From: Roseomonas haemaphysalidis
GTDB taxonomy: Bacteria > Pseudomonadota > Alphaproteobacteria > Acetobacterales > Acetobacteraceae
DNA length: 64,000 nucleotides
NCBI RefSeq assembly: GCF_017355405.1
Contig: NZ_CP061177.1
Span: 3,532,501 to 3,596,500, forward strand
Direction of reading: 5' to 3'
Shown: one piece after another, positions 1-64,000 of the stretch
How positions within the stretch are numbered: the stretch's first letter is position 1
Layout: the number at the start of each line of letters is the position of its first letter
Notes under the pieces: model-generated
Databases searched by the model: none
What the model saw: the letters and a program-made list of their open reading frames with translations, nothing else
Told to the model about the DNA's origin: nothing
Made by a program: the position numbers and the translations under genes

Positions 1-250
1 CGACGGTGTGCAGCACCTGGGTCATCAGCGCGCCGGCCATCAGCCCGGGCAGCCGCGCGGGATCCTCTGCGATGGCCCGGACGATGTCTCGCTCGCTGAC
101 GATGCCCAGCACCTTGCCAGAGGGGTCGCGCACCAGCACGGCGCCGATGCGGTGCCGCGCCAGGACGCGGGCGATCTCGGCCGCGCTGTCGCCGGGGTCC
201 ACCGAAACCACCGTGCTGCCTTTGCTTCGCAGGATGTTCGCGATCACCAT
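1..250 (-). CDS. CBS-domain protein (3' part outside window)
   Basis: The first 83 codons are visible on the minus strand from an ATG at 250; the gene runs off the left edge. The protein begins MVIANILRSKG and has a typical CBS fold stretch: VVSVDPGDSAAEIARVL, then the IGAVLVRD strand, then GKVLGIVSERDIVRAI. The GIVSERDIVR signature is characteristic of stand-alone CBS-pair proteins, which bind adenosine nucleotides and sense energy state. A second CBS motif would be expected in the missing part. Nothing in the visible part gives a specific partner. Confidence 0.85.
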   Translation of the reverse strand, partial: MVIANILRSKGSTVVSVDPGDSAAEIARVLARHRIGAVLVRDPSGKVLGIVSERDIVRAIAEDPARLPGLMAGALMTQVLHTV

Positions 251-396
251 GATGCATTCCCTTGCGCTTGGCGGCACGGGCGCGGCAGGCGTGGCCGGCC
301 GTCGTCCGTGGCACGCCGGGGAACGATGGCAAGGCGCATTACAGCCTGTCCAGAAAAATCCCGCGCTTCGCCGCGCACGAAGTCGCGCGGCGGCCG

Positions 397-1095
397 TCAG
401 CCCAGCAGCCGCGCCGCCTCGGCTTCCGCGCGGCGGATGGACAGCACGAACACCCGGCGGTCGCGCCGCGCCAGCCCGTCCAGGTCGGCACCGGTGAGCA
501 GGGCCAGCAGCCCCGCGCCGCCGCCACCCGGCAGCGCCGAGGTCAGCCCCAGCAGCGTGCCGTCCGCATCCACCACCGGGCCGCCGGAATAGCCCATCAG
601 GGCCGGCATCCAGGCCGTGAAGCCGCGGCCAAAGCCCGGCATCTCGGCATCCGGCGCTTCCACCACGCCGCGCGCCACGGGGCTGCCAAGGCCGGGCGCG
701 CCGGCCGCCCAGACCGTTTCGCCCGCTTCCGGCGCCGCCGCGGCGCGGGGCGGCGGCAACAGAAAGCCGGCCGGCACGCGCAGCACCGCCAGGTCCATGC
801 GCGCGCTGCGCAGCACCGCCTGGGGCCGCAGCTCGGCGCCATCGGCGCCGCGGCGCAGCGTCACCGTATCGCCGGCCGGCAGCACATGGGCGCAGGTCAG
901 CAGGTGGTGGTCATCGAAGGCCACGGCGGCGCCGCGCGGCATGCCATGCGCGTAGAGTGCCGCGAAGCCGGTGGCGCTGACCTGGGCCGCGGGCGTGCCG
1001 CCGGCTTCCGGTGCCGGCATGCGCGCACAGGCCCCCAGCCCCGCCGCCGCCATGGCCCCACCCGCCGCCCGCAACAGACACCGCCTGCTTGTCAT
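397..1095 (-). CDS. Trypsin-like serine protease, predicted lipoprotein
   Basis: 232 aa. The N-terminus has a twin-arginine-like start (TSRRCLLRAAGG) followed by a hydrophobic stretch and the lipobox LGAC with Cys23, so the protein is probably a lipid-anchored envelope protein. A chymotrypsin-fold catalytic triad is readable: His70 in LLTCAHVL, Asp101 in ARMDLAVLRV and Ser170 in GYSGGPVVDADG. No PDZ domain follows, so this is a short S1-family protease and not a full DegP. The substrate is unknown. The gene faces away from the small exported protein at 1382; the region between them is comparatively AT-rich and could hold divergent promoters. Confidence 0.85.
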   Translation of the reverse strand: MTSRRCLLRAAGGAMAAAGLGACARMPAPEAGGTPAAQVSATGFAALYAHGMPRGAAVAFDDHHLLTCAHVLPAGDTVTLRRGADGAELRPQAVLRSARMDLAVLRVPAGFLLPPPRAAAAPEAGETVWAAGAPGLGSPVARGVVEAPDAEMPGFGRGFTAWMPALMGYSGGPVVDADGTLLGLTSALPGGGGAGLLALLTGADLDGLARRDRRVFVLSIRRAEAEAARLLG

Positions 1096-1161
1096 CGCCG
1101 TTTCGCCTCAATCCAGCCGAGTCCCCCGACCCGGTGCCGGCAATCAACCACATCTCAACCT

Positions 1162-1191
1162 TTGATTGAAGTGCCTTGCTTATCGTATTAT
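1162..1191 (+). promoter_or_regulatory. Possible sigma-70-type promoter
   Basis: In an AT-rich patch of otherwise very GC-rich DNA, TTGATT (1162-1167) and TATTAT (1186-1191) are separated by 18 bp, a fair match to a -35/-10 pair. It would read towards the gene starting at 1382 and leave a leader of about 180 bases. This is inferred from sequence only. Confidence 0.3.
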
Positions 1192-1381
1192 GAATCCAGC
1201 GAATTTGGTTGAGTGGTTTCGGGGGCCGGATGCCGCCGCGTGGCAGCGGAAGCGCGGCATTGCCATGGTGGCCGCGAAAACTTGGCGCATACCCTGGCGC
1301 ATGCCTATGCTGCGCGCCTGCCGCCGCCGCGGCGCCGGCGTTGTGGCCGGCCCGGCGGCACCCGCCAATCCGGGAACGCCC

Positions 1382-1774
1382 ATGACACCCTTTGTCCGCA
1401 CCCTGTTGCTGCTGGCCGCCACGCTTCCGCCGGTGGCCGCGCTGGCCCAGGGGGCCACGCCGCCCGCCAGCCCCGCCACCACCGGCGAGCCGAGCTGCGA
1501 TGCCGCCGCCATCGCGTGGCGCAACTGCATCGCCGCCAGCCCCAAGAACGACGCGGACAAGGCCCAGGCCAACCTGGAGGTGGACAAGTTCATGCGCGAC
1601 GTGGCCGATGCCGGCCCGGCGCACCGCCCGTCCATCACCGGCGCCTGCCCGCGCACGCGGGAAGGCTACGAGACCATGCTGCGGATGGGCACCTGCGCGG
1701 CCAACACCACCGGCGCGCGGGACGACGTGCGCGTGGCGCGCGACCCGGTGCCGCCGCCCATCCAGCGCCGCTAA
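1382..1774 (+). CDS. Small exported hypothetical protein
   Basis: 130 aa. ATG 1382 was chosen because it begins directly at a good Sec signal peptide (MTPFVRTLLLLAATLPPVAALAQ, cleavage near residue 23). A longer reading from 1166 is possible, but its extra N-terminus is Arg-rich and lacks export character. The mature part has four cysteines (SCDAAAIAWRNC, GACPRTREG, MGTCAANT), which could form two disulfides in the periplasm. I do not recognise the family. Its stop codon overlaps by four bases the end of the convergent aldo/keto reductase gene. Confidence 0.6.
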   Translation: MTPFVRTLLLLAATLPPVAALAQGATPPASPATTGEPSCDAAAIAWRNCIAASPKNDADKAQANLEVDKFMRDVADAGPAHRPSITGACPRTREGYETMLRMGTCAANTTGARDDVRVARDPVPPPIQRR

Positions 1775-2601
1775 AGCATGTCCAGCGGCTGCTTGCGGCG
1801 CGGCGGCGGAAAGGCGGCGTCCAGCTCCACCAGATCCTCCGGCGTCAGCACCATCATGCGGGCGCCCAGGTTGTCGCGCAGGTGTTGCTCGTCGGAAGCC
1901 TTGGGGATGCTGATCACCCCCGGCTCGCGCAGCGTCCAGGCCAGCGCCACCTGCGCGGGCGTGGCGTTCTGGCGACGGGCCACGCGCGCCAGGGCCGGGT
2001 GGCGCAACAGCGCGCCCGCCTGGCCCAGCGGCGAATAGGCCATCACCGGCATCCGCCGGTCCCGGCAGAAGGGCAGCAGGTCGAATTCCACGCCGCGCGA
2101 TTCCAGGTTGTACAGCACCTGGTCGGTGGCGCAGTCCGGCAGGTCGCCGCCCAGTTCCTTCAGGTCCGACACGTCGAGGTTGGACACGCCCCAGTGGCGG
2201 ATCTTGCCGGCGGCCTGCAGGGCGCGCATCGCCGCCGCCGTTTCCGCCAGCGGCACGCTGCCGCGCCAATGCAGCAGGTACAGGTCGATCACCTCGGTCT
2301 TCAGCCGCCGCAGGCTGCGCTCGCAGGCTTCCGGCAGGCGGCGGGCGGAAGCGTTCTGCGGATAGGCCTTGCTGACCAGGAACACCTCGTCCCGGCGGCC
2401 GGCGATGGCCTCAGCCACCACCTCCTCCGCGCCGCCATCGGCATACATCTCGGCGGTGTCAATCAGCGTCAGGCCCAGTTCCAGCCCGAGGCGCAGCGTG
2501 GCGGCCTCGGCCGCGCGGTCGGCGCCGCGCTCGCCCAGCTTCCAGGTGCCCTGGCCCAGGGTGGGGACGGGCGTGCCGTCGGCCAGCGTGATGGGGTGCA
2601 T
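1771..2601 (-). CDS. Aldo/keto reductase
   Basis: 276 aa, the usual length for a single-domain NADPH-dependent AKR barrel enzyme. The catalytic tetrad is visible: Asp48 and Tyr53 in LIDTAEMYADG, Lys78 in VFLVSKAYP and His111 in LYLLHWRG. The N-terminal pattern DGTPVPTLGQGTWKLG and the C-terminal IPKASDEQHLRDNLGA (the cofactor phosphate-binding stretch) are typical of the diketogluconate-reductase-like branch. The substrate cannot be told from sequence. The gene stands alone, with a divergent IalB-like gene starting 36 bases upstream. Confidence 0.9.
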   Translation of the reverse strand: MHPITLADGTPVPTLGQGTWKLGERGADRAAEAATLRLGLELGLTLIDTAEMYADGGAEEVVAEAIAGRRDEVFLVSKAYPQNASARRLPEACERSLRRLKTEVIDLYLLHWRGSVPLAETAAAMRALQAAGKIRHWGVSNLDVSDLKELGGDLPDCATDQVLYNLESRGVEFDLLPFCRDRRMPVMAYSPLGQAGALLRHPALARVARRQNATPAQVALAWTLREPGVISIPKASDEQHLRDNLGARMMVLTPEDLVELDAAFPPPRRKQPLDML

Positions 2602-2636
2602 GGTATCCTCCTTGGCTCGACCCTATCTTGGCGGGC

Positions 2637-3257
2637 ATGCGCCTCAGCACCACCGCCGCCCTTCTGGTTTCTCTCACTGGCGCGGCCGCCGCGGCGCCCG
2701 CCGCGCGGGCCGAGACCTTCGGCCCCTGGCTGCTGGATTGCGCCACCGACAGCATGACCGACCGGCAAAGCTGCCGCATGACGCATGAAACGCCGGTGGA
2801 GCCGGCTTCGGCCGGCCAGTCCGCCATGGCGCTGGAGGTGGTGCGGCGCGGCGAGCTGCTGTTGCCCGCCGTGACCGCGCGGGACCTGGGGCTGGACACC
2901 GCCGGGCGCGGGCTGCTGGCCTTCACCGGCACGGCGCAGATCCGCTTCCCGCCCGCCGCAATGCTGGAAATGCCCTGCCGCCTGGACGGCCGTTCCGTGG
3001 TCTGCGTGCCGCGCGCCGAAGACGCGGCGCGCGCGGCGGCGGAGCTGCCGCAGGCCGGCCGGGCGCTGGTGCGGATCACCGGGCTGGGCAGCGGCGGCGA
3101 GGCGGCGCCCCGGGAATTGCGGCTGGAACGAACGGCCGATGCCCTGTCCGCGCTGCGCGCGCGCCTGCCCGCCGATGGCGGCGCCCCGGCCGCCGAGCCG
3201 GGCTTCGACCTGCGCGATCTGCTGGGGCGCGCGCAGCGCTTTCTGTTTCCGGAATAG
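2637..3257 (+). CDS. Exported IalB-like (invasion-associated locus B family) protein
   Basis: 206 aa from ATG 2637; a TTG at 2628 would add three residues and is less likely. A signal peptide ends at about residue 26 ([18 protein letters not shown]). The mature start, ETFGPWLLDC followed by about a dozen residues and SCRMTH, matches the pattern of alphaproteobacterial IalB/DUF1176-type periplasmic proteins, whose molecular role is poorly defined. Two further cysteines (MPCRLDG, VVCVPR) would allow a second disulfide. The family call rests on this pattern and is moderately secure. Confidence 0.6.
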   Translation: MRLSTTAALLVSLTGAAAAAPAARAETFGPWLLDCATDSMTDRQSCRMTHETPVEPASAGQSAMALEVVRRGELLLPAVTARDLGLDTAGRGLLAFTGTAQIRFPPAAMLEMPCRLDGRSVVCVPRAEDAARAAAELPQAGRALVRITGLGSGGEAAPRELRLERTADALSALRARLPADGGAPAAEPGFDLRDLLGRAQRFLFPE

Positions 3258-3264
3258 CCTCCGC

Positions 3265-3513
3265 TCAGCGGGTGGCGGTCATCACCCGGAACATCGCCAG
3301 CACGAGCAGCAGCACCCCGCCCAGCATCGCCAGCCGCTGCAGCACGGCGCTGATCCAGTCCACGGCGTTCCACAGCACGGACTGGCCGTAGCTGTTAAAT
3401 TCCAGGAGGCCGGAGGCATTGCGCCGATGGAACGCCCGGCGCCCGCGCCAATGCCGCAGCAGGATGCCCACCGCCAGCAGCACGCCGCCCGCCACCAGAA
3501 AGGACGTGTTCAT
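3265..3513 (-). CDS. Small membrane protein, hypothetical
   Basis: 82 aa with two predicted membrane segments: residues 4-19 (SFLVAGGVLLAVGILL) and about 60-77 (LAMLGGVLLLVLAMF). An Arg-rich cytoplasmic stretch and the motif NSYGQSVLWNAVDW lie between them. Its ATG (3511-3513) overlaps the TGA of the upstream aminotransferase in an ATGA junction, so translation is probably coupled. The function is unknown. Confidence 0.6.
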   Translation of the reverse strand: MNTSFLVAGGVLLAVGILLRHWRGRRAFHRRNASGLLEFNSYGQSVLWNAVDWISAVLQRLAMLGGVLLLVLAMFRVMTATR

Positions 3514-4670
3514 CGCCAGCCGCGCAACCGCGCGATGGCGTCGCGCACCGTGGCTTCCGTGCCGCAATAGCTGAAGCGCAGAAAGCGGTGGCCGCGCTCC
3601 GGGTCGAAATCCACGCCGGGGGTCGCGGCGATGCCGGCCTCGGCCAGCATGCGGGCGCAGAAGCCGACGCTGTCCTGCGTGCGGTCCGACACGTCGGCCC
3701 ACAGGTAGAAGGCGCCTTCCGCCTGCGCCAGTGTTCCGAAGCCGGCGCCGGGCATCGCTTCCAGCAGCAGGGCGCGGTTGCGCGCGTAGACGGCCTTGTT
3801 GGCTTCCAGCTCCTCGGCGCAGCCGAAGGCGGCCTCGGCGGCGACCTGGGCGATGTGCGGCGCGCTGATCACCATGTTCTGCGCCAGGCATTCCACCGGG
3901 CGCAAAAGGTCCTCCGGCAGCAGCATCCAGCCGATGCGCCAGCCGGTCATGGAGAAATACTTGGAAAAGCTGTTCACCACGATGGCGCTTCCGGAGCAGC
4001 CGGCGGCGGTGGCTTCCTCCGTGCCATAGGACAGGCCGTGGTAGATCTCGTCCGAGATCAGCCGCACGCCGTTGGCCTCGCACCAGTCGGCGATGGCCGC
4101 CAGCTCGCCCCGCCCCAGCATGGTGCCGGCGGGGTTGCAGGGGCTGGCGACGATCAGGCCCGCCGGGCGCGGGTCCAACGCGTCCAGCATCGCCACCGTG
4201 GGCTGGAAGCGGGTGGAGGCATCGCAGGGCAGCACCTGCGGCCGCATGCCCAGCGCGGTCAGGATGTTGGCATAGGGCGGGTAGAAGGGCGCGGCCATGG
4301 CCACCCGGTCGCCCACGTCGAAGGCAGCGAGAAAGGCCAGCGGAAAGGCGCCGGAAGCCCCCACCGTCACCGCCACGCGGGCGGGGGACACGGCGACGCC
4401 ATATTTCTCGCGGTAATGCCCGGCGATGCGCTCGCGCAGCGACCGCAGGCCGAAGGCCTCGGTGTAGCCCATCGGCGTGCCGGCCCGCAGCGCCTGGATC
4501 GCCGCCTCCGCCGCGCCGCGCGGCGCGCCGGTGCCGGGCTGGCCCACCTCCATGCGCAGAACGCCGGGGGCGCCGGGCGGCAGCGCCGCCTGCCGGGCAT
4601 TGGCGGCGGCGATCACGTCCATCACCAGAAAGGGCGGCGCTTCCGCCCCCTTGCCGACCTTCAGCGCCAC
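3510..4670 (-). CDS. Pyridoxal-phosphate aminotransferase, class I/II
   Basis: 386 aa from a GTG at 4670, four bases after the stop of the upstream gene; the open frame extends further upstream, but that part is Arg/Pro-rich overlap with the neighbour. A later ATG at 4622 is the alternative start. Fold-type I features are clear: the SPCNPAGTML loop, SDEIYHGLSYG with the pyridine-contacting Asp and Tyr, and the Schiff-base Lys237 in NSFSKYFSMTGWRIGW. The GYTEAFGLRSLRE substrate region resembles aspartate/aromatic-type transaminases. Specificity is not determined. It sits in a likely operon between the gamma-glutamyltranspeptidase-like gene and a small membrane protein. Confidence 0.88.
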   Translation of the reverse strand: MALKVGKGAEAPPFLVMDVIAAANARQAALPPGAPGVLRMEVGQPGTGAPRGAAEAAIQALRAGTPMGYTEAFGLRSLRERIAGHYREKYGVAVSPARVAVTVGASGAFPLAFLAAFDVGDRVAMAAPFYPPYANILTALGMRPQVLPCDASTRFQPTVAMLDALDPRPAGLIVASPCNPAGTMLGRGELAAIADWCEANGVRLISDEIYHGLSYGTEEATAAGCSGSAIVVNSFSKYFSMTGWRIGWMLLPEDLLRPVECLAQNMVISAPHIAQVAAEAAFGCAEELEANKAVYARNRALLLEAMPGAGFGTLAQAEGAFYLWADVSDRTQDSVGFCARMLAEAGIAATPGVDFDPERGHRFLRFSYCGTEATVRDAIARLRGWR

Positions 4671-4674
4671 GGCG

Positions 4675-6114
4675 CTACTGCCCGCCGATGGCGAGGCCGG
4701 CGCCGCGCGCATCCGTGCCTGCCACGCATTGCCGGGGGTCGCCCGGCAGGTAGCGGTCGCAGCTGATGGCGTTGGTCCGGCCGGGCTCCGGCACCTCGGC
4801 CAGCGCCTGCGGCAGCGGCGTGCGGCTGACAAGCTGGCGGATCGCCGGCAGGGCGGCGGCCAGCGGCGCGGCGGCCTGCCCGCTGCCGGCGCCGGCAAAG
4901 CGGAAGGCCTTGAGGTTGCGGTTGTGCACCAGCACGGCCGACAGCAGCGGCGGCTCCACCCGCCCGACGCCCGGGGCGGCGGCCAGGAACATGCCCATGC
5001 CCGGCACCAGCCGGCCGGTGCCGAACAGGTTGTTCATGCTGAAGGCGCAGGACACGGCGCCGCCTTCGCGGTCCAGCACCACCAGCGTGGTGGAGGCCGG
5101 CAGCGTGCCCATGGCGCCGCCGCCGGCGGGCGGGTTGGCCAGCAGCGCGGCGGGTTCGGCGCCCCCGGCACGCCAGGCGCCCGCGGCGGCCAGCCCGCGC
5201 GCCTCGGCGGCGGCCGGCGCCTGCCCGGCGGCCAGCGCCTGGGCCGCCACGGCGGCGGCCAGCCCGCCATCGGCCGGTGGCGGCAGAAAGGACAGGGTGT
5301 CGTTGACCAGCGTCACCTGCAGCGGCGGCATCACCTGCGCCACGGCGGGGCGCAGCGCCGCCACCGTCAGCGGGCCGCCGGCGCGGGGCGAAAGCTCTTC
5401 CAGCCGCCGTGCCTGGGCGCCCTGGTACAGGTCGCCCACGCCGGACACCCGCAGCGCCGCCAGCGTGGCGCCGAGGTCGGGCTGGCTCAGCACCTCGCCT
5501 TCGCGCAGCGGCTGCTCGCCGGGGGCGAAGACCGCGCGGGCGCCGGCATCGGCCAGCAGCGGCCCGGCCACGGCGGCCAGGTCGGTGGCCAAGGCGCGGG
5601 ACGCCGGCGTGCCGAAGCGGGCGAGCTGCTCGGCGGGGGACACCAGCTCCTCGAACGGCCGGCGGGGCTTGCGGGTGTGCAGGGCGAAAAGGCCGCGCGC
5701 CATCATCGGAATGGCGGCCGGGCGGTCGCCGGCGGATTGCGGGTTGGCACCGGCGGGAAACACCACCGCTTCCGTGCTGTTGCGCACGGGGTCGAACACC
5801 AGGCAGGCGCCGCCGCCGCCCAGCCCGGCGCGGGACGGCAAGGTGGCCGTCAGCGCGAAGCCGCCCGCCACCGCCGCGTCCACCGCCGTGCCGCCGGCCG
5901 ACAGCACGTCCCGCGCCACCAGCGCGGCGCGGGGCTCGTCCGCCGCCACGCCGCCCAGAAAGCCCGACACAAAGCCCTGCTGCCCGGCGGCGGGGCCGGA
6001 GCCGCCGCTCACCACGCTGTTGACGGCGCTGGACACGGTGCCGCAGGCCGCGAGCGACAAGGTGCCCAGCAGGGCGAGCGTGGCGGGGATGGCGCGGTCG
6101 CGGGTGCTGGTCAT
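4675..6114 (-). CDS. Gamma-glutamyltranspeptidase-like lipoprotein
   Basis: 479 aa. The signal sequence ends in the lipobox LAAC (Cys24), so the protein is probably membrane-anchored in the periplasm. The Ntn-hydrolase pattern is present: an N-terminal GGTAVDAAVAGGFALT region and the Thr-Thr-Leu-Val-Val segment before DREGGAVSCAFSMNN, where gamma-glutamyltranspeptidases cleave themselves to expose the catalytic Thr. At 479 aa it is shorter than the classical ~570 aa enzymes, and the typical Gly-Gly loop is reduced, so activity could differ. An aminotransferase follows four bases downstream, which suggests linked amino-acid or peptide turnover (inference). Confidence 0.8.
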   Translation of the reverse strand: MTSTRDRAIPATLALLGTLSLAACGTVSSAVNSVVSGGSGPAAGQQGFVSGFLGGVAADEPRAALVARDVLSAGGTAVDAAVAGGFALTATLPSRAGLGGGGACLVFDPVRNSTEAVVFPAGANPQSAGDRPAAIPMMARGLFALHTRKPRRPFEELVSPAEQLARFGTPASRALATDLAAVAGPLLADAGARAVFAPGEQPLREGEVLSQPDLGATLAALRVSGVGDLYQGAQARRLEELSPRAGGPLTVAALRPAVAQVMPPLQVTLVNDTLSFLPPPADGGLAAAVAAQALAAGQAPAAAEARGLAAAGAWRAGGAEPAALLANPPAGGGAMGTLPASTTLVVLDREGGAVSCAFSMNNLFGTGRLVPGMGMFLAAAPGVGRVEPPLLSAVLVHNRNLKAFRFAGAGSGQAAAPLAAALPAIRQLVSRTPLPQALAEVPEPGRTNAISCDRYLPGDPRQCVAGTDARGAGLAIGGQ

Positions 6115-6257
6115 GCTGGCGTCTTCGCTCCGGTCGGCCGTTCAATCTGGCGCACCGGCCATAGACTCCTTCGCCCATGGCGGCAACGGGGCGGGCCGGA
6201 TTTGCCTGCTGCGCCGCCTGCCCGCAGACTGTGCGGCCGCTGAGGAGTTCCGCCGCC

Positions 6258-7022
6258 TTGCCCCTTCGCCCCCTTGTCCGCCGGGTCCTGCCGGTGCTGC
6301 TCGCCGCGCTGCCCCTGGCGCCCGCCCATGCCGCCGCGCTGACGGAAGCGCAGCGGCAGGAGGTGGTGGAGGTGCTGCGCCAGGCGCTGCGCGAGGACCC
6401 CTCCATCCTGCGCGACGCGGTGGCCGCCCTGCAGGCGGCGGACCGGCAGGCGCGCGACAGCACGCGCGGCGCCACCATCGCCGCCCAGGCCGATGCGCTG
6501 CTGCGCAACCCCGCCGACCCGGTGAAGGGCAACCTGCGCGGCGACGTGACGCTGGTTGAGTTCTTCGACGCCCGCTGCGGCTACTGCAAGGTGCTGCACC
6601 CGACCATGGAGGCGCTGCTCCAGGCGGACCCCAACATCCGCGTGGTCATGAAGGACCTGCCGATCCTGGGGCCGTCCAGCGTGGTGGCCAGCCGGGTGCT
6701 GCTGGCCGCCCAGAAGCAGGGCAAGTACCTGCCGCTGCAGGCGGCGCTGATGCGCCTGCGGGTGGAACCGAGCGAGGCGGTGCTGAAGGCCGAGGCGGAG
6801 AAGCTCGGCCTCGACTGGGCGCGCATCCAGCGCGACATGAACGACCCGGCGGTGCAGCAGCGGCTGGAAGGCAACCTGGCACTGGCGCGGGCGCTGTCCA
6901 TCGAGGGCACGCCGGCGCTGGTGATCGGCACCACGCTGGTGCCCGGCGCGGTGGACCTGCCGACCCTGCAGCAGCTGGTGGCGGACGCCCGCCGCCGGCC
7001 CGCCGCTGCCGGCGGTGGCTGA
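6258..7022 (+). CDS. DsbA-family thiol:disulfide oxidoreductase, periplasmic
   Basis: 254 aa from TTG 6258, preferred because AGGAG lies ten bases upstream and the signal peptide (RPLVRRVLPVLLAALPLAPAHA) then begins at the N-terminus. An ATG at 6177 would add 27 residues without a ribosome site. An N-terminal helical part (EVVEVLRQALREDPSILRD) precedes the thioredoxin fold. The active site is RCGYCK in VEFFDARCGYC, and the cis-Pro loop is GTPALVIG. The layout resembles the ScsC/DsbG-like Com1 group of disulfide isomerases or oxidases. It overlaps the next gene by eight bases. Confidence 0.88.
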   Translation: MPLRPLVRRVLPVLLAALPLAPAHAAALTEAQRQEVVEVLRQALREDPSILRDAVAALQAADRQARDSTRGATIAAQADALLRNPADPVKGNLRGDVTLVEFFDARCGYCKVLHPTMEALLQADPNIRVVMKDLPILGPSSVVASRVLLAAQKQGKYLPLQAALMRLRVEPSEAVLKAEAEKLGLDWARIQRDMNDPAVQQRLEGNLALARALSIEGTPALVIGTTLVPGAVDLPTLQQLVADARRRPAAAGGG

Positions 7023-7995
7023 GCCGGTGGTGCCCGGCGGTGGCCCGCGCGACCTGGCGCTGCCGGTGTTTCCGGTGCAGCTGCCGGTGCCGGACCTCGG
7101 CCCCTGGCTCGGCGGCAACCTGTTGCCGGGCGTGTGGAGCTTCGAGGCCGCGTCGCCCGGCCCCCACGTGGCGCTGATCAGCCTGATCCACGGCAACGAG
7201 ATCGCCGGCGCGCTGCTGCTGGCCCGCTGGCTGCGGGAAGGGCTGCGGCCACTCCGCGGGCGGCTGACCCTGGTCTTCGCCAACCTGGACGCTTTCGCGC
7301 GCTTCGACCCCACCGACCCCACCCTGTCCCGCTTCGTGGACGAGGACCTGAACCGGGTGTGGGACGAGCGCGTGCTGCTCGGCCCGCGCCGTTCCAGCGA
7401 GCTGGCCCGCGCCCGCGCGCTGCGCCCGCTGATGGACGGGGTGGACGTGCTGCTGGACCTGCACAGCATGCTGTGGCCGTCCGACCCGCTGATCCTGGCG
7501 GGCGACACGCCCGATGCCCGCGCGCTGGGACTGCGGCTCGGCGTGCCGGGGCTGGTGGTGGCGGACCAGGGCCACAGCACCGGGCGCCGGCTGATCGACT
7601 GCGCCGCCTTTGCCCGCCTCGGCCGCGCCGCGCTGCTGGTGGAAGGCGGCCAGCACTGGCAGCCGGCGACCTTCGAGGTGCTGGAAGCCTCGGCCACGGC
7701 GCTGCTGCGCCACACCGGCCTGCTGCCCGCCAGCACCGCCCCCGCCACGCCCCCCGGCCGCTTGGCGGAGGTGACGCGCACCGTGACCGCCACCACGCAC
7801 GGCTTCGCCTTTGTGCAGGACTTCCGCGGCGGCCAGGTGATTCCCGCCCGCAACACCCTGCTGGCGCTGGACGGCGAGCAGGAGATCCGCACGCCGCACG
7901 ACAACTGCCTGCTGGTGATGCCGACGCCGCGCGCCCTGCGCGGCCACACAGCGGTGCGGCTGGCGCGCCTGGTGGACGAAGCCGGCCATTCATAA
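7015..7995 (+). CDS. Succinylglutamate desuccinylase/aspartoacylase family zinc hydrolase
   Basis: 326 aa from a GTG that overlaps the upstream DsbA-like gene by eight bases. Zinc ligands of the AstE/AspA carboxypeptidase-like fold are visible: His59 and Glu62 in LIHGNEIAG and His150 in LLDLHSMLW. DEDLNRVW carries the conserved substrate-binding Asn-Arg, and a late Glu in LLVEGGQHW is the candidate catalytic base. The family cleaves N-acyl amino acids. No other arginine-catabolism gene is nearby, so the exact substrate stays open. The overlap suggests cotranscription with the oxidoreductase. Confidence 0.88.
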   Translation: MAEPVVPGGGPRDLALPVFPVQLPVPDLGPWLGGNLLPGVWSFEAASPGPHVALISLIHGNEIAGALLLARWLREGLRPLRGRLTLVFANLDAFARFDPTDPTLSRFVDEDLNRVWDERVLLGPRRSSELARARALRPLMDGVDVLLDLHSMLWPSDPLILAGDTPDARALGLRLGVPGLVVADQGHSTGRRLIDCAAFARLGRAALLVEGGQHWQPATFEVLEASATALLRHTGLLPASTAPATPPGRLAEVTRTVTATTHGFAFVQDFRGGQVIPARNTLLALDGEQEIRTPHDNCLLVMPTPRALRGHTAVRLARLVDEAGHS

Positions 7996-8056
7996 CTTGC
8001 ATGACCGGCATGTTTCGCGCTGATGTCGTGGCCGTCACGATGTCCTTGGAGCGCCG

Positions 8057-9652
8057 ATGTCCCCTGCACCGTCCAGACTGAAGACCGCCCTGCTGCTGGG
8101 CGCCGCCACGCTGGCGATGCTGGCCGCGACGCCGCTGGCGGCCCAGAACCTGACCATCGCCATCGGCGGCTCGGTCACCTCGCTGGACCCGCATTTCTAC
8201 AACGCCTCGCCCAACAACAGCGTGTCGGCGCATTTCTTCGACAAGCTGACGGAATTCGACGCCTCCACCCGCCTGCAGCCACAACTCGCCCTGTCCTGGA
8301 CGGCGGTGGCGCCGACGGTGTGGGAGTTCAAGCTGCGCCCCAACGTGCAGTGGCATGACGGCAAGCCCTTCACCGCCGACGATGTGGCCTTCACCATCGA
8401 GCGCACGCCCAACGTGCCCAACAGCCCGGGCGGCTTCGGCGGCTTCGTGCGCGCCATCCAGCGGACCGAGATCGTCGACCCGCTGACCATCCGCTTCCAC
8501 ACCGCGGCGCCCTACCCGCTGCTGCCGACCGACTTCGCCTCGGTCGCCATCATTTCCCGCCACGCCGGCACGGGCGCCGCGACGGAGGACTACAACAGCG
8601 GCAAGGCGGTGGTCGGCACCGGCCCCTACCGCTTCAGCGCCTATGCGCCCGGCACCCGCACGCAGATGACGCGCAACGACAACTACTGGGGCGGCAAGCC
8701 GAGCTGGGCGACGGTGGACTTCCGCGTCATCTCCTCGCCGCCCGCGCGCACGGCGGCGATCCTGTCGGGCGACGTGGACATCATCGACACGGTGCCCTCC
8801 TCCGACATCCCGCAGCTCGGCCGCGAAAGCCGGCTGCAGCTCACGCAGATCCAGGGCCTGCGGCTGATCTACCTGTCGCCCGACCGCAGCCGCGCCGACA
8901 ACCCGATCGACGTGACGGACAACACGGGCAAGCCGCTCGCCAGCAACCCGTTCAACGACGTGCGCGTGCGCCGCGCGCTGACCATGGGCATCGCCCGCGA
9001 CGGCCTGGCCGAGCGGGTGATGGAAAACACCGCCAAGCCCGCCGGCCAGTGGCTGCCGCCCGGCACCTATTCCTACAACGACAGCATCCAGCCGCCGCGC
9101 CTGGACATCGAGGGTGCCAAGAAGCTGCTGGCCGAGGCGGGCTTCCCGCAGGGCTTCCGCATGGTGCTGAGCACGCCCAACGACCGCTACCCCAACGACA
9201 GCAAGACCGCCCAGGCCGTGGCGCAGATGTGGACGCGCATCGGCGTGCAGACCACGGTGCAGGCCCTGCCCTGGTCCACCTTCTCCGCCCGCGCCAACCG
9301 GCAGGAATTCGGCATGCGCCTGACCGGCTGGGGCAGCATCACGGGCGAGGCCTCCTACGCCCTGGTCAACATCATGGGCACCTACAGCACCGAAACGCGG
9401 ATGGGCGCCAACAATTCCGGCCGCTATTCCAACCCGGAGCTGGACGCGCTGACGGCCAAGGCGCTGGGCACGCTGGACGACGCCGAGCGCGAGAAGCTGC
9501 TGCAACAGGCGGTGAAGCTGGCGATCGACGATGTCGCCATCATCCCGCTGCACCAGCTGGTGAACACCTGGGCGGTGCGGAAGGGGCTGGTGCACGACCC
9601 GCGCATGGACGAGCGGACGCGCGCCATGGACGTGAAGCCCGGCCAGAGCTGA
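8057..9652 (+). CDS. ABC transporter substrate-binding protein, peptide/opine type (family 5)
   Basis: 531 aa with a Sec signal peptide (residues 1-32, ending ATPLAAQ). The mature protein has the family-5 pattern: SVTSLDPHFYN, LALSWTAVAPTVWEFKLRPNVQWHDGKPFTADDVAFT, and VGTGPYRFSAYAPG. These periplasmic proteins deliver oligopeptides, dipeptides or nickel to an inner membrane ABC permease. No permease or ATPase gene is adjacent, so the partner transporter is elsewhere. A GC-rich hairpin follows the stop codon. Confidence 0.92.
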   Translation: MSPAPSRLKTALLLGAATLAMLAATPLAAQNLTIAIGGSVTSLDPHFYNASPNNSVSAHFFDKLTEFDASTRLQPQLALSWTAVAPTVWEFKLRPNVQWHDGKPFTADDVAFTIERTPNVPNSPGGFGGFVRAIQRTEIVDPLTIRFHTAAPYPLLPTDFASVAIISRHAGTGAATEDYNSGKAVVGTGPYRFSAYAPGTRTQMTRNDNYWGGKPSWATVDFRVISSPPARTAAILSGDVDIIDTVPSSDIPQLGRESRLQLTQIQGLRLIYLSPDRSRADNPIDVTDNTGKPLASNPFNDVRVRRALTMGIARDGLAERVMENTAKPAGQWLPPGTYSYNDSIQPPRLDIEGAKKLLAEAGFPQGFRMVLSTPNDRYPNDSKTAQAVAQMWTRIGVQTTVQALPWSTFSARANRQEFGMRLTGWGSITGEASYALVNIMGTYSTETRMGANNSGRYSNPELDALTAKALGTLDDAEREKLLQQAVKLAIDDVAIIPLHQLVNTWAVRKGLVHDPRMDERTRAMDVKPGQS

Positions 9653-9662
9653 GGTCGCGCGT

Positions 9663-9688
9663 CCCGGGGGCGGCGGGCCGCCCCCGGG
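9663..9688. terminator. Hairpin between convergent genes
   Basis: CCCGGGGGCGG (9663-9673) pairs perfectly with CCGCCCCCGGG (9678-9688) around a four-base loop. It lies between the stop codons of the binding-protein gene and the convergent MoCF-domain gene. There is no clear T tract, so action as a terminator is an inference from position and stability. Confidence 0.5.
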
Positions 9689-9697
9689 GCTTCCGCC

Positions 9698-10462
9698 CTA
9701 CTTCGGCTCGCCGCTCACCGGCTCGAAGCCCAGGCCGGCCACAAAGGCGGCGATCTCCGCGACCGCCGCTTCCAGCGCCGCCACGTCCGTGCCCTTGGCC
9801 ACCAGCGCCACGCCGCCGCCGGCTTCGCGGTAATACGGGTAGGAGCCGATCTCCACGGCGGGGAAGCGCTTCTGGATCTGCCCCAGCTCCTCGGCGATGC
9901 GGCCTTCCAGCAGGCCGTGCGCGTGCACCGCGCGCATCTGCACCGGCGTGCCGCCCTTCAGCGTCGGCGCCAGCTGCTCGAACATCCCCTGCATGATGCG
10001 CGGCACGCCGGCCATCACATGCACGTTGCCGATGATGAAGCCCGGCGCCACCGACACCGGATTGGCGATCAGCGTGGCGCCGCGCGGCATGGTGGCCATG
10101 CGCTGGCGGGCGGCGTTGAACTCCACCGGCGGGTCGCGGCGGGCATAGTCGGCGGCCATCAGCGCCATCGCCTCCGGATGCTGCTCCCAGGGCACGCCAA
10201 AGGCCCGGGCGATGCATTCGGCGGTGATGTCGTCATGCGTGGGGCCGATGCCGCCGGTGGTGAAGACGTAGGTGAACCGCGCCCGCACGGCGTTCACGGT
10301 GTCCACGATCACGTCCGGCACGTCCGGGATGACCCGCACCTCGCGCAGCGGAATGCCGAGCTCGCCCAGCCGCGTGCCGAGGAACTGCAGGTTGGCGTCC
10401 TTGGTGCGGCCCGACAGCACCTCGTTGCCGATGATCAGGAGGCAGGCGGTGGGGTTGGTCAT
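9698..10462 (-). CDS. Molybdopterin-binding (MoCF/CinA-like) domain protein
   Basis: 254 aa from ATG 10462; a TTG six bases upstream is less likely. The MoaB/MogA-type fold is recognisable by LLIIGNEVLSGRTKDAN at the N-terminus and by TTGGIGPTHDDIT, the molybdopterin-contacting Gly-Gly-x-Gly-Pro loop. The length fits the stand-alone COG1058 group related to the N-terminal domain of CinA; the C-terminal nicotinamide-nucleotide amidase domain is absent. A role in nucleotide or cofactor repair is possible by family but not shown here. Confidence 0.85.
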   Translation of the reverse strand: MTNPTACLLIIGNEVLSGRTKDANLQFLGTRLGELGIPLREVRVIPDVPDVIVDTVNAVRARFTYVFTTGGIGPTHDDITAECIARAFGVPWEQHPEAMALMAADYARRDPPVEFNAARQRMATMPRGATLIANPVSVAPGFIIGNVHVMAGVPRIMQGMFEQLAPTLKGGTPVQMRAVHAHGLLEGRIAEELGQIQKRFPAVEIGSYPYYREAGGGVALVAKGTDVAALEAAVAEIAAFVAGLGFEPVSGEPK

Positions 10463-10500
10463 CGGCAAGGTCCTCGGCAGGGTTCAGGACGGCGGGAGCG

Positions 10501-11529
10501 TCACAGGAAATCCCGCAGCATGGCGACCAGCGGCCGGTCGGCCGGCGGCATGGCGTAGTCGGACAGCTTGTTGGGCCGCACCCAGGCCAGCGCCTGGCCT
10601 TCGCGCGCCACCATGGTGCCGTCCCAGCGGCGGCACAGGTACAGCGGCATCATCAGATGCGCGTGGCCGAGGTCGTGGCTGGCGAAGGTGAAGGGTGCGA
10701 GGCAGGCGGCCGAAACGTCGATGTCCAGCTCCTCCTTCAACTCGCGGATCAGCGCCTCCTCGGGCGTTTCCCCCGGCTCCAGCTTGCCGCCGGGGAATTC
10801 CCACAGCCCGGCCATGGCCTTGCCCTCGGGGCGGCGGGCCAGCAGCACCCGGCCGTCGCTGTCCACCAGGGCGCAGGCGGCCACCAGCAGCAGCTTCTTG
10901 CCCGGCGGCGCCTCGGCCGCCAGCACGGGCGCGACCGTGGGGGCGGCCTGCGGCGGCGGCTCGGCCGGGGGGGCGGCCACCTCTTCCCGCCCGCCGCCGA
11001 ACAGGCGCACGGGCAGCCGCGCGCCGCGCGCCAGGAAATGCGCCTCGCCCGTGCCGACCTCCCGCAGGCCCACGCGCTTCAGCACGCCGGCCGAGCGGTC
11101 GTTGCCTTCCAGCACGCTGGCCACCACGCGGTCGATGTCCAGGTTCGCCAAACCCCAGCGGGCCAGCCGCCCGGCGGCTTCGGCCGCCACGCCGTGGCCC
11201 CAGTAGCGGCGACCGACCCAGTAGCCCAGCTCGGCCTCGCGCTCGTCGGCGCTCTTCTTCATCAGGCCGGCGCAGCCGACCAGCACTTCCTTGTCGCCTT
11301 CCTGGCCAACAATGGCCAGGTGCCAGGCCTCGCCGGCCTCGCGCTGGCGGTGGGTGGAGGCGATCCACTCGTCCGCCAGCTCGCGCGGGTAGGGAAAGGG
11401 CACGCGGGACAGCCAGCGCACCACGTCCCAGTCATTGATCAGCCGATGCAGCTCGGCGGCATCGGCGGCGCCGAGCGGGCGCAGCGTCAGCCGCTCGGTG
11501 CGGATGGGCGTGAAGGCGGGCACGGTCAT
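10501..11529 (-). CDS. GNAT acetyltransferase-Nudix (MutT-type) fusion
   Basis: 342 aa. Residues 1-178 are a RimJ/RimL-like GNAT domain (IRTERLTLRPLG start, AELGYWVGRRYWGHGVAAEAAG acetyl-CoA loop, ending KRVGLREVGTGEAHFLARG). A Pro/Ala-rich linker (about 181-208) leads to a Nudix domain whose box spans 248-270: GGKLEPGETPEEALIRELKE then ELDI, with all catalytic Glu residues. The C-terminal domain resembles MutT/8-oxo-dGTP pyrophosphatase, which cleans the nucleotide pool. The GNAT substrate is unknown. It lies just downstream of rne on the same strand, separated by a strong hairpin. Confidence 0.88.
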   Translation of the reverse strand: MTVPAFTPIRTERLTLRPLGAADAAELHRLINDWDVVRWLSRVPFPYPRELADEWIASTHRQREAGEAWHLAIVGQEGDKEVLVGCAGLMKKSADEREAELGYWVGRRYWGHGVAAEAAGRLARWGLANLDIDRVVASVLEGNDRSAGVLKRVGLREVGTGEAHFLARGARLPVRLFGGGREEVAAPPAEPPPQAAPTVAPVLAAEAPPGKKLLLVAACALVDSDGRVLLARRPEGKAMAGLWEFPGGKLEPGETPEEALIRELKEELDIDVSAACLAPFTFASHDLGHAHLMMPLYLCRRWDGTMVAREGQALAWVRPNKLSDYAMPPADRPLVAMLRDFL

Positions 11530-11547
11530 GACGGCAACCCAAGGCAC

Positions 11548-11574
11548 CCCCGCGGCGGCCAAGCCGCCGCGGGG
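11548..11574 (-). terminator. Strong hairpin after rne
   Basis: CCCCGCGGCGGC (11548-11559) pairs with GCCGCCGCGGGG (11563-11574) around a three-base loop, directly after the rne stop at 11585 and before the GNAT-Nudix start at 11529. No T tract follows on the minus strand, so it may protect the rne 3' end or attenuate read-through instead of ending all transcription. Confidence 0.45.
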
Positions 11575-11584
11575 TCTGGACGGT

Positions 11585-14500
11585 TCAGCGCTTCCACCAG
11601 CCACGCTTCTTGGGTGCGTCGGGCGAGCTTTCCACCAGCACCGGCTGCACGGGGGCGGCGGCCACCGGCTCGGACGTGGCGGAAGCCGGCTCCGCCGGCT
11701 CGGCCGGCGCCACGGGCGCGGGGGCCGGCGCCTCGCCGGACACCGTCTCGGCGGCGGCGGGCGGCGGCGGCGCGGGCTCGGCCCGCTTGGGCGCGGCACG
11801 GCGGCGGGCGGGCTTGGCGGGCGCCGCCTCCTCTGCCGCCGCCACCGTCGCCTCGGCCGGGCTGGCTGCCGGCGCGGCCTCGGCCTTGCGGCCACGCGGG
11901 GCCCGCTTCGGCTTGGCGGCCGGCGCTTCCTCCGGCGCGGACGCCTCGGCCACCGGGGGCTGGGCCAGCGGCGGCTCGGCGGCCGTGGCCGCTTCCGCCA
12001 CGGCCTTGGGCTTGGCGGCGCGGCGCGCGCGCGGCTTGGCGGGCGCTTCCGGCGCCGGCTCGGCCATGGCTTCCGGCGCCGCCGGGGTGGCTGCCACCGG
12101 CTCCGCCGCCGTCACCGGCTCCGGTGCGGGGGCCGCCACGGGCTCGGCTGCCTGGGGCTCCACCACCTGGGGTTCCACCGGAGCCGGCTGCGGCGAAACG
12201 GCCGGCTGGGCCGGACGCAGCGCCGCTTCCTCGGCCGCCGCCATGGCGTCGAAGATGTCCTCCAGCGAGCCGCCGGCGAAGGGGTTCGCCGGAGTGGGGC
12301 CGACGTAGCGGGCCGGTGCCTCGGGCGTCGGGCGTGCCGCCTCGGGCGCGCGGCTTTCATCGCGGAAGCCCTCGCTGCGGCGGCCACGACGGCGGATGCC
12401 GTCCTCACGCCGGCCACCGTCGCGGCCATCGCGGCGCGGGCCGCGATCGTCGCGCCGGCCTTCCGGCTGGCGCTCGGGCCGCGGCGCGGCCACGGGCGCC
12501 GGTGCCTCGGGCGCGGCCTGGGTGGCGGTCACGGCGTCCTCGCGGTCCACCGCCCCCTCACCCTGGTCGTCACCCTGGTCGTCGCCCGGCTCACCACCCT
12601 GGGCATCCTCGGACGCGACGTCCTGCGGCGTCATCGGGCTGCCGTCCTCGCGGCGGCCGCCACGGCGGCGGCGCCGGCGGCGGCGGCGGCTGCCTTCGCC
12701 CGTCTCGCCCTCGGCGCGGCGCGGCGGCTCGCCGTCATGCGCCGGCTCGGCTTCGGCGGCAACCGCCTCGGCCACGCGCGGCGCGGGCTCCACGGCCTCG
12801 GGCTCCGGCACGTAGGCGGGCTCGGGGGCGTAGTCCATGCGCAGCGCGGCGGGGGTGGTCGGCGCCTCGGCCACCAGCTGTGCGCGGGTGCGCTCGATGC
12901 GCAGCGCCGGCGGCAGCAGCTTGCTGTCGGGCTCGAACACCACCTGCATGCCGTAGCGCTGCTCGATCTGCGCCAGCCGGTCGCGCTTGCGGTTCAGCAG
13001 GTGCAGCGCCAGCTCCGGCGCCACGTGCACGCAGATCTCGGCGGCCTTGCGCTTGCTGCCCTCGTCCTCGATCGCGCGCAGCACCTGCAGCGCGGCGCTG
13101 TCCGGGCTGCGGACGATGCCGAGGCCCTGGCAATGCGGGCAGGTGATGAAGGAATGCTCGGTCACGCTGGGGCGCAGCCGCTGGCGGCTCATCTCCAGCA
13201 GGCCGAAGTGGCTGATGCGGCCGACCTGGATGCGGGCGCGGTCGTGCTTCAGCGCTTCCTTCAGGCGGCGCTCCACCTGGGCGTCGTTGCGGCTCGCCTC
13301 CATGTCGATGAAGTCGATCACGATCAACCCGGCGAGGTCGCGCAGCCGCAGCTGGCGGGCCACTTCCTCGGCCGCCTCGCAGTTGGTGCGCAGCGCCGTG
13401 TCCTCGATGTGCCGGTCGCGCGTAGCGCGGCCCGAGTTCACGTCAATGGAAACCAGCGCCTCGGTCTGGTTGATGACGATGTAGCCGCCCGACTTCAGCT
13501 GCACGACCGGCGACATCATCGCGTCGAGCTGCTGGTCCACCCCGTGGCGGGCGAAGAGCGAGGCGCCCTGGTCGCGATGGATGCGGATCTTGCGCTCATG
13601 CTGCGGCATCAGCATCCGCATGAACTCGCGCGCCTGGCGGTAGGCGTCCTCGCCCTCGATCTGGATGTCCTCGATGCCCGTGCTGAACACGTCGCGGATC
13701 GAGCGCTTGATGAGGTCGGCTTCCTCGTAGACCAGCGCGGGGGCGACCGATTCCATGGTGCGGGTGCGGATCTCGTCCCACAGCCGCAGCAGGTAGTCGC
13801 CGTCGCGCACGATCTCGGGCTTGGGGCGGGACGCGCCGGCGGTGCGCACGATCAGGCTCATGCCCTTGGGCAGGCCGACTTCCTGCACCGCGTCGCGCAG
13901 CCGCTTGCGGTCGCCGGCCGAGGTGATCTTGCGGGAAATGCCGCCGCCGCGCGGGCTGTTCGGCATCAGCACGGAAAAGCGGCCGGCCAGGCTGATATAG
14001 GTGGTCAGCGCGGCGCCCTTGTTGCCCCGCTCCTCCTTGACCACCTGCACCAGCATGATCTGCCGGCGGCGGATCACCTCCTGGATCTTGTAGTGGCGCA
14101 TGAAGCGCGACGGCATGCGCCGCTCGCGCTGGTCGTCACCCTCGCCCTCGTCCTTGCTGCCGCGGCCGCCGACGGTCTCGGGCGGCGGGCCTTCCTCGTC
14201 TTCCTCGGGGGCGGGCACGTCCTCGTGCGGCACCGTCGCCTCGGCGGCGGCGGCCTCAATGGCGATCAGCTCCTCAGGCGTGGCGGAACGGCTTTCCTGC
14301 TCCATCGCCATGGGCTGCGCGCGGCCGGGCCCGTTGTCGCCCTCGGGCGCCTCGGGGTGCACGTCGCCCGGCTCGACATGGCGCGGATTGGCGCCCTCCG
14401 GCTCCTCGGAAGCGGTGAAGGTCGAGGGATTGGCCTCGGGGCCCTGGGCGGCGGCGGCGCGCTCGGCCTCGTCCGCGTCGGCGATCGCCTCCAGCCGGGC

Positions 14501-14851
14501 GACCATCGCGTCGGCCTCGGCCTCGCTCACTTCCTCGCCGTCGTCGTCATCGTCCTCGGCGGCTTCGGCGGCCTGCATGTCCAGCAGGCGCTGCCGGTCG
14601 GCGACCGGGATCTGGTAGTAGTCGGGGTGAATCTCACCGAAGGCCAGAAAGCCATGGCGGTTGCCGCCGTATTCCACGAAGGCGGCCTGCAGGCTGGGCT
14701 CCACCCGCACCACCTTGGCGAGGTAGATGTTGCCCTTCAGGGGCTTCTTGTGCTCGGTCTCGACATCGAATTCCTCGAGCCGGTTGCCGTCCAGCACCAC
14801 CACGCGGGTTTCTTCCGGGTGGGATGCATCGATCAGCATGCGCTTGGTCAT
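11585..14851 (-). CDS. rne: Ribonuclease E
   Basis: 1088 aa endoribonuclease, the core of the RNA degradosome. The S1 domain is split: residues ~36-90 and ~236-285 flank an acidic insertion of about 145 residues, as in other alphaproteobacterial RNase E. Catalytic Asp460 (ALVSIDVNSG) and Asp503 (IVIDFIDME) coordinate magnesium. The zinc-link CPHCQG (Cys561, Cys564) supports tetramerisation. From about residue 660 the protein is a low-complexity tail with Arg-rich patches (RRRRRRRRGGRRE) and Pro/Ala/Glu-rich stretches, which would bind RNA and degradosome partners. A leader of about 500 bases precedes it, suggesting autoregulation. Confidence 0.96.
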   Translation of the reverse strand: MTKRMLIDASHPEETRVVVLDGNRLEEFDVETEHKKPLKGNIYLAKVVRVEPSLQAAFVEYGGNRHGFLAFGEIHPDYYQIPVADRQRLLDMQAAEAAEDDDDDGEEVSEAEADAMVARLEAIADADEAERAAAAQGPEANPSTFTASEEPEGANPRHVEPGDVHPEAPEGDNGPGRAQPMAMEQESRSATPEELIAIEAAAAEATVPHEDVPAPEEDEEGPPPETVGGRGSKDEGEGDDQRERRMPSRFMRHYKIQEVIRRRQIMLVQVVKEERGNKGAALTTYISLAGRFSVLMPNSPRGGGISRKITSAGDRKRLRDAVQEVGLPKGMSLIVRTAGASRPKPEIVRDGDYLLRLWDEIRTRTMESVAPALVYEEADLIKRSIRDVFSTGIEDIQIEGEDAYRQAREFMRMLMPQHERKIRIHRDQGASLFARHGVDQQLDAMMSPVVQLKSGGYIVINQTEALVSIDVNSGRATRDRHIEDTALRTNCEAAEEVARQLRLRDLAGLIVIDFIDMEASRNDAQVERRLKEALKHDRARIQVGRISHFGLLEMSRQRLRPSVTEHSFITCPHCQGLGIVRSPDSAALQVLRAIEDEGSKRKAAEICVHVAPELALHLLNRKRDRLAQIEQRYGMQVVFEPDSKLLPPALRIERTRAQLVAEAPTTPAALRMDYAPEPAYVPEPEAVEPAPRVAEAVAAEAEPAHDGEPPRRAEGETGEGSRRRRRRRRRGGRREDGSPMTPQDVASEDAQGGEPGDDQGDDQGEGAVDREDAVTATQAAPEAPAPVAAPRPERQPEGRRDDRGPRRDGRDGGRREDGIRRRGRRSEGFRDESRAPEAARPTPEAPARYVGPTPANPFAGGSLEDIFDAMAAAEEAALRPAQPAVSPQPAPVEPQVVEPQAAEPVAAPAPEPVTAAEPVAATPAAPEAMAEPAPEAPAKPRARRAAKPKAVAEAATAAEPPLAQPPVAEASAPEEAPAAKPKRAPRGRKAEAAPAASPAEATVAAAEEAAPAKPARRRAAPKRAEPAPPPPAAAETVSGEAPAPAPVAPAEPAEPASATSEPVAAAPVQPVLVESSPDAPKKRGWWKR

Positions 14852-15548
14852 GAACCGGGATGCTCCGTGCCGCCGGCGCTCTCAGGCGCGGGGCGGCAGC
14901 AATAGGTGGGCAGGCCCGAGAAGGCGGGATGGACGCGGCGGCGCGGCGATAGGCGGCCCATGCTGCGCGATCCGACCTCTCTCTCGGCGGGCCGGCGCCC
15001 CTGACACGGGGGCGGCCCTGTTGTCGCGCGCCAGGCGCGAACCCCGCGCGCGACCTGGGCGGCCGCAAGGCGGCACCGGCAGGCGCGGGCGGGCCGGCGG
15101 ACAGGCGCGACGCGGGCGGCGGGCCACGCATGGCCTGGGCCGCCCCGCCACACCGCTGTGCGACAACCGGTGGAGGCAAGGGCGACGCCACCCGGGCACA
15201 ACAGGAAACGGCCCCGCGCGATGGGGGACAGCCTGGCACCCGGGGCATCCTTTGCAACCGCTGCCGGCGCCACCCGGCGCCCGCCAAAGCGGGGCAGCCA
15301 TCGGTGGCCGGCGGGCGGTGACACCCGGTAAAACCTCCACCAGCGGCACTGACCGCCGGGGCAATGCACCATAGGCGTCGCGTTCCGCTTGCACAAGGCG
15401 CAGTCACATTCACATGTTACATTCGGTAAACCCATGATCCCGCTGTAATACCGTATAGGCTGCGGCCACACGGCCCTGTCGGGGGGCAGCGCCGTGCCGT
15501 GGCCGCCCGCCCCCGGCGGGCTGCCGAGACTTGTGGGGGAAACACGCC
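14852..15548. other. rne-amidase intergenic region and probable long rne leader
   Basis: About 700 bases without a credible gene separate rne (minus) and the amidase (plus). The part next to rne is very GC-rich and has many short palindromes; the part near 15380-15460 is AT-richer and holds promoter-like sequence. Open frames here have Arg/Pro/Ala-rich shadow compositions and no supporting ribosome sites. I read it as a long, structured 5' leader of rne plus divergent promoters. No known riboswitch consensus was recognised. Confidence 0.55.
15368..15396 (-). promoter_or_regulatory. Candidate rne promoter
   Basis: On the minus strand TTGTGC (15391-15396) and TATGGT (15368-15373) are spaced by exactly 17 bp. 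Transcription from here would start near 15360 and give rne a leader of about 510 bases. This is a sequence match only. Confidence 0.4.
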
Positions 15549-16325
15549 ATGCCCGATCCGTCCAGCCGCCGCCGGCTGCTGCAACTCGCCTTCGGTCTCG
15601 CCGCCGCCGGCCTTTCTTCGCCCGCCCTGGCCCAGACCCGCCGCCGCGCCGCGCCGCTGCCCCTGGTGGTGCTGGACCCCGGCCACGGCGGCAAGGACCC
15701 CGGTACCATCGGCGTGACCGGCACGCATGAAAAGCGCATCACCCTGGCCGCCGCCACCGAGCTGAAGCGCGTGCTGGAACGCACCGGCCGCTGCCGCGTG
15801 GCCATGACCCGCTCCCGCGACGCCTTTATCCCGCTGGATGGCCGGGTGGAATTCGCCCGCAAGCGTGACGCCGCACTGTTCGTGTCGCTGCACGCGGACA
15901 GCGCCCCCGGCGCCCGCGGCGCCAGCGTCTATACCCTGTCCGACCGCGCTTCCGACTCGCTGTCGGCAGGCCTCGCCAAGCGGGAAAACCAGGCGGACCT
16001 GCGCGGCGGCCTGCGCCTGCCGCCCGTGTCGCCGGAAGTGGAGCGCATCCTGTTCAGCCTGGTGCGCCAGGAAACCCGCGCCGGGTCTGACCGCATGGCC
16101 AGCTCCGTGGTGCGCGCCCTGGGCGGCGAGGTGCCCCTGCTGCCCAACACCCACCGCCAGGCCGCCTTCGCCGTGCTGAAGGCCCCCGAGATTCCCAGCG
16201 TACTGGTGGAAATGGGCTTTCTGTCCGACCGGCGGGACGAGGCGGCGCTGAAGCAGCCGGCCCACCGCGCCAAGGTGGCGCGGGCGCTGGCGCAAGGGAT
16301 TCACGGGTGGCTGGCGCGGGCGTGA
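15549..16325 (+). CDS. amiC: N-acetylmuramoyl-L-alanine amidase (AmiC-type)
   Basis: 258 aa from ATG 15549. The N-terminus SSRRRLLQLAFGLAAAGLSS looks like a twin-arginine signal, consistent with AmiA/AmiC export by Tat. The zinc amidase_3 domain follows directly: His46 in LDPGHGG, Glu61 in THEKRITL, His115 in SLHADS, and the catalytic Glu221 in VLVEMGFLSD. It would cut the peptide stem from glycan strands at division or daughter-cell separation. The usual N-terminal AMIN targeting domain is missing, so this is a short form. The exact paralogue name is uncertain. Confidence 0.88.
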   Translation: MPDPSSRRRLLQLAFGLAAAGLSSPALAQTRRRAAPLPLVVLDPGHGGKDPGTIGVTGTHEKRITLAAATELKRVLERTGRCRVAMTRSRDAFIPLDGRVEFARKRDAALFVSLHADSAPGARGASVYTLSDRASDSLSAGLAKRENQADLRGGLRLPPVSPEVERILFSLVRQETRAGSDRMASSVVRALGGEVPLLPNTHRQAAFAVLKAPEIPSVLVEMGFLSDRRDEAALKQPAHRAKVARALAQGIHGWLARA

Positions 16326-16335
16326 TGGCGATGGT

Positions 16336-16588
16336 GGCCAGGGGCGCTGCTCCTGGACCCCGCCGGGGTGGCTGAGCCACCCCGGACCCCGGCTTCTGAA
16401 AGCAGTTTCGGGCTTTCGCGATGAAGCGCGGTGCCTGCTGCCTTTTTCTTAAAATAAAGGCCACTCGCGCTGAACAGACAGCCTCCGGGGGTCATCGACC
16501 CCCGGAGCAAGATACAAAACAGATGTCGGGGTCCGGGGTGGTTCAACCACCCCGGCGGGGGTCCAGGGGGCGGCGCCCCCTGGCCTGT
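16336..16588. repeat. Long mosaic inverted repeat between amidase and secA
   Basis: Two arms of about 57 bases, around 16341-16395 and 16524-16585, are inverted copies at roughly 85% identity by eye. Each contains GGGGTGG-spacer-CCACCCC, itself palindromic, flanked by GGACCCC or GGGGTCC. The centre holds a further hairpin, CTCCGGGGGTCATCGACCCC region near 16485-16505, and AT-rich bases with AACAGACAG. It fills the gap between two convergent genes, so a bidirectional terminator or a REP-like mobile repeat is likely. Confidence 0.7.
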
Positions 16589-16592
16589 CCCC

Positions 16593-19370
<2,778 letters not shown>

Positions 19371-19573
19371 CTGTCTCAGTCTCTCCGAGGGCCCCTGCCC
19401 CGCGCCAGGGCTCGGCGCGGCGCGACCCACGGGGCGCGTGGGGGCGGGTGGCAGTCTCTGTCACGCGCACAGATAGGCTTGGGACCCGCCAGGGTCAACG
19501 AAGCGCGGTGGCAGGGCCGGGGGTATCGACTTTTCTCCCGAATTAGGAATTCATTCTAGACAGGCGGTGGCCT
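19371..19573. other. Intergenic region with base-composition shift
   Basis: The part next to secA (19371-19500) is GC-rich and presumably carries the secA promoter and leader. From about 19520 to 19565 the sequence turns AT-rich (ACTTTTCTCCCGAATTAGGA and following), marking the left edge of the atypical two-gene cassette. No repeat or attachment site was recognised. Confidence 0.4.
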
Positions 19574-20512
19574 GTGACCTTTGTCCCTGCCACGGAAGCA
19601 AGCCTGAAGCGCGCCATGCGTGACCCGCGCTCCTGGCAAAGCGGGCATCCCGAGAGGAGTGCATACAGCGCCTGGGTCAGCGACGGCTGGCAGGCGCTGG
19701 GAAAGGCCTCGTCCGGCGGCCGCACCGCCGAGGGGCTGGTGTTCGTGCGGGCCTATGACCGCACCCGCAACGGCCATGCCGAGCATGTCTCGGCGCGTAC
19801 GCGCAGCGCGCCGCCGGGGCGGGTGGTGGAGGACATGCCCGGCACGACGCCGGGGGTTGCGGCGCACCGGAGTATCAGTTCCGGCTACGAGCAGCATGCC
19901 ATGCTGAACATGTACCCCGTTTCTGGGATTCTCCCGAATCCGGACCGGATGCTCGGCGCTGGCGTCGGTGGCGGCCGCATCATGAGGCCACCCTTGCCGG
20001 TCCTGCGGCCCACCGCACGCCCCCAATGGACGCCCAGCGCCGGCCTTCGCCCGCGCGGCGGCCTGGGGCCACGAAGCTGGCACAACCAGATTTCGGAACA
20101 GCCGGGTGAGGCGGAGGCAGCCGGTGAGGAGCGGGGTGCGTCGGCGCCTGCGGAGCCGCTGCTGCCCTCACCGCCGACGGTCGAGGAACTGGCGGCACAG
20201 ACGCCGCGAATGCCGCGCCGGGGCCGGAGCAGGAACTCGGCCACTGAGCATACGCCGCAATACGAACGAGGCGGCGGGACGGCCCAGCGCGACGCCGACC
20301 TCCAGGCACTACGACCCGGCGCCGGGAAGCCCGATCCTAATGATCCGAGCGTGATGTCCCATCCGCTGCCTGATGGGCGGACAGCGGTGACGCGCGTTGC
20401 GACCAAGAACCGAGGGGAAATAACTTTGGAGATCCAGGATCACGCTGCTTATGACGCTGGCCGAATTCCAGCAAAGGCAACACACAAGTTCCGTTATGGA
20501 GTGACGCCGTGA
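19574..20512 (+). CDS. Unrecognised protein with proline-rich middle, first gene of two-gene cassette
   Basis: 312 aa from GTG 19574; ATG 19616 is an alternative start. I do not recognise the family. It has no signal peptide or membrane segment. Residues ~120-230 are Pro/Arg/Ala-rich and low in order (for example RPTARPQWTPSAGLRPRGG, LLPSPPTVEELAAQ). The last ~65 residues (from PNDPSVMSHPLPDGRTAV to HKFRYGVTP) look like a small folded domain. A linker then short C-terminal domain, with a second gene starting at its stop codon, is the layout of many polymorphic toxin-immunity pairs, but no toxin motif is identifiable. Base composition is less GC-rich than its neighbours, especially at the 3' end. 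Confidence 0.5.
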   Translation: MTFVPATEASLKRAMRDPRSWQSGHPERSAYSAWVSDGWQALGKASSGGRTAEGLVFVRAYDRTRNGHAEHVSARTRSAPPGRVVEDMPGTTPGVAAHRSISSGYEQHAMLNMYPVSGILPNPDRMLGAGVGGGRIMRPPLPVLRPTARPQWTPSAGLRPRGGLGPRSWHNQISEQPGEAEAAGEERGASAPAEPLLPSPPTVEELAAQTPRMPRRGRSRNSATEHTPQYERGGGTAQRDADLQALRPGAGKPDPNDPSVMSHPLPDGRTAVTRVATKNRGEITLEIQDHAAYDAGRIPAKATHKFRYGVTP

Positions 20513-21114
20513 TGACCCAACTCCCCAGCTATCGTCATGAGGAAGATGTGCCCAGCGACGTCTCGCGCGCCGGGGATACGGAGGAGGAGCGCCGCCTGGG
20601 ACAGTTGGCTTGGGAAATGGTGAAAATTTGGATGGCACCACCCCCGCATGACGGGGTGAACACCGACTTTTCAACGGCGTGGCTGCGCTTCTCGGGTTGG
20701 CAGGTGGCACACACCCGAGCGCCCCTGACAGTCGATGAATACACCAGATTCCTCGCGGCCGTGGCCGCACGGGGCCACCGGCAACTTCTGATGACCTTTG
20801 TCTCACCGAATCATCCGGGAGAACTGACGGCCGTCTGGCGTCTTCCGCTTCAGGAGCGTGTGATCGGAACCATGTTGCGATATTCCCCGACCATGATTTT
20901 CACTCCAGAACGGGATTTCGCCCTCCTGATCGATGGTGAGGATATCGCGACCCTCGCCGGGCCACCGGCCTTCCTGCGTGCCGCCCTGGGCGACCTCGGG
21001 GAGGTTGAGCGCACCTTCATTGAGGAGGTGGTGGAGGAATACGAGGAATCGGAGAAGGGCCGCGTGTTCATCCAGGCCTTCCGCGCGCGCTACGCGGAAT
21101 TCCAGGCCCGATGA
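20512..21114 (+). CDS. Unrecognised acidic protein, second gene of two-gene cassette
   Basis: 200 aa. The start ATG shares one base with the TGA of the upstream gene (TGATG), so translation is coupled; a GTG three bases earlier is also possible. The protein is soluble and acidic, with a Trp-rich N-terminal half (QLAWEMVKIWMAPPPHDG, STAWLRFSGW) and an acidic helix near the C-terminus (FIEEVVEEYEESEKGRV). Small acidic partners of this kind are common as immunity proteins, but that is inference from layout only. Base composition is visibly less GC-rich than the chromosome around it. Confidence 0.55.
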   Translation: MTQLPSYRHEEDVPSDVSRAGDTEEERRLGQLAWEMVKIWMAPPPHDGVNTDFSTAWLRFSGWQVAHTRAPLTVDEYTRFLAAVAARGHRQLLMTFVSPNHPGELTAVWRLPLQERVIGTMLRYSPTMIFTPERDFALLIDGEDIATLAGPPAFLRAALGDLGEVERTFIEEVVEEYEESEKGRVFIQAFRARYAEFQAR

Positions 21115-21204
21115 GGCAGGGCGTCTGCTTGCAGGCGGCCGGGTTCGAGCGCCACGACCGCCCCTTCCTGGCCTGACGGCGCGCCCGCGCCACGGGCAGG
21201 CCCG

Positions 21205-21256
21205 AAAACAGGCGAAAGAAGGAGGGGGCTCGGGGGAGTTCGCTCGCTGGCCTTTC
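21205..21256. repeat. Half copy of the AATTCC terminator-like repeat
   Basis: [34 protein letters not shown] sequence, ending TGGCCTTT, matches the right arm of the long inverted repeats at 28016, 49832 and 51504. The left arm is absent here. It lies in the ~200-base gap between the unknown cassette and the parvulin gene. Confidence 0.55.
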
Positions 21257-21315
21257 TCTCTCGCCCGCCCTGCGCCATCTTGCGCCCTCCCCCGCCGGGA
21301 AGGCACATCGGTTCC

Positions 21316-22266
21316 ATGCGTTCAACCACCCTCCTCCTCCCCCTGCTGCTCGCGGCAGCCCCCGTGCTGGCCCAGGCCCCCGCGCCCGCGCAGCCCCCGG
21401 CCGCTGCGGCGCCGGCCCCGGCTGCTCCGGCCCCCGGGGGCACCGCCGCCACGCCCGCCGCCGACCCGGTGCTGGCCAAGGTCGATGGCGCCGAGATCCG
21501 GCGCTCCGACGTGCAGGCCGCCATTGGCGAGCTGCCGCCCGAGCTGCGCTCGGCGCCCGAGACGGTGCTGACGCCGCTGGTGCTGGACCAGCTGATCACC
21601 CAGAAGGCCCTGGTGAACGCCGCCCGCGCCGAGAAGCTGGGCGATGACCCGGAGGTGCAGGCCCGCATCCGCCGCGCCGAGGAGCAGGAGCTGCAGCAGG
21701 CGCTCTTGCGCCGCGAGATCGCGCCCAAGCTGACGGAGGAGGCGCTGCGCGCCCGCTATGCCCGCGACATCGCAGGCAAGGCGGGCGAGGAGGAGATCCA
21801 CGCCCGCCACATCCTGGTGGCCAGCGAGGAGGACGCCAAGAAGATCGAGGCCGAGGTGCGCAAGCCCGGCGCCGACTTCGCCGCCATCGCCCGCACCCGC
21901 TCCACCGGCCCCGGTACCGAGCAGGGCGGCGACCTGGGCTTCTTCAAGAAGGGCGACATGGTGCCCGAGTTCGCCGAGGCCGCCTTCAAGCTGCAGCCCG
22001 GGCAGATCAGCGCGCCGGTGCGCAGCCCCTTTGGCTGGCATGTGATCAAGGTGGAGGAGCGCCGCGCGGCCGAGGCGCCCTCCTTCGAGGACAGCCTGGA
22101 CACGCTGCGCCAGGCGGCCTTCGAGGAGGCGGTGCAGGACACCGTTAAGCGCATCCAGGAGGCGTCCAAGATCGAGCGCTTCAACGAGGACGGCTCGGTG
22201 CGGCAGATGGCCCCCGCCCCCTCGCTGCTGGACGGCGCCACGCCGCCGCCGGCCCAGCGCCGGTAA
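21316..22266 (+). CDS. Periplasmic peptidyl-prolyl cis-trans isomerase, parvulin type
   Basis: 316 aa from ATG 21316 with a signal peptide (MRSTTLLLPLLLAAAPVLAQ). A Pro/Ala linker leads to an N-terminal SurA-like helical domain (VDGAEIRRSDVQAAIGELP, LITQKALVNAA). The PpiC rotamase domain then spans about 160-255: EIHARHILVASEEDAKKI, FAAIARTRSTGPGTEQGGDLGFF, and FGWHVIKVEE. Such proteins assist folding of outer membrane and periplasmic proteins. Start choice rests on the signal peptide. A clear intrinsic terminator follows the stop codon. Confidence 0.92.
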   Translation: MRSTTLLLPLLLAAAPVLAQAPAPAQPPAAAAPAPAAPAPGGTAATPAADPVLAKVDGAEIRRSDVQAAIGELPPELRSAPETVLTPLVLDQLITQKALVNAARAEKLGDDPEVQARIRRAEEQELQQALLRREIAPKLTEEALRARYARDIAGKAGEEEIHARHILVASEEDAKKIEAEVRKPGADFAAIARTRSTGPGTEQGGDLGFFKKGDMVPEFAEAAFKLQPGQISAPVRSPFGWHVIKVEERRAAEAPSFEDSLDTLRQAAFEEAVQDTVKRIQEASKIERFNEDGSVRQMAPAPSLLDGATPPPAQRR

Positions 22267-22286
22267 CGCCTGCCGCTGACCGACCG

Positions 22287-22320
22287 ACGGCGGGGGAAAC
22301 CCCGCCGTTCTTTTGTTTCG
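22287..22320 (+). terminator. Intrinsic terminator after the parvulin gene
   Basis: ACGGCGGGG (22287-22295) pairs with CCCCGCCGT (22300-22308) around a GAAA tetraloop and is followed by TCTTTTGTTT. This is a textbook rho-independent terminator and separates the parvulin gene from argJ. Confidence 0.9.
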
Positions 22321-22347
22321 ACCCCCGTCACACCAAGGACCCGCCCC

Positions 22348-23586
22348 ATGGCCGGCAAGGCTCTGCCCGTTTCCCCCCTCGCCGTCGCCCTGCCGGAGGT
22401 GCCGCCGATCGCCGGCGTGCGGCTCGGCACCGCCGCCGCCGGCATCCGCTACAAGGGGCGCGCGGACCTGACGGTGATGGAGTTCGCGCCCGGCACCACG
22501 GTGGCCGGCGTGTTCACCCGCAACAAGTGCCCCGGCGCGCCGGTGGACTGGTGCCGGGCGGCGCTGAAGTCCGGCAAGGCCCGCGCGCTGGTGGTCAACG
22601 CCGGTAACGCCAACGTCTTCACCGGCAAGGCCGGGCGCGACGCGGTGCAGGCCACCGCCGAGGCCGCCGCCGCGCTGGTCGGCTGCAAGACCAAGGAGGT
22701 CTTCCTCGCCTCCACCGGCGTGATCGGCGAGCCGCTGCCGTATGAGAAGCTGACCGCCGCCCTGCCCGCGCTGCACGGCGCGCTGACCGAGGGCGCCTGG
22801 GCCGATGCCGCGCGCGGCATCATGACCACCGACACCTTTCCCAAGGCCTGCGTGCGGAAGGCGCTGATCGGCGACACGGAAGTCACCATCGCCGGCATCG
22901 CCAAGGGCAGCGGCATGGTGGCGCCCGACATGGCGACCATGCTGTGCTTCATCGCCACCGACGCCAAGATCCCGGCCGCCGCCCTGCAGGCGGCGCTGGC
23001 GAAGGGCACGGACGCCAGCTTCAACCGCACCACGGTGGATTCCGACACCTCTACCAGCGACACCGTGCTGGTCTTCGCCACCGGTCAGGCCAAGCACCCG
23101 CGCGTGCCGGCCGAGGGCGGCGCCATGCTGAAGCCCTTCGTGAAGGCGCTGCACGAGCTGCTGCTGGACCTGGCGCTGCAGGTGGTGCGCGATGGCGAGG
23201 GCGCGCAGAAGTTCGTGCGCATCGACGTGACGGGTGCGACCACCGCGCGTTCGGCGCAGAAGGTGGCCATGGCCATCGCCAACTCGCCCCTGGTCAAGAC
23301 CGCCATCGCCGGCGAGGACGCCAACTGGGGCCGCATTGTCATGGCGGTGGGCAAGGCGGGTGAGCCGGCGGACCGCGACAAGCTGTCCGTCGCCGTGGGC
23401 GGCACCTGGATGGCGCGCGACGGCGGCGCCCTGCCCGGCTACGACGAGACGCCGGTGGTGGCCCACATGAAGGGCCGCGAGATCGAGATCACGGTCGATC
23501 TCGGCCTGGGCCGCGGCAAGGGCACCGCCTGGACCTGCGACCTGACGCACGGGTACATCGACATCAACGGCTCTTACAGGTCCTGA
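22348..23586 (+). CDS. argJ: Bifunctional ornithine acetyltransferase/N-acetylglutamate synthase
   Basis: 412 aa. ArgJ transfers the acetyl group from N-acetylornithine to glutamate and so recycles it in arginine synthesis; many forms also make N-acetylglutamate from acetyl-CoA. The Ntn-type self-cleavage site is intact: [15 protein letters not shown], with Thr197 becoming the nucleophile of the beta chain. The conserved oxyanion-hole [10 protein letters not shown] region and the C-terminal [14 protein letters not shown] are present. It has its own short leader after the upstream terminator. Whether it is mono- or bifunctional cannot be read from sequence. Confidence 0.97.
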
Positions 23587-23602
23587 CTTAACGCCGCCTT
23601 CA

Positions 23603-23632
23603 CCGCTCGCGCCGCACACTCGGCGCGAGCGG
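23603..23632. terminator. Perfect 12-bp hairpin after argJ
   Basis: CCGCTCGCGCCG (23603-23614) pairs perfectly with CGGCGCGAGCGG (23621-23632). It lies between the argJ stop and a small gene at 23652. No T tract follows, so termination may be partial. Confidence 0.5.
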
Positions 23633-23651
23633 AACGGGGGAGGAGGACAGG

Positions 23652-23888
23652 ATGACCTGCAAGCTGACATGGACCAGCCGGGACGGCGCGATGCGCAGCC
23701 CCGACATGATGTTCAACGCCTATGAGGACGCGGTGCGCGAGGTCGGCTCGGCCGTGCGGATGTTCGACCAGGGCGACGTCATCGTGCTGACGGATGCCGG
23801 GCGCGTCATGCTGCGCATCCGCTGCGAAAAGTCGCCGACCAGCGCGCTGGCCGCCAGCCACCTTCCCAGCTACGGCTACGACGAATAG
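23652..23888 (+). CDS. Small hypothetical protein
   Basis: 78 aa. GGAGGACAG just upstream gives a ribosome site for the ATG. The sequence MTCKLTWTSRDG, FNAYEDAVREVGSAVRMFDQ, GDVIVLTDAGRVMLRIRCE reads as a small alpha/beta domain with good codon use, so it is likely real. No family or motif is recognised. It lies downstream of argJ past a hairpin and is convergent with accA. Confidence 0.65.
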   Translation: MTCKLTWTSRDGAMRSPDMMFNAYEDAVREVGSAVRMFDQGDVIVLTDAGRVMLRIRCEKSPTSALAASHLPSYGYDE

Positions 23889-23903
23889 GCGGCCGGCACG
23901 GTG

Positions 23904-24860
23904 TCAGGCGATGCCGTGCTTGCCCATCTCCAGGAACTTCTCGCGCCGGCGGGCCCGCAGCGTCACGGCGTCCTGCGCGAGCAGCGGCTCCAGGCTGGAC
24001 CACACCTTGTCCGCCACCGCGCGCATGGCCGCCGCCGGGTCGCGCTGCGCGCCGCCCACCGGCTCCGGCACCACGGCGTCGATCAGCTGCAGGCGGGACA
24101 GGTCCTGCGCCGTCAGCTTCAGCGCGTCCGCCGCCGTGCTGGCCTGCGCCGCGTCGCGCCACAGGATGCTGGCGCAGCCCTCGGGCGAGATCACGGAATA
24201 GATGGAGTGCTCCAGCATCAGCACCCGGTCGGCCGCGGCCAGCGCGATGGCGCCGCCCGAGCCGCCCTCGCCGATGATGGTGGCGACAAAGGGCACCGGC
24301 GCGTCCAGCCCGGCCTCGATCGCGCGCGCGATGGCCTCGGCCTGGCCGCGCGCCTCGGCCTCGATGCCCGGAAAGGCGCCGGAGGTATCGACAAAGGACA
24401 GGATCGGCAGGCCGAAGCGCCCGGCCAGCTCCATCAGGCGGCGGGCCTTGCGGTAGCCCTCGGGCTTGGCCATGCCGAAGTTATGCTTCACGCGGCTTTC
24501 GGTGTCGGTGCCCTTCTCGGTGCCCATGACCACCACGGAATGGCCCCGGAAGCGGCCGATGCCGCCGATCACCGCCGCGTCCTCGGCAAAGGCGCGGTCG
24601 CCGGCGAGCGGCATGAAGTCGTCGATCAGCGCGCGCACGTAGTCCAGGCATTTCGGGCGGTCGGGGTGGCGGGCCACCAGCGCCTTCTGCCACGGCGTCA
24701 GCTTGCTGTAGGTGCTGGCCAGCAGCTTCTCGGCCTTGGCCTGCAGCGTGCCCACTTCCTCGGCCAAGTCGACGCTGCCGGTGTCGGTGGTGCGACGCAG
24801 CTCCTCGATCTTCCCTTCCAGTTCGGCGAGGGGCTTTTCGAAGTCCAGGAAGTGACGCAT
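23904..24860 (-). CDS. accA: Acetyl-CoA carboxylase carboxyltransferase subunit alpha
   Basis: 318 aa, the usual AccA length. With AccD it transfers CO2 from carboxybiotin to acetyl-CoA to form malonyl-CoA, the first step of fatty acid synthesis. The N-terminal FLDFEKPLAELEGKIEELR helix, the HPDRPKCLDYV segment, and the crotonase-fold core (FVDTSGAFPGIEAEARGQAEAIA, IIGEGGSGGAIAL, VISPEGCASILW) are intact. It stands alone, which is common in bacteria where accA and accD are separate. Confidence 0.97.
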   Translation of the reverse strand: MRHFLDFEKPLAELEGKIEELRRTTDTGSVDLAEEVGTLQAKAEKLLASTYSKLTPWQKALVARHPDRPKCLDYVRALIDDFMPLAGDRAFAEDAAVIGGIGRFRGHSVVVMGTEKGTDTESRVKHNFGMAKPEGYRKARRLMELAGRFGLPILSFVDTSGAFPGIEAEARGQAEAIARAIEAGLDAPVPFVATIIGEGGSGGAIALAAADRVLMLEHSIYSVISPEGCASILWRDAAQASTAADALKLTAQDLSRLQLIDAVVPEPVGGAQRDPAAAMRAVADKVWSSLEPLLAQDAVTLRARRREKFLEMGKHGIA

Positions 24861-24944
24861 CTCGGTTCCGTCTCATGCCAGCCGGCCAGCCGGGCCAGGG
24901 GGTCCCTGCCCTAGCCCAGGCCGCGCCGGGACGCCAGCCTGCGG

Positions 24945-25052
24945 GGGTTCCCGGGTGCTGGTCCCGGTGGCCTTTGGGAGGGGCGACGCCCTTTTTCGAA
25001 CGCCGTTCGCCAAAGGCCCGGGCCTTCCGGGCACCCGCCTGGGGATGCACCC
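24945..25052. repeat. Intergenic inverted repeat between accA and xerD
   Basis: The 287-base gap between accA (its 5' side) and xerD (its 3' side) contains an imperfect inverted repeat: CCCGGGTGCTGG..GGTGGCCTTTGG on the left and CCAAAGGCCCGGG..CCGGGCACCCGCC on the right, with GGGGCGACGCCC and TTCGAACGCCGTTCG inside. It resembles the mosaic intergenic repeats at 16336 but not the AATTCC type. It could end xerD transcription. Confidence 0.55.
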
Positions 25053-25147
25053 GAATATCAGGGCGCGCCTGTCCAGGTGGTCGATATCAGCGAAGCACCT
25101 TGCGGCGTCCGATCGGCGCGGGTGCGGGAAAGCTGCGGGGGGCCCCG

Positions 25148-26065
25148 TCAAGGACCACCCGCGCTGCCGCCCGGCAGGGCCCGTGCCAGCGGATGATGTT
25201 CCGCCACCAGGGCCTGCAGCCTTTCCTCCAGCACCCGGGTGTAGATCTGCACCGTGGCGATATCCGCGTGCCCCAGCAGCAGCTGCAGGCTGCGCAGGTC
25301 GGCGCCGCCTTCCAGCAGGTGGGTGGCAAAGGAATGCCGCAGCACATGCGGGCTGACGGTGGCGGGGTCCAGCCCGGCGGCCAGCGCCGCATCGTGCACC
25401 AGGTTGTGCAGGGTTTGCCGCGTCATGTGGCCGCTGGCGGCGCGCGACGGAAATAGCCATTTCGAGGGCGCCTGGGGGTCGCGCAGCGCCAGCGCGGCCT
25501 GCCGCGCGCGGGCCGAGATCGGCACCAGCCGGTCCTTGTTGCCCTTGCCGCGCACCATCACCAGGGGGGCCTCCGCCGCCAGGGCCGTGGCGGGCAGCGA
25601 CACCAGCTCGCTGGCGCGCAGCCCGGCGCAGTACAGCAGCTCCAAGGCCGCCGCCGCCAGCGGGCCGCGCGGGCCGGGCAGCCGGGCGCCGGCTTCCAGC
25701 AGCGCCACCACGGCCTCTCGCCGCAGGGCCTTGGGCAGGGGGGCGGGCAGGCGCGGGGTGTCCAGCAACTCGGTCGGGTCGTCGGCGCGCACGCCCTCGC
25801 GCACCAGAAAGCGGTGGAACTGCCGCAGGGCGGACAGGCGCCGCGCGGCGGTGCGGGGGGACAGGCCCTGGTCGGTCAGCCCGGCCACGTAGCGGCGCAG
25901 CAGCTCGGGCCCGGCGCTGGCCAGGGTGGCGTCGCCGCGCCGGCGGGCAAAGCCGGCGAAGTCGGACAAGTCGGCCTCATAGGCCGCCAGCGTGTTGCGG
26001 GCGGCGCCGCGCTCGGCCGCCAGCATCTCCAGAAAGGCTTCCAGGTGCCGGTCGGCCAGCGGCAC
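25148..26065 (-). CDS. xerD: Site-specific tyrosine recombinase XerD
   Basis: 305 aa from a GTG at 26065. With XerC it resolves chromosome dimers at dif. The SAM-like N-terminal domain (residues ~5-90, NTLAAYEADLSDFAGF, LSPRTAARRLSALRQFHRFL) precedes a complete catalytic domain: Arg150 (YCAGLRASELVSLP), Lys174 (VRGKGNKDRLVPI), His240/Arg243 (SPHVLRHSFATHLLEGGADL), His266 (LLGHADIATVQ) and Tyr275 (IYTRV). The lone chromosomal position and close family match favour XerD over an integrase. A 48-aa gene begins 150 bases upstream on the same strand. Confidence 0.93.
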   Translation of the reverse strand: MPLADRHLEAFLEMLAAERGAARNTLAAYEADLSDFAGFARRRGDATLASAGPELLRRYVAGLTDQGLSPRTAARRLSALRQFHRFLVREGVRADDPTELLDTPRLPAPLPKALRREAVVALLEAGARLPGPRGPLAAAALELLYCAGLRASELVSLPATALAAEAPLVMVRGKGNKDRLVPISARARQAALALRDPQAPSKWLFPSRAASGHMTRQTLHNLVHDAALAAGLDPATVSPHVLRHSFATHLLEGGADLRSLQLLLGHADIATVQIYTRVLEERLQALVAEHHPLARALPGGSAGGP

Positions 26066-26068
26066 GGC

Positions 26069-26215
26069 TCAGCGGGTGCCGAAGCGCTCGTTCGGCAGCG
26101 TGCGTTCCACCGCCTGCTGCGAGGCGGGCGGCGGAAAGGCGCCCACCACCAGCAGACCGCCGACGACGGCGACAATCAGGACCAGGACCAGGAGCAGCAG
26201 GGGGCGGCGTAACAT
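26069..26215 (-). CDS. Small single-pass membrane protein
   Basis: 48 aa: MLRRPLLLLVLVLIVAVVGG forms one membrane segment or uncleaved signal anchor, followed by a short tail ending PNERFGTR. It ends three bases before the xerD start, so the two genes are probably cotranscribed. Its function is unknown; a very short protein is supported here by position, spacing and clear anchor composition. Confidence 0.55.
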   Translation of the reverse strand: MLRRPLLLLVLVLIVAVVGGLLVVGAFPPPASQQAVERTLPNERFGTR

Positions 26216-26291
26216 GGCGGCTCGGGGTATCCTCAGCTCGGCGATTGGGCGCGCTACGCGCTTCGCGCCCGATGTGCTACCGTCCGCCCCC

Positions 26292-28013
26292 GTGTCACGC
26301 AACCTCGGCCTCGCCATCATTCCGCCCCACGTCGTTTCCGCCGCCGCCCCGCCGCCGCCCACCCTGCGGCCGCGCTCCCTGGTGCTCGTCGGCATGCCCG
26401 GCTCGGGCAAGACCTCGGTCGGGCGCCGCCTGGCGCAGAAGCTCGGCCTGCCGTTCCGCGACGCGGATTCCGAGATCGAGGCCGCCGCCGGCCAGCCGGT
26501 GACGGAGATCTTCGCCCGCTACGGCGAGCCGCATTTCCGCGAAGGCGAGCGCCGCATCATCGCCCGCCTGCTGGACGGCCCGCCCATCGTGCTGGCCACC
26601 GGCGGCGGCGCCTTCAACGATGCCGAAACCCGCGCTGCCATCCGTGCCGCGGGCGCCGCCGCCATCTGGCTGCGCGCCGGCATGGGCACGCTGCTGACGC
26701 GCGTGGCGGGCCGCACCACCCGGCCGATGTTCCTGAACGCCGACCCGGTGGAGGTGCTGACCCGCCTGATGACCCAGCGCCACCCGCTGTATGCCGAGGC
26801 CGACATCGTGATCGACTGCCGCGACACCGACACGGCGGACGACACCACCGAGCAGGTGGCCGCCGCCATCGCCGGCTGGCGGCCGCCGACCCGCCAGCCC
26901 GTGGTGCTGGGCGAGCGGTCCTACGAGGTGGTGGTGGGCGACCAGCTGCTCGCCCGCGCCGGCGCGCTGATGAAGCCCGCCCTGCCCGCGCCGCGCGTCG
27001 CCATCGTCACCGATTCCCATGTCGGGCCGCTGCATCTGGCCACGCTGCGCCAGGGGCTGGAGGCGGCGGGGCTGGACATCCGCGCTTCCATCACCGTGCC
27101 GGCGGGGGAAGCCAGCAAGAGCCTGCCGCAGCTTGGCGTCGTGCTGGAATCGCTGATGGCGTCGGGCGTCGACCGCCGCACCACGGTGGTGGCGCTGGGC
27201 GGCGGCGTGGTGGGGGACCTGGCGGGCTTCGCCGCCGCCACCGCGCTGCGGGGCCTGCCCTTCGTGCAGGTGCCGACCTCCCTGCTGGCGCAGGTGGACA
27301 GCTCGGTCGGCGGCAAGACGGGCATCAACCTGGCCGCCGGCAAGAACCTGGCGGGCGCCTTTCACCAGCCGATCCTGGTGCTGGCCGACACCGGCACCCT
27401 GGCCACCCTGCCGCCGCGCGAGCTGCGCGCCGGCTATGCCGAGGTGGCCAAGCACGGGCTGCTGGACGGCCCGCTCTGGGACTGGTGCGAGGCCAACGGC
27501 GCGGCCGCCGTGACCGGCGACCCGGAGGCGCTGCGCCACGCCGTGCTGGAAAGCTGCCGGCTGAAATCCGCGGTGGTGGCCGCCGACGAGCGGGAAGAAA
27601 GCCCCGAAGGCGGCCGCGCGCTGCTGAACCTCGGCCACACCTTCGGCCACGCGCTGGAAGCCGAATGCGGCTACGACGGCAGCCTGCTGCATGGCGAGGG
27701 CGTGGCGCTGGGCCTCGGCCTCGCCGCCCGGCTGTCGGCCGCGCTGGGCCATTGCGACGCGGCGCTGCCGGAGCGGGTGGAAGCGCATCTGGCCGCCATC
27801 GGCCTGCCGTCCCGCATCCGCGACCTGGAGCGCGGGCACAACAGCGGCTTCACCGTGCCCGCCCTGATGGGGCGCATGCGCAAGGACAAGAAGGTGCGCG
27901 ACGGCATGCTGCGCTTCGTGCTGATCCGCGCGCCAGGCGACGTCTTCACCGCGACAGACGTGCCGGCGGCGGCGGTGGAAGACCTGCTGCGCGCCGAGGG
28001 CTGCCGGGACTGA
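26292..28013 (+). CDS. aroKB: Shikimate kinase-3-dehydroquinate synthase fusion
   Basis: 573 aa from GTG 26292; a GTG at 26274 is an alternative. Residues ~27-195 are shikimate kinase: P-loop GMPGSGKT (34-41), DADSEIEAAAG, GEPHFREGE, LATGGGAF and the lid R-TTRPMF. Residues ~200-573 are dehydroquinate synthase: GGGVVGDLAGFAAA, PTSLLAQVDSSVGGKTGIN, KHGLL and metal ligands in NLGHTFGHALEAE and LLHGEGVALG. The fusion joins steps two and five of the shikimate pathway for aromatic amino acids. Both halves look catalytically complete. It lies divergent from xerD. Confidence 0.95.
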   Translation: MSRNLGLAIIPPHVVSAAAPPPPTLRPRSLVLVGMPGSGKTSVGRRLAQKLGLPFRDADSEIEAAAGQPVTEIFARYGEPHFREGERRIIARLLDGPPIVLATGGGAFNDAETRAAIRAAGAAAIWLRAGMGTLLTRVAGRTTRPMFLNADPVEVLTRLMTQRHPLYAEADIVIDCRDTDTADDTTEQVAAAIAGWRPPTRQPVVLGERSYEVVVGDQLLARAGALMKPALPAPRVAIVTDSHVGPLHLATLRQGLEAAGLDIRASITVPAGEASKSLPQLGVVLESLMASGVDRRTTVVALGGGVVGDLAGFAAATALRGLPFVQVPTSLLAQVDSSVGGKTGINLAAGKNLAGAFHQPILVLADTGTLATLPPRELRAGYAEVAKHGLLDGPLWDWCEANGAAAVTGDPEALRHAVLESCRLKSAVVAADEREESPEGGRALLNLGHTFGHALEAECGYDGSLLHGEGVALGLGLAARLSAALGHCDAALPERVEAHLAAIGLPSRIRDLERGHNSGFTVPALMGRMRKDKKVRDGMLRFVLIRAPGDVFTATDVPAAAVEDLLRAEGCRD

Positions 28014-28015
28014 GC

Positions 28016-28176
28016 AAGGCCGGGGAAGGAATTTCCCGGCCCCTCCCTTTGTTTCTGGAATTTCGGGCCACGGCCGGGCCGGCCGCGTGATCGGGCGCTC
28101 CGCCGTCGCGGCTGCCCCGGGAAAACAGACAGAAGAAAGATGGGGCTCGGGGGAACGCATCCCCCCTGGCTTTACC
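28016..28176. repeat. Long inverted repeat of the AATTCC terminator-like family
   Basis: Left arm AAGGCCGGGGAAGGAATTTC.. begins three bases after the aroKB stop. Right arm AACAGACAGAAGAAAGATGG.. to CCTGGCTTT ends at the stop codon of the convergent TPR gene. The arms are inverted copies. Each arm contains its own small palindrome followed by a pyrimidine tract, as in an intrinsic terminator. Confidence 0.7.
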
Positions 28177-29857
28177 GGCCGAACAACGCCCCCAGGAGCC
28201 GCCGCAGCCCGCCGGGGGCGGCCTCCTGCTCCGCCCCAGCCTGCGGCCTCGGCGTTTCCGGCGGCCCCATGCGGCGGGCGATGGCCTGCACGCGGGCGTC
28301 GTTGGGCAGGGCGGCGGCGGCGTCGGCCGCCACGTGGCGGGCTTGTTCCAGCCGGCCGGTGCGTTCCAGCACGCGGGCCATGCCGATATGCGCGGCGCCG
28401 ATCTGCGGGGCCAGCCGCAGGGCCTCGGCGAAATGCGGCTCGGCCTCGGCGGGCTCGCCCACCACCAGCAGCAGCTGGCCCAGCCAGATGCGGTGGCCGG
28501 CATCGGCCGGCGCCAGCTCCACCGCCTGCCGCACCAGCGCGATCGCTTCCGGCTGGCGGCCATAGGCGCCCAGCACATGGCTTTTGCCGACCAGGGCGCC
28601 GGCATGCTCGGGCACCTGGCTGAGCACGATGTCGAACTGGCTTTGCGCGGCTTCCAGCTTGGCGGCGTTCAGCAGCAGAAAGCCCAGGTGGATGTGCAGC
28701 CCGGCATCGCCCGGCGCCTGCCGGGTGCCCTGGGTGGCGATGTCGATGGCCTCGTCCAGGCGGCCTTTGGCGGCCACCACCATGCTCAGCCCCTGGTACA
28801 CGTGGCTGACGTCGCCGCGCAGCGCCAGGGCGGCGCGGAACGGCGCTTCCGCCGCCTCGCCCTCGCCGATGCCGACCAGCAGGTGGCCGATCTGCGCCTG
28901 CACCACGGCGTCGGCCGGGGATTCGGCGGCCTGCTGCAGGGCCAGGGCGCGGGCTTCCGGGCGGCGGCCCTTGTCGATCAGCCGGTGCATGGCGGGCGCC
29001 AGCAGGCGCATCACCTCCTGCTCGCGCAGGTTGCGGTGCAGCCCCAGCTGCTCGGCGCGGTTCCACAGCCGGTTGGCCAGGGCCGGGCGGTGGCGCAGAA
29101 AGGCGGTGTGGGCGACCCAGAAGAACCAGTGGACATTGCCGTGGCGCCGGGCCCGCAGCTCGCGCCGCAGCCCGTCCAGGTCGGCCGCCATGATGTGGTC
29201 GATCACCACGCGCAGAAAGGCCGTCTCGGTCAGCAGCCAGATGGCGGCGTGGCCGACGAACGGCGTGCGCAGCCATTGGATGCCGCCATCGGCCTGCAGC
29301 ATGCGGGCGTTGCGCAGGTCCTCGGGGTGGTAGGGGTCGGCCATCATGACGCCGAATTCCGGCGCCTCGGCGGCCGTCAGGCGCATGCCGGCATGCAGGG
29401 CGGGGTCGTGAAAGGCGTGGAAGCGCTGGTCGTCCGGCAGGTCGGCGGGGCTGATGCTGGCCTGCGGGCAAACGCCCAACGCGCGGCCCGCGCCCAGCAG
29501 GCGGGCATATTTCAGCGCGGCATAGCCGCCCATGCTGTAGCCGTAGCACAGCGCCGGCCCCGCCCCCAGCACGGCGCGCACCGCCGGCGCGGCGCGGGCG
29601 ACGGAGCTGGCGGGAAACCAGTTCTCCCGCTTGGCGACAAAGCCCACCACCGGCAGGCCGAGCCGGGCCGCGGGCTCCTGCGCCCACACGGCGCCGCCGT
29701 CCGGGCGAAAGGTCAGGTCGGCGAAGGTGACCAGGGTCAGGGGCGCCGCGCCGTCCTGAGGCGCGGCCGTGGCGGGGCGGTGGATGACAACGATCTCGGC
29801 ATCCTCGAACAGCACCACGCTGCCCGCCGGGGCAGGCGGGTGGTGGGCGGCGCTCAC
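28172..29857 (-). CDS. Alpha/beta-hydrolase-like domain with C-terminal TPR repeats
   Basis: 561 aa from a GTG at 29857. Residues ~1-260 look like an alpha/beta hydrolase: LTLVTFADLTFRPDG, the nucleophile elbow CYGYSMGGYAALKYARLLGA with Ser108, and a later FVGHAAIWLL. Residues ~300-540 carry about six TPR units (AVVQAQIGHLLVGIGEGEAAEAPFR, GLHIHLGFLLLNAAKLEAAQ, HRIWLGQLLLVVGEPAEAEPHF, AAHIGMARVLERTGRLEQA). TPR arrays mediate protein contacts. The GTG overlaps the bolA stop codon (GTGA), so the two are translationally coupled. No known function; related proteins occur near glycan or capsule genes, but none are here. Confidence 0.7.
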   Translation of the reverse strand: MSAAHHPPAPAGSVVLFEDAEIVVIHRPATAAPQDGAAPLTLVTFADLTFRPDGGAVWAQEPAARLGLPVVGFVAKRENWFPASSVARAAPAVRAVLGAGPALCYGYSMGGYAALKYARLLGAGRALGVCPQASISPADLPDDQRFHAFHDPALHAGMRLTAAEAPEFGVMMADPYHPEDLRNARMLQADGGIQWLRTPFVGHAAIWLLTETAFLRVVIDHIMAADLDGLRRELRARRHGNVHWFFWVAHTAFLRHRPALANRLWNRAEQLGLHRNLREQEVMRLLAPAMHRLIDKGRRPEARALALQQAAESPADAVVQAQIGHLLVGIGEGEAAEAPFRAALALRGDVSHVYQGLSMVVAAKGRLDEAIDIATQGTRQAPGDAGLHIHLGFLLLNAAKLEAAQSQFDIVLSQVPEHAGALVGKSHVLGAYGRQPEAIALVRQAVELAPADAGHRIWLGQLLLVVGEPAEAEPHFAEALRLAPQIGAAHIGMARVLERTGRLEQARHVAADAAAALPNDARVQAIARRMGPPETPRPQAGAEQEAAPGGLRRLLGALFGR

Positions 29858-30162
29858 GGGCGGCGGTCCGCCGCCGCGGCTTCTTCCGGTGTCAGCAGGC
29901 GCAGCGACAGGGCGTGCAGACCGCTGCCGAATTCGGCGTCCAGCAGGGCGTGCACGGCGCGCGAGCGCGCCACGCGGGACTGGCCGGCGAAGCCGGGGCT
30001 GACCACGCGCACGCTGTAATGCGTTTGTCCCCCCGGGGCGGCGCCAGCATGGCCGGCATGCAGGTGGCTGTCGTCTTGCACCAGGACCTCGGCGGGGGCG
30101 AGGCGGGCCTGCAGGAGGTCCTGGATGCGGTGGGCTCGAAGGCTGCTGTCGCGGGCGGTCAT
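29854..30162 (-). CDS. bolA: BolA family protein
   Basis: 102 aa. It has the BolA fold pattern: RIQDLLQARLAPAEVLVQDDSHLHAGHAG, then HYSVRVVSPGFAGQSRVARSRAVHALL. The conserved His residues in DDSHLHAGH are those used to share an iron-sulfur cluster with monothiol glutaredoxins. The adjacent J-domain gene and cobS-cobT form a neighbourhood often seen in alphaproteobacteria. ATG 30162 was chosen; the frame stays open upstream but the extension is Arg/Pro-rich. The downstream TPR gene overlaps its stop. Confidence 0.9.
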   Translation of the reverse strand: MTARDSSLRAHRIQDLLQARLAPAEVLVQDDSHLHAGHAGAAPGGQTHYSVRVVSPGFAGQSRVARSRAVHALLDAEFGSGLHALSLRLLTPEEAAAADRRP

Positions 30163-30313
30163 CGGGGTTCTTTTCCATGCCCCGCGCGCCCTGCCAAGCG
30201 AAAGCTGCGGCGTGGCCCTGGGGCGGCCGCATCGCGCGAAGGTCATGCGGCGGGCGGGAATTGCCGGGCTCTGCGCCTTGCGGCCCGGGGGATGCGGGAT
30301 CATAAGAGGTCGA

Positions 30314-30958
30314 ATGGCCCGTCGCGGCGAACGCTCCCGATTTGACCGATCCAACGCTCCCCCGTCCGGGCCGCCGTGCGATGCGCCGGGCTGCGAGGCG
30401 GTTGGCGAGTTCCGCGCGCCGCGCGACCGCTCCCGGCTGCGCGACTACTACCATTTCTGCCTGGAGCACGTCCGCGCCTACAACCAGGCGTGGGACTACT
30501 ACAAGGGCATGTCGCCCAACGAGATCGAAACCAACCTGCGCGACGATTCCGGCTGGCAGCGGCCGACCTGGCCGCTGGGGCGCCTGGGCAACACCAAGCT
30601 GAGCCCGGAAGCGTTCCGCGACCCCATGGGCCTGTTCGGCCAGGCGCCACCGACACCGCGCAAGAGCGCCAGGGAGGCGCCGCCGGAGCTGCGCGCCGCG
30701 CTGGACCTGCTGGGGCTCGGCTGGCCGCTTGAAGAATCCGCATTGCGGGCGAAGTACAAGGAACTCGCCAAGCGTTACCATCCCGACAGCAACGGCGGGG
30801 ACCGCTCCTTCGAGGAGCGGATGAAGGACATCAACCGCGCCTACAGCCTGCTGCGCAAGCGGCTGGCCGCCATGCCCGCCGAGGGCGCGGGCACGGATGG
30901 CGCCGCGGGTTCCGCCGCCGGCGGGCCTTCCCAACCGGCTTCCAGCAGGGCAGCCTGA
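30314..30958 (+). CDS. J-domain (DnaJ-like) protein
   Basis: 214 aa. Residues ~1-100 hold a short Cys-containing segment ([19 protein letters not shown]) and a well-conserved stretch [24 protein letters not shown] typical of the alphaproteobacterial DnaJ-like protein found next to cobS. The J domain is C-terminal (about 138-190): [20 protein letters not shown] with the HPD motif at 156-158, then [15 protein letters not shown]. It would stimulate an Hsp70. cobS starts 41 bases downstream on the same strand. Confidence 0.92.
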
Positions 30959-30999
30959 CCGCACGCCCGATCCGCGACACGACTTTCGAAGAGAGCCCG

Positions 31000-32007
31000 A
31001 TGAACAACGTCGCTACCCTCCCCGAGACCCGCAGCACCAACGCGATCAACATGCCGGACATCACGGTGAAGGTCCGCGAGGTCTTCGGCATCGACAGCGA
31101 CATGGAAGTGCCCGCCTTCTCGGTCACCACCGAGCACGTGCCGGAGCGGGACCCGACCTACCAGTTCGACCGCGACACCACGCTGGCGATCCTGGCGGGC
31201 TTCGCCTTCAACCGCCGCGTCATGGTCCAGGGCTACCACGGCACCGGCAAGTCCACGCATATCGAGCAGGTGGCGTCGCGCCTCAACTGGCCCTGCCTGC
31301 GCGTCAACCTGGACAGCCACATCAGCCGCATCGACCTGATCGGCAAGGACGCCATCGTCCTGAAGGACGGCAAGCAGGTCACGGAATTCCGCGAGGGCAT
31401 CCTGCCCTGGGCGCTGCAGCACCCCTGCGCCATGGTGTTCGACGAGTATGACGCCGGCCGCCCGGACGTGATGTTCGTGATCCAGCGCGTGCTGGAGGTC
31501 GAGGGCAAGCTGACGCTGCTGGACCAGAACAAGGTGATCCGCCCGCATCCGGGCTTCCGGCTGTTCGCCACCGCCAACACGGTGGGCCTGGGCGACACCA
31601 CCGGCCTGTATCACGGCACGCAGCAGATCAACCAGGGCCAGATGGACCGCTGGAACATCGTGGCGACCCTGAACTACCTGCCGCACGCGCAGGAAAGCAG
31701 CATCGTCGCCGCCAAGCTCGGCGTCGCTGCGGGCGACACGGCGGGCAAGAAGCGCATTGACGCCATGGTGGCGCTGGCCGACCTGACGCGCGCGGGCTTC
31801 ATCGCGGGGGACATCTCCACCGTCATGTCGCCGCGCACCGTGATCACCTGGGCGGAGAACACCCGCATCTTCGGGGACATCGGCTTCGCCTTCCGCGTGA
31901 CCTTCCTGAACAAGTGCGACGAGGCGGAGCGCGCCACGGTGGCCGAGTACTACCAGCGCTGCTTCAACGAGGAGATCCCGACCGGCCTGATGGTTCGCAA
32001 GAACTGA
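31000..32007 (+). CDS. cobS: Cobaltochelatase subunit CobS
   Basis: 335 aa AAA+ ATPase of the aerobic cobalt chelatase. With CobT and CobN it inserts Co2+ into hydrogenobyrinic acid a,c-diamide in B12 synthesis. Walker A is GYHGTGKS (78-85), Walker B is [10 protein letters not shown], sensor 1 is [11 protein letters not shown], and the arginine-finger region [11 protein letters not shown] is intact. The length and end are normal. cobT follows after 61 bases, which include a short GC-rich hairpin. cobN is not in the window. No cobalamin riboswitch was seen upstream. Confidence 0.97.
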
Positions 32008-32068
32008 GGTGCGGCCGGTGGGGGCACGTCCGCCCCCGCCGCATGGGATCGGCGCGGGAGAACAGTTG

Positions 32069-33937
32069 ATGAGCGGCACCAAGGACCAGACGCGCCAGGA
32101 AGAGTTCAAGCGCGCCACCGCCGGCGCCCTGCGGGCGATCGCCCGCAATGCCGAGGTGCAGGTCACCTACCAGCCCGGCCCGTCCGGCGTCGCCGGCAAG
32201 CGGGCCAGGCTGCCCCTGCCCACGCGCTCGCTGCCGCCGGCCGAGATGGCCCGGCTGCGCGGCGCCTCGGACGCCATCGCGCTGCGGCTCCGCCACCATG
32301 ACGAGGCGGCCCACGCCGCCCGCACGCCGCCCCGCCGCGAGGCGCGCGAGGTGTTCGACGCGCTGGAGCAGGCGCGGGTGGAGGTGGTGGGCAGCCGGCA
32401 CATGCCCGGCGTCGCCGCCAACCTGGACGCCAAGCTGGCCGAAACCTGCGAGGCCGAGGGCTATGACCGCATGACGCGCAAGGACCAGCTGCCGCTGACC
32501 GCGGCGCTGTCCCTGCTGGCGCGCGAGAAGCTGTCCGGCGAGCCGGCGCCCGCCGCCGCCAGCCGCGTGCTGGACCTGTGGCGCGACACGCTGGGCGAGA
32601 AGGCCGAGACCGCCCTGGCCGAGATGGCCCAGGCCAGCGAGGACCAGGACGCCTTCGCCCGCGCCGCCCGCAAGCTGCTGACCGCGCTGGATCTGGCCGA
32701 GGCCGAGGTCGAGGCGGAATCCGAGGAGGAGTCCGAGGGCGAGGATTCCGGCGAATCCTCCCCGCAGCAGGACAGCTCCACCGAGGGCGAAAGCCAGACG
32801 CAGGACAGCGAGCAGGCCATGGGCGCGCAGCCCGAGGCCATGCAGGGCGACGCCGCCGAGGAAGAGGGCGAGTCCGACGAGCAGGAAGGCGTCGCCGCCG
32901 AGGGCGAGGACCGCCCGGGCGGCCCGCAGCAGCGCAAGGAGGTGGCGCCGTCCGACGACGCCTCCGCCTACCGCCCCTTCACCAAGCAGTTCGACGAGGA
33001 GATCGAGGCGGAGGAGCTGTGCGACGCCGAGGAGCTGGCCCGCCTGCGCCAGCAGCTCGACCAGCAGCTCAGCCACCTGCAGGGTGTCGTGTCCAAGCTG
33101 GCCAACCGGCTGCAGCGCCGCCTCTTGGCGCAGCAGCAGCGCGCCTGGGAGTTCGACCTGGAGGAAGGCGTGCTGGACGCCGCCCGCCTGGCCCGCATCG
33201 TGGTCAACCCCATGCTGTCGCTGTCCTACAAGCGCGAGCGCGAGGCGGATTTCCGCGACACCGTGGTCACCCTGCTGATCGACAACTCCGGCTCCATGCG
33301 TGGCCGCCCCATCTCGGTCGCCGCCATGTGCTGCGACATCCTGGCCCGCACGCTGGAACGCTGCTCGGTCAAGGTGGAGATCCTGGGCTTCACCACCCGC
33401 GCCTGGAAGGGTGGCCAGTCGCGTGAGCGCTGGGTGCAGGAAGGCAAGCCGCGCAACCCCGGCCGCCTGAACGACCTGCGCCACGTGATCTACAAGTCCG
33501 CCGACGCGCCCTGGCGCCGGGCCCGCAAGAACCTGGGCCTGATGCTGCGCGAGGGACTACTCAAGGAGAACATCGACGGCGAGGCGCTGGACTGGGCGTA
33601 TCGCCGCCTGCGCAACCGCCCCGAGAAGCGCCGCATCCTGATGGTGGTCAGCGATGGCGCGCCGGTGGACGACAGTACGCTCTCGGTCAACCCGGGCAAC
33701 TACCTGGAGCGCCACCTGCGCAAGGTGATCGCCGAGATCGAGCAGCGCGAGGCGGTGGAGCTGATCGCCATCGGCATCGGCCACGACGTGACGCGCTACT
33801 ACCGCCGCGCCGTGACCATCGTGGACGCCGAGGAGCTGGGCGGCACCATGATGAAGAAGCTGGCCGAGCTGTTCGACGAGGATGCCGCCGCGGCCTATCA
33901 GCGCGCGGCGACCGAGCGGGCGCCCGCCATCGCCTGA
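32069..33937 (+). CDS. cobT: Cobaltochelatase subunit CobT
   Basis: 622 aa from ATG 32069. CobT partners CobS as a two-ring AAA+/VWA complex that drives CobN. The N-terminal AAA-like half leads to a strongly acidic region (about residues 210-310, rich in Glu/Asp/Ser/Gln, for example [19 protein letters not shown]). The C-terminal von Willebrand A domain has a complete [16 protein letters not shown] with Asp405, and later [11 protein letters not shown]. It is cotranscribed with cobS. No sign of truncation. Confidence 0.96.
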
Positions 33938-34018
33938 CCTGCTGGCGCGGAAGGGGCCCTGCCCTTCCCGGCCCGCGCCCCTCCCCGTCTCGGTGACACC
34001 GGCAAAGGAAGCGACTGG

Positions 34019-35023
34019 ATGACGCGCGGGCGCGGGGGATCGCGTCCCCTGCCTGGGGGCGCGGTGCCCCTTCCAAGGCCGCAGGCCCCACGCCGCCTTG
34101 CCCTGGCCCTGCTCGCCTCCGGCCTGCTGGCCGCCTGCGCGCCGCCGCACGGCCCGCCCGCCACGCCCCTGCCCCCCTTGCCCTTGCCCGCCGCCCATCC
34201 GTTGCGATCGCTGGGCGGGCTGCTCCTGAACCGCGACGTGATCGGCTTCGGGGGCCTGTCCGGGCTGCATGTGGACGACAACCTGCGGCTGACCGCGATC
34301 AGCGATACCGGTCGCTGGCTGCGGGCGCGACTGGTGCTGGACGAGGCCGGCCACCCACAGGGGCTGGCGGAGCTGGAAAGCGGACCGCTGTCGGATGGGC
34401 TGCCGATCAGCCTGCCGGGCCGCTTCTCGGTGGATGCCGAATCCCTGGCGCGCCTGCCCGACGGGCGCTTTCTGGTGGGGTTCGAACGCTGGCACCGCAT
34501 CCGCGCCTATGACGGCATCAGCAGCTGGGGCGAACCCGTGGAGGCCCCGCCCGGCCTGTCCGCCGCGCCGCTGAACGCCAGCCTGGAAAGCCTGGCCGTG
34601 CTGGCCGATGGCCGCTGGCTGGTGATCACGGAGGGGCTGGAACACGCCCCTGGCCTGCTGCGCGGCTGGGTGGGCGCCCCTGGTGCCTGGACGCCCCTCG
34701 CCTTCCGTCCCACCCCGGGCTTTCTGCCGACGGACCTGACCCCCCTGCCCGATGGCGGTGCGCTGCTGGTGGAGCGGCGGTTCAACGTCTGGGAACGCGG
34801 CTTCAGGGGCCGGCTGCTGCGCATTCCCCCGGAACGGCTGGCCGCGCTGACAGCCGGCAGCGTGCTGGCCGGCGACGTGCTGCTGACCGAGGCGGAGTTG
34901 CCGCGGGAGAACTGGGAAGGCGTCAGCACCTTCGCCTGGCAGGGCCGCCGGCTGGTGGCCATGGTGACGGACGACAACGAGTTCTTTTTGCAGAAAGGCC
35001 TGCTGCTCCTGTTCAGCTTCTGA
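34019..35023 (+). CDS. Phytase-like esterase domain lipoprotein
   Basis: 334 aa. After a Pro/Arg-rich start, a signal sequence ends in LLAAC, a good lipobox. The mature part matches the esterase-like-phytase (PF13449) beta-propeller pattern: NRDVIGFGGLSGLHVDDNLRLTAISDTGRWLRA, FSVDAESLARLPDGRFLVGFER, and NWEGVSTFAWQGRRLVAMVTDDN near the end. Its substrate is unknown. The first ~24 codons are encoded by sequence resembling local intergenic repeats (GCGCGGGGGATCGCGTCCCC), so the true start may be further downstream at a non-ATG codon near the signal core. Confidence 0.8.
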   Translation: MTRGRGGSRPLPGGAVPLPRPQAPRRLALALLASGLLAACAPPHGPPATPLPPLPLPAAHPLRSLGGLLLNRDVIGFGGLSGLHVDDNLRLTAISDTGRWLRARLVLDEAGHPQGLAELESGPLSDGLPISLPGRFSVDAESLARLPDGRFLVGFERWHRIRAYDGISSWGEPVEAPPGLSAAPLNASLESLAVLADGRWLVITEGLEHAPGLLRGWVGAPGAWTPLAFRPTPGFLPTDLTPLPDGGALLVERRFNVWERGFRGRLLRIPPERLAALTAGSVLAGDVLLTEAELPRENWEGVSTFAWQGRRLVAMVTDDNEFFLQKGLLLLFSF

Positions 35024-35141
35024 TCATCGGTTTCATCAAATATTTGTTATATTACGAGATATCACCAATGTTTACGGTGCATCGCACTTGACCCTGGCAG
35101 CTCGATGCTTGGTTATAGGTCTTCTTTGATAGAGAAAAGAA
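35024..35141. other. AT-rich gap before the transferred acyltransferase
   Basis: Base composition drops sharply right after the phytase-like stop codon (ATCAAATATTTGTTATATTA near 35036-35055). TTGACC at 35088-35093 and TTATAG at 35113-35118 could form a promoter, but the 19-bp spacing is poor. No direct repeat or attachment site was recognised here. Confidence 0.35.
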
Positions 35142-36311
35142 ATGATCTCAGGTCTTCCACGTCCAGTTGAACGACTTGATCAACTAGATATGCTACGTGG
35201 GATCGCTTCTTTGGTCGTCGTATTGAATCATTATGTTCAGACGGTCCCAGAAGATATTCGCTACTTGACCAGTTATCCGCTAGGCATTTTTGACCCTGCC
35301 GCGTGGCTGACACCATGGCCGTGGTTACGCGCAAGTCCGTTTCGGCTGCTGGTAGCTGGGCAAGCAGCAGTTGATCTGTTTTTTGTTCTCAGCGGGTTTG
35401 TTTTGGCGTTTAGCATCCGTCGTGATTGGCAGCCGAACACCGTGGTGTTTTTAGTAAAGCGGTTTTGCCGCATTTATCTGCCATTTCTCATTGTTTTATT
35501 GATGACTGTCGGAGTTTACAACGCATTACCAATAAAATTTCACGCTGGCAACAGTATCTGGATGAACGAAATTACATCGAACGCTGCCGCATCTATCGAT
35601 GATTGGTTTTCGCACCTTCTTTTGACTGGCCTGAATACTGATATGCGCCTTAATCCGGTTATGTGGACGCTGGTTCATGAACTTCGGATCTCACTCATAA
35701 TGCCAGTCCTATTCCTCGCTATCCGATGCTTTGGAACGATGCCTGTGCTGGTTACCAGCCTCCTCCTGTCTATTGCTGCATCTGTAGGAATGAACGACTC
35801 TATTTCCGGGACATGGCAGGCGAGCCTCCACTTCCTGTGGATGTTTGTCTTGGGCATGACGATCGCTATTCACCGCCGCGCACTGTTGGACCGGTTGGTG
35901 TCCTGGTCCCGATGGCAATTTGCCATGGCAGTGGTACTGGCGCTCGGATTGATGGCGGTACCCTTCTCACGGGTTTGGGCCGATTTTGCGATCGCCCCAG
36001 GTGCGGGGTTGTTAATTGCGCTGACGATGCACCCCTCGGTCGGACGACGGATGCAGGGTGTACGTCCGCTCCGCTGGCTAGGACAAATATCTTATAGCCT
36101 ATATTTGGTTCATCTTCCTATACTAGTAATCCTCGTGTCTTATACCGATTTTTCCCCATCCATCATTTTAGTGATTAGCCTTGCAGCTGCTCACCTTGCT
36201 TATCTGGGCATAGAAAAGCCGGCCCAACAACTAGGCTCGCTGTTAGGCCGGATGATCTGCATTCACCGTGACATGACCCTGCGGGTGGCATCGGGCGGTG
36301 ATCCCGTTTAG
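35142..36311 (+). CDS. Acyltransferase family 3 membrane protein
   Basis: 389 aa integral membrane O-acyltransferase (PF01757, OafA/NodX type) that acylates cell-surface sugars or similar acceptors. The family start is RLDQLDMLRGIASLVVVLNHYVQ with the key Arg and His, and the second motif is QAAVDLFFVLSGFVLAFSI. About ten membrane segments follow, ending YSLYLVHLPILVILVSY. The gene is much less GC-rich than everything around it (roughly 47% by eye against ~70%), with different codon use, so it was probably acquired by transfer. No integrase or flanking repeat is visible. The acceptor is unknown. Confidence 0.9.
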   Translation: MISGLPRPVERLDQLDMLRGIASLVVVLNHYVQTVPEDIRYLTSYPLGIFDPAAWLTPWPWLRASPFRLLVAGQAAVDLFFVLSGFVLAFSIRRDWQPNTVVFLVKRFCRIYLPFLIVLLMTVGVYNALPIKFHAGNSIWMNEITSNAAASIDDWFSHLLLTGLNTDMRLNPVMWTLVHELRISLIMPVLFLAIRCFGTMPVLVTSLLLSIAASVGMNDSISGTWQASLHFLWMFVLGMTIAIHRRALLDRLVSWSRWQFAMAVVLALGLMAVPFSRVWADFAIAPGAGLLIALTMHPSVGRRMQGVRPLRWLGQISYSLYLVHLPILVILVSYTDFSPSIILVISLAAAHLAYLGIEKPAQQLGSLLGRMICIHRDMTLRVASGGDPV

Positions 36312-36314
36312 CAG

Positions 36315-37082
36315 TCAAGTCATCACCACCCGGGCCCGCGGCAGGGTCAGCCAGGCGCGGGCGCCGATGCCGGGCACCGCCTCCACCGTCAGGTCGCCAC
36401 CATGGGCGCGCAGCAGGTCGCGCGCCACGACCAGCCCCAGCCCCATGCCGCGGGTGCCGCCGGAGGTCAGGCCATCGAGATCCTCGCCGGCATGACCGTC
36501 GCCCTCATCCTCGACCACGATGGCGACGCTGTCATCGGCGCGCACCAGACGCAGCCGCACGGCATCGCCGTCACGCGTTTGGCGGATCACGCGGGTCAGA
36601 ACCTGCCGCAGCGCCCCGCACAGCGCCCGGCGGTCGGCGGCCAGGGTCAACTGGCGCAGTTCCGGAGCCACCCGCCAGGCGCGGCGGCCCGGCGTCAGGG
36701 ATTGCGCGATCTGCCCGATCACCTCGTCCAGCACCGGGCCCAGCTCCGTCTCGCCTTCGCGCAGCACGCGCGGGCCGGCGGCATGGGCCAAGAGGTCGGA
36801 CACGTCGGCGGACAGGCCCAGCAGGGCCCGGGCACGGCCTTCCAGCCCCTTGTCCGGCACCCCGGCCCGGGCTGCTGTGGCATAGCCCAGCAGCGCCAGC
36901 CCGTGCCCCTGCATCTCCTGCGCCAGGAGGCCGAGGTAGCGGCTGCGCGACTCCAGGTCGCGCTCGGCCTGCGCCACCTGGGCGTCCGCGCGCCGGCTGG
37001 TCCGCCACGCGGCCAGGCCGGGCACGCCGGCACAGACCAGCAGGGCGGCGACCACCATCAACAAGGGCAAGGAAATCTCCAT
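36315..37082 (-). CDS. Sensor histidine kinase-like protein, degenerate
   Basis: 255 aa from ATG 37082. One N-terminal membrane segment (SLPLLMVVAALLVCAGVPGLAAW) is followed by a coiled helix (ADAQVAQAERDLESRSRYLGLLAQEM) and a C-terminal GHKL ATPase: G1 VVEDEGDG and G2 GTRGMGLGLVVARDLL, then HGGDLTV. The dimerisation helix keeps a His (QGHGLALLGYA, His60), but not the normal HExxTP context. The N box (ALRQVLTRVIRQT) lacks its conserved Asn. ATP use may therefore be weak. No response regulator gene is adjacent. Confidence 0.75.
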   Translation of the reverse strand: MEISLPLLMVVAALLVCAGVPGLAAWRTSRRADAQVAQAERDLESRSRYLGLLAQEMQGHGLALLGYATAARAGVPDKGLEGRARALLGLSADVSDLLAHAAGPRVLREGETELGPVLDEVIGQIAQSLTPGRRAWRVAPELRQLTLAADRRALCGALRQVLTRVIRQTRDGDAVRLRLVRADDSVAIVVEDEGDGHAGEDLDGLTSGGTRGMGLGLVVARDLLRAHGGDLTVEAVPGIGARAWLTLPRARVVMT

Positions 37083-37152
37083 CCCCTCATGCTGTGGGAG
37101 GATGGTTAACAAAGGCTGAATGATCACTCAAAAATGAGATCGGCGATCCAGC

Positions 37153-37188
37153 AAAAAGGGCGCCTCCCGCTTTCGCGGTGGCGCCCTT
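37153..37188 (-). terminator. Intrinsic terminator of rpmB
   Basis: On the minus strand AAGGGCGCC pairs with GGCGCCCTT around a 15-base inner segment that is itself partly paired (CCGCG-AAAG-CGGG), followed by a run of five T. This is a clear rho-independent terminator ending rpmB transcription. Confidence 0.88.
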
Positions 37189-37213
37189 CCTGAAGCCAGG
37201 AAACCGGGGTTCC

Positions 37214-37519
37214 TCAGGCGGCGGCGGCGGTCGCCTTCTTGGCCTGGGCGCGCATGATGCGGCGCTTCAGGACCTGCGCCTCGACCGGCAGGCTGCGGTT
37301 CGGCGTGGTGGTCAGGAACGCGTCCAGGCCGCCATTGTGCTCGATCGTGCGGATGCCGTTGGTCGACAGGCGGATCTGGATCGAGGTGCCCAGCACGTCG
37401 GAGAAGAACGAGGTCTCCTGCAGGTTGGGCAGGAAGCGGCGGCGGGTCTTGTTGTTGGCGTGGCTGACGTTGTTGCCGGCCTGAACGCCCTTACCGGTGA
37501 TCGCGCAACGGCGAGCCAT
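37214..37519 (-). CDS. rpmB: 50S ribosomal protein L28
   Basis: 101 aa. The family start [35 protein letters not shown] sequence is clear, with [24 protein letters not shown] in the middle and an Ala/Lys tail. L28 is a structural protein of the large ribosomal subunit. It is a single gene with a strong terminator after it; the rpmG partner seen in some bacteria is not adjacent. Confidence 0.97.
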
Positions 37520-37639
37520 GGCAGTACCCTTTATGCAGCAGGCTGGGCACGCACGGGCACCGCTCGCCTAGAGTTTGAGATCAGGAAGCGGCGTATGGCC
37601 CGCCGCCTTGCGCGAGTCAAGGATTCGCCGGCCGGCGCC

Positions 37640-37906
37640 TCAGCCGTTGCCGGCGGTGGGCGGGCTGGACTGGCGCAGCTCCTCCAGCTCGCCGGACTCG
37701 ACCGAATGCAGCGCCGAACGCAGCACGTTGGCGATGGCCGGGTCCTTCATGCTGCGCGCCATCAGCCCGAGCGCGCCGCCCAGCAGCGCGGACGCCACGG
37801 AGATCGGGGCGATGTTCTGCCCGATCATGTATTCGATCGACTTGTCCACCACCGAGCCGGCGTGGCTGAGGTCCTCGGGGGCCATTCCCTGCGGATCGAG
37901 TTGCAT
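37640..37906 (-). CDS. Small hypothetical protein
   Basis: 88 aa from ATG 37906, which has AGGAGGGCAT just upstream as a ribosome site. The central segment ISVASALLGGALGLMARSM could be a short membrane-associated helix. The N-terminus MQLDPQGMAPEDLSHAG and C-terminus SVESGELEELRQSS are polar. I do not recognise the family. It lies between rpmB and the Atm1-type transporter on the same strand, with space for its own promoter. Confidence 0.6.
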   Translation of the reverse strand: MQLDPQGMAPEDLSHAGSVVDKSIEYMIGQNIAPISVASALLGGALGLMARSMKDPAIANVLRSALHSVESGELEELRQSSPPTAGNG

Positions 37907-37994
37907 GCGATGCCCTCCTGGATGCGGCTGGCTCACATAGTCAGTGGGGCGCGCCGGGGAAAGCCCCGGCGCGCCGAAGCTTTGCGCCTGGGGC

Positions 37995-39932
<1,938 letters not shown>

Positions 39933-39981
39933 GGCACCTGCCGCATTGCCCGGCCGGGCGGCAAAGGCCACAACGGCAGGC

Positions 39982-40830
39982 ATGGACGGCTTCTTCCGGC
40001 ACATCGATGCCTGCAACAACCTGGCCTCGCCGGCCGGGCTGATCCCCTTCCGCATCCTGAGCGAGCAGGTCGGCTGGCTGCAGCCCGAACTGGCGCGCTG
40101 GCTGGCCTTCCGGCCGCAGCACTTCCACTTCGACGCCGCCGGCGCCGCGCTGTCCACCCGCCTGCGCGGCCTGGGCGCGCGGGATTCCGCCCTGGCGGAC
40201 GCGGTGCGCGGCCTGGCGCGCGCCGGCTTCCTGACGGAGCGGGACGAGCCGTTCGACGTGCGCGCGGGTATCGAGGGCCCGGTGTTGGCGCGGCTCGACC
40301 GCGGCGCCATCCCGGCCTTCGGCGTCATGGCGCAGGGGGTGCACCTGAACGGCTTGGTGCGGCGGCCGGACGGGCTGCACATCTGGCTGGGGCGGCGCTC
40401 CACCCGCAAGGCGGTGGCCCCGGGGCAGTGGGACAACATTGTCGCCGGCGGCACCCCCGCCGGGCTGGACGCAACGGAAACCCTGATCAAGGAAGCCGGC
40501 GAGGAAGCGGGCCTTTCGCCGGAGCTGGTCGGCCGCGCGCAGCCGGTATCGCGCCTCACCTATAACATGGCGCAGGAAGGCGGGCTGCGGCGGGACGTGC
40601 TGCACGTCTTCGACCTTGAGCTGCCGGAAGATGTCGTGCCGGTGCCGCATGACGATGAGGTGGAGCACTTCGAACTGTGGCCGGCGCGGCGGGTGCTGGA
40701 ATTGGTACGAGACACCGATAGTGTAAAGTTTAACGTCAACCTGGTGCTGACCGACCTGTTCCTGCGTGAAGGGCTGCTTGACGCCGATAGCTTGGAAGGC
40801 CGGAAGTTGGCGGAAGCCTTGCGAGGTTGA
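39982..40830 (+). CDS. Tnr3-like Nudix hydrolase (DUF4743 + Nudix)
   Basis: 282 aa. Residues ~1-110 match DUF4743 (FFRHIDACNNLASP, IPFRILSEQVGWLQPELARWL). Residues ~115-260 are a Nudix domain: GVHLNGLVRRPDGLHIWLGRRS, GQWDNIVAGGTPAGLDATET then LIKEAGEEAGL. The box keeps the KEAGEEAGL glutamates, but Asp replaces the usual Glu of the GX5E part, as in this subfamily. Eukaryotic relatives (yeast Tnr3 Nudix part, plant NUDT20/24) hydrolyse damaged thiamine diphosphate forms; the same role here is inferred. The 3' end of the gene is less GC-rich than the rest. Confidence 0.85.
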   Translation: MDGFFRHIDACNNLASPAGLIPFRILSEQVGWLQPELARWLAFRPQHFHFDAAGAALSTRLRGLGARDSALADAVRGLARAGFLTERDEPFDVRAGIEGPVLARLDRGAIPAFGVMAQGVHLNGLVRRPDGLHIWLGRRSTRKAVAPGQWDNIVAGGTPAGLDATETLIKEAGEEAGLSPELVGRAQPVSRLTYNMAQEGGLRRDVLHVFDLELPEDVVPVPHDDEVEHFELWPARRVLELVRDTDSVKFNVNLVLTDLFLREGLLDADSLEGRKLAEALRG

Positions 40831-41253
40831 GATCGAGGGTGAGAGCTCACGCCAGCATTGGCCGGATGGCGATTTGCGTGCAGAGAAACGAAATCCGCCC
40901 TTTGCAATACGCTTCCGATTCATCACGCTCATTCAGAAGATGAATCATGATATAATTTCATCCATTCGTATGGTTCATTTCACGTGCCTAGAGATTTTTC
41001 TCGCAAATTTCGTGGATTTATTTGTAAAAAATTCCGACAAAGCTCTTCGATTTGCCGCCTCACTGAGCTTTTCGCAGCTGCAACACGTGAGCGAACCGGA
41101 TCACACGGAGAAGGCGCGATGAGACCGCCCTTATCGGCCCAGTCCCTGACGAAATCGCGAGGAGGATGGCCGAGCTTGTCGAAATCCTTTACAGGCCTCT
41201 AACGCGAGCAGGATCGGCGGGACTAAACCCTTGATCGACAAGGGTTCCGAGAG
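40831..41253. other. AT-rich intergenic region upstream of the PEP-CTERM gene
   Basis: About 420 bases with much lower GC than the chromosome (for example ATGAATCATGATATAATTTC near 40940-40960 and a run TTTGTAAAAAATTCC near 41021-41036). Open frames here have no ribosome site or recognisable product, so I see no gene. It could hold upstream activator sites for the sigma-54 promoter that follows, or be transferred DNA. Confidence 0.45.
41226..41246. promoter_or_regulatory. 7-bp inverted repeat beside the sigma-54 promoter
   Basis: AACCCTT (41226-41232) and AAGGGTT (41240-41246) form a perfect inverted repeat with a seven-base centre GATCGAC. It ends eight bases before the -24 element, close enough to be an operator for a repressor or a very proximal activator site. 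Confidence 0.45.
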
Positions 41254-41270
41254 TTGGCACGGGTGTTGCA
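41254..41270 (+). promoter_or_regulatory. Sigma-54 (RpoN) promoter
   Basis: TTGGCACGGGTGTTGCA: the -24 element TGGCAC and -12 element TTGCA match the RpoN consensus, and the invariant GG (41256-41257) and GC (41268-41269) are separated by the canonical ten bases. Transcription would start near 41282, about 31 bases before the PEP-CTERM start codon. Confidence 0.85.
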
Positions 41271-41312
41271 GTAAAGGCTGCGGGCATAGGTCCCAGCCAG
41301 GAGATCACGATC

Positions 41313-41978
41313 ATGAACGCTTCCATCAAGTACGGCGCCGCTCTCGTTGCCGCCCTCGCCATGTTCGGCGCTGCCGCCCAGGCCGCTCCGATCTCGACCA
41401 ACCCGACCATCCAGTCGGGCAACTACACCTTCAGCAACTTCACCATCGCCGTGACCAGCCAGGGCAGCGCCCTGCCGACCACCGGCGCTGGCAACGCGGT
41501 TGACGTGAGCGGCCTTTCGGGCGCCAACGGCATCCAGATCAGCAGCGGCTTCACCGCCGTGGGCGCCAGCAGCTTCAGCGACGCCGCGATCAGCTACGTC
41601 GTCACCGGCACCGCCGGCCTGACCTCGGTCGGCCTGTCGTTCGACGGCACGTTCCTGGGCCTCGCCATCTCCTCGGTGACCGAGACCATCTACGCTGACG
41701 CCGCCCGCCAGAACCTGGTCGGCCAGAACTATGTCAGCTGCTCGATCGATGGCTGCAGCCGCACCGCGTCGATCTCCCTGAACGGTTCCTACGACACGCT
41801 GTACGTGACCAAGGACATCAATGTGTCCTCGTTCCAGGCCGGTGACCGCGCGCAGACCAGCGTCATCACCCAGACCTACGGCCCGACCGCCGTTCCCGAG
41901 CCGATGAGCATCGCGCTGTTCGGCACGGGCCTGGTCGGCCTCGGCCTGGTGCGTCGCGCCCGCAAGGCCGCGAAGTAA
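41313..41978 (+). CDS. PEP-CTERM sorting-signal protein, exported
   Basis: 221 aa with an N-terminal signal peptide (ALVAALAMFGAAAQA, cleavage near residue 24) and a C-terminal PEP-CTERM tail: VPEP at 194-197, the membrane segment MSIALFGTGLVGLGLV, and RRARK. The tail is the target of an exosortase (EpsH), which processes proteins linked to exopolysaccharide or surface matrix. The mature middle is Ser/Thr/Gly-rich, low-charge and beta-like with a Cys pair (SCSIDGCS). AGGAG lies nine bases before the ATG. No exosortase gene is in the window. The gene sits behind a sigma-54 promoter. Confidence 0.9.
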   Translation: MNASIKYGAALVAALAMFGAAAQAAPISTNPTIQSGNYTFSNFTIAVTSQGSALPTTGAGNAVDVSGLSGANGIQISSGFTAVGASSFSDAAISYVVTGTAGLTSVGLSFDGTFLGLAISSVTETIYADAARQNLVGQNYVSCSIDGCSRTASISLNGSYDTLYVTKDINVSSFQAGDRAQTSVITQTYGPTAVPEPMSIALFGTGLVGLGLVRRARKAAK

Positions 41979-42010
41979 GCTACGCGCCCGGCCGCGACAG
42001 CGGCCGTGCG

Positions 42011-42046
42011 GGAAGGGCCGGGCTCCCACGGGGGTCCGGCCTTTCC
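42011..42046 (+). terminator. Hairpin after the PEP-CTERM gene
   Basis: GGAAGGGCCGG (42011-42021) pairs with CCGGCCTTTCC (42036-42046) apart from one G-T pair, around a 14-base loop. It lies 33 bases after the stop codon. A T tract is absent, so the stronger stop is probably the next hairpin. Confidence 0.5.
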
Positions 42047-42072
42047 GCTGGTTGGGACCAGCCTCCAAGCAA

Positions 42073-42104
42073 AACGGGCCCGGCATCGCTGCCGGGCCCG
42101 TTTC
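42073..42104. terminator. Bidirectional intrinsic terminator
   Basis: CGGGCCCGGC (42075-42084) pairs perfectly with GCCGGGCCCG (42091-42100) around a six-base loop. It is flanked by AAAA on the left and TTTC on the right, so it can act on both strands, for the PEP-CTERM gene and the convergent SYLF gene. Confidence 0.8.
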
Positions 42105-42126
42105 GTGTTCGGGGCCGCCGCGCGGC

Positions 42127-42936
42127 TCAGCGCAGCGGCGTGGCCGTCACGCCGCCCTGGTAGGCGGGCGGCTGGTAGGCCGGTGCCTGCTGCTGGAACT
42201 GCGGCTGGGGTTGCTGAACCTGGGCAGCCGCGGCGGCGGTGCCGAAGCGCATCAGCGCCGCCCGCAGCGGGTCCGCCCCCGGGTTGTGCGCCGCCATGTC
42301 GATGACGATCTGCCGCGACGAGGAATCGCGCCCGTAATAGGCCCGGTTGGATTCGCTGCGGCTGCTCATCAACGAGCCGTCCAGCGCCAGCCCGGCATAC
42401 AGGCCCCGCGCGCGGGCCACGGTCACGATGTCCGCGCCCACCGCCGCCGTGGTGGCACCCGCGATGCCGCCACCCAGCGTCGCCACCGCGATGGAGGCAT
42501 CGGCGCCGATCTTGAACTGGCTGTCCAGCAGCGCACTCAGCCCCTTGTCGGTCAGGATCATCATCATGACCTGCGCGTCCTGCACGCCCACCTGGAAGCC
42601 GATGCTGCCGGCGCCCAGGCTGTAGAAGGCGGGCGAGGACCAGGAGCCCGCGCCGTCGCGCGCCATCAGCACGCAGGAGCCGCCCTGGCCGCCGACGATA
42701 AAACCGGCGCGGAAGATGCGCGGGCACACCATCACGGCGCGCGACCGGCGCAGCAGCCCCACCGCGTCGGTTTGCGGCCCCTCGGAGCCGCTCAGCATTT
42801 CCTGGACCGTCAGCGTGGCGCGGTCGACCAGCGACTGTTCCTCGCCCTGCGACCCGCTGGCGCAGGCGGGCAACAGCGCCGCCACCGCCAATGTCACCGG
42901 AATGCCGAACCACTTCAGGAAGATCGAGCGCCGCAT
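42127..42936 (-). CDS. SYLF-domain (Ysc84-like) lipoprotein
   Basis: 269 aa. The signal sequence ends in the lipobox LPAC (Cys25). The SYLF/DUF500 lipid-binding domain follows: LLRRSRAVMVCPRIFRAGFIVGGQGG, SSPAFYSLGAGSIGFQVGVQDAQVMMMI, and an end with VARARGLYAGLALDGSLM. In eukaryotes the domain binds phosphoinositides; in bacteria the role is undefined. A Gln/Pro/Ala-rich tail (QQPQPQFQQQAPAYQPPAY) closes the protein and may be disordered. Probably anchored in the outer membrane or periplasm. Confidence 0.9.
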   Translation of the reverse strand: MRRSIFLKWFGIPVTLAVAALLPACASGSQGEEQSLVDRATLTVQEMLSGSEGPQTDAVGLLRRSRAVMVCPRIFRAGFIVGGQGGSCVLMARDGAGSWSSPAFYSLGAGSIGFQVGVQDAQVMMMILTDKGLSALLDSQFKIGADASIAVATLGGGIAGATTAAVGADIVTVARARGLYAGLALDGSLMSSRSESNRAYYGRDSSSRQIVIDMAAHNPGADPLRAALMRFGTAAAAAQVQQPQPQFQQQAPAYQPPAYQGGVTATPLR

Positions 42937-42999
42937 GAATAACCCCTGGCAAACCTTTGGCCTGACATGGCCGTATGGCGCCAGCGTGGCAAGCGCAAG

Positions 43000-43653
43000 T
43001 TACGCCGGGGTGAGCGGTGGCTCTTCATTCACGGAAACCACGCGCCAGTCCCCGCCCACGCGCTCCAGCCGCGTCAACGACAGGTTCTTGACGGACAGTT
43101 GAAAGGCCTGGTGGGCGTCCAGCCGCAGGGCATGGGCCACCGCGGCGCGGATCGAGCCGCCATGCGCGATGATCACCACGTCCTGTCCCGGCATGTCCGC
43201 CGCCATGCCGTCCAGCGCCGGGCCGACGCGGCCGATCACGTCGGCCAGGCTTTCGCCGCCGGGCGGCTTTTCCTCCGCCCCGTGCGGCCAGAAGGGGTGG
43301 GCGGGCGTGGTCAGGCGGGCGGTGAATGCCTCGTGCGTGATGCCCTGCCACTCACCCAGATGCTGCTCCACCATGCGGGGCTCGATCTCCAGCGCCGCCG
43401 CGGGGTAGCCGGCGGCGAAGATCGCGGCGGCCGTCGCCTGCGTGCGCGACAGCGGGGTGGTGAACCAGCGGGCGCCGGGCGGCAGCCGCGCGGCGAGCCA
43501 CTGATAGGCGCTGGCATCCTGCACCAGCGCTAGGGCGCAGATCGCCACGTCCATGTCGCCGTACATGACGGTGCGGGCCGAGGGCTCGACAATGGCGTGG
43601 CGGATCAGAAAGAAGCGGGTCGGCCGGGGGGCGGGGATCTGGGTCACGGCCAC
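43000..43653 (-). CDS. Histidine phosphatase superfamily protein
   Basis: 217 aa from a GTG at 43653; a second GTG six bases later is possible. Phosphoglycerate-mutase-like fold: FLIRHA with the phospho-accepting His19 (RHA replaces the common RHG), TTPLSRTQATAAAI, the acidic EQHLGEWQG, GGESLADV and the second catalytic His in VVIIAHGGSIRAAV. Cobalamin CobC-type phosphatases share this layout, and cobS-cobT lie about 9 kb away, but no direct link is visible. Substrate undetermined. Confidence 0.85.
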   Translation of the reverse strand: MAVTQIPAPRPTRFFLIRHAIVEPSARTVMYGDMDVAICALALVQDASAYQWLAARLPPGARWFTTPLSRTQATAAAIFAAGYPAAALEIEPRMVEQHLGEWQGITHEAFTARLTTPAHPFWPHGAEEKPPGGESLADVIGRVGPALDGMAADMPGQDVVIIAHGGSIRAAVAHALRLDAHQAFQLSVKNLSLTRLERVGGDWRVVSVNEEPPLTPA

Positions 43654-43767
43654 CGCTTATAAGGCGGGCGGCGATTCCTGGGAACGACCCCGGTGTTCAT
43701 GCTTCGTTCAAGCCACCTGCGGCAGGATGCCCGCCGCCCCGCCCCGGGGCCGAAGGAGCATGACAAG

Positions 43768-44049
43768 ATGTCTGTCCCCCCCATGCCTGCCCCGCCGTCC
43801 CCTGACGACAGCGGCTGGGCGGCCGCCGCCGGCCAGCTCAGCCTGGCGCTGCAGCCGCCCGCCTGGCCGAGTTTCGCGCCGGATGCCGCGGCGCCCCCGC
43901 TGGTGGTGATCGGCCACGACTACACCGGGCCGGGTCCGGCCGGCGACGTGGACAAGGCCTGGACCACCGGCCTGCCGGCGGATGATCCGTTTCTGCGCCT
44001 GCTGGCCGGGCTGGCACAGGGCACGCCGGACGCCGTCTGGCTCGGCTGA
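43768..44049 (+). CDS. Small hypothetical protein
   Basis: 93 aa from ATG 43768 with AAGGAG eleven bases upstream. The sequence is Pro/Ala-rich at the start (MSVPPMPAPPSPDDSGW) and ends in a more regular part (PPLVVIGHDYTGPGP, FLRLLAGLAQGTPDAVWLG). I do not recognise the family. It lies divergent from the histidine phosphatase gene and upstream of the metallophosphatase gene on the same strand. Confidence 0.5.
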   Translation: MSVPPMPAPPSPDDSGWAAAAGQLSLALQPPAWPSFAPDAAAPPLVVIGHDYTGPGPAGDVDKAWTTGLPADDPFLRLLAGLAQGTPDAVWLG

Positions 44050-44122
44050 GGCGCCAGGCGCGGTCACGCAACACGCCGGCCGGCTCTGGCGCCGGCGCGC
44101 GGCACGGTGTTTTCTCCAGCCG

Positions 44123-44851
44123 ATGCCCGCGCCCAAGCTGCTTCTCGCCCCCGCCGCCCTGCCCCCCGGTCTGCGGGTTTATGCGATCGGCGACGTGCAT
44201 GGCTGCGCGATGCGGCTGGCGGCGCTGCATGCCGCCATCGCGGCGGACTGGGCGGCCTGGCCTGCGGCCCGCGCGGCGGTGGTGCATCTGGGCGACTACG
44301 TGGACCGGGGGCCGGACAGCCCCGGCGTCCTGGCGCGCATCGCGGCTCCGCCGCCGGTCGCGGGCGCCGAATCGGTGGCGCTGCGCGGCAATCACGAGGC
44401 GATGATGCTGGACGCGCTGGCCCCGGGCGCCACGCCGGCGGCGCGGGAGCACTGGCTGCGCAATGGCGGCCGCACCACGCTGCGCGACTTCGGCGGCGCG
44501 GTGCCGGATGCGGTGCTGGCGCAGCTGCGCGCCCTGCCCTTGTTCTGGCAGGCCGGCGGCTACCGCTTCGTGCATGCCGGGGTGGACCCGTGCCGCGGCT
44601 GGGCCGCGCAACGGGAACAGGATCTTCTGTGGATGCGCGAGCCCTTTCTGTCCTGGCCCACAGCGCTGGACGCGGTCTACGTGCACGGCCACACCCCGGC
44701 GGCGGAACCCGAGGTCTGCGGCCACCGCATCGGCATCGACACCGGCGCGGTGGGCGGCGGCGCGCTGACCGCGCTGGTGCTGGAAGGCGACGGTCTGCGC
44801 TTCCTGCAGGCCCTGCCCGGCACCCCCGCAACGAGCCTGTCTTGCGCCTGA
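44123..44851 (+). CDS. Calcineurin-type metallophosphatase (PrpA/PrpB-like)
   Basis: 242 aa. All motifs of the bacterial PPP family are present in order: AIGDVHGC (23-28), VVHLGDYVDRGPDS, LRGNHEAMML, VHAGVDP and VHGHTPAAEP, with IDTGAVGGG before the end. These bind a two-metal centre and dephosphorylate proteins or small phosphates. The length fits serine/threonine phosphatases of this class. It ends 27 bases before hldE and may be cotranscribed with it. Confidence 0.9.
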   Translation: MPAPKLLLAPAALPPGLRVYAIGDVHGCAMRLAALHAAIAADWAAWPAARAAVVHLGDYVDRGPDSPGVLARIAAPPPVAGAESVALRGNHEAMMLDALAPGATPAAREHWLRNGGRTTLRDFGGAVPDAVLAQLRALPLFWQAGGYRFVHAGVDPCRGWAAQREQDLLWMREPFLSWPTALDAVYVHGHTPAAEPEVCGHRIGIDTGAVGGGALTALVLEGDGLRFLQALPGTPATSLSCA

Positions 44852-44878
44852 GGCCAGGGCTGCGCTAGGCCGTTGGCG

Positions 44879-46399
44879 ATGCAAGGCGACAGGCCCCCTG
44901 GCGATCCGGCGTTCCCGCCCGAGCTGCCATCCTTCCCCGTGACCGAAACCACCGGCCCCGACCTGGCCGAGGCGGTGCGGCAGCTGCGCCGCGCCTCCGT
45001 GCTGGTGGTGGGCGACGCCATGCTGGACCGCTACGTCTACGGTGTGGTCCGCCGCATCAGCCCCGAAGCGCCGGTGCCGATCCTGGCCGTGGACCGCGAG
45101 GTGGCGATGCCCGGCGGCGCCGGCAACGTGGTGCGCAACCTGACCGCCCTGGGCGCGGCCGTGGCCTTTCTGTCCGTGGTGGGCGACGACCAGGCGGGCA
45201 GCGACCTGACCGGGCTGATCGGCGGCCAGCCGGGCGTCGAGCCCTGGCTGCTGGTGCAGGGCGGCCGGGCGACCACCAGCAAGACGCGCTACATCGCCTC
45301 CGGCCAGCAGATCATGCGCGCCGACCATGAGATTTCCCGCGCCATCCATGAGCGGCTGGCCGACCGGCTGGTGCGCATCGCGGCCGACACGGTCGCGGCC
45401 TGCTCCGTGATGGTGCTGTCGGACTACAACAAGGGCGTGCTGGCGGGCGAGGTGCCGGCCCGGCTGATCGCCGCCGCGCGCGCCGCCGGCCGCCGCGTGG
45501 TGGTGGACCCCAAGGGCCACGACTACAACCGCTATGCCGGTGCCGACATCGTCACCCCCAACCGGGGCGAGCTGGCCCAGGCCACCGGCATGCCGGTGGA
45601 CACGGAACAGGAGATCGTGCTCGCTGCCCGCGCGCTGCGCGAGGCGCACGGCTTCGGTGCCGTGCTGGTGACGCGCAGCGAGGACGGCATGACGCTGCTG
45701 GACGGCGACGCGCTGCACCACTTCCCGGCCGAGGCGCCGGAGGTGCACGACGTGTCCGGCGCCGGCGACACGGTGGTGGCGGTGCTGGCGGCGGGCCTCG
45801 CCTCCGGGCTGGCGCTGCCGGTGGCGGCGCGGCTGGCCAACATCGCGGGCGGGCTGGTGGTCGGCAAGGTCGGCACCGCCGTGGCGCGCGAGAACGACCT
45901 GCTGGAAGCGCTGACGCCCGAGCGCGGCACCTTGCGCAAGGTGATGCGCCGCGCTTCCGCGGCCGAGCAGGTGGAGCGCTGGCGGCAGCGCGGCTGGCGC
46001 GTCGGCTTCACCAACGGCTGCTTCGACCTGCTGCACCCCGGCCACGTGCACCTGCTGGAGCAGGCGAGGAGCTGGTGCGACCGGCTGGTGGTGGGCGTCA
46101 ATGCCGACAGCTCGGTCAAGCGCCTGAAGGGCCCGTCCCGCCCCATCCAGCCCGAGGCCGCGCGCGCCGCCGTGCTGGCCTCGCTGTCCACCGTGGACCT
46201 CGTGACCGTGTTCGACGAGGACACGCCCGTGGAGCTGATCCGGCTTTTGCGGCCCGATGTGCTGGTCAAGGGGGCGGACTACACCGTGGCCCAGGTGGTG
46301 GGCGGTGAGCTGGTGCAGGAATGGGGCGGCGTGGTGAAGCTGGCCGAGTTGCTGCCGGGCAATTCCACCACCGCCACCGTCGCCCGGATGCGCGGCTGA
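44879..46399 (+). CDS. hldE: Heptose-7-phosphate kinase/heptose-1-phosphate adenylyltransferase
   Basis: 506 aa from ATG 44879. It supplies ADP-heptose for the lipopolysaccharide core. The PfkB-type kinase half (about 30-350) shows VVGDAMLDRYVYGVVRRISPEAPVP, PGGAGNVVRNL and the catalytic VSGAGDTVVAVLAAG. The nucleotidyltransferase half (about 370-506) shows FTNGCFDLLHPGHVHLLEQA and DTPVELIRLLRPDVLVKG. Both halves look complete. The short extra N-terminus is family-variable. dgt begins 12 bases downstream. Confidence 0.95.
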   Translation: MQGDRPPGDPAFPPELPSFPVTETTGPDLAEAVRQLRRASVLVVGDAMLDRYVYGVVRRISPEAPVPILAVDREVAMPGGAGNVVRNLTALGAAVAFLSVVGDDQAGSDLTGLIGGQPGVEPWLLVQGGRATTSKTRYIASGQQIMRADHEISRAIHERLADRLVRIAADTVAACSVMVLSDYNKGVLAGEVPARLIAAARAAGRRVVVDPKGHDYNRYAGADIVTPNRGELAQATGMPVDTEQEIVLAARALREAHGFGAVLVTRSEDGMTLLDGDALHHFPAEAPEVHDVSGAGDTVVAVLAAGLASGLALPVAARLANIAGGLVVGKVGTAVARENDLLEALTPERGTLRKVMRRASAAEQVERWRQRGWRVGFTNGCFDLLHPGHVHLLEQARSWCDRLVVGVNADSSVKRLKGPSRPIQPEAARAAVLASLSTVDLVTVFDEDTPVELIRLLRPDVLVKGADYTVAQVVGGELVQEWGGVVKLAELLPGNSTTATVARMRG

Positions 46400-46410
46400 C
46401 GCCGGTGGCC

Positions 46411-47724
46411 ATGGACTGGGGCGCGCTGTTCAACACCGGGCGCTTCCCCGACCGCCCGGCGCGCGACGACCCCGGCCGCAACCCCTTCCAGATCGACCAG
46501 GACCGCATCGTCTTTTCGCGCCCCTTCCGGCGGCTGCAGCAGAAGACCCAGGTGCACACCATGATCGGCAACGCCCATGTGCGGAACCGGCTGGTGCACA
46601 CGCTGGAGGTGGCCTCCATCGGCCGCTCGATCGGCTTCGGCGTCGGTGCCGCGCTGCGACAGGACCTCGCCGCCGCCGGGCGCACGCCGGACGACCTCGG
46701 CTACCTCGTGCAGGCGGTGTGCCTGGCGCATGACATCGGCAACCCGCCCTTCGGCCATGCCGGCGAGGAGGTGATCGGGCATTTCATGGCCGAATGGCTG
46801 GACCACGGCCCGGGCCGGGACCTGGCGCTCGACGACGACCTGCGCTTCTTCGATGGCAACGCCCAGGGCTTCCGCATCCTGACGCGGGCGGATGGCTACC
46901 GCGAGCGCGGCGGGCTGCGGCTGACCTTCGCCAGCCTGGGCGCCTTTATCAAGTATCCCTGGTCGGCGGCGGATGCACGGGCCGCGCGGCGCGGCGTGCC
47001 GGGCGTGAAGTTCAACCACTTCGCCACGGAAGCCGAGGGCTTCGCCGCCGTGGCGCGCGAATGCGGCCTGTCCGGCCCCCTGCCCCGCCACCCCGCCGTG
47101 TGGCTGATGGAGGCCGCCGACGACATCACCTACGGGCTGGCCGACATGGAGGATGCCGTGGAGCTCGGCATCGTGTCCTTTGATCGCTACGCCGCGCTGG
47201 TCAAGCCGCTGGCCCAGGTGACGGATGCGCGCATCGCCGACGAGGACGGCGAGCAGCAGAAGATCGCGCTGCTGCGCTCGGCCGCCGCCGGCACCATGAT
47301 CCGCGCTTCCATCGATGCCTTTCGCGAATGGACCCCGGCCCTGCTGGGCGGCGCGCAGCCACCGGGCAAGGGCCTGCCGGACCTGTTGCCGGCCGAGGTG
47401 CGCGAGCCCTTCGCGGCGCTGGCGCGGGCCAACAGCGACACGCTCTACATGCATCCGCGCAAGGTGCAGTTCGAGATCGGCGCGCGGGACGTGCTGGAAA
47501 AGACGCTGGGCGTGTTCCTGGAAGCCAGCCTCGCCTTCGTGCAAGTGGATGGCGACGAGGAAAAGCTGCCGCTGCGCGCGCAGCAGGCGCTGGTGCTGAT
47601 GCAGGACTACCGCCCCCGCCGGAGCTTTTCCGCCAGCGAGACGCTGCGCTGCGCCATCGACTTCGTGGCCGGCATGACGGACGACTACGCCGCCACGCTG
47701 GCCGCCCGGCTGCGCGGCCTTTAG
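46411..47724 (+). CDS. dgt: dGTP triphosphohydrolase-like HD-domain protein
   Basis: 437 aa from ATG 46411. It releases triphosphate from dGTP or other dNTPs, controlling nucleotide pools. The HD metal site is visible: RNRLVHTLEVASIGRSIG (first His), QAVCLAHDIGNPPFGHAGEE (His-Asp) and later EAADDITYGLADMEDAVELG (Asp). The N-terminal RNPFQIDQDRIVFSRPFRRLQQKTQV is diagnostic of the family. It follows hldE by 12 bases and overlaps the end of a convergent lipoprotein gene. Confidence 0.93.
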   Translation: MDWGALFNTGRFPDRPARDDPGRNPFQIDQDRIVFSRPFRRLQQKTQVHTMIGNAHVRNRLVHTLEVASIGRSIGFGVGAALRQDLAAAGRTPDDLGYLVQAVCLAHDIGNPPFGHAGEEVIGHFMAEWLDHGPGRDLALDDDLRFFDGNAQGFRILTRADGYRERGGLRLTFASLGAFIKYPWSAADARAARRGVPGVKFNHFATEAEGFAAVARECGLSGPLPRHPAVWLMEAADDITYGLADMEDAVELGIVSFDRYAALVKPLAQVTDARIADEDGEQQKIALLRSAAAGTMIRASIDAFREWTPALLGGAQPPGKGLPDLLPAEVREPFAALARANSDTLYMHPRKVQFEIGARDVLEKTLGVFLEASLAFVQVDGDEEKLPLRAQQALVLMQDYRPRRSFSASETLRCAIDFVAGMTDDYAATLAARLRGL

Positions 47725-48176
47725 CGGCCCACTGGCTCCATCCGCACCACCGCCGGCGGCGGCGGCACGACGGCCGGCACCGGCTGGCGCAGGCAGCCGC
47801 GCACGATGGGCGCGCACACGCCGTCCTGGCCGCCCACGTCGTCGTTGTCGCCGGTGTAGTTCAGCCCGATCACGCGCCCCTGCGCCACGCGGAACAGCGC
47901 GTGGCAATAGCTGCCGCTGTTGCCGGTGGTGAAGCCGCCCAGCACCGGGATCTCGATGTTCAGGCCGCCGGTGTTGGCGTTCTTCTGCTCGTAGGACAGC
48001 AGTTCCGTGCCATCGCCCAGCGTGCTGCGGCGGGTCGGGATGCCGGCGCAAGATTGCAAGTCGTTCACGTCCATGCCCACCAGCCGCTGCTTTCCCTGTT
48101 CCGCCACGCGGGCCCCGGGCGAGGTGCAGGCCGCCGCCGCCAGCAGCAGCAGGGGCATCCATCGGCGAAGGGTCAT
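47721..48176 (-). CDS. Hypothetical lipoprotein
   Basis: 151 aa from ATG 48176, chosen because AGGAG lies six bases upstream; ATG 48191 would add five residues. The signal sequence MTLRRWMPLLLLAAAAC ends in a lipobox. The mature part contains DVNDLQSCAGIPTRRSTLGDGTELLSYEQ, reminiscent of small SmpA-like outer membrane lipoproteins that begin with a similar capture motif, and later SYCHALFRVAQGRVIGLNYTG. The final part is Pro-rich. Function unknown. Confidence 0.7.
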   Translation of the reverse strand: MTLRRWMPLLLLAAAACTSPGARVAEQGKQRLVGMDVNDLQSCAGIPTRRSTLGDGTELLSYEQKNANTGGLNIEIPVLGGFTTGNSGSYCHALFRVAQGRVIGLNYTGDNDDVGGQDGVCAPIVRGCLRQPVPAVVPPPPAVVRMEPVGR

Positions 48177-48464
48177 CGGCGCTCCTGTCATGCATTAAGG
48201 GGCGGCAATTGGGGTCCCGGGCGGGCGGATGGAACCCCTGACTCCGGGCTTGACGCCGTTTGGGCGCGGGTTCATGGCAGCCGCGCGGCACCCGGTCCCT
48301 GCGGTCCGGCGCCGCTCCCAGGAACCCCGATCACCATGCCCAGCGCCAGTCCAACCGACAGTCATAGTCGACGGTCCGCGCCTTCCGCGGCCCTGCGCTG
48401 ATCCGGCCCTGAGCGGCCGGCTCGCCGCGTGGCCCCGCCCGGCGCGGACGCCCCGAGGTGAGCC
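48177..48464. other. Gap between divergent lipoprotein and mgtE genes
   Basis: About 290 bases between divergent starts. It is GC-rich with no credible gene. TTGACG near 48250 could be a -35 element for mgtE. GAGGTG just before 48465 is the mgtE ribosome site. I looked for a magnesium (M-box) type leader and did not recognise one. Confidence 0.35.
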
Positions 48465-49829
48465 ATGTACGACCTGCTGCCCCCCACCGCCGCCTTCGGC
48501 GCGGCGCCCCACCCCTGCGCGACCGGCCACATCGCCGACCTGGTCGAGCACATCAACGACCTGCCCGACGCCGAGGCCTCGGCCCTGCTGGCCACCCTGC
48601 CGGCCGAGCGCGCGGTGGAGCTGTTCGACAGCCCGGAGCTGAACCGCGCCGGCGGCCTGCTGCTGTCGCTGCCCGCGCCGGCCGCCACGGCGCTGCTGGC
48701 CGGCATGTCCGCCGACCGCGCGGCCGACGTGCTGCGCCTGCTGGGGCGCGACACCCAGGCCACGCTGCTGCGGCCCCTGGAGCCGGAGCCCGCCGGCGCG
48801 CTGAAGCGCCTGCTGGCCTGGCCCGAGCACAGCGCCGGCAGCCTGATGACCACGGAATTCGTCAGCCTGCCCAGCACCGTCACGGTGGCCGAGGCGCTGG
48901 CGCATATCCGCGCCGTGGAACGCACGCGGGAAACGATCTACGCGCTGTACCTGCTGGACCCGCGCAGCCAGGCGCTGGTGCGCACCATCTCGCTGCGCCG
49001 GCTGATCATGGGCGAGCCGGGCGACCGCGTGCTGGACCTCGCCCTGCCCCGCCCGCCCGTGACCGTCTCGGCCGAAACCGACCGCACGGATGTCGCGCGG
49101 CTGTTCGCGCGGCACGACCTGCTGGCGGTGCCGGTGGTGGATGCGCGCGGCCACGTGCTGGGCATCGTCACGGTGGATGACGTGATCGACGCCATCGTGG
49201 ACCAGGGCACCGAGGACACACACCGCTTCGGCGGCATGGAGGCGGTGGACAAGCCCTACCTGCGCATCGGCTTCGGGGAGATGCTGCGCAAGCGCGCCGG
49301 CTGGCTGTGCGTGCTGTTCCTGTCGGAGATGCTGACGGCCAGCGCCATGCAGCACTTCGAGGCGGAGCTGGAAAAGGCCATCGTGCTGACGCTGTTCATC
49401 CCGCTCATCATGAGCAGCGGCGGCAATTCCGGCTCCCAGGCCACCTCGCTGCTGATCCGCGCCCTGGCGCTGGGGCAGGTGAAGCTGGGCGACTGGTGGC
49501 GCGTGGCGCTGCGCGAGCTGCCGACCGGGCTGGCGCTGGGCGCAATCCTGGGCGTGCTGGGCATGGGGCGGATCGCGCTGTGGCAGCAGCTCGGCATCTA
49601 CGACTACGGCGAGCACTGGGTGCTGGTGGCGCTGACGGTGGGGCTGGGGCTGATCGGCATCGTGCTGTTCGGCTCCATGGCGGGCTCGATGCTGCCGTTC
49701 CTGCTGAAGCGCGTGGGCTTCGACCCGGCCAGTGCCTCGGCGCCTTTCGTGGCCACGCTGGTCGATGTGACGGGGCTGGTGATCTATTTCAGCGTGGCGC
49801 TGGCCGTGCTGCGTGGGACGCTGCTGTAA
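48465..49829 (+). CDS. mgtE: Magnesium transporter MgtE
   Basis: 454 aa, full family length. The cytosolic MgtE_N superhelix (about 20-130) is followed by two CBS domains (about 135-255, EHSAGSLMTTEFVSLPSTVTVAEALAHIR and LLAVPVVDARGHVLGIVTVDDVIDAI), which gate the channel by sensing magnesium. A five-segment pore domain follows (VLTLFIPLIMSSGGNSGSQATSLLIRALA). The GGNSGSQ motif and ATLVDVTGLVIYFSVA near the C-terminus are the family signatures that line the ion path. Functions as a homodimer in the inner membrane. Confidence 0.96.
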   Translation: MYDLLPPTAAFGAAPHPCATGHIADLVEHINDLPDAEASALLATLPAERAVELFDSPELNRAGGLLLSLPAPAATALLAGMSADRAADVLRLLGRDTQATLLRPLEPEPAGALKRLLAWPEHSAGSLMTTEFVSLPSTVTVAEALAHIRAVERTRETIYALYLLDPRSQALVRTISLRRLIMGEPGDRVLDLALPRPPVTVSAETDRTDVARLFARHDLLAVPVVDARGHVLGIVTVDDVIDAIVDQGTEDTHRFGGMEAVDKPYLRIGFGEMLRKRAGWLCVLFLSEMLTASAMQHFEAELEKAIVLTLFIPLIMSSGGNSGSQATSLLIRALALGQVKLGDWWRVALRELPTGLALGAILGVLGMGRIALWQQLGIYDYGEHWVLVALTVGLGLIGIVLFGSMAGSMLPFLLKRVGFDPASASAPFVATLVDVTGLVIYFSVALAVLRGTLL

Positions 49830-49831
49830 GG

Positions 49832-49977
49832 AAAGGCCAGGGAAGGAATTCCCCGGACCCCTTCTTTTCTTTTTGCCAGTCTCCGGATGCGCTTTCAGGC
49901 ACCCGGTGCGCCCTTTCAACAAGCGGCAGCAGACAGAAAAAAGATGGGGGCTCGGGGGAATTCCTTTCCCCGACCTT
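49832..49977. repeat. Long inverted repeat of the AATTCC terminator-like family
   Basis: Left arm AAAGGCCAGGGAAGGAATTC.. starts two bases after the mgtE stop and runs into TTCTTTTCTTTTT. Right arm GCAGACAGAAAAAAGATGGG.. ends in CCCCGACCTT. The arms are near-complete inverted copies around a ~60-base centre. The left arm alone forms GGGGAA-loop-TTCCCC followed by a T-rich tract, an intrinsic terminator for mgtE. Confidence 0.75.
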
Positions 49978-50035
49978 CTCCTCGCTCCCCGCCCATGGAA
50001 CGCTGCCGGTTCTGAACACGACAAGGACTCGGACA

Positions 50036-50221
50036 ATGCCCGAAATCATGGTCTTCGCCGCCGCCGGCCGCACCGTGGAGCAGAAGCGCGGCCTAGCGCG
50101 CGACCTGACGGAAGCGATGGTCAAGAACTTCGGCGTGCCAGCCGAGTCCGTGACGGTGCAGATCGTGGAATCCGCCCTCGACTCCAAGGCCAAGGGCGGG
50201 GTGCTGTTCAGCGACCGCTGA
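50036..50221 (+). CDS. 4-oxalocrotonate tautomerase family protein
   Basis: 61 aa from ATG 50036, the normal size for this family of tiny hexameric enzymes. Pro2 becomes the catalytic amino-terminal proline after Met removal. The pattern PEIMVFAAAGRTVEQKRGLARDLTEA, NFGVPAESVTVQIVE and KGGVLFSDR is typical. Substrate unknown; no aromatic catabolism genes are near. Its 3' end overlaps the convergent asd gene by 14 bases. Confidence 0.88.
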   Translation: MPEIMVFAAAGRTVEQKRGLARDLTEAMVKNFGVPAESVTVQIVESALDSKAKGGVLFSDR

Positions 50222-51269
50222 GCAGCCGCTCGGCGATCTGCACGGCGTTCAGCGCCGCGCCCTTCAACAGCTGGTCGCCGGCCACGAACATCGCCAGCGA
50301 GCGGCCGGACGGGTCGCCCAGGTCGGTGCGCAGGCGGCCGACCAGCACGTCGTCCTGGCCGCTGGCTTCCGACGGCATGGGGAAGTGGTTGCGGGCGCGG
50401 TCGTCGACCAGCCGCAGGCCGGGCGCGGCTTCCAGCAGGCGGCGGGCTTCCTCGACGCTCACCACCTCGTCGAACTCCACGGTCAGCGCCATGGCGTGGG
50501 CGCGCAGCACCGGCACGCGGATGCAGGTAATGCCGATGGGCAGCTCCGCCGCGCCCAGGATGCGGCGGGTTTCGGCGATCACCTTGGTTTCCTCGCCGTT
50601 GTAGCCGCTGGCCTCGTCCATCTCCGCGTTGTGGCTGAACAGGTTGAAGGCGTAGGGGTGCGGCAGGACCTTGGGCTCGAAGCTCTCGCCCTGCAGAGAG
50701 GCGGCGGTGGAAAGGCGCAGTTCCTCCATCGCGGCGGCGCCGGCGCCGGAGGCGGCCTGGTAGGTGGCGGCCTGCAGGCGGCGGATCGGGTGCGCACGGT
50801 GCAGCGGCGCCAGGGCCACGGTCGCGATGGCGGCGACGCAGTTGGGGTTGGCGACGATGCCGCGATGCTGCGCCAGGGCGGCGGCGTTCACCTCCGGCAC
50901 CACCAGCGGCACCTCGGGGTCCATGCGGAAGGCGGAGGAATTGTCCACCACCACCGCGCCAGCCTTCACAGCCGCCGCCGCATAGCGCTTGGAGATGCCG
51001 GAGCCGGCCGAAAACAGCGCGATGTCCACGCCCTCGAAGCTGTTGTCGTCCAGCGCCTCGACGCCGATGTCCTTACCCCGGAAATGCATGGTCTTGCCGG
51101 CCGAGCGCGGCGAGGCCAGCAGCTTCAGGCGGGACAGCGGGAAGCCGCGTGCTTCCAGGCAGCCCAGCAGTTCCACGCCCACGGCGCCGGTGGCGCCGAC
51201 AATGGCGACGACGGGGCTGGCGGCGGTCACGCGGCGGAATTCGGCGGGGGCGTCGAGGGTGGTGCTCAT
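50208..51269 (-). CDS. asd: Aspartate-semialdehyde dehydrogenase
   Basis: 353 aa from ATG 51269; an ATG 18 bases upstream is in frame but lies inside the leader hairpin. It reduces aspartyl phosphate to the semialdehyde, the branch point to lysine/diaminopimelate, threonine and methionine. NADP loop GATGAVG (25-31), active-site Cys144 in NPNCVA and the later FPMPSEASGQDDVLVGR are intact. The gene is preceded by a structured leader with a short Thr/Ile-rich ORF (51366-51443), pointing to control by amino acid supply. Confidence 0.96.
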   Translation of the reverse strand: MSTTLDAPAEFRRVTAASPVVAIVGATGAVGVELLGCLEARGFPLSRLKLLASPRSAGKTMHFRGKDIGVEALDDNSFEGVDIALFSAGSGISKRYAAAAVKAGAVVVDNSSAFRMDPEVPLVVPEVNAAALAQHRGIVANPNCVAAIATVALAPLHRAHPIRRLQAATYQAASGAGAAAMEELRLSTAASLQGESFEPKVLPHPYAFNLFSHNAEMDEASGYNGEETKVIAETRRILGAAELPIGITCIRVPVLRAHAMALTVEFDEVVSVEEARRLLEAAPGLRLVDDRARNHFPMPSEASGQDDVLVGRLRTDLGDPSGRSLAMFVAGDQLLKGAALNAVQIAERLLSGR

Positions 51270-51270
51270 G

Positions 51271-51301
51271 GTCTCTCGTCCGTTCATGGACCGGGAGAGA
51301 C
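51271..51301 (-). promoter_or_regulatory. Hairpin covering the asd ribosome-binding site
   Basis: On the minus strand GTCTCTC (51295-51301) pairs with GAGAGAC (51271-51277), reinforced by GTCC/GGAC inside. The right strand of this stem ends one base before the asd start codon and contains the only Shine-Dalgarno-like sequence (GAGAG). Folding would hide the ribosome site. Confidence 0.6.
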
Positions 51302-51310
51302 GGGCGCCGT

Positions 51311-51400
51311 GTCCGGCGGGCCCCGTCCGTCTCCGGCGGGGCCTTCTGGTGCTATTCCGCGGCGGTCACCGCGCAGACACCAGAGGACGCCCCGCCGGAG
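51311..51400 (-). promoter_or_regulatory. Alternative hairpins in the asd leader
   Basis: Segment A (51390-51400) lies inside the short leader ORF. It can pair over 11 bp with segment B (51331-51341), extended by CACCAG/CTGGTG (51378-51383 with 51346-51351). Nine bases of A can pair instead with segment C (51312-51320). B and C are near copies, so the two folds exclude each other, as in attenuators. Confidence 0.55.
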
Positions 51401-51443
51401 CGGTCGTCTTGGTAATGCGCTTGATGATGATCGTCGCGAACAT
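51366..51443 (-). CDS. Candidate leader peptide upstream of asd
   Basis: 25-codon ORF on the minus strand from ATG 51443 to TGA 51366. It begins MFATIIIKRITKTT, so codons 4-14 contain four Thr, four Ile and two Lys. This is the composition of leader peptides that control Thr/Ile pathway genes by ribosome stalling. The ORF ends inside segment A of the leader hairpins. No good Shine-Dalgarno precedes it, which weakens the call. Confidence 0.45.
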   Translation of the reverse strand: MFATIIIKRITKTTAPAGRPLVSAR

Positions 51444-51503
51444 GGGGCGGAGGCTTAGCCAGGGGCGCGCGGGGGCGTCAATCGGAATTCAGTGCAGAAA
51501 CAG

Positions 51504-51646
51504 AAAGGCCGGGGGAAGGAATTGCCCCGGACCCCCATCTTTTTTCTTTCCGTTCCCACGCATCCGCCTGCTCGGCGCACCCGCTTCACGGGCGGCAAAC
51601 AGACAGAAAGAAACGAAGGGGTCCGGGGAATTCCTTCCCCGGCCTT
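51504..51646. repeat. Long inverted repeat of the AATTCC terminator-like family
   Basis: Left arm AAAGGCCGGGGGAAGGAATTGC.. and right arm AACAGACAGAAAGAAACGAA.. to CCCCGGCCTT are inverted copies. The right arm ends three bases before the mmcB stop codon (minus strand). On the minus strand the arm nearest mmcB forms GGGGAA-TTCCCC followed by TTCGTTTCTTTC, placing a terminator right after mmcB. Confidence 0.72.
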
Positions 51647-51649
51647 GCT

Positions 51650-52120
51650 CTACTCCACCCGCAAGGCGGCCCGCATCTCGGCAGCGCCCGCCGGGTCCGC
51701 CAGGAACTGCAGCCGCGCCGCCGCGAGGCGCGCGTAGCGCAGCAGCAGCGCGCGGCGGCGGGCGGGGGCCAGCTTGTGCTCGGCCGGGTGGCGCAGGATG
51801 GCGGCCTCGCCCTCGTCGGCGACGATCAGGCCGACATCCTCGGGGATCAGCTCCTGCGGGAAGTCGAGGTCCACGGCGAAGTAGAGCTTGTCGCAGAACT
51901 CGCGGTATTCGCGCCACTTCAGGTCGGTCAGGAAGTCGCGGGCGCAGGACTTCACCTCGATGGCGGTGAAGCCGCCATCGTTGTCCAGGGCCAGCAGGTC
52001 CATGCGCCGGCCGTTGGGCAGGGAGACCTCGGGCACGGCGGTCCAGCCCAGCAGGGCGCAGAGGCGGGAGGCCGCGCGGCAGACGCGCAGCGTGCGTTCG
52101 GGGGGCAGCAGCTCGGACAT
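51650..52120 (-). CDS. mmcB: MmcB family DNA repair protein
   Basis: 156 aa. The pattern LPNGRRMDLLALDNDGGFTAIEVKSCARDFLTDLKW, with Asp and Glu-x-Lys, is a PD-(D/E)xK nuclease-type core and matches the alphaproteobacterial MmcB group, which in Caulobacter is induced by mitomycin damage. The continuation YREFCDKLYFAVDLDFPQELIPEDVGLIVAD is family-typical. It likely acts on damaged DNA in the cytoplasm. The gene is divergent from ycgN with about 60 bases between; no LexA box was clearly seen there. Confidence 0.88.
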   Translation of the reverse strand: MSELLPPERTLRVCRAASRLCALLGWTAVPEVSLPNGRRMDLLALDNDGGFTAIEVKSCARDFLTDLKWREYREFCDKLYFAVDLDFPQELIPEDVGLIVADEGEAAILRHPAEHKLAPARRRALLLRYARLAAARLQFLADPAGAAEMRAALRVE

Positions 52121-52181
52121 GGGGCGTTAGTTCGCACTCTGTTCCCTCGCCGGTCAAGGCCGCAGCGGCTAGGAAGCGCGC

Positions 52182-52646
52182 ATGGCCGATGCGCTGCCTT
52201 TCTGGAAGACCAAGACCCTGGCGCAGATGAGCCGCGCCGAATGGGAAAGCCTGTGCGACGGCTGCGGCCGCTGCTGCCTGCACAAGCTGCGTGACGAGGA
52301 CACGGAGGAGCTGGTCTGGACCAGCGTGGCCTGCCGGCTGCTGGACACCGACAGCTGCCTGTGCCGCGACTACCCCAACCGGCGCGACCACGTGCCCGAT
52401 TGCGTCAAGCTGACGCCGAAGAAGCTGGCCAAGATCGACTGGCTGCCGCCGTCCTGCGGCTACCGGCTGGTGCAGGAAGGGCGCGACCTGGAATGGTGGC
52501 ACCCGCTGATCTCGGGCGACCCGGCCACGGTGCACAGCTCCGGCGCTTCCGTGCGCGGGCGCGCCGTCAGCGAGCGCGCGGCGCGCGACCTGGAGGAGCA
52601 CGTGGCGGACTGGCCGGGCGAATGGCCGGAGCAACCGGCGCGCTGA
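52182..52646 (+). CDS. YcgN/UPF0260 cysteine cluster protein
   Basis: 154 aa. The cysteine motif [14 protein letters not shown] (29-42) begins the CxxCxxCC cluster and is followed by [18 protein letters not shown] and PDCVKLTP, together the YkgJ/UPF0260 metal-binding pattern, probably holding zinc or an iron-sulfur cluster. [22 protein letters not shown] is the conserved C-terminal half. The biological role is unknown. No signal peptide. Confidence 0.9.
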
Positions 52647-52707
52647 GCGGCTGCCCAAGCGGGGCGAAACGCCGCATGATGCCGGCTCCACCACCCAGGA
52701 TGCCGCC

Positions 52708-53022
52708 ATGAAGGAACCGCTCCGCTGCCGCCCGCCCGCCACCGGCACGCTGCAGATCGACACCGAGGACATGCGCGTGATGCGCTGGGACTTCCCGCCC
52801 GGGGCCGAGACGGGCTGGCACCGCCACGGCTTCGCCTATGCCGTGGTGCCGCTGCAGGACGGCGAGATGCTGGTGGAGCTGCCGGGCGGCGAAACCCTCA
52901 GCGCCACCCTGACGGCGGGCCAGAGCTATGAACGGCCGCCCGGCGCCGAGCACAACGTGGTGAATAGCGGCGCCACAGCCTTCAGCTTCGTGGAAATCGA
53001 GCTGAAATCGCGTCCGGGTTGA
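52708..53022 (+). CDS. Single-domain cupin protein
   Basis: 104 aa, one small beta barrel. Metal-ligand pattern: PGAETGWHRHGFAYAVVPLQDGEM (cupin motif 1 with two His) and SYERPPGAEHNVVNSG (motif 2 with the third His). The enzymatic or binding role cannot be told. It lies after ycgN by about 60 bases on the same strand and could share its transcript. Confidence 0.85.
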   Translation: MKEPLRCRPPATGTLQIDTEDMRVMRWDFPPGAETGWHRHGFAYAVVPLQDGEMLVELPGGETLSATLTAGQSYERPPGAEHNVVNSGATAFSFVEIELKSRPG

Positions 53023-53110
53023 GACGCCCGGCGGGGCGGCGGATGACAAGCGGGACACCACTAGCCATATTCCGCCGGTCTGAAGCCTGTGCCCGCGAGG
53101 TTTGCCGCCA

Positions 53111-55705
53111 GTGTCCATTGTCGTGCCGGAAGCCGACTTCGAAAGCGTCCTCGCGGCGGCACCGCATCCCTACATGCTGCTGGCGCCCGACCTCACCATT
53201 CGCTGGGTGAACGAGGCCTATCTGCACGCCACTGGCCGGACACGCGGCGAGATCGTCGGGCTTGGCGTGTTCGAGGCCTTTCCGGGCGGCCCGCACGACC
53301 CAGGCGGCGAGGGCACGCGGGCGCTGCAGGCCTCGCTGGACCGGGTGCGCAGCACCGGGCAGCGGGACGTGCTGGCGCTGATCCGCTACGCCATTCCGAA
53401 GCAGACGCCCGCGGGCCCGGTGTTCGAGGACCGCTACTGGTCCGCCAGCCACACGCCGCTGCTGGACGCGCAGGGCCGGTTACAGGCCATCCTGCAGCAG
53501 ACCGACGACGTCACCGAGCTGCAAACCCTGAAGCAGGAGCTGGCCGCGACGCCGGCGCGCGTGGAAGGCAGCATGTTCCGCCGCGCCCAGCAGGTGCAGG
53601 CGGAAAACAGGCAGCTGGGTGCCGAGCGCGCGCTGCTGCGCCAGCTGCTGGAGCAGGCCGATGCCTTTGCCGCCTTTCTGCGCGGCCCGGAGCATGTCTA
53701 CGAGATCGTCAACACGGCCTATGCCACGATCACCGGCAAGCCGGACCTGGTGGGCCAGCCGGTGCGGCAGGCGCTGCCGGAGCTGGAAGGCCAGGGCTTC
53801 TACGAACTGCTGGACGAGGTCTACGCGTCCGGCCGGCCGCATCACGGCCGCAACGTGCCGGTGCTGCTGGGCAACCCCGACGGCAGCCGGCGGCTGCGCT
53901 ACGTGGACTTCCTGAACCAGCCGATCCTGGAAGCGGATGGCAGCGTGTCGGGCGTCTTCGTGCTGGGCAACGACGTGACGGATGCGGTGCTGGCGTCGCA
54001 GGAGCTGGACCGCTACCGCAACCAGCTGGAAGACATCGTCGCCGAGCGCACGCGGGCGCTGGAAGACAGCGAGGCCGAGCGCCGCCGCACCGAGGCCGCG
54101 CTGCGCCAAAGCCAGAAGATGGAGGCGATCGGCCAGCTGACCGGCGGCGTGGCGCACGACTTCAACAACCTGTTGCAGATCCTGTCGGGCAACCTGCAGC
54201 TGTTGCAGCGCCGGCAGCGCGAGCCGGAGGACGCCAAGCGCATCGCCGCCTCGCTCGGCGCGGTGGACCGCGGCGCCAAGCTGGCGGCGCAGCTGCTGGC
54301 CTTTGCCCGCCGCCAGCCGCTGGAGCCGCGCGCCATCAACCTCGGCCGCATGCTGCGCGAGATGGACGACCTGCTGCGCCGCGCGCTGGGCGAGGCGATC
54401 GAGGTGGAAACCGTGGTGGCCGGCGGGTTGTGGAACACGCTGACCGATCCGGACCAGGTGCAGAACGCCATCCTCAACCTTGCGGTCAATGCGCGCGATG
54501 CCATGGGCGGCAGCGGCCGGCTGACCATCGAGGCCGGCAACGCCATGCTGGACGACCTTTACACCCTGCGGCACACCGATGTGGCGCCCGGGCAGTACGT
54601 GATGCTGGCCGTGTCCGACACCGGCAGCGGCATGACGCCCGAGGTGGTCGAGAAGGCCTTCGAGCCGTTCTTCACCACCAAGCGGGAAGGCAGCGGCACG
54701 GGGCTCGGCCTGTCCATGGTTTATGGCTTCGTGAAGCAGAGCCATGGCCACGTGAAGATCTATTCCGAGCCGGGCCAGGGCACCACCGTGCGCCTGTACC
54801 TGCCGCGCACCACGGCCGACGAGGACGTGCTGACCGACCTGTCCGCCGCGCCGGTGGAGAACGGCAGCGAAACCATCCTGGTGGTGGAGGACGACCCGGT
54901 GGTGCAGAACACCGTGATCGACCTGCTGAAGGACCTTGGCTACACCGTGCTGCGCGCGTCGGACGGGCAAAGCGCGCTGACGCTGGCGCGCGCCGGCATT
55001 CCGATCGACCTGCTGTTCACCGACGTGGTGATGCCCGGCCCGGTGCGGGCGCCGGACCTGGCGCGGCAGGTGCAGGCCATGCTGCCCGGCATCGCCGTGC
55101 TGTTCACCTCCGGCTACACGGAAAACGCCATCGTGCATGGCGGCCGGCTGGACCCGGGCGTCAACCTGCTGTCCAAGCCCTACCGGCGCGAGGATCTGGC
55201 CCGCAAGGTGCGGCACACGCTGAACAACCGCCGGCAGGCCGAAGCCGCCGCCACGCGTGCCGCCCCCGTCCCTGCCCCCGCCCCCTTGCCGGTGGCGCCA
55301 GACGCACCGCCGCCGCAGCAACAGCAGCACCCGCCGCCCGCGCGGCTCGGCCTGCGGGTGCTGCTGGTGGAGGACGACCCGCTGATCCAGATGGATTGCG
55401 AGGACATGCTCGCCGCGCTCGGCTGCCGCGTGATCGCGGCGCGCGACGGCCGCGCGGCGCTGCGCGAGCTGGGGCGCGGCAGCTTCGACGTGCTGTTCAC
55501 CGACATCGGCCTGCCCGGCATCTCGGGCCTGGAGCTGGCGCGCCAGGCGGTGCTGGACCACCCCGCCCTGCAAGTGGTCTTCGCCAGCGGCTTCGGCCCG
55601 CGGGACGAGGCGCGGCAGGCGGTGCCGGGGGCGCAGTTCGTCACCAAGCCCTACGGCCCCGCCGAGCTGGAAGCCGCCATGCGGCGCGCCGCCCGGCCGG
55701 GATGA
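53111..55705 (+). CDS. Hybrid histidine kinase with two receiver domains
   Basis: 864 aa from GTG 53111 (GAGG eleven bases upstream). Two PAS domains (about 5-140 and 180-300), a coiled coil (about 300-345), then the kinase core: His349 in [22 protein letters not shown] box [17 protein letters not shown]1 [16 protein letters not shown] and G2 [12 protein letters not shown]. Receiver domains follow with Asp638 ([10 protein letters not shown]) and Asp798 ([10 protein letters not shown]), separated by a Pro/Gln linker. There is no membrane segment, so it senses a cytosolic signal. The downstream metalloprotease gene overlaps its stop (ATGA). An HPt gene lies 1.6 kb downstream. Confidence 0.93.
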
Positions 55706-56439
55706 GCGCCAAAGCCCCGCCGCCCCGCGATCCGCCGCCAGACGAGCCGCTGCCCGACGAGCTGATGGTGGGCCGGCGCTTCTGCCCCGTGTCCTGGCGC
55801 CGCGCGCCGCGCGCGCGCCGCGTGTCGCTGCGCATCGACGCCATGCGTGGCCGGGTGGCCATCACCTTGCCGCCGGGCAGCGGCAGCCGGGCCGGGTTGC
55901 TGCTGCTGCGCGCCCATGCCGCCTGGGCCTTCGCGGCGCTGGACGGGCTGGCCCCGGCGGTGCCGCTCCGGGACGGCGCGGTACTGCGCCTGGGCGACGT
56001 GCCGCACGCCATCCGCCACGCGCCGGACCAGCCGGGGGACAGCCATCTGGGCGATGGCGAGATCGTGGTCACCGGGCCGGCGCCGCTGCTGCGGCCGCGC
56101 GTGCTGGCCCTGCTGCGGGCCGAGGCGGCGCGGCGCATCGGCGGCCGCGCCGCGCGGCATGCCCGGCTCCTGGGCGTGTCGCCCCGCGCGCTGCGGCTCA
56201 AGGACACGCGCACCCGCTGGGGCAGCTGCGCGCCGGACGGCACGCTCGCTTTCTCCTGGCGGCTGGTGATGGCGCCCGGCTGGGTGCTGGACTACGTGGT
56301 GGCGCACGAGGTGGCGCATCTGCGCGAGATGAACCATTCGCCGCGCTTCTGGGCGGAGCTGGCGCGGCTCAGCCCCCACCGGCTGGCCGCGCATGACTGG
56401 CTGAAGCGGCACGGCCCGGGGCTGCTGCGGGTGGGCTGA
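55702..56439 (+). CDS. YgjP/DUF45-type zinc metalloprotease
   Basis: 245 aa. The start ATG overlaps the kinase stop (ATGA), so translation is coupled. Diagnostic motifs are RTRWGSCAPDGTLAFSWRLVMAP and the zinc site HEVAH (202-206) followed by LREMNHSPRFW. A Pro-rich stretch opens the protein. YgjP-like proteins are cytosolic, SprT-related peptidases with poorly known substrates. Coupling to a two-component kinase is unusual, and what the pair does together is unknown. Confidence 0.88.
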   Translation: MSAKAPPPRDPPPDEPLPDELMVGRRFCPVSWRRAPRARRVSLRIDAMRGRVAITLPPGSGSRAGLLLLRAHAAWAFAALDGLAPAVPLRDGAVLRLGDVPHAIRHAPDQPGDSHLGDGEIVVTGPAPLLRPRVLALLRAEAARRIGGRAARHARLLGVSPRALRLKDTRTRWGSCAPDGTLAFSWRLVMAPGWVLDYVVAHEVAHLREMNHSPRFWAELARLSPHRLAAHDWLKRHGPGLLRVG

Positions 56440-56495
56440 CGGGCGGGCCGATGCGGTGCATACCGGAGCCCGCACCCGCGCAAGGAACCCTGCCC

Positions 56496-57245
56496 ATGAT
56501 CGTCCTCGTCACCGGCGCCACCGCCGGCTTCGGCGCCGCCATCGCCCGGCTTTACGCCCGGGAGGGTGCGCGCATCATCGCCGTCGGCCGCCGCCGGGAA
56601 CGGCTCGACGCGCTGGCCGCCGAGCTGGGTGCCGACCGCGTGCACCCCGTGGCGCTGGACCTGCGCGACACCGCCGCCATCGCCGCCGCCGTCGCCGCCC
56701 TGCCGGCGGACTGGGCGGAGATCGACCTGCTGGTCAACAACGCCGGCCTGGCCCGCGGCATCGCGCCCGCGCAGGAAGCGGATCTGGCGGACTGGGAAGC
56801 GATGATCGACACCAACACCAAGGGGCTGGTGGCGATGACCCGCGCCGTGTTGCCCGGCATGGTGGCGCGCGACCGGGGGCACATCGTCAACATCGGCTCC
56901 ACGGCCGGCGAATGGCCCTACCCGGGCGGCAACGTCTACGGCGCCACCAAGGCCTTTGTGCGCCAGTTCAGCCTGAACCTGCGCGCCGACCTGTTCGGCA
57001 CCCGCGTGCGGGTGACGGACATCGAGCCCGGGCTGGTGGGCGGCACCGAGTTCTCCAACGTCCGGCTGGGCGACGATGCCAAGGCGGCGGCGGTGTATGA
57101 CGGCGCCGACGCCCTGACGCCGGAGGACATCGCGGACGCGGTGCACTGGGTGGCGTCGCGCCCCGCGCGGGTCAACGTCAACACGCTGCAGGTGATGCCG
57201 GTGTGCCAGAGCTTCGGCCCGCTGCGGGTGCACCGCGGGTCCTAG
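56496..57245 (+). CDS. Short-chain dehydrogenase/reductase (YdfG-like)
   Basis: 249 aa. NADP-binding GATAGFGAAIARLYAREGA at the start with basic VGRRRERLDAL after strand 2 suggests NADPH. NNAGLA, the catalytic Ser in NIGSTAGEWPYPGG, and YGATK (Tyr-x-x-x-Lys) are intact. DIEPGLVGGTEFSNVR with the tail VNVNTLQVMPVCQSFGPL closely fits E. coli YdfG, which oxidises serine, 3-hydroxy acids and malonic semialdehyde-type substrates. Exact substrate inferred. It follows the YgjP gene by about 55 bases. Confidence 0.92.
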   Translation: MIVLVTGATAGFGAAIARLYAREGARIIAVGRRRERLDALAAELGADRVHPVALDLRDTAAIAAAVAALPADWAEIDLLVNNAGLARGIAPAQEADLADWEAMIDTNTKGLVAMTRAVLPGMVARDRGHIVNIGSTAGEWPYPGGNVYGATKAFVRQFSLNLRADLFGTRVRVTDIEPGLVGGTEFSNVRLGDDAKAAAVYDGADALTPEDIADAVHWVASRPARVNVNTLQVMPVCQSFGPLRVHRGS

Positions 57246-57287
57246 CCCGTCGCCGGGCCTGGGGCTGCGGAAAGGGCCGCTGCCCCC

Positions 57288-57629
57288 TCAGGCGGGCGGC
57301 GGCGTCCGGGCCAGCAGGCCCAGCTCGGCCAGCGCGGCCTTGGCTTCCTGGTCCAGCATCCGCACCGCGTCGGGGGCCGGCTGCGAATCGGGCGCCATGG
57401 CACGGCGCGCCATGGCTTCCAGCCGGAACGCGCCGATCGCGCCGGCGGCGCCCGCCAGCGCATGGGCGCTGCGGCGGTAGGCCTCCAGGTCCGGCACCCG
57501 CGACGCATCCATCATGCGCAGCACCAGCGCGCCGAGGTCGGTTTCAAAGGTGCGGACGACGTCGATGAACACGTCATGCGGGAGGTCGGCGGCCAATTGA
57601 CGGGCAATGGCGGGGTCGAGGGCATTCAC
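57288..57629 (-). CDS. HPt (histidine phosphotransfer) domain protein
   Basis: 113 aa, a four-helix bundle. The phospho-accepting His56 sits in YRRSAHALAGAAGAIGAFRLEAMAR, the HxLxG pattern of Hpt domains, and VVRTFETDLGALVLRMMDA is the preceding helix. Stand-alone HPt proteins pass phosphoryl groups from a hybrid kinase receiver to a response regulator. The hybrid kinase at 53111 is a plausible donor by proximity (inference), although the genes are convergent. Confidence 0.85.
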   Translation of the reverse strand: MNALDPAIARQLAADLPHDVFIDVVRTFETDLGALVLRMMDASRVPDLEAYRRSAHALAGAAGAIGAFRLEAMARRAMAPDSQPAPDAVRMLDQEAKAALAELGLLARTPPPA

Positions 57630-57710
57630 GCCGCGAAGGTTGCAAAACCCATCCGTGCGGTCAACGCAGGGATGTAGCGCACCGTTGTTTTTCGGCCATT
57701 TCCCGCCGCT

Positions 57711-58940
57711 TCACGCCCGGGGGTCGCGCAGGTGCTTGACCACCGCCAGCGCCAGCTGGGCACCGATGGCGCATCCGGCCATCACCAGCGCGGTGCCGAA
57801 TCCGGTGCCGATCTCGGCCAGCCCCGCCAGCAGCGTCATCAGCGCGCCGATCGCCATCTGCGCGGCGCCGACCACGCCCGAGGCGGTGCCGGCCAGTTGC
57901 GGCTGCACCGACAGCGCGGCGGCCAGCGAGTTGGGCTGCGAGATGCCGTTGCCCACGCCCACCAGCAACATGGGCAGAAAGAACGACACGATGGACAGCT
58001 CCACCGCCACCAGCCCGAGCACCGACAGCAGGGCGCCGCCGGTGGTCAGCACCAGCCCGTAGCGCAGCATGCGCGCGACGCCCAACCGGCCGGAATACCG
58101 TCCCGCCAGGAACGAGCCGGCGGCAAAGGCGACGGAGGTGACCATGAAGGCGATGGCATAGGTGCGCGGCGTATGGCCCAGCCCTTCCACCAGCACGCGC
58201 GGCGCGCCAGCCATGAAGGCGAAGAACACGCCGGAGGAGCAGCCGGTGACCACCGCGTAGCAGCAGAACAGCGGGCTGCGGAACAGCGTGGCATAGGCGC
58301 GCAGCATGCCGAACAGCCCGGGCAGCGGCTGCGCCTCGCGCAGCGTTTCCGGCAGGCGCGACAGGGTCAGGACCGGCAGCACGGCGCCCAGCGCGGCACA
58401 GGCGACCATGGTGGCGCGCCAGCCGAACAGGGCCTGCAACTCGGCCCCCACCAGAGGCGCCGCCATGGGCACCACTGTCATGCCCATCATCACGAAGCCG
58501 ATCTTGCTGGCCGCCTGGTCGCGCGGAAACACATCGCGGATCATGGCCCGCGTCATCACCATGCCGGCGCAGGCCCCCGCCGCCTGGGCGGCGCGGGCCA
58601 GCGTCAGCAGCCCGATGGAGGGTGCTGTCGCGGCGGCGACCGAGCCCAGCAGGTACACGGCGAGCCCCGCCAGCAACAGCGGCCGCCGCCCGAAGCGGTC
58701 CGACAGCGGGCCGTAGATCAGCTGCCCGAGCGCGATGCCGATCAGGTAGATGGTGAAGGTGAGCTGCGCGGCGGCATAGGGAACCTCGAAGTCGCGCGCC
58801 ACGAAGGGCAGCGCCGGCAGCATCACCTGCATGGTGAAGGGGCCGACGCCGGTCAGCAGGATCAGCAGCCAGACCGCCGGCAGCACCGGTGCCCGCAGCC
58901 GCGGCGCCGGTGCCTCGAAGCCGGCGTCCGGCGGGGTCAT
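57711..58940 (-). CDS. MFS drug-resistance transporter, Bcr/CflA type
   Basis: 409 aa with about twelve membrane segments. The pattern MQVMLPALPFVARDFEVPYAAAQLTFTIYLIGIALGQLIYGPLSDRFGRRPLLLAGLAVY is the Bcr/CflA signature, including motif A (GPLSDRFGRRP). QAAGACAGMVMTRAMIRDVF is motif C-like. It likely exports drugs or metabolites by proton antiport. Its ATG overlaps the HAD gene stop (ATGA), so it is the last gene of a pyrD-HAD-MFS operon. Confidence 0.93.
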   Translation of the reverse strand: MTPPDAGFEAPAPRLRAPVLPAVWLLILLTGVGPFTMQVMLPALPFVARDFEVPYAAAQLTFTIYLIGIALGQLIYGPLSDRFGRRPLLLAGLAVYLLGSVAAATAPSIGLLTLARAAQAAGACAGMVMTRAMIRDVFPRDQAASKIGFVMMGMTVVPMAAPLVGAELQALFGWRATMVACAALGAVLPVLTLSRLPETLREAQPLPGLFGMLRAYATLFRSPLFCCYAVVTGCSSGVFFAFMAGAPRVLVEGLGHTPRTYAIAFMVTSVAFAAGSFLAGRYSGRLGVARMLRYGLVLTTGGALLSVLGLVAVELSIVSFFLPMLLVGVGNGISQPNSLAAALSVQPQLAGTASGVVGAAQMAIGALMTLLAGLAEIGTGFGTALVMAGCAIGAQLALAVVKHLRDPRA

Positions 58941-59800
58941 GCGGTCCAGCGCAGGCTGCGCAGCGCCGCCACGGGGCGGACATGCTGGCGCGCCGCCTCG
59001 GCTTCCAGCAGCGCATCCGTGGGGTCGGCGCCCATGCTGTCGGCGGCCAGCCCGGTCATGGCCCAGACGGCATCGATGCCGGCGTTCTCTGCGCCCAGCA
59101 GGTCGGTGTGCGGCGTGTCGCCGATCGCCACCACGCGGCCGGGGGCCACGCCCAGCGTGCTCAGCACGGTCTGGTAAACCATCGGGTCAGGCTTGCCGAT
59201 CTCCATGACGTCGCCGCCCAGCTCCTGGTAACGGTCGGACAGCGCGCCGGCGCAGATCAGCCGCACGCCACCCACCATCACGGCGCGGTCCGGGTTGACG
59301 CAAAGCATCGGCAGATTGTGGCGGGCGCAATCCTCCAGCAGCGGCTGGTAGGGATCGGCGCTGGCGGCGCCGCGTTCCAGGTCCGGGCCGGTGTTGAGCA
59401 GCCAGCCGGCCTCGGCGGGGGTGGCCACCCGCACCAGCGGCAGCTTCTCCACCACCGACAGGTCGCGCTCCGGCCCGATATGGAAGGCATCGCCCCGGAG
59501 CGCCGCGAACCACGGGTGGCTGCGGTCGCGCAGCATGGTCCAGGCCACCTCGCCACTGGTGACGATGCCGTCATACAGCGTGGCGTCCAGCCCCATCGCG
59601 GTCAGCTGGTCGGCAACAAACCAGGAGCGGCGCGGCGCATTGGACAGCAGCACGATGCGCTTGCCCCTCGCCCGCAGCTCGCGCAGGGCTTCGGGAACGC
59701 CGGGGTAGGGCTTCTGCCCGTCATGCAGCACGCCCCAGATGTCGAGCACGAAGCCATCGTAGCGCTCGGCCAGCTCGGCCGCGGTTTCCAGCATGCGCAT
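58937..59800 (-). CDS. HAD-superfamily class IIA hydrolase (TIGR01459-like)
   Basis: 287 aa from ATG 59800. HAD motif I is FVLDIWGVLHDGQKPYPGV, with the nucleophile Asp20; motif II is IVLLSNAPRRS; a C2 cap follows; motif IV is VVAIGDTPHTDLLGAENAGIDAVW, preceded by EIGKPDPMVY (motif III Lys). The DIWGV/LHDG pattern fits the small alphaproteobacterial NagD-like group. Substrate unknown. It overlaps pyrD upstream and the MFS gene downstream in ATGA junctions. Confidence 0.9.
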   Translation of the reverse strand: MRMLETAAELAERYDGFVLDIWGVLHDGQKPYPGVPEALRELRARGKRIVLLSNAPRRSWFVADQLTAMGLDATLYDGIVTSGEVAWTMLRDRSHPWFAALRGDAFHIGPERDLSVVEKLPLVRVATPAEAGWLLNTGPDLERGAASADPYQPLLEDCARHNLPMLCVNPDRAVMVGGVRLICAGALSDRYQELGGDVMEIGKPDPMVYQTVLSTLGVAPGRVVAIGDTPHTDLLGAENAGIDAVWAMTGLAADSMGADPTDALLEAEAARQHVRPVAALRSLRWTA

Positions 59801-60858
59801 CAGGCGTCCACTCCCACGGCGTCGGCGACCTGGGAAAACCCGTCGCGCTTGAGCAAGGCGGCGAGGCCCTGCTTGAGGTCCGGCACCAGGCGCGGGCCGG
59901 CATAGGCGAAGGCGGCGTAGACCTGCACCAGCGCGGCGCCGGCGCGGATCTTCTCGTAAGCCTGCTCCGGCGTGGCGATGCCGCCGCAGCCGATCAGCAC
60001 CAGCCGCTTTCCCGCCAGCCGCCGCACGCGGCGCAGCAGGATGGTGGCAGGCGCGAACAGCGGCGCGCCGGACAGGCCGCCGGTTTCGGCACGGTGCGCG
60101 CTGGCCAGGCTGGGCGGGCGGGCGATGGTGGTGTTGGACACGATCAGCCCCGCCACGCCGTGCTCCACGCAGGTCTCGACCAGGCCCGGCAGCGCTTCTT
60201 CCGCCAAGTCGGGGGCGATCTTCACCAACACGGGCGGGCGGCGCTGCGCATGGGCGCGGGCGGCGGCGATGGCGGCCAGGATGGCGGCCAGCCGCGCCTC
60301 GCCCTGCAGGTCGCGCAAGCCAGGGGTATTGGGCGAGGACACGTTGACCGTGACGTAATCGGCATAGGGCGCGACGCCGAGGTACAGCTCGGGGTAGTCG
60401 CGCTCCGGCTCGGCGCCATCCTTGTTGATGCCGATGTTGGCGCCGAGCACGGACGGCAAGGGCCGCGGCAAGGCCGCCAGCCGGGCCGCGAAAACCTGCA
60501 GGCCGAGGTTGTTCATGCCCATGCGGTTGATCACCGCGTTGTCCTGCTCCAGCCGGAACAGCCGCGGTTTGGGATTGCCGTCCTGCGGCCGCGGCGTGAC
60601 GGTGCCCGGCTCCACGAAGCCGAAGCCCACACGCATCAGCGCGGCGACGGCCTGGGCGTTCTTGTCGAAGCCGGCGGCGAGGCCGAGGGGATTGCGGAAG
60701 TCGAGCCCCAGCACGCGGGTGGCCAGCACGGGGTCGTCCGCGCCGGAGTCGCGGCCGGCGAGGCCGAGGCCGAGCGCTTTGAGCGCCAGCCCATGGGCGC
60801 GTTCGGGGTCCATGCCGCGCATCAGCGGCATCAGGGCGGAAGCGATGGCAGGGGTCAT
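59800..60858 (-). CDS. pyrD: Dihydroorotate dehydrogenase (quinone), class 2
   Basis: 352 aa from ATG 60858. It oxidises dihydroorotate to orotate in pyrimidine synthesis, passing electrons to membrane quinones. The N-terminal helical segment (ALMPLMRGMDPERAHGLALKALG) is the class 2 membrane-contact region. The catalytic Ser is in VNVSSPNTPGLRDLQ; FMN contacts include GLAAGFDKNA, VKIAPD and GCGGI. It starts a three-gene overlapping operon; the divergent DMT exporter gene lies about 105 bases away. Confidence 0.96.
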   Translation of the reverse strand: MTPAIASALMPLMRGMDPERAHGLALKALGLGLAGRDSGADDPVLATRVLGLDFRNPLGLAAGFDKNAQAVAALMRVGFGFVEPGTVTPRPQDGNPKPRLFRLEQDNAVINRMGMNNLGLQVFAARLAALPRPLPSVLGANIGINKDGAEPERDYPELYLGVAPYADYVTVNVSSPNTPGLRDLQGEARLAAILAAIAAARAHAQRRPPVLVKIAPDLAEEALPGLVETCVEHGVAGLIVSNTTIARPPSLASAHRAETGGLSGAPLFAPATILLRRVRRLAGKRLVLIGCGGIATPEQAYEKIRAGAALVQVYAAFAYAGPRLVPDLKQGLAALLKRDGFSQVADAVGVDA

Positions 60859-60964
60859 GACGAGGCCGCTTGTGCACCGCCGCGCGCGCCAAGGGAAGCC
60901 CACGACCTTGCATCCCGCGCCCGGCCATGGCTCATGCCGGGCGGGGAAACACAGGGAACGCCGC

Positions 60965-61816
60965 GTGCAGGGCCCGTTGCTGATGCTGGCCGCGCTCGGC
61001 CTGTTCGCGCTGCTGGACGCCAACAGCAAGCTGCTGTCCGGCGCTTATCCGGTGGCGCAGGTGGTGCTGATCCGCCACGTGACGATGCTGGCGCTGCTGC
61101 TGGCGGCACGGCTGCTGCGGCCGGGGCTGGGCGGCGCGCTGGGCACCGCGCACCCCATGCTGCACCTGCTGCGCGCCGCCGCCATGCTGGGATCGGCGCT
61201 GGGCTTCTTTCTGGCGCTGCGCGAGATCCCGTTGGCCGAGGGCTATCTGGTGTATTTCACCGCCCCCTTCATGACGCTCGGGCTCGCCGCGCTGCTGCTG
61301 GGCGAGCCGGTGCCGCGGGCGGTGTGGGGATGGAGCCTGCTGGGCTTCGCGGGGGTGCTGGTCGCCATGGCGCCCGGGCTGCGGGCCGGCGGCAGCGCCG
61401 GCGCCTATGCCTTCGCCTTGCTCGGCACCGTGTCCTACGCCGTGGTGCTGACCATCAACCGCCGGCTGCGGGCCGAGGCGGGCGTGGCGCGGCTGATCCT
61501 GTGGTCCGCCCTGCCCGGCGGGTTGGTGCTGCTGCCTTTCGCGGCTAGCGGCTGGGTGCCGCCGCCCAGCGCCGACTGGATGGCGCTGGCGGCCAACGGG
61601 TTGCTGGCCGGCACCTCCACCATCTGCCTGGCGCTGGCCTTCCGCTTCGCCACGGCGGCGCGGCTGGCTCCGCTGGAGTTTTCCGCGCTGCTGTGGGCCG
61701 TGATGCTGGATGTCGCGATCTGGGGGGTCTGGCCGGCGGCGGAAACCCTGGGGGGCGCGGCCATCGTGGTGCTGGCCTGCGCGATGAGCCAGCGGGCGCA
61801 GGGGCGCGAGGGCTAG
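60965..61816 (+). CDS. DMT superfamily permease (EamA-type)
   Basis: 283 aa from a GTG at 60965, which has AGGGA about seven bases upstream; no in-frame ATG suits. Ten membrane segments form two EamA repeats: LLMLAALGLFALLDANSKLLSG to about residue 135, then AFALLGTVSYAVVLTINRRL to about 275, with the internal-repeat signature LREIPLAEGYLVYFTAPFMTLGLAALLLGE. These usually export amino acids or metabolites. Substrate unknown. Confidence 0.9.
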   Translation: MQGPLLMLAALGLFALLDANSKLLSGAYPVAQVVLIRHVTMLALLLAARLLRPGLGGALGTAHPMLHLLRAAAMLGSALGFFLALREIPLAEGYLVYFTAPFMTLGLAALLLGEPVPRAVWGWSLLGFAGVLVAMAPGLRAGGSAGAYAFALLGTVSYAVVLTINRRLRAEAGVARLILWSALPGGLVLLPFAASGWVPPPSADWMALAANGLLAGTSTICLALAFRFATAARLAPLEFSALLWAVMLDVAIWGVWPAAETLGGAAIVVLACAMSQRAQGREG

Positions 61817-61826
61817 CCGGGCCGCG

Positions 61827-62183
61827 CTACGGAATCTCGTCCGGAAACACGTGCTGCCCGTCCTGGCCCAGCGGCAGAGGCACAGCGGACCGCAAGGCGG
61901 ACAAGGGCAGAACGTCATAGAGGTGGGGGAAAAGGCCGGGGCGGCTGCCGCCGGCAGCAGGCTCCCACCGCAAGGCCGCGCCGAGCAGCGCCGCATCAGC
62001 CGCCAGCAGCCACAGCCCATGCTGGCCGGCGCGGTGCTTGCGCGCGCTGGCGCGAAGCTGCGCCGCGGTGGAGAAATGCAGAAAGCCGTCGCGCTGGTCA
62101 TCGGCGCTGCCGCGGTAGCACCCTGCCGCCTGCGCCGCGGCCCAATCGGCGGCCTGCACCATGGTATAGATCACGGGTTCCAT
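61827..62183 (-). CDS. DUF952 family protein
   Basis: 118 aa. The family pattern is clear: VIYTMVQAADWAAAQAAGCYRGSADDQRDGFLHFSTAAQL at the start (DGFIHxS motif) and FPHLYDVLPLSALRSAVPLPLG near the end. DUF952 proteins are small cytosolic proteins of unknown function, structurally related to ADP-ribosyltransferase-like folds. The gene is convergent with the DMT permease gene, ten bases apart. Confidence 0.88.
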   Translation of the reverse strand: MEPVIYTMVQAADWAAAQAAGCYRGSADDQRDGFLHFSTAAQLRASARKHRAGQHGLWLLAADAALLGAALRWEPAAGGSRPGLFPHLYDVLPLSALRSAVPLPLGQDGQHVFPDEIP

Positions 62184-62224
62184 GACGTCAGGTTAGCGGC
62201 AGCTCGGCCAGCGCGACAAGTTCC

Positions 62225-62701
62225 CTATTTGTTCCCACGCTGGGTCACCGCTTCGGCCGCGTAGAACAGAAATCCGCCGAGTTCGGCACAGGGCGTGCGG
62301 GCGATGGCCCAGTTGGGCAGGTCGTCATCGGCGTGATGGTGGGTCGCGCCAAAGGTCGGGTCTGCCAGCAGGCCGGCCATGGCACGGGTGGCGATGCGGC
62401 GGCACATGGCCAGCGCCGGGTCGCCCGCCGGCGCGGCCAGCACCATCAGGTGGCGCGGGTGGCGCGGATTCCAGCAGGAATACTGGAACGGCGCGCGGCA
62501 CACGCCGGCGACGCCCTGCCCCCAGCGCGCGGCTTCCCCGGCCTCGGCGCGCTTCACGCGGTTCATGACCACGGCCGCCAGCGCCTCGATGGAACGGACC
62601 GAGCGGGTGCCGGCCTCCGCCCACAGCGTGAGCGCGAAGATGTCCGCCGGCGCCAGGGCGCGGGCGGCGGGGGTGGTCTGGGTGGGGGAGATCGCGTTCA
62701 T
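62225..62701 (-). CDS. SleB-type cell wall hydrolase
   Basis: 158 aa. It matches the Hydrolase_2/SleB fold: LTLWAEAGTRSVRSIEALAAVVMNRVK with the catalytic Glu, QGVAGVCRAPFQYSCWN and ATHHHADDDLPNWA. Such enzymes cleave peptidoglycan glycan strands. There is no signal peptide, so export would need a holin or another route. The ATG overlaps the stop of the upstream small membrane-type gene (ATGA), giving a hydrolase plus membrane protein pair like a phage lysis module. Its C-terminal GGFLFYAAEAV is complete. Confidence 0.88.
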   Translation of the reverse strand: MNAISPTQTTPAARALAPADIFALTLWAEAGTRSVRSIEALAAVVMNRVKRAEAGEAARWGQGVAGVCRAPFQYSCWNPRHPRHLMVLAAPAGDPALAMCRRIATRAMAGLLADPTFGATHHHADDDLPNWAIARTPCAELGGFLFYAAEAVTQRGNK

Positions 62702-63090
62702 GCCCGGTCCTCGTTCCGCCAGCCGCGCTGGGGATGCTGTTGTTGCGCCGCCACCGCCGCCGCCGCCGCCGTGGCGGCCCGCGTCGCGGCATCCAGTTTT
62801 TCCTCGATCCGCAGCAGCTGCTGCGTCAGCCGCTGGTCCACGTCGCGGATCAGCGACAGCGGCACGTAGGTGCGCGCGACCTCCAGCTTGAAAGCGGCCA
62901 GCTCGTCCCGCGTGCGGGACAGCGCGTCGTCGCCGGGCGGGCGGGGCTGGGGCGGTGGCGGGTCAGCGCCCTCGGCCTGGCGGTCGGAGAGGCCACGGCG
63001 CAGGCCGTGCATCATCCAGAACAATGCCGCCATCATCGGTGCCTGCACAGCTGTGGCGAGCATCTGTGGCTCCATCTCTGCGGGGATCAT
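62698..63090 (-). CDS. Small protein with membrane segment and coiled coil, lysis-pair candidate
   Basis: 130 aa from ATG 63090. A hydrophobic helix near the start (MLATAVQAPMMAALFWMMHGL) is followed by a Pro-rich hinge, then a long amphipathic region (RDELAAFKLEVARTYVPLSLIRDVDQRLTQQLLRIEEKLDAATRA) that should form a coiled coil. KLEVARTYVP-type segments occur in phage and gene-transfer-agent accessory proteins. Translation is coupled to the SleB hydrolase downstream. A holin- or spanin-like role is inferred from layout only. Confidence 0.6.
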   Translation of the reverse strand: MIPAEMEPQMLATAVQAPMMAALFWMMHGLRRGLSDRQAEGADPPPPQPRPPGDDALSRTRDELAAFKLEVARTYVPLSLIRDVDQRLTQQLLRIEEKLDAATRAATAAAAAVAAQQQHPQRGWRNEDRA

Positions 63091-63186
63091 GCGGCCCTCC
63101 TCGGCCTCCTTGAACGAAAAGGGCGCCGGGGCCACCCTGGAAGCAGGGGGCCGCCGGCGCCCTGCGGCAACCAGTGGTGTGATACG

Positions 63187-63411
63187 ATGTGGAACGAACC
63201 CTATCTCGAAACCTGCTGCCGCTCGGCGCTGCACCGCCTGACGCTGGTGGGGCGCCTGGGACGGCCCGAAGGGCTCAAGGATGGCCCGTGCCTGGAACGC
63301 CTGACCCAGATGGGACTGGCCGAACAAGGCACGGACAGCCGCTTCCGCATCACCGCGCCCGGGCGGGCACGGCATGCGGAGGAAATCGTCAAGGTGAAGA
63401 AGGTGGCATGA
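63187..63411 (+). CDS. Small hypothetical protein
   Basis: 74 aa from ATG 63187. It reads MWNEPYLETCCRSALHRLTLVGRLG, then LERLTQMGLAEQGTDSRFRITAPGRARHAEEI, which resembles a compact winged-helix unit (a helix, then a strand pair RFRITAPGR as in small phage or MarR-like regulators). That resemblance is weak. It is divergent from the lysis-pair candidate genes. Function unknown. Confidence 0.5.
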   Translation: MWNEPYLETCCRSALHRLTLVGRLGRPEGLKDGPCLERLTQMGLAEQGTDSRFRITAPGRARHAEEIVKVKKVA

Positions 63412-63493
63412 TCGCCAGGGCGGCGGGCATAGTTCGCCCGCTGACAAGCTCAGGCTTAAAAGGCTTTTTGTCCTAACGCAAGCTAAAATTTTA

Positions 63494-64000
63494 TCATTCG
63501 CATCGGCGATAGGCGACCATTCCTGCGGGTGGTGGCCCCTCGCCGGGCACGGCCAGCAGCAGTTCGGATTGCACGGCACAGCATCCGGCGAAGTCGGCGG
63601 TCACCTCGGCCTCTACCAGAGCGATCTGCTGCTCGTCGTCGGCAGCGGGCTGACGGTCGAAAACGGCCCGCAGGCCAGCCCTATGGCCGCGCAGGTCCAG
63701 CGACACCAGCATCAACGCCAAGCCTCGCGGGGTCTGTCCGATCAAGGCGCGGCGGGCGGACCAGGCAAGGTCCGCCAGCCATTCGAAGCGGGCCTCGGCG
63801 CCCCAGGGGGCGGCGGCGAAGCCGGGCGGACGCGCGGGGATGAAGCGGCGGCCGCCCGGCAGGTCGAGGATCATGCCGCAGGTGGTCGGCGCTTCCCGCC
63901 CGCCGCGGAAGCGGAAGGTGCCGATCGGGTCGCGGCCGGTATCGAACCAATCCACCGGCAAGGGTGAGAGGTGGGACGGACAGGGCATCAACCGGGCCAT
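63494..64000 (-). CDS. Hypothetical protein, at window edge
   Basis: 168 aa from an ATG at the last base of the window; it could start further upstream outside. A soluble protein without signal or membrane segment. Readable parts are HLSPLPVDWFDTGRDPIGTFRFRGG, GMILDLPGGRRFIPARPPGF and a Glu-rich C-terminal segment (DDEQQIALVEAEVTADFAGCC). I do not recognise the family. The 80-base gap before it (63412-63493) is AT-rich. Confidence 0.5.
   Translation of the reverse strand: MARLMPCPSHLSPLPVDWFDTGRDPIGTFRFRGGREAPTTCGMILDLPGGRRFIPARPPGFAAAPWGAEARFEWLADLAWSARRALIGQTPRGLALMLVSLDLRGHRAGLRAVFDRQPAADDEQQIALVEAEVTADFAGCCAVQSELLLAVPGEGPPPAGMVAYRRCE

What the first reader, a model, noticed from the sequence alone, without database searches (positions are those of the whole stretch)
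28016..51646. Family of long intergenic inverted repeats whose arms look like terminators
Three full copies (28016-28176, 49832-49977, 51504-51646) and one half copy (21205-21256) share the same arms: AAGGCCGGGGAAGGAATTCC-type on one side and AACAGACAGAAAAAAGATGG-type leading to the reverse complement on the other. Each full copy begins or ends within about three bases of a stop codon (aroKB, the TPR gene, mgtE, mmcB). Each arm alone forms GGGG-AA-loop-TT-CCCC followed by a T-rich tract, so one copy can terminate transcription on both strands. The centres differ, the arms are conserved. This suggests a spread repeat element used as a portable bidirectional terminator, not chance structure.
Basis: seen in the sequence. 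Interest (0 to 1): 0.7.

Follow-up and report, generated by a model that had tools for sequence, protein, structure and literature searches.

The report
Dispersed repeat with double terminator arms
A short DNA repeat, present in more than a hundred copies in this bacterium, sits almost flush against gene stop codons and looks like a ready-made transcription stop sign for both DNA strands.

Summary
The three full copies and a weak half copy belong to a large dispersed family: 112 arm pairs and 15 single arms in 538 kb of this genome, an element-centred sample. An even sample of the main contig holds 17 pairs in 400 kb, roughly 160 on that contig. Each arm is a covarying hairpin followed by a T-rich tract pointing inwards. 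Edges lie a median 4 bp from flanking stop codons; none of 110 scored copies is centred in a called gene. Presence differs between species at matching places, while arms change less than centres. At one place the arms enclose different genes in two species. Arms occur in 15 of 16 congeners and patchily in the family. No target-site duplication excess and no REP-type transposase were found. Best reading: a MITE-like repeat whose ends are intrinsic terminators, a portable bidirectional terminator. Termination is inferred, not shown: start-side arms are kept equally well, the whole copy folds best arm to arm, and a simple scan misses the inward arms.

The parts
28015..28172 (.). Full copy 1, between convergent aroKB (stop ends 28013) and a gene without family match (its minus-strand stop begins at 28172 in + coordinates); arms 28015-28062 (+) and 28126-28172 (-)
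49832..49977 (.). Full copy 2, directly after mgtE (stop ends 49829) and 58 bp before the tautomerase gene start; arms 49832-49879 (+) and 49930-49977 (-)
51505..51647 (.). Full copy 3, directly after mmcB (minus strand, gene end at 51650) and upstream of a semialdehyde dehydrogenase gene; arms 51505-51552 (+) and 51600-51647 (-)
21209..21255 (-). Weak solitary arm (half copy), about 110 bp upstream of a PPIC-type peptidyl-prolyl isomerase gene; not next to a stop codon
   Evidence: (23.5 bits, E 0.0025)
26292..28013 (+). aroKB fusion (shikimate kinase + 3-dehydroquinate synthase), upstream neighbour of copy 1
48465..49829 (+). mgtE, upstream neighbour of copy 2
51650..52120 (-). mmcB-like gene, upstream neighbour (minus strand) of copy 3

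Best explanation
It is a family of short dispersed repeats, 90-242 bp (median 154) among 112 pairs of this genome and about 128 bp in a set from two relatives, with AAGG...CCTT ends. Each end is a self-contained intrinsic-terminator-like arm: hairpin AAGGYC-GGGGG-AA[NGAA]TT-CCCCC, then GRA-CCCCC and a T-rich tract pointing inwards. When RNA polymerase leaves a gene it meets the arm a few bases after the stop codon; the nascent RNA folds the hairpin and transcription stops in the T tract. The opposite arm does the same on the other strand, so one copy insulates both neighbours. SHOWN from sequence: a dispersed family, pair architecture, flush position at stop codons, stem covariation, presence/absence between species, arms changing less than centres. 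INFERRED: that transcription ends there, and that the local hairpin forms during transcription before the longer arm-to-arm fold can. UNKNOWN: how copies move; no target-site duplication excess and no REP-type transposase were found.
For: At least 150 arms in the genome. 112 pairs and 15 singles in 538 kb held, an element-centred sample in which '+ then -' was the pairing rule; without that rule all 42 adjacent pairs among the first 150 hits were +/-. Stop sides: median 4 bp; 114 of 140 lie between 30 bp of overlap and 10 bp of spacer, 92 of 140 with 0-10 bp; 0 of 110 centred in a called ORF. Stop-to-stem distance 12 nt or less in 118 of 140, including 13 in which the stop lies inside the arm. 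In tandem gene pairs the stop gap is smaller than the start gap in 54 of 58. In the evenly spaced sample 8 of 56 convergent gene gaps hold a copy or single arm against 11 of 302 others (Fisher p 0.004). Stem covariation: 23 cells changed on both sides against 6.9 in shuffles on an alignment not fitted to the structure; 119 against 40.1 on 150 arms fitted to it. Four orthologous arms of G003/G012 show paired stem changes (by eye). In genus g44 the hairpin and the stop-proximal place recur with another T-rich tail, TTCTTTTATTTTTG; over three genomes of two genera the stop-side median is 3 bp, n=16. Arms of one copy are no more alike than shuffled arms, so long arm-to-arm pairing is not what is kept. 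Polarity relative to genes looks random, 8 same and 11 opposite.
Against: No transcript data. The lowest-energy fold of whole copies 2 and 3 is one long arm-to-arm hairpin, not two local ones. Start-side arms, where no gene ends, score as well as stop-side arms (45.8 vs 43.7 bits, p 0.52; T content equal), though their hairpins are slightly weaker (p 0.027). 11 of 110 copies lie between divergent genes. Pairing is less regular elsewhere: 21 of 41 hits in G003 and 26 of 44 in G012 were pairs, and 7 of 24 in three genomes of other genera with this profile. The T tract starts several bases after the stem; over 46000-54000 the simple scan finds 4 sites (3.0 in shuffles), none an inward arm of copies 2 or 3 and one an outward reading of copy 2's left arm. 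Two of five covariation measures did not exceed shuffles (pairs with double change 366/500, pair types 116/500); all did. About 1 in 7 convergent gaps holds a copy, so it is not the genome's general terminator. The correlated length of the two C runs (rho 0.61, n=189) is not explained by a plain hairpin.
Confidence: 0.7

Rival explanations
1. A selfish MITE-like repeat for which termination is incidental: an unknown enzyme moves the unit, and copies survive only where they hurt least, just after stop codons.
For: Common ends and full-length similarity of 33 copies of 100-160 bp in G003/G012, with centre identity of at least 0.75 in 20 of 528 pairs and 0 in shuffles (16 of the 33 come from G012 loci fetched because they matched). 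Site differences between species. Start-side arms kept equally well. Copies between divergent genes.
Against: No target-site duplication excess in 110 own or 43 relative copies. No Y1 transposase in own genome and one weak fragment among 17 genomes of the genus. Stems are held by covariation, and arms change less than centres at orthologous sites, which a decaying selfish repeat would not need. T-rich tails persist in another genus.
Confidence: 0.17
2. An mRNA 3'-end stabiliser like REP hairpins: the hairpin blocks 3'-5' exonucleases after Rho- or otherwise terminated transcription.
For: GC-rich hairpin directly after stop codons. E. coli REP hairpins stabilise 3' ends without terminating (PMC13289151, passages).
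Against: The T-rich tract after the hairpin recurs across arms and, re-worded, in another genus, which a pure exonuclease block does not need.
Confidence: 0.08
3. A DNA-uptake or other DNA-level recognition sequence that happens to sit in terminators, as in Neisseria and Haemophilus.
For: Inverted pairs of a repeated sequence next to stop codons, with different wordings in different genomes. The precedent is described in PMC1852404 (passages).
Against: About 160 pairs on the main contig by extrapolation against generally 1,000 or more copies for uptake signals. Conservation follows base pairing, not only sequence. Competence genes were not examined.
Confidence: 0.03

Closest known systems
REP / BIME elements with RAYT transposases
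   Same: Hairpin repeats, often two opposed with unrelated spacers, extragenic, high copy, species-specific (PMC2817692, passages)
   Different: No Y1 transposase in own genome; arms begin AAGG, not the GTAG-type starts of the table passage seen; arms carry a T-rich tail facing inwards
DNA uptake signal pairs acting as terminators (Neisseria, Pasteurellaceae)
   Same: Repeated sequence in inverted pairs whose hairpins are used as terminators (PMC1852404, passages)
   Different: There one pair of signals makes one hairpin; here each arm is its own hairpin and the pair makes two opposed ones. Fewer copies; uptake untested
Bidirectional intrinsic terminators between convergent genes
   Same: Would terminate both strands in a convergent gap
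   Different: Ordinary ones are single hairpins (recalled; compare G012 at the L244:17407 site); here a dispersed repeat supplies two. Ju et al. 2019 was seen only as a reference entry
MITEs (MITEAba12 from a listing; ERIC-type repeats recalled)
   Same: Short, terminal inverted repeats, mostly without room for a gene, polar unit in relatives
   Different: No target-site duplication excess; the terminal repeats are terminator-like hairpins; no parent transposon identified (not searched beyond PF01797)

Membership tests
REP/BIME (RAYT-mobilised) | RAYT / Y1_Tnp (PF01797) transposase in the genome | tested here: not met
   0 in own genome; 1 weak fragment among 17 genomes of the genus, in G006; control genomes rang in 5 of 14
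REP/BIME (RAYT-mobilised) | REP hairpin with 5' GTAG-type start, opposed pairs | tested here: not met
   Opposed pairs yes, but arms start AAGG
MITE | Short unit with terminal inverted repeats, many copies, common ends | tested here: met
MITE | Target-site duplications | tested here: not met
   Direct repeats of 6 or more bp: 6 of 110 own copies vs 7.3 in shuffles; 4 of 43 relative copies vs 5.4. One G003 copy absent from G012 shows an 8-bp flank repeat by eye
MITE | Parent transposon with the same ends | not tested
   No search for a transposase between matching arms was made beyond PF01797
Intrinsic (Rho-independent) terminator | GC-rich hairpin under pairing constraint | tested here: met
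   three of five measures; all five
Intrinsic (Rho-independent) terminator | U-tract immediately after the stem | tested here: inconclusive
   About 9.6-9.7 T in the 20 nt examined, mean longest run 4.7-4.9, but offset by a CCCCATC-type spacer; the simple scan finds no inward arm of copies 2 and 3
Intrinsic (Rho-independent) terminator | RNA 3' ends at the site | not testable with these tools
   No RNA data
DNA uptake sequence | Very high copy number (generally 1,000 or more) | tested here: not met
   17 pairs and 4 singles in 400 kb, about 160 pairs on the main contig by extrapolation
DNA uptake sequence | Promotes uptake of DNA | not testable with these tools
   Needs transformation assays
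Any Rfam family | Match at gathering score | tested here: not met
   0 matches in the window

The most novel reading that the evidence does not exclude
A 'terminator transposon': a mobile unit whose two ends are intrinsic terminators, which settles flush behind stop codons without duplicating its target, can stand in for a local terminator, and carries exchangeable cargo between its arms (different small genes at one place in two sister species). Its hairpins a median 6 nt behind stop codons would also mean that these Acetobacteraceae transcribe ahead of their ribosomes.
Probability: 0.28. Interest if true: 0.8.

Novelty: new variant of a known kind. Interest (0 to 1): 0.6.

Why it matters
It would be a dispersed repeat that brings its own pair of terminators, so that insertion between genes is tolerated or even useful, and would help explain how a GC-rich genome renews its transcript ends. 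Terminator hairpins a few nucleotides from stop codons (median 6 nt here) have been used as a proxy for transcription running ahead of translation (Johnson et al. 2020 as described in PMC7858274, passages), so Term-seq in one Pseudoroseomonas strain would test that question in an alphaproteobacterium directly. The arms are also candidate parts for insulating genes in GC-rich hosts.

Tried and rejected
Long cruciform or long hairpin as the structure under selection: it is the lowest-energy fold of copies 2 and 3, but arms of one copy are not more alike than shuffled arms (22.17 vs 23.12, sd 0.41), so rejected as the thing kept. The slightly lower value fits a polar unit with distinct left and right arms; in this genome that signal is weak (r -0.25, permutation p 0.007; by sign 45 copies are of opposite type and 65 of the same type).

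Arm-arm gene conversion within copies: rejected on the same figures. REP/RAYT origin: rejected. Target-site duplication: no excess. Bistable switch (G run pairing with either C run) as reason for the matched C-run lengths: the alternative fold is much weaker (median -10.8 vs -18.4 kcal/mol; as good or better in 14 of 214 arms), so not adopted; the correlation stays unexplained and may reflect sub-families. Phage link: no match. A hairpin-distance comparison with other hairpins mixed near and far arms and was not used. Print searches: in the open PMC library; the listings seen (partial) held no description of this repeat. Most subscription papers are not held there.
Full report
WHAT IS THERE. 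The window is G000:C1:3532501-3596500 of a 4.9-Mb, 8-contig genome. Its relatives are Pseudoroseomonas (Roseomonas sensu lato, Acetobacteraceae), judged by the four closest named mgtE relatives, three of them Pseudoroseomonas. The three full copies and a weak solitary arm were found at the stated places. Copy 1 lies between aroKB and a convergent gene without a known family, copy 2 after mgtE, copy 3 after mmcB.

ANATOMY. Reading from the outside in, an arm is AAGGYC-GGGGG-AA-NGAA-TT-CCCCC-GR, then R-CCCCC-[A/T]TC and a T-rich stretch ending CTGTCTG in many arms of this genome. The stem varies with paired changes: 23 cells against 6.9 in shuffles on 26 arms aligned without structure, where two of the five measures did not exceed shuffles; 119 against 40.1 on 150 arms aligned to the model, where all five did. 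Copies are pairs of arms with T tracts facing inward: 42 of 42 adjacent pairs among the first 150 hits; with that as the rule, 112 pairs plus 15 mostly weak singles in the 538 kb held. Length is 90-242 bp, median 154. Centres are mostly unrelated (52 of 6216 pairs similar). As whole RNAs, copies 2 and 3 fold best as one long arm-to-arm hairpin, but arms within a copy do not match each other better than shuffled arms.

NUMBER. An even sample of 20 stretches of 20 kb on the main contig holds 17 pairs (one only 75 bp long) and 4 singles, which extrapolates to about 160 pairs on that contig.

PLACE. Of 112 pairs, 110 could be scored: 58 in tandem, 41 convergent, 11 divergent, none centred in a called gene; gaps without a copy in the same loci were 254, 45 and 58. 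My gene caller is a simple codon-usage one. Stop sides: median 4 bp; 114 of 140 between 30 bp of overlap and 10 bp of spacer, 92 with 0-10 bp. Start sides: median 54 bp, n=80. Stop-to-stem distance is 12 nt or less in 118 of 140; in 13 of these the stem start lies before the end of the stop codon, and 9 stop sides lie at -20 to -15, the place of the TGA in an AATGAATT loop (loop placement read by eye). The set is element-centred; in the even sample 8 of 56 convergent, 9 of 246 tandem and 2 of 56 divergent gene gaps hold a copy or single arm (convergent against the rest p 0.004).

EVOLUTION. A stricter family-wide scan, with at most 50 candidates scored per genome, found arms in 12 of 120 genomes, with high numbers only in own, G007 and the two g44 genomes. 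At the aroKB site five congeners keep what reads as the same neighbour without a copy (G001, with ten bases between the two stop codons, G002, G007, G013, G015; neighbour judged by eye); G010 and G011 share a copy; G004 has one further downstream. At the mgtE site P. aerophila keeps the tautomerase neighbour without a copy. A 340-kb stretch of G001, syntenic in part with the region of 15 own copies, has no arm at E<=0.01; at one site its genes overlap (ATGA) where the own genome has a copy between them. Between G003 and G012, about 90% identical, 18 of 41 G003 copies or arms had the matching place held: 11 shared, 5 absent, 2 partial (my reading of that table and); 23 had no ortholog held. At one absent place G012 has a simple, different hairpin after the same stop. 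In nine shared sites picked from these, arms are 87% identical at ungapped columns with 54 gap columns in 891; in the six of them with short centres, centres are 82% with 177 gap columns in 421. Paired stem changes were seen by eye at four arms; other stem changes there are unpaired. At L246:14722-15377 and L258:13290-14147 the same two arms hold unrelated cassettes of 560 and 762 bp: G003 has a 123-aa frame without a known family, G012 a 188-aa frame with a GNAT acetyltransferase domain (NCBIfam hits of the latter are far below their cut-offs).

UNIT. In G003 and G012, 33 copies of 100-160 bp align end to end with common ends, unrelated flanks and distinct left and right arms. A profile of that unit covers 100 of 112 own pairs end to end, though the arms dominate the score. 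Pairs are 21 of 41 hits in G003, 26 of 44 in G012 and 7 of 24 in G059, G145 and G043. No duplication of the target is seen in excess, and no Y1 transposase.

HOW IT WORKS. Position, direction, hairpin constraint and T-rich tail make termination of both incoming transcripts the most likely role. The tail is re-worded but still T-rich in genus g44 (TTCTTTTATTTTTG), as a U tract under selection could be. Weak points: no RNA data, start-side arms equally kept, divergent copies, many single arms in relatives, offset of the T tract. One possible reason for kept start-side arms is a need to stop antisense transcription; another is that the unit spreads whole. The hairpin starts a median 6 nt after the stop codon, a place a coupled ribosome would cover; such short distances have been used as a sign of transcription outrunning translation (PMC7858274, passages).

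COMPARISON. Nearest are REP/BIMEs (PMC2817692, passages), uptake-signal terminators (PMC1852404, passages), MITEs (listing) and families of stem-loop repeats (PMC2267715, passages). It fails the transposase test for REPs and the duplication test for MITEs, and it has no Rfam match. It would work like a bidirectional terminator and is dispersed like a MITE or BIME; I file it as a new variant. Named public plasmids: three Pseudoroseomonas cervicalis records hold parts of it; phages none.

Noticed in passing
window 16358-16560 (nested hairpin 16483-16507); also L058:4392-4600, L092:4764-4960, L071:4180, L079:4234, L081:4319, L090:4075: A second dispersed family with a like layout (inverted pair about 200 bp; hairpin GGGGTGG..CCACCCC, GGACCCC..TTCTG), commonly about 40 bp from a stop codon, often with a further GGCCAGGGGG..CCCCCTGG hairpin outside. 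Seven sites in 538 kb match the pattern, both arms at three.
   Followed up: partly
G003 L246:14722-15377 and G012 L258:13290-14147: The same two arms enclose different cassettes in two sister species: a 123-aa frame without known family and a 188-aa GNAT acetyltransferase-like frame; short cassette ends look alike.
   Followed up: partly
arms of the own genome: Length of the stem's C run correlates with that of the C run just after the hairpin (rho 0.61, n=189). Alternative pairing is energetically weak and arm-arm pairing does not explain it; other hairpins in relatives show similar doublets by eye.
   Followed up: partly
G000:C1:2.19-3.35 Mb: No copy in 7 of 20 even stretches here (17 pairs in the other 13), and none of the 150 listed arm hits between 2.25 and 3.06 Mb; dnaA is at C1:667. 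Region chosen after seeing the data.
   Followed up: partly
centres in L044, L059, L063, L078, L079, L099: A nested palindrome (CGCCGGAGGTC..GACCTCCGGCG type) sits in several otherwise unrelated centres, in both orientations.
   Followed up: no
G003 L241:5983-6110 and L243:17838 to L244 (joined C4 17838-18023): A different palindrome (ATCGRACG..CGTYCGAT) is inserted inside the right arm's G tracts in two copies.
   Followed up: no
window 50036-50221 and 50208-51269: The tautomerase gene, which starts 58 bp after copy 2, and the semialdehyde dehydrogenase gene overlap tail to tail by 14 bp, leaving no room for a terminator between them.
   Followed up: no
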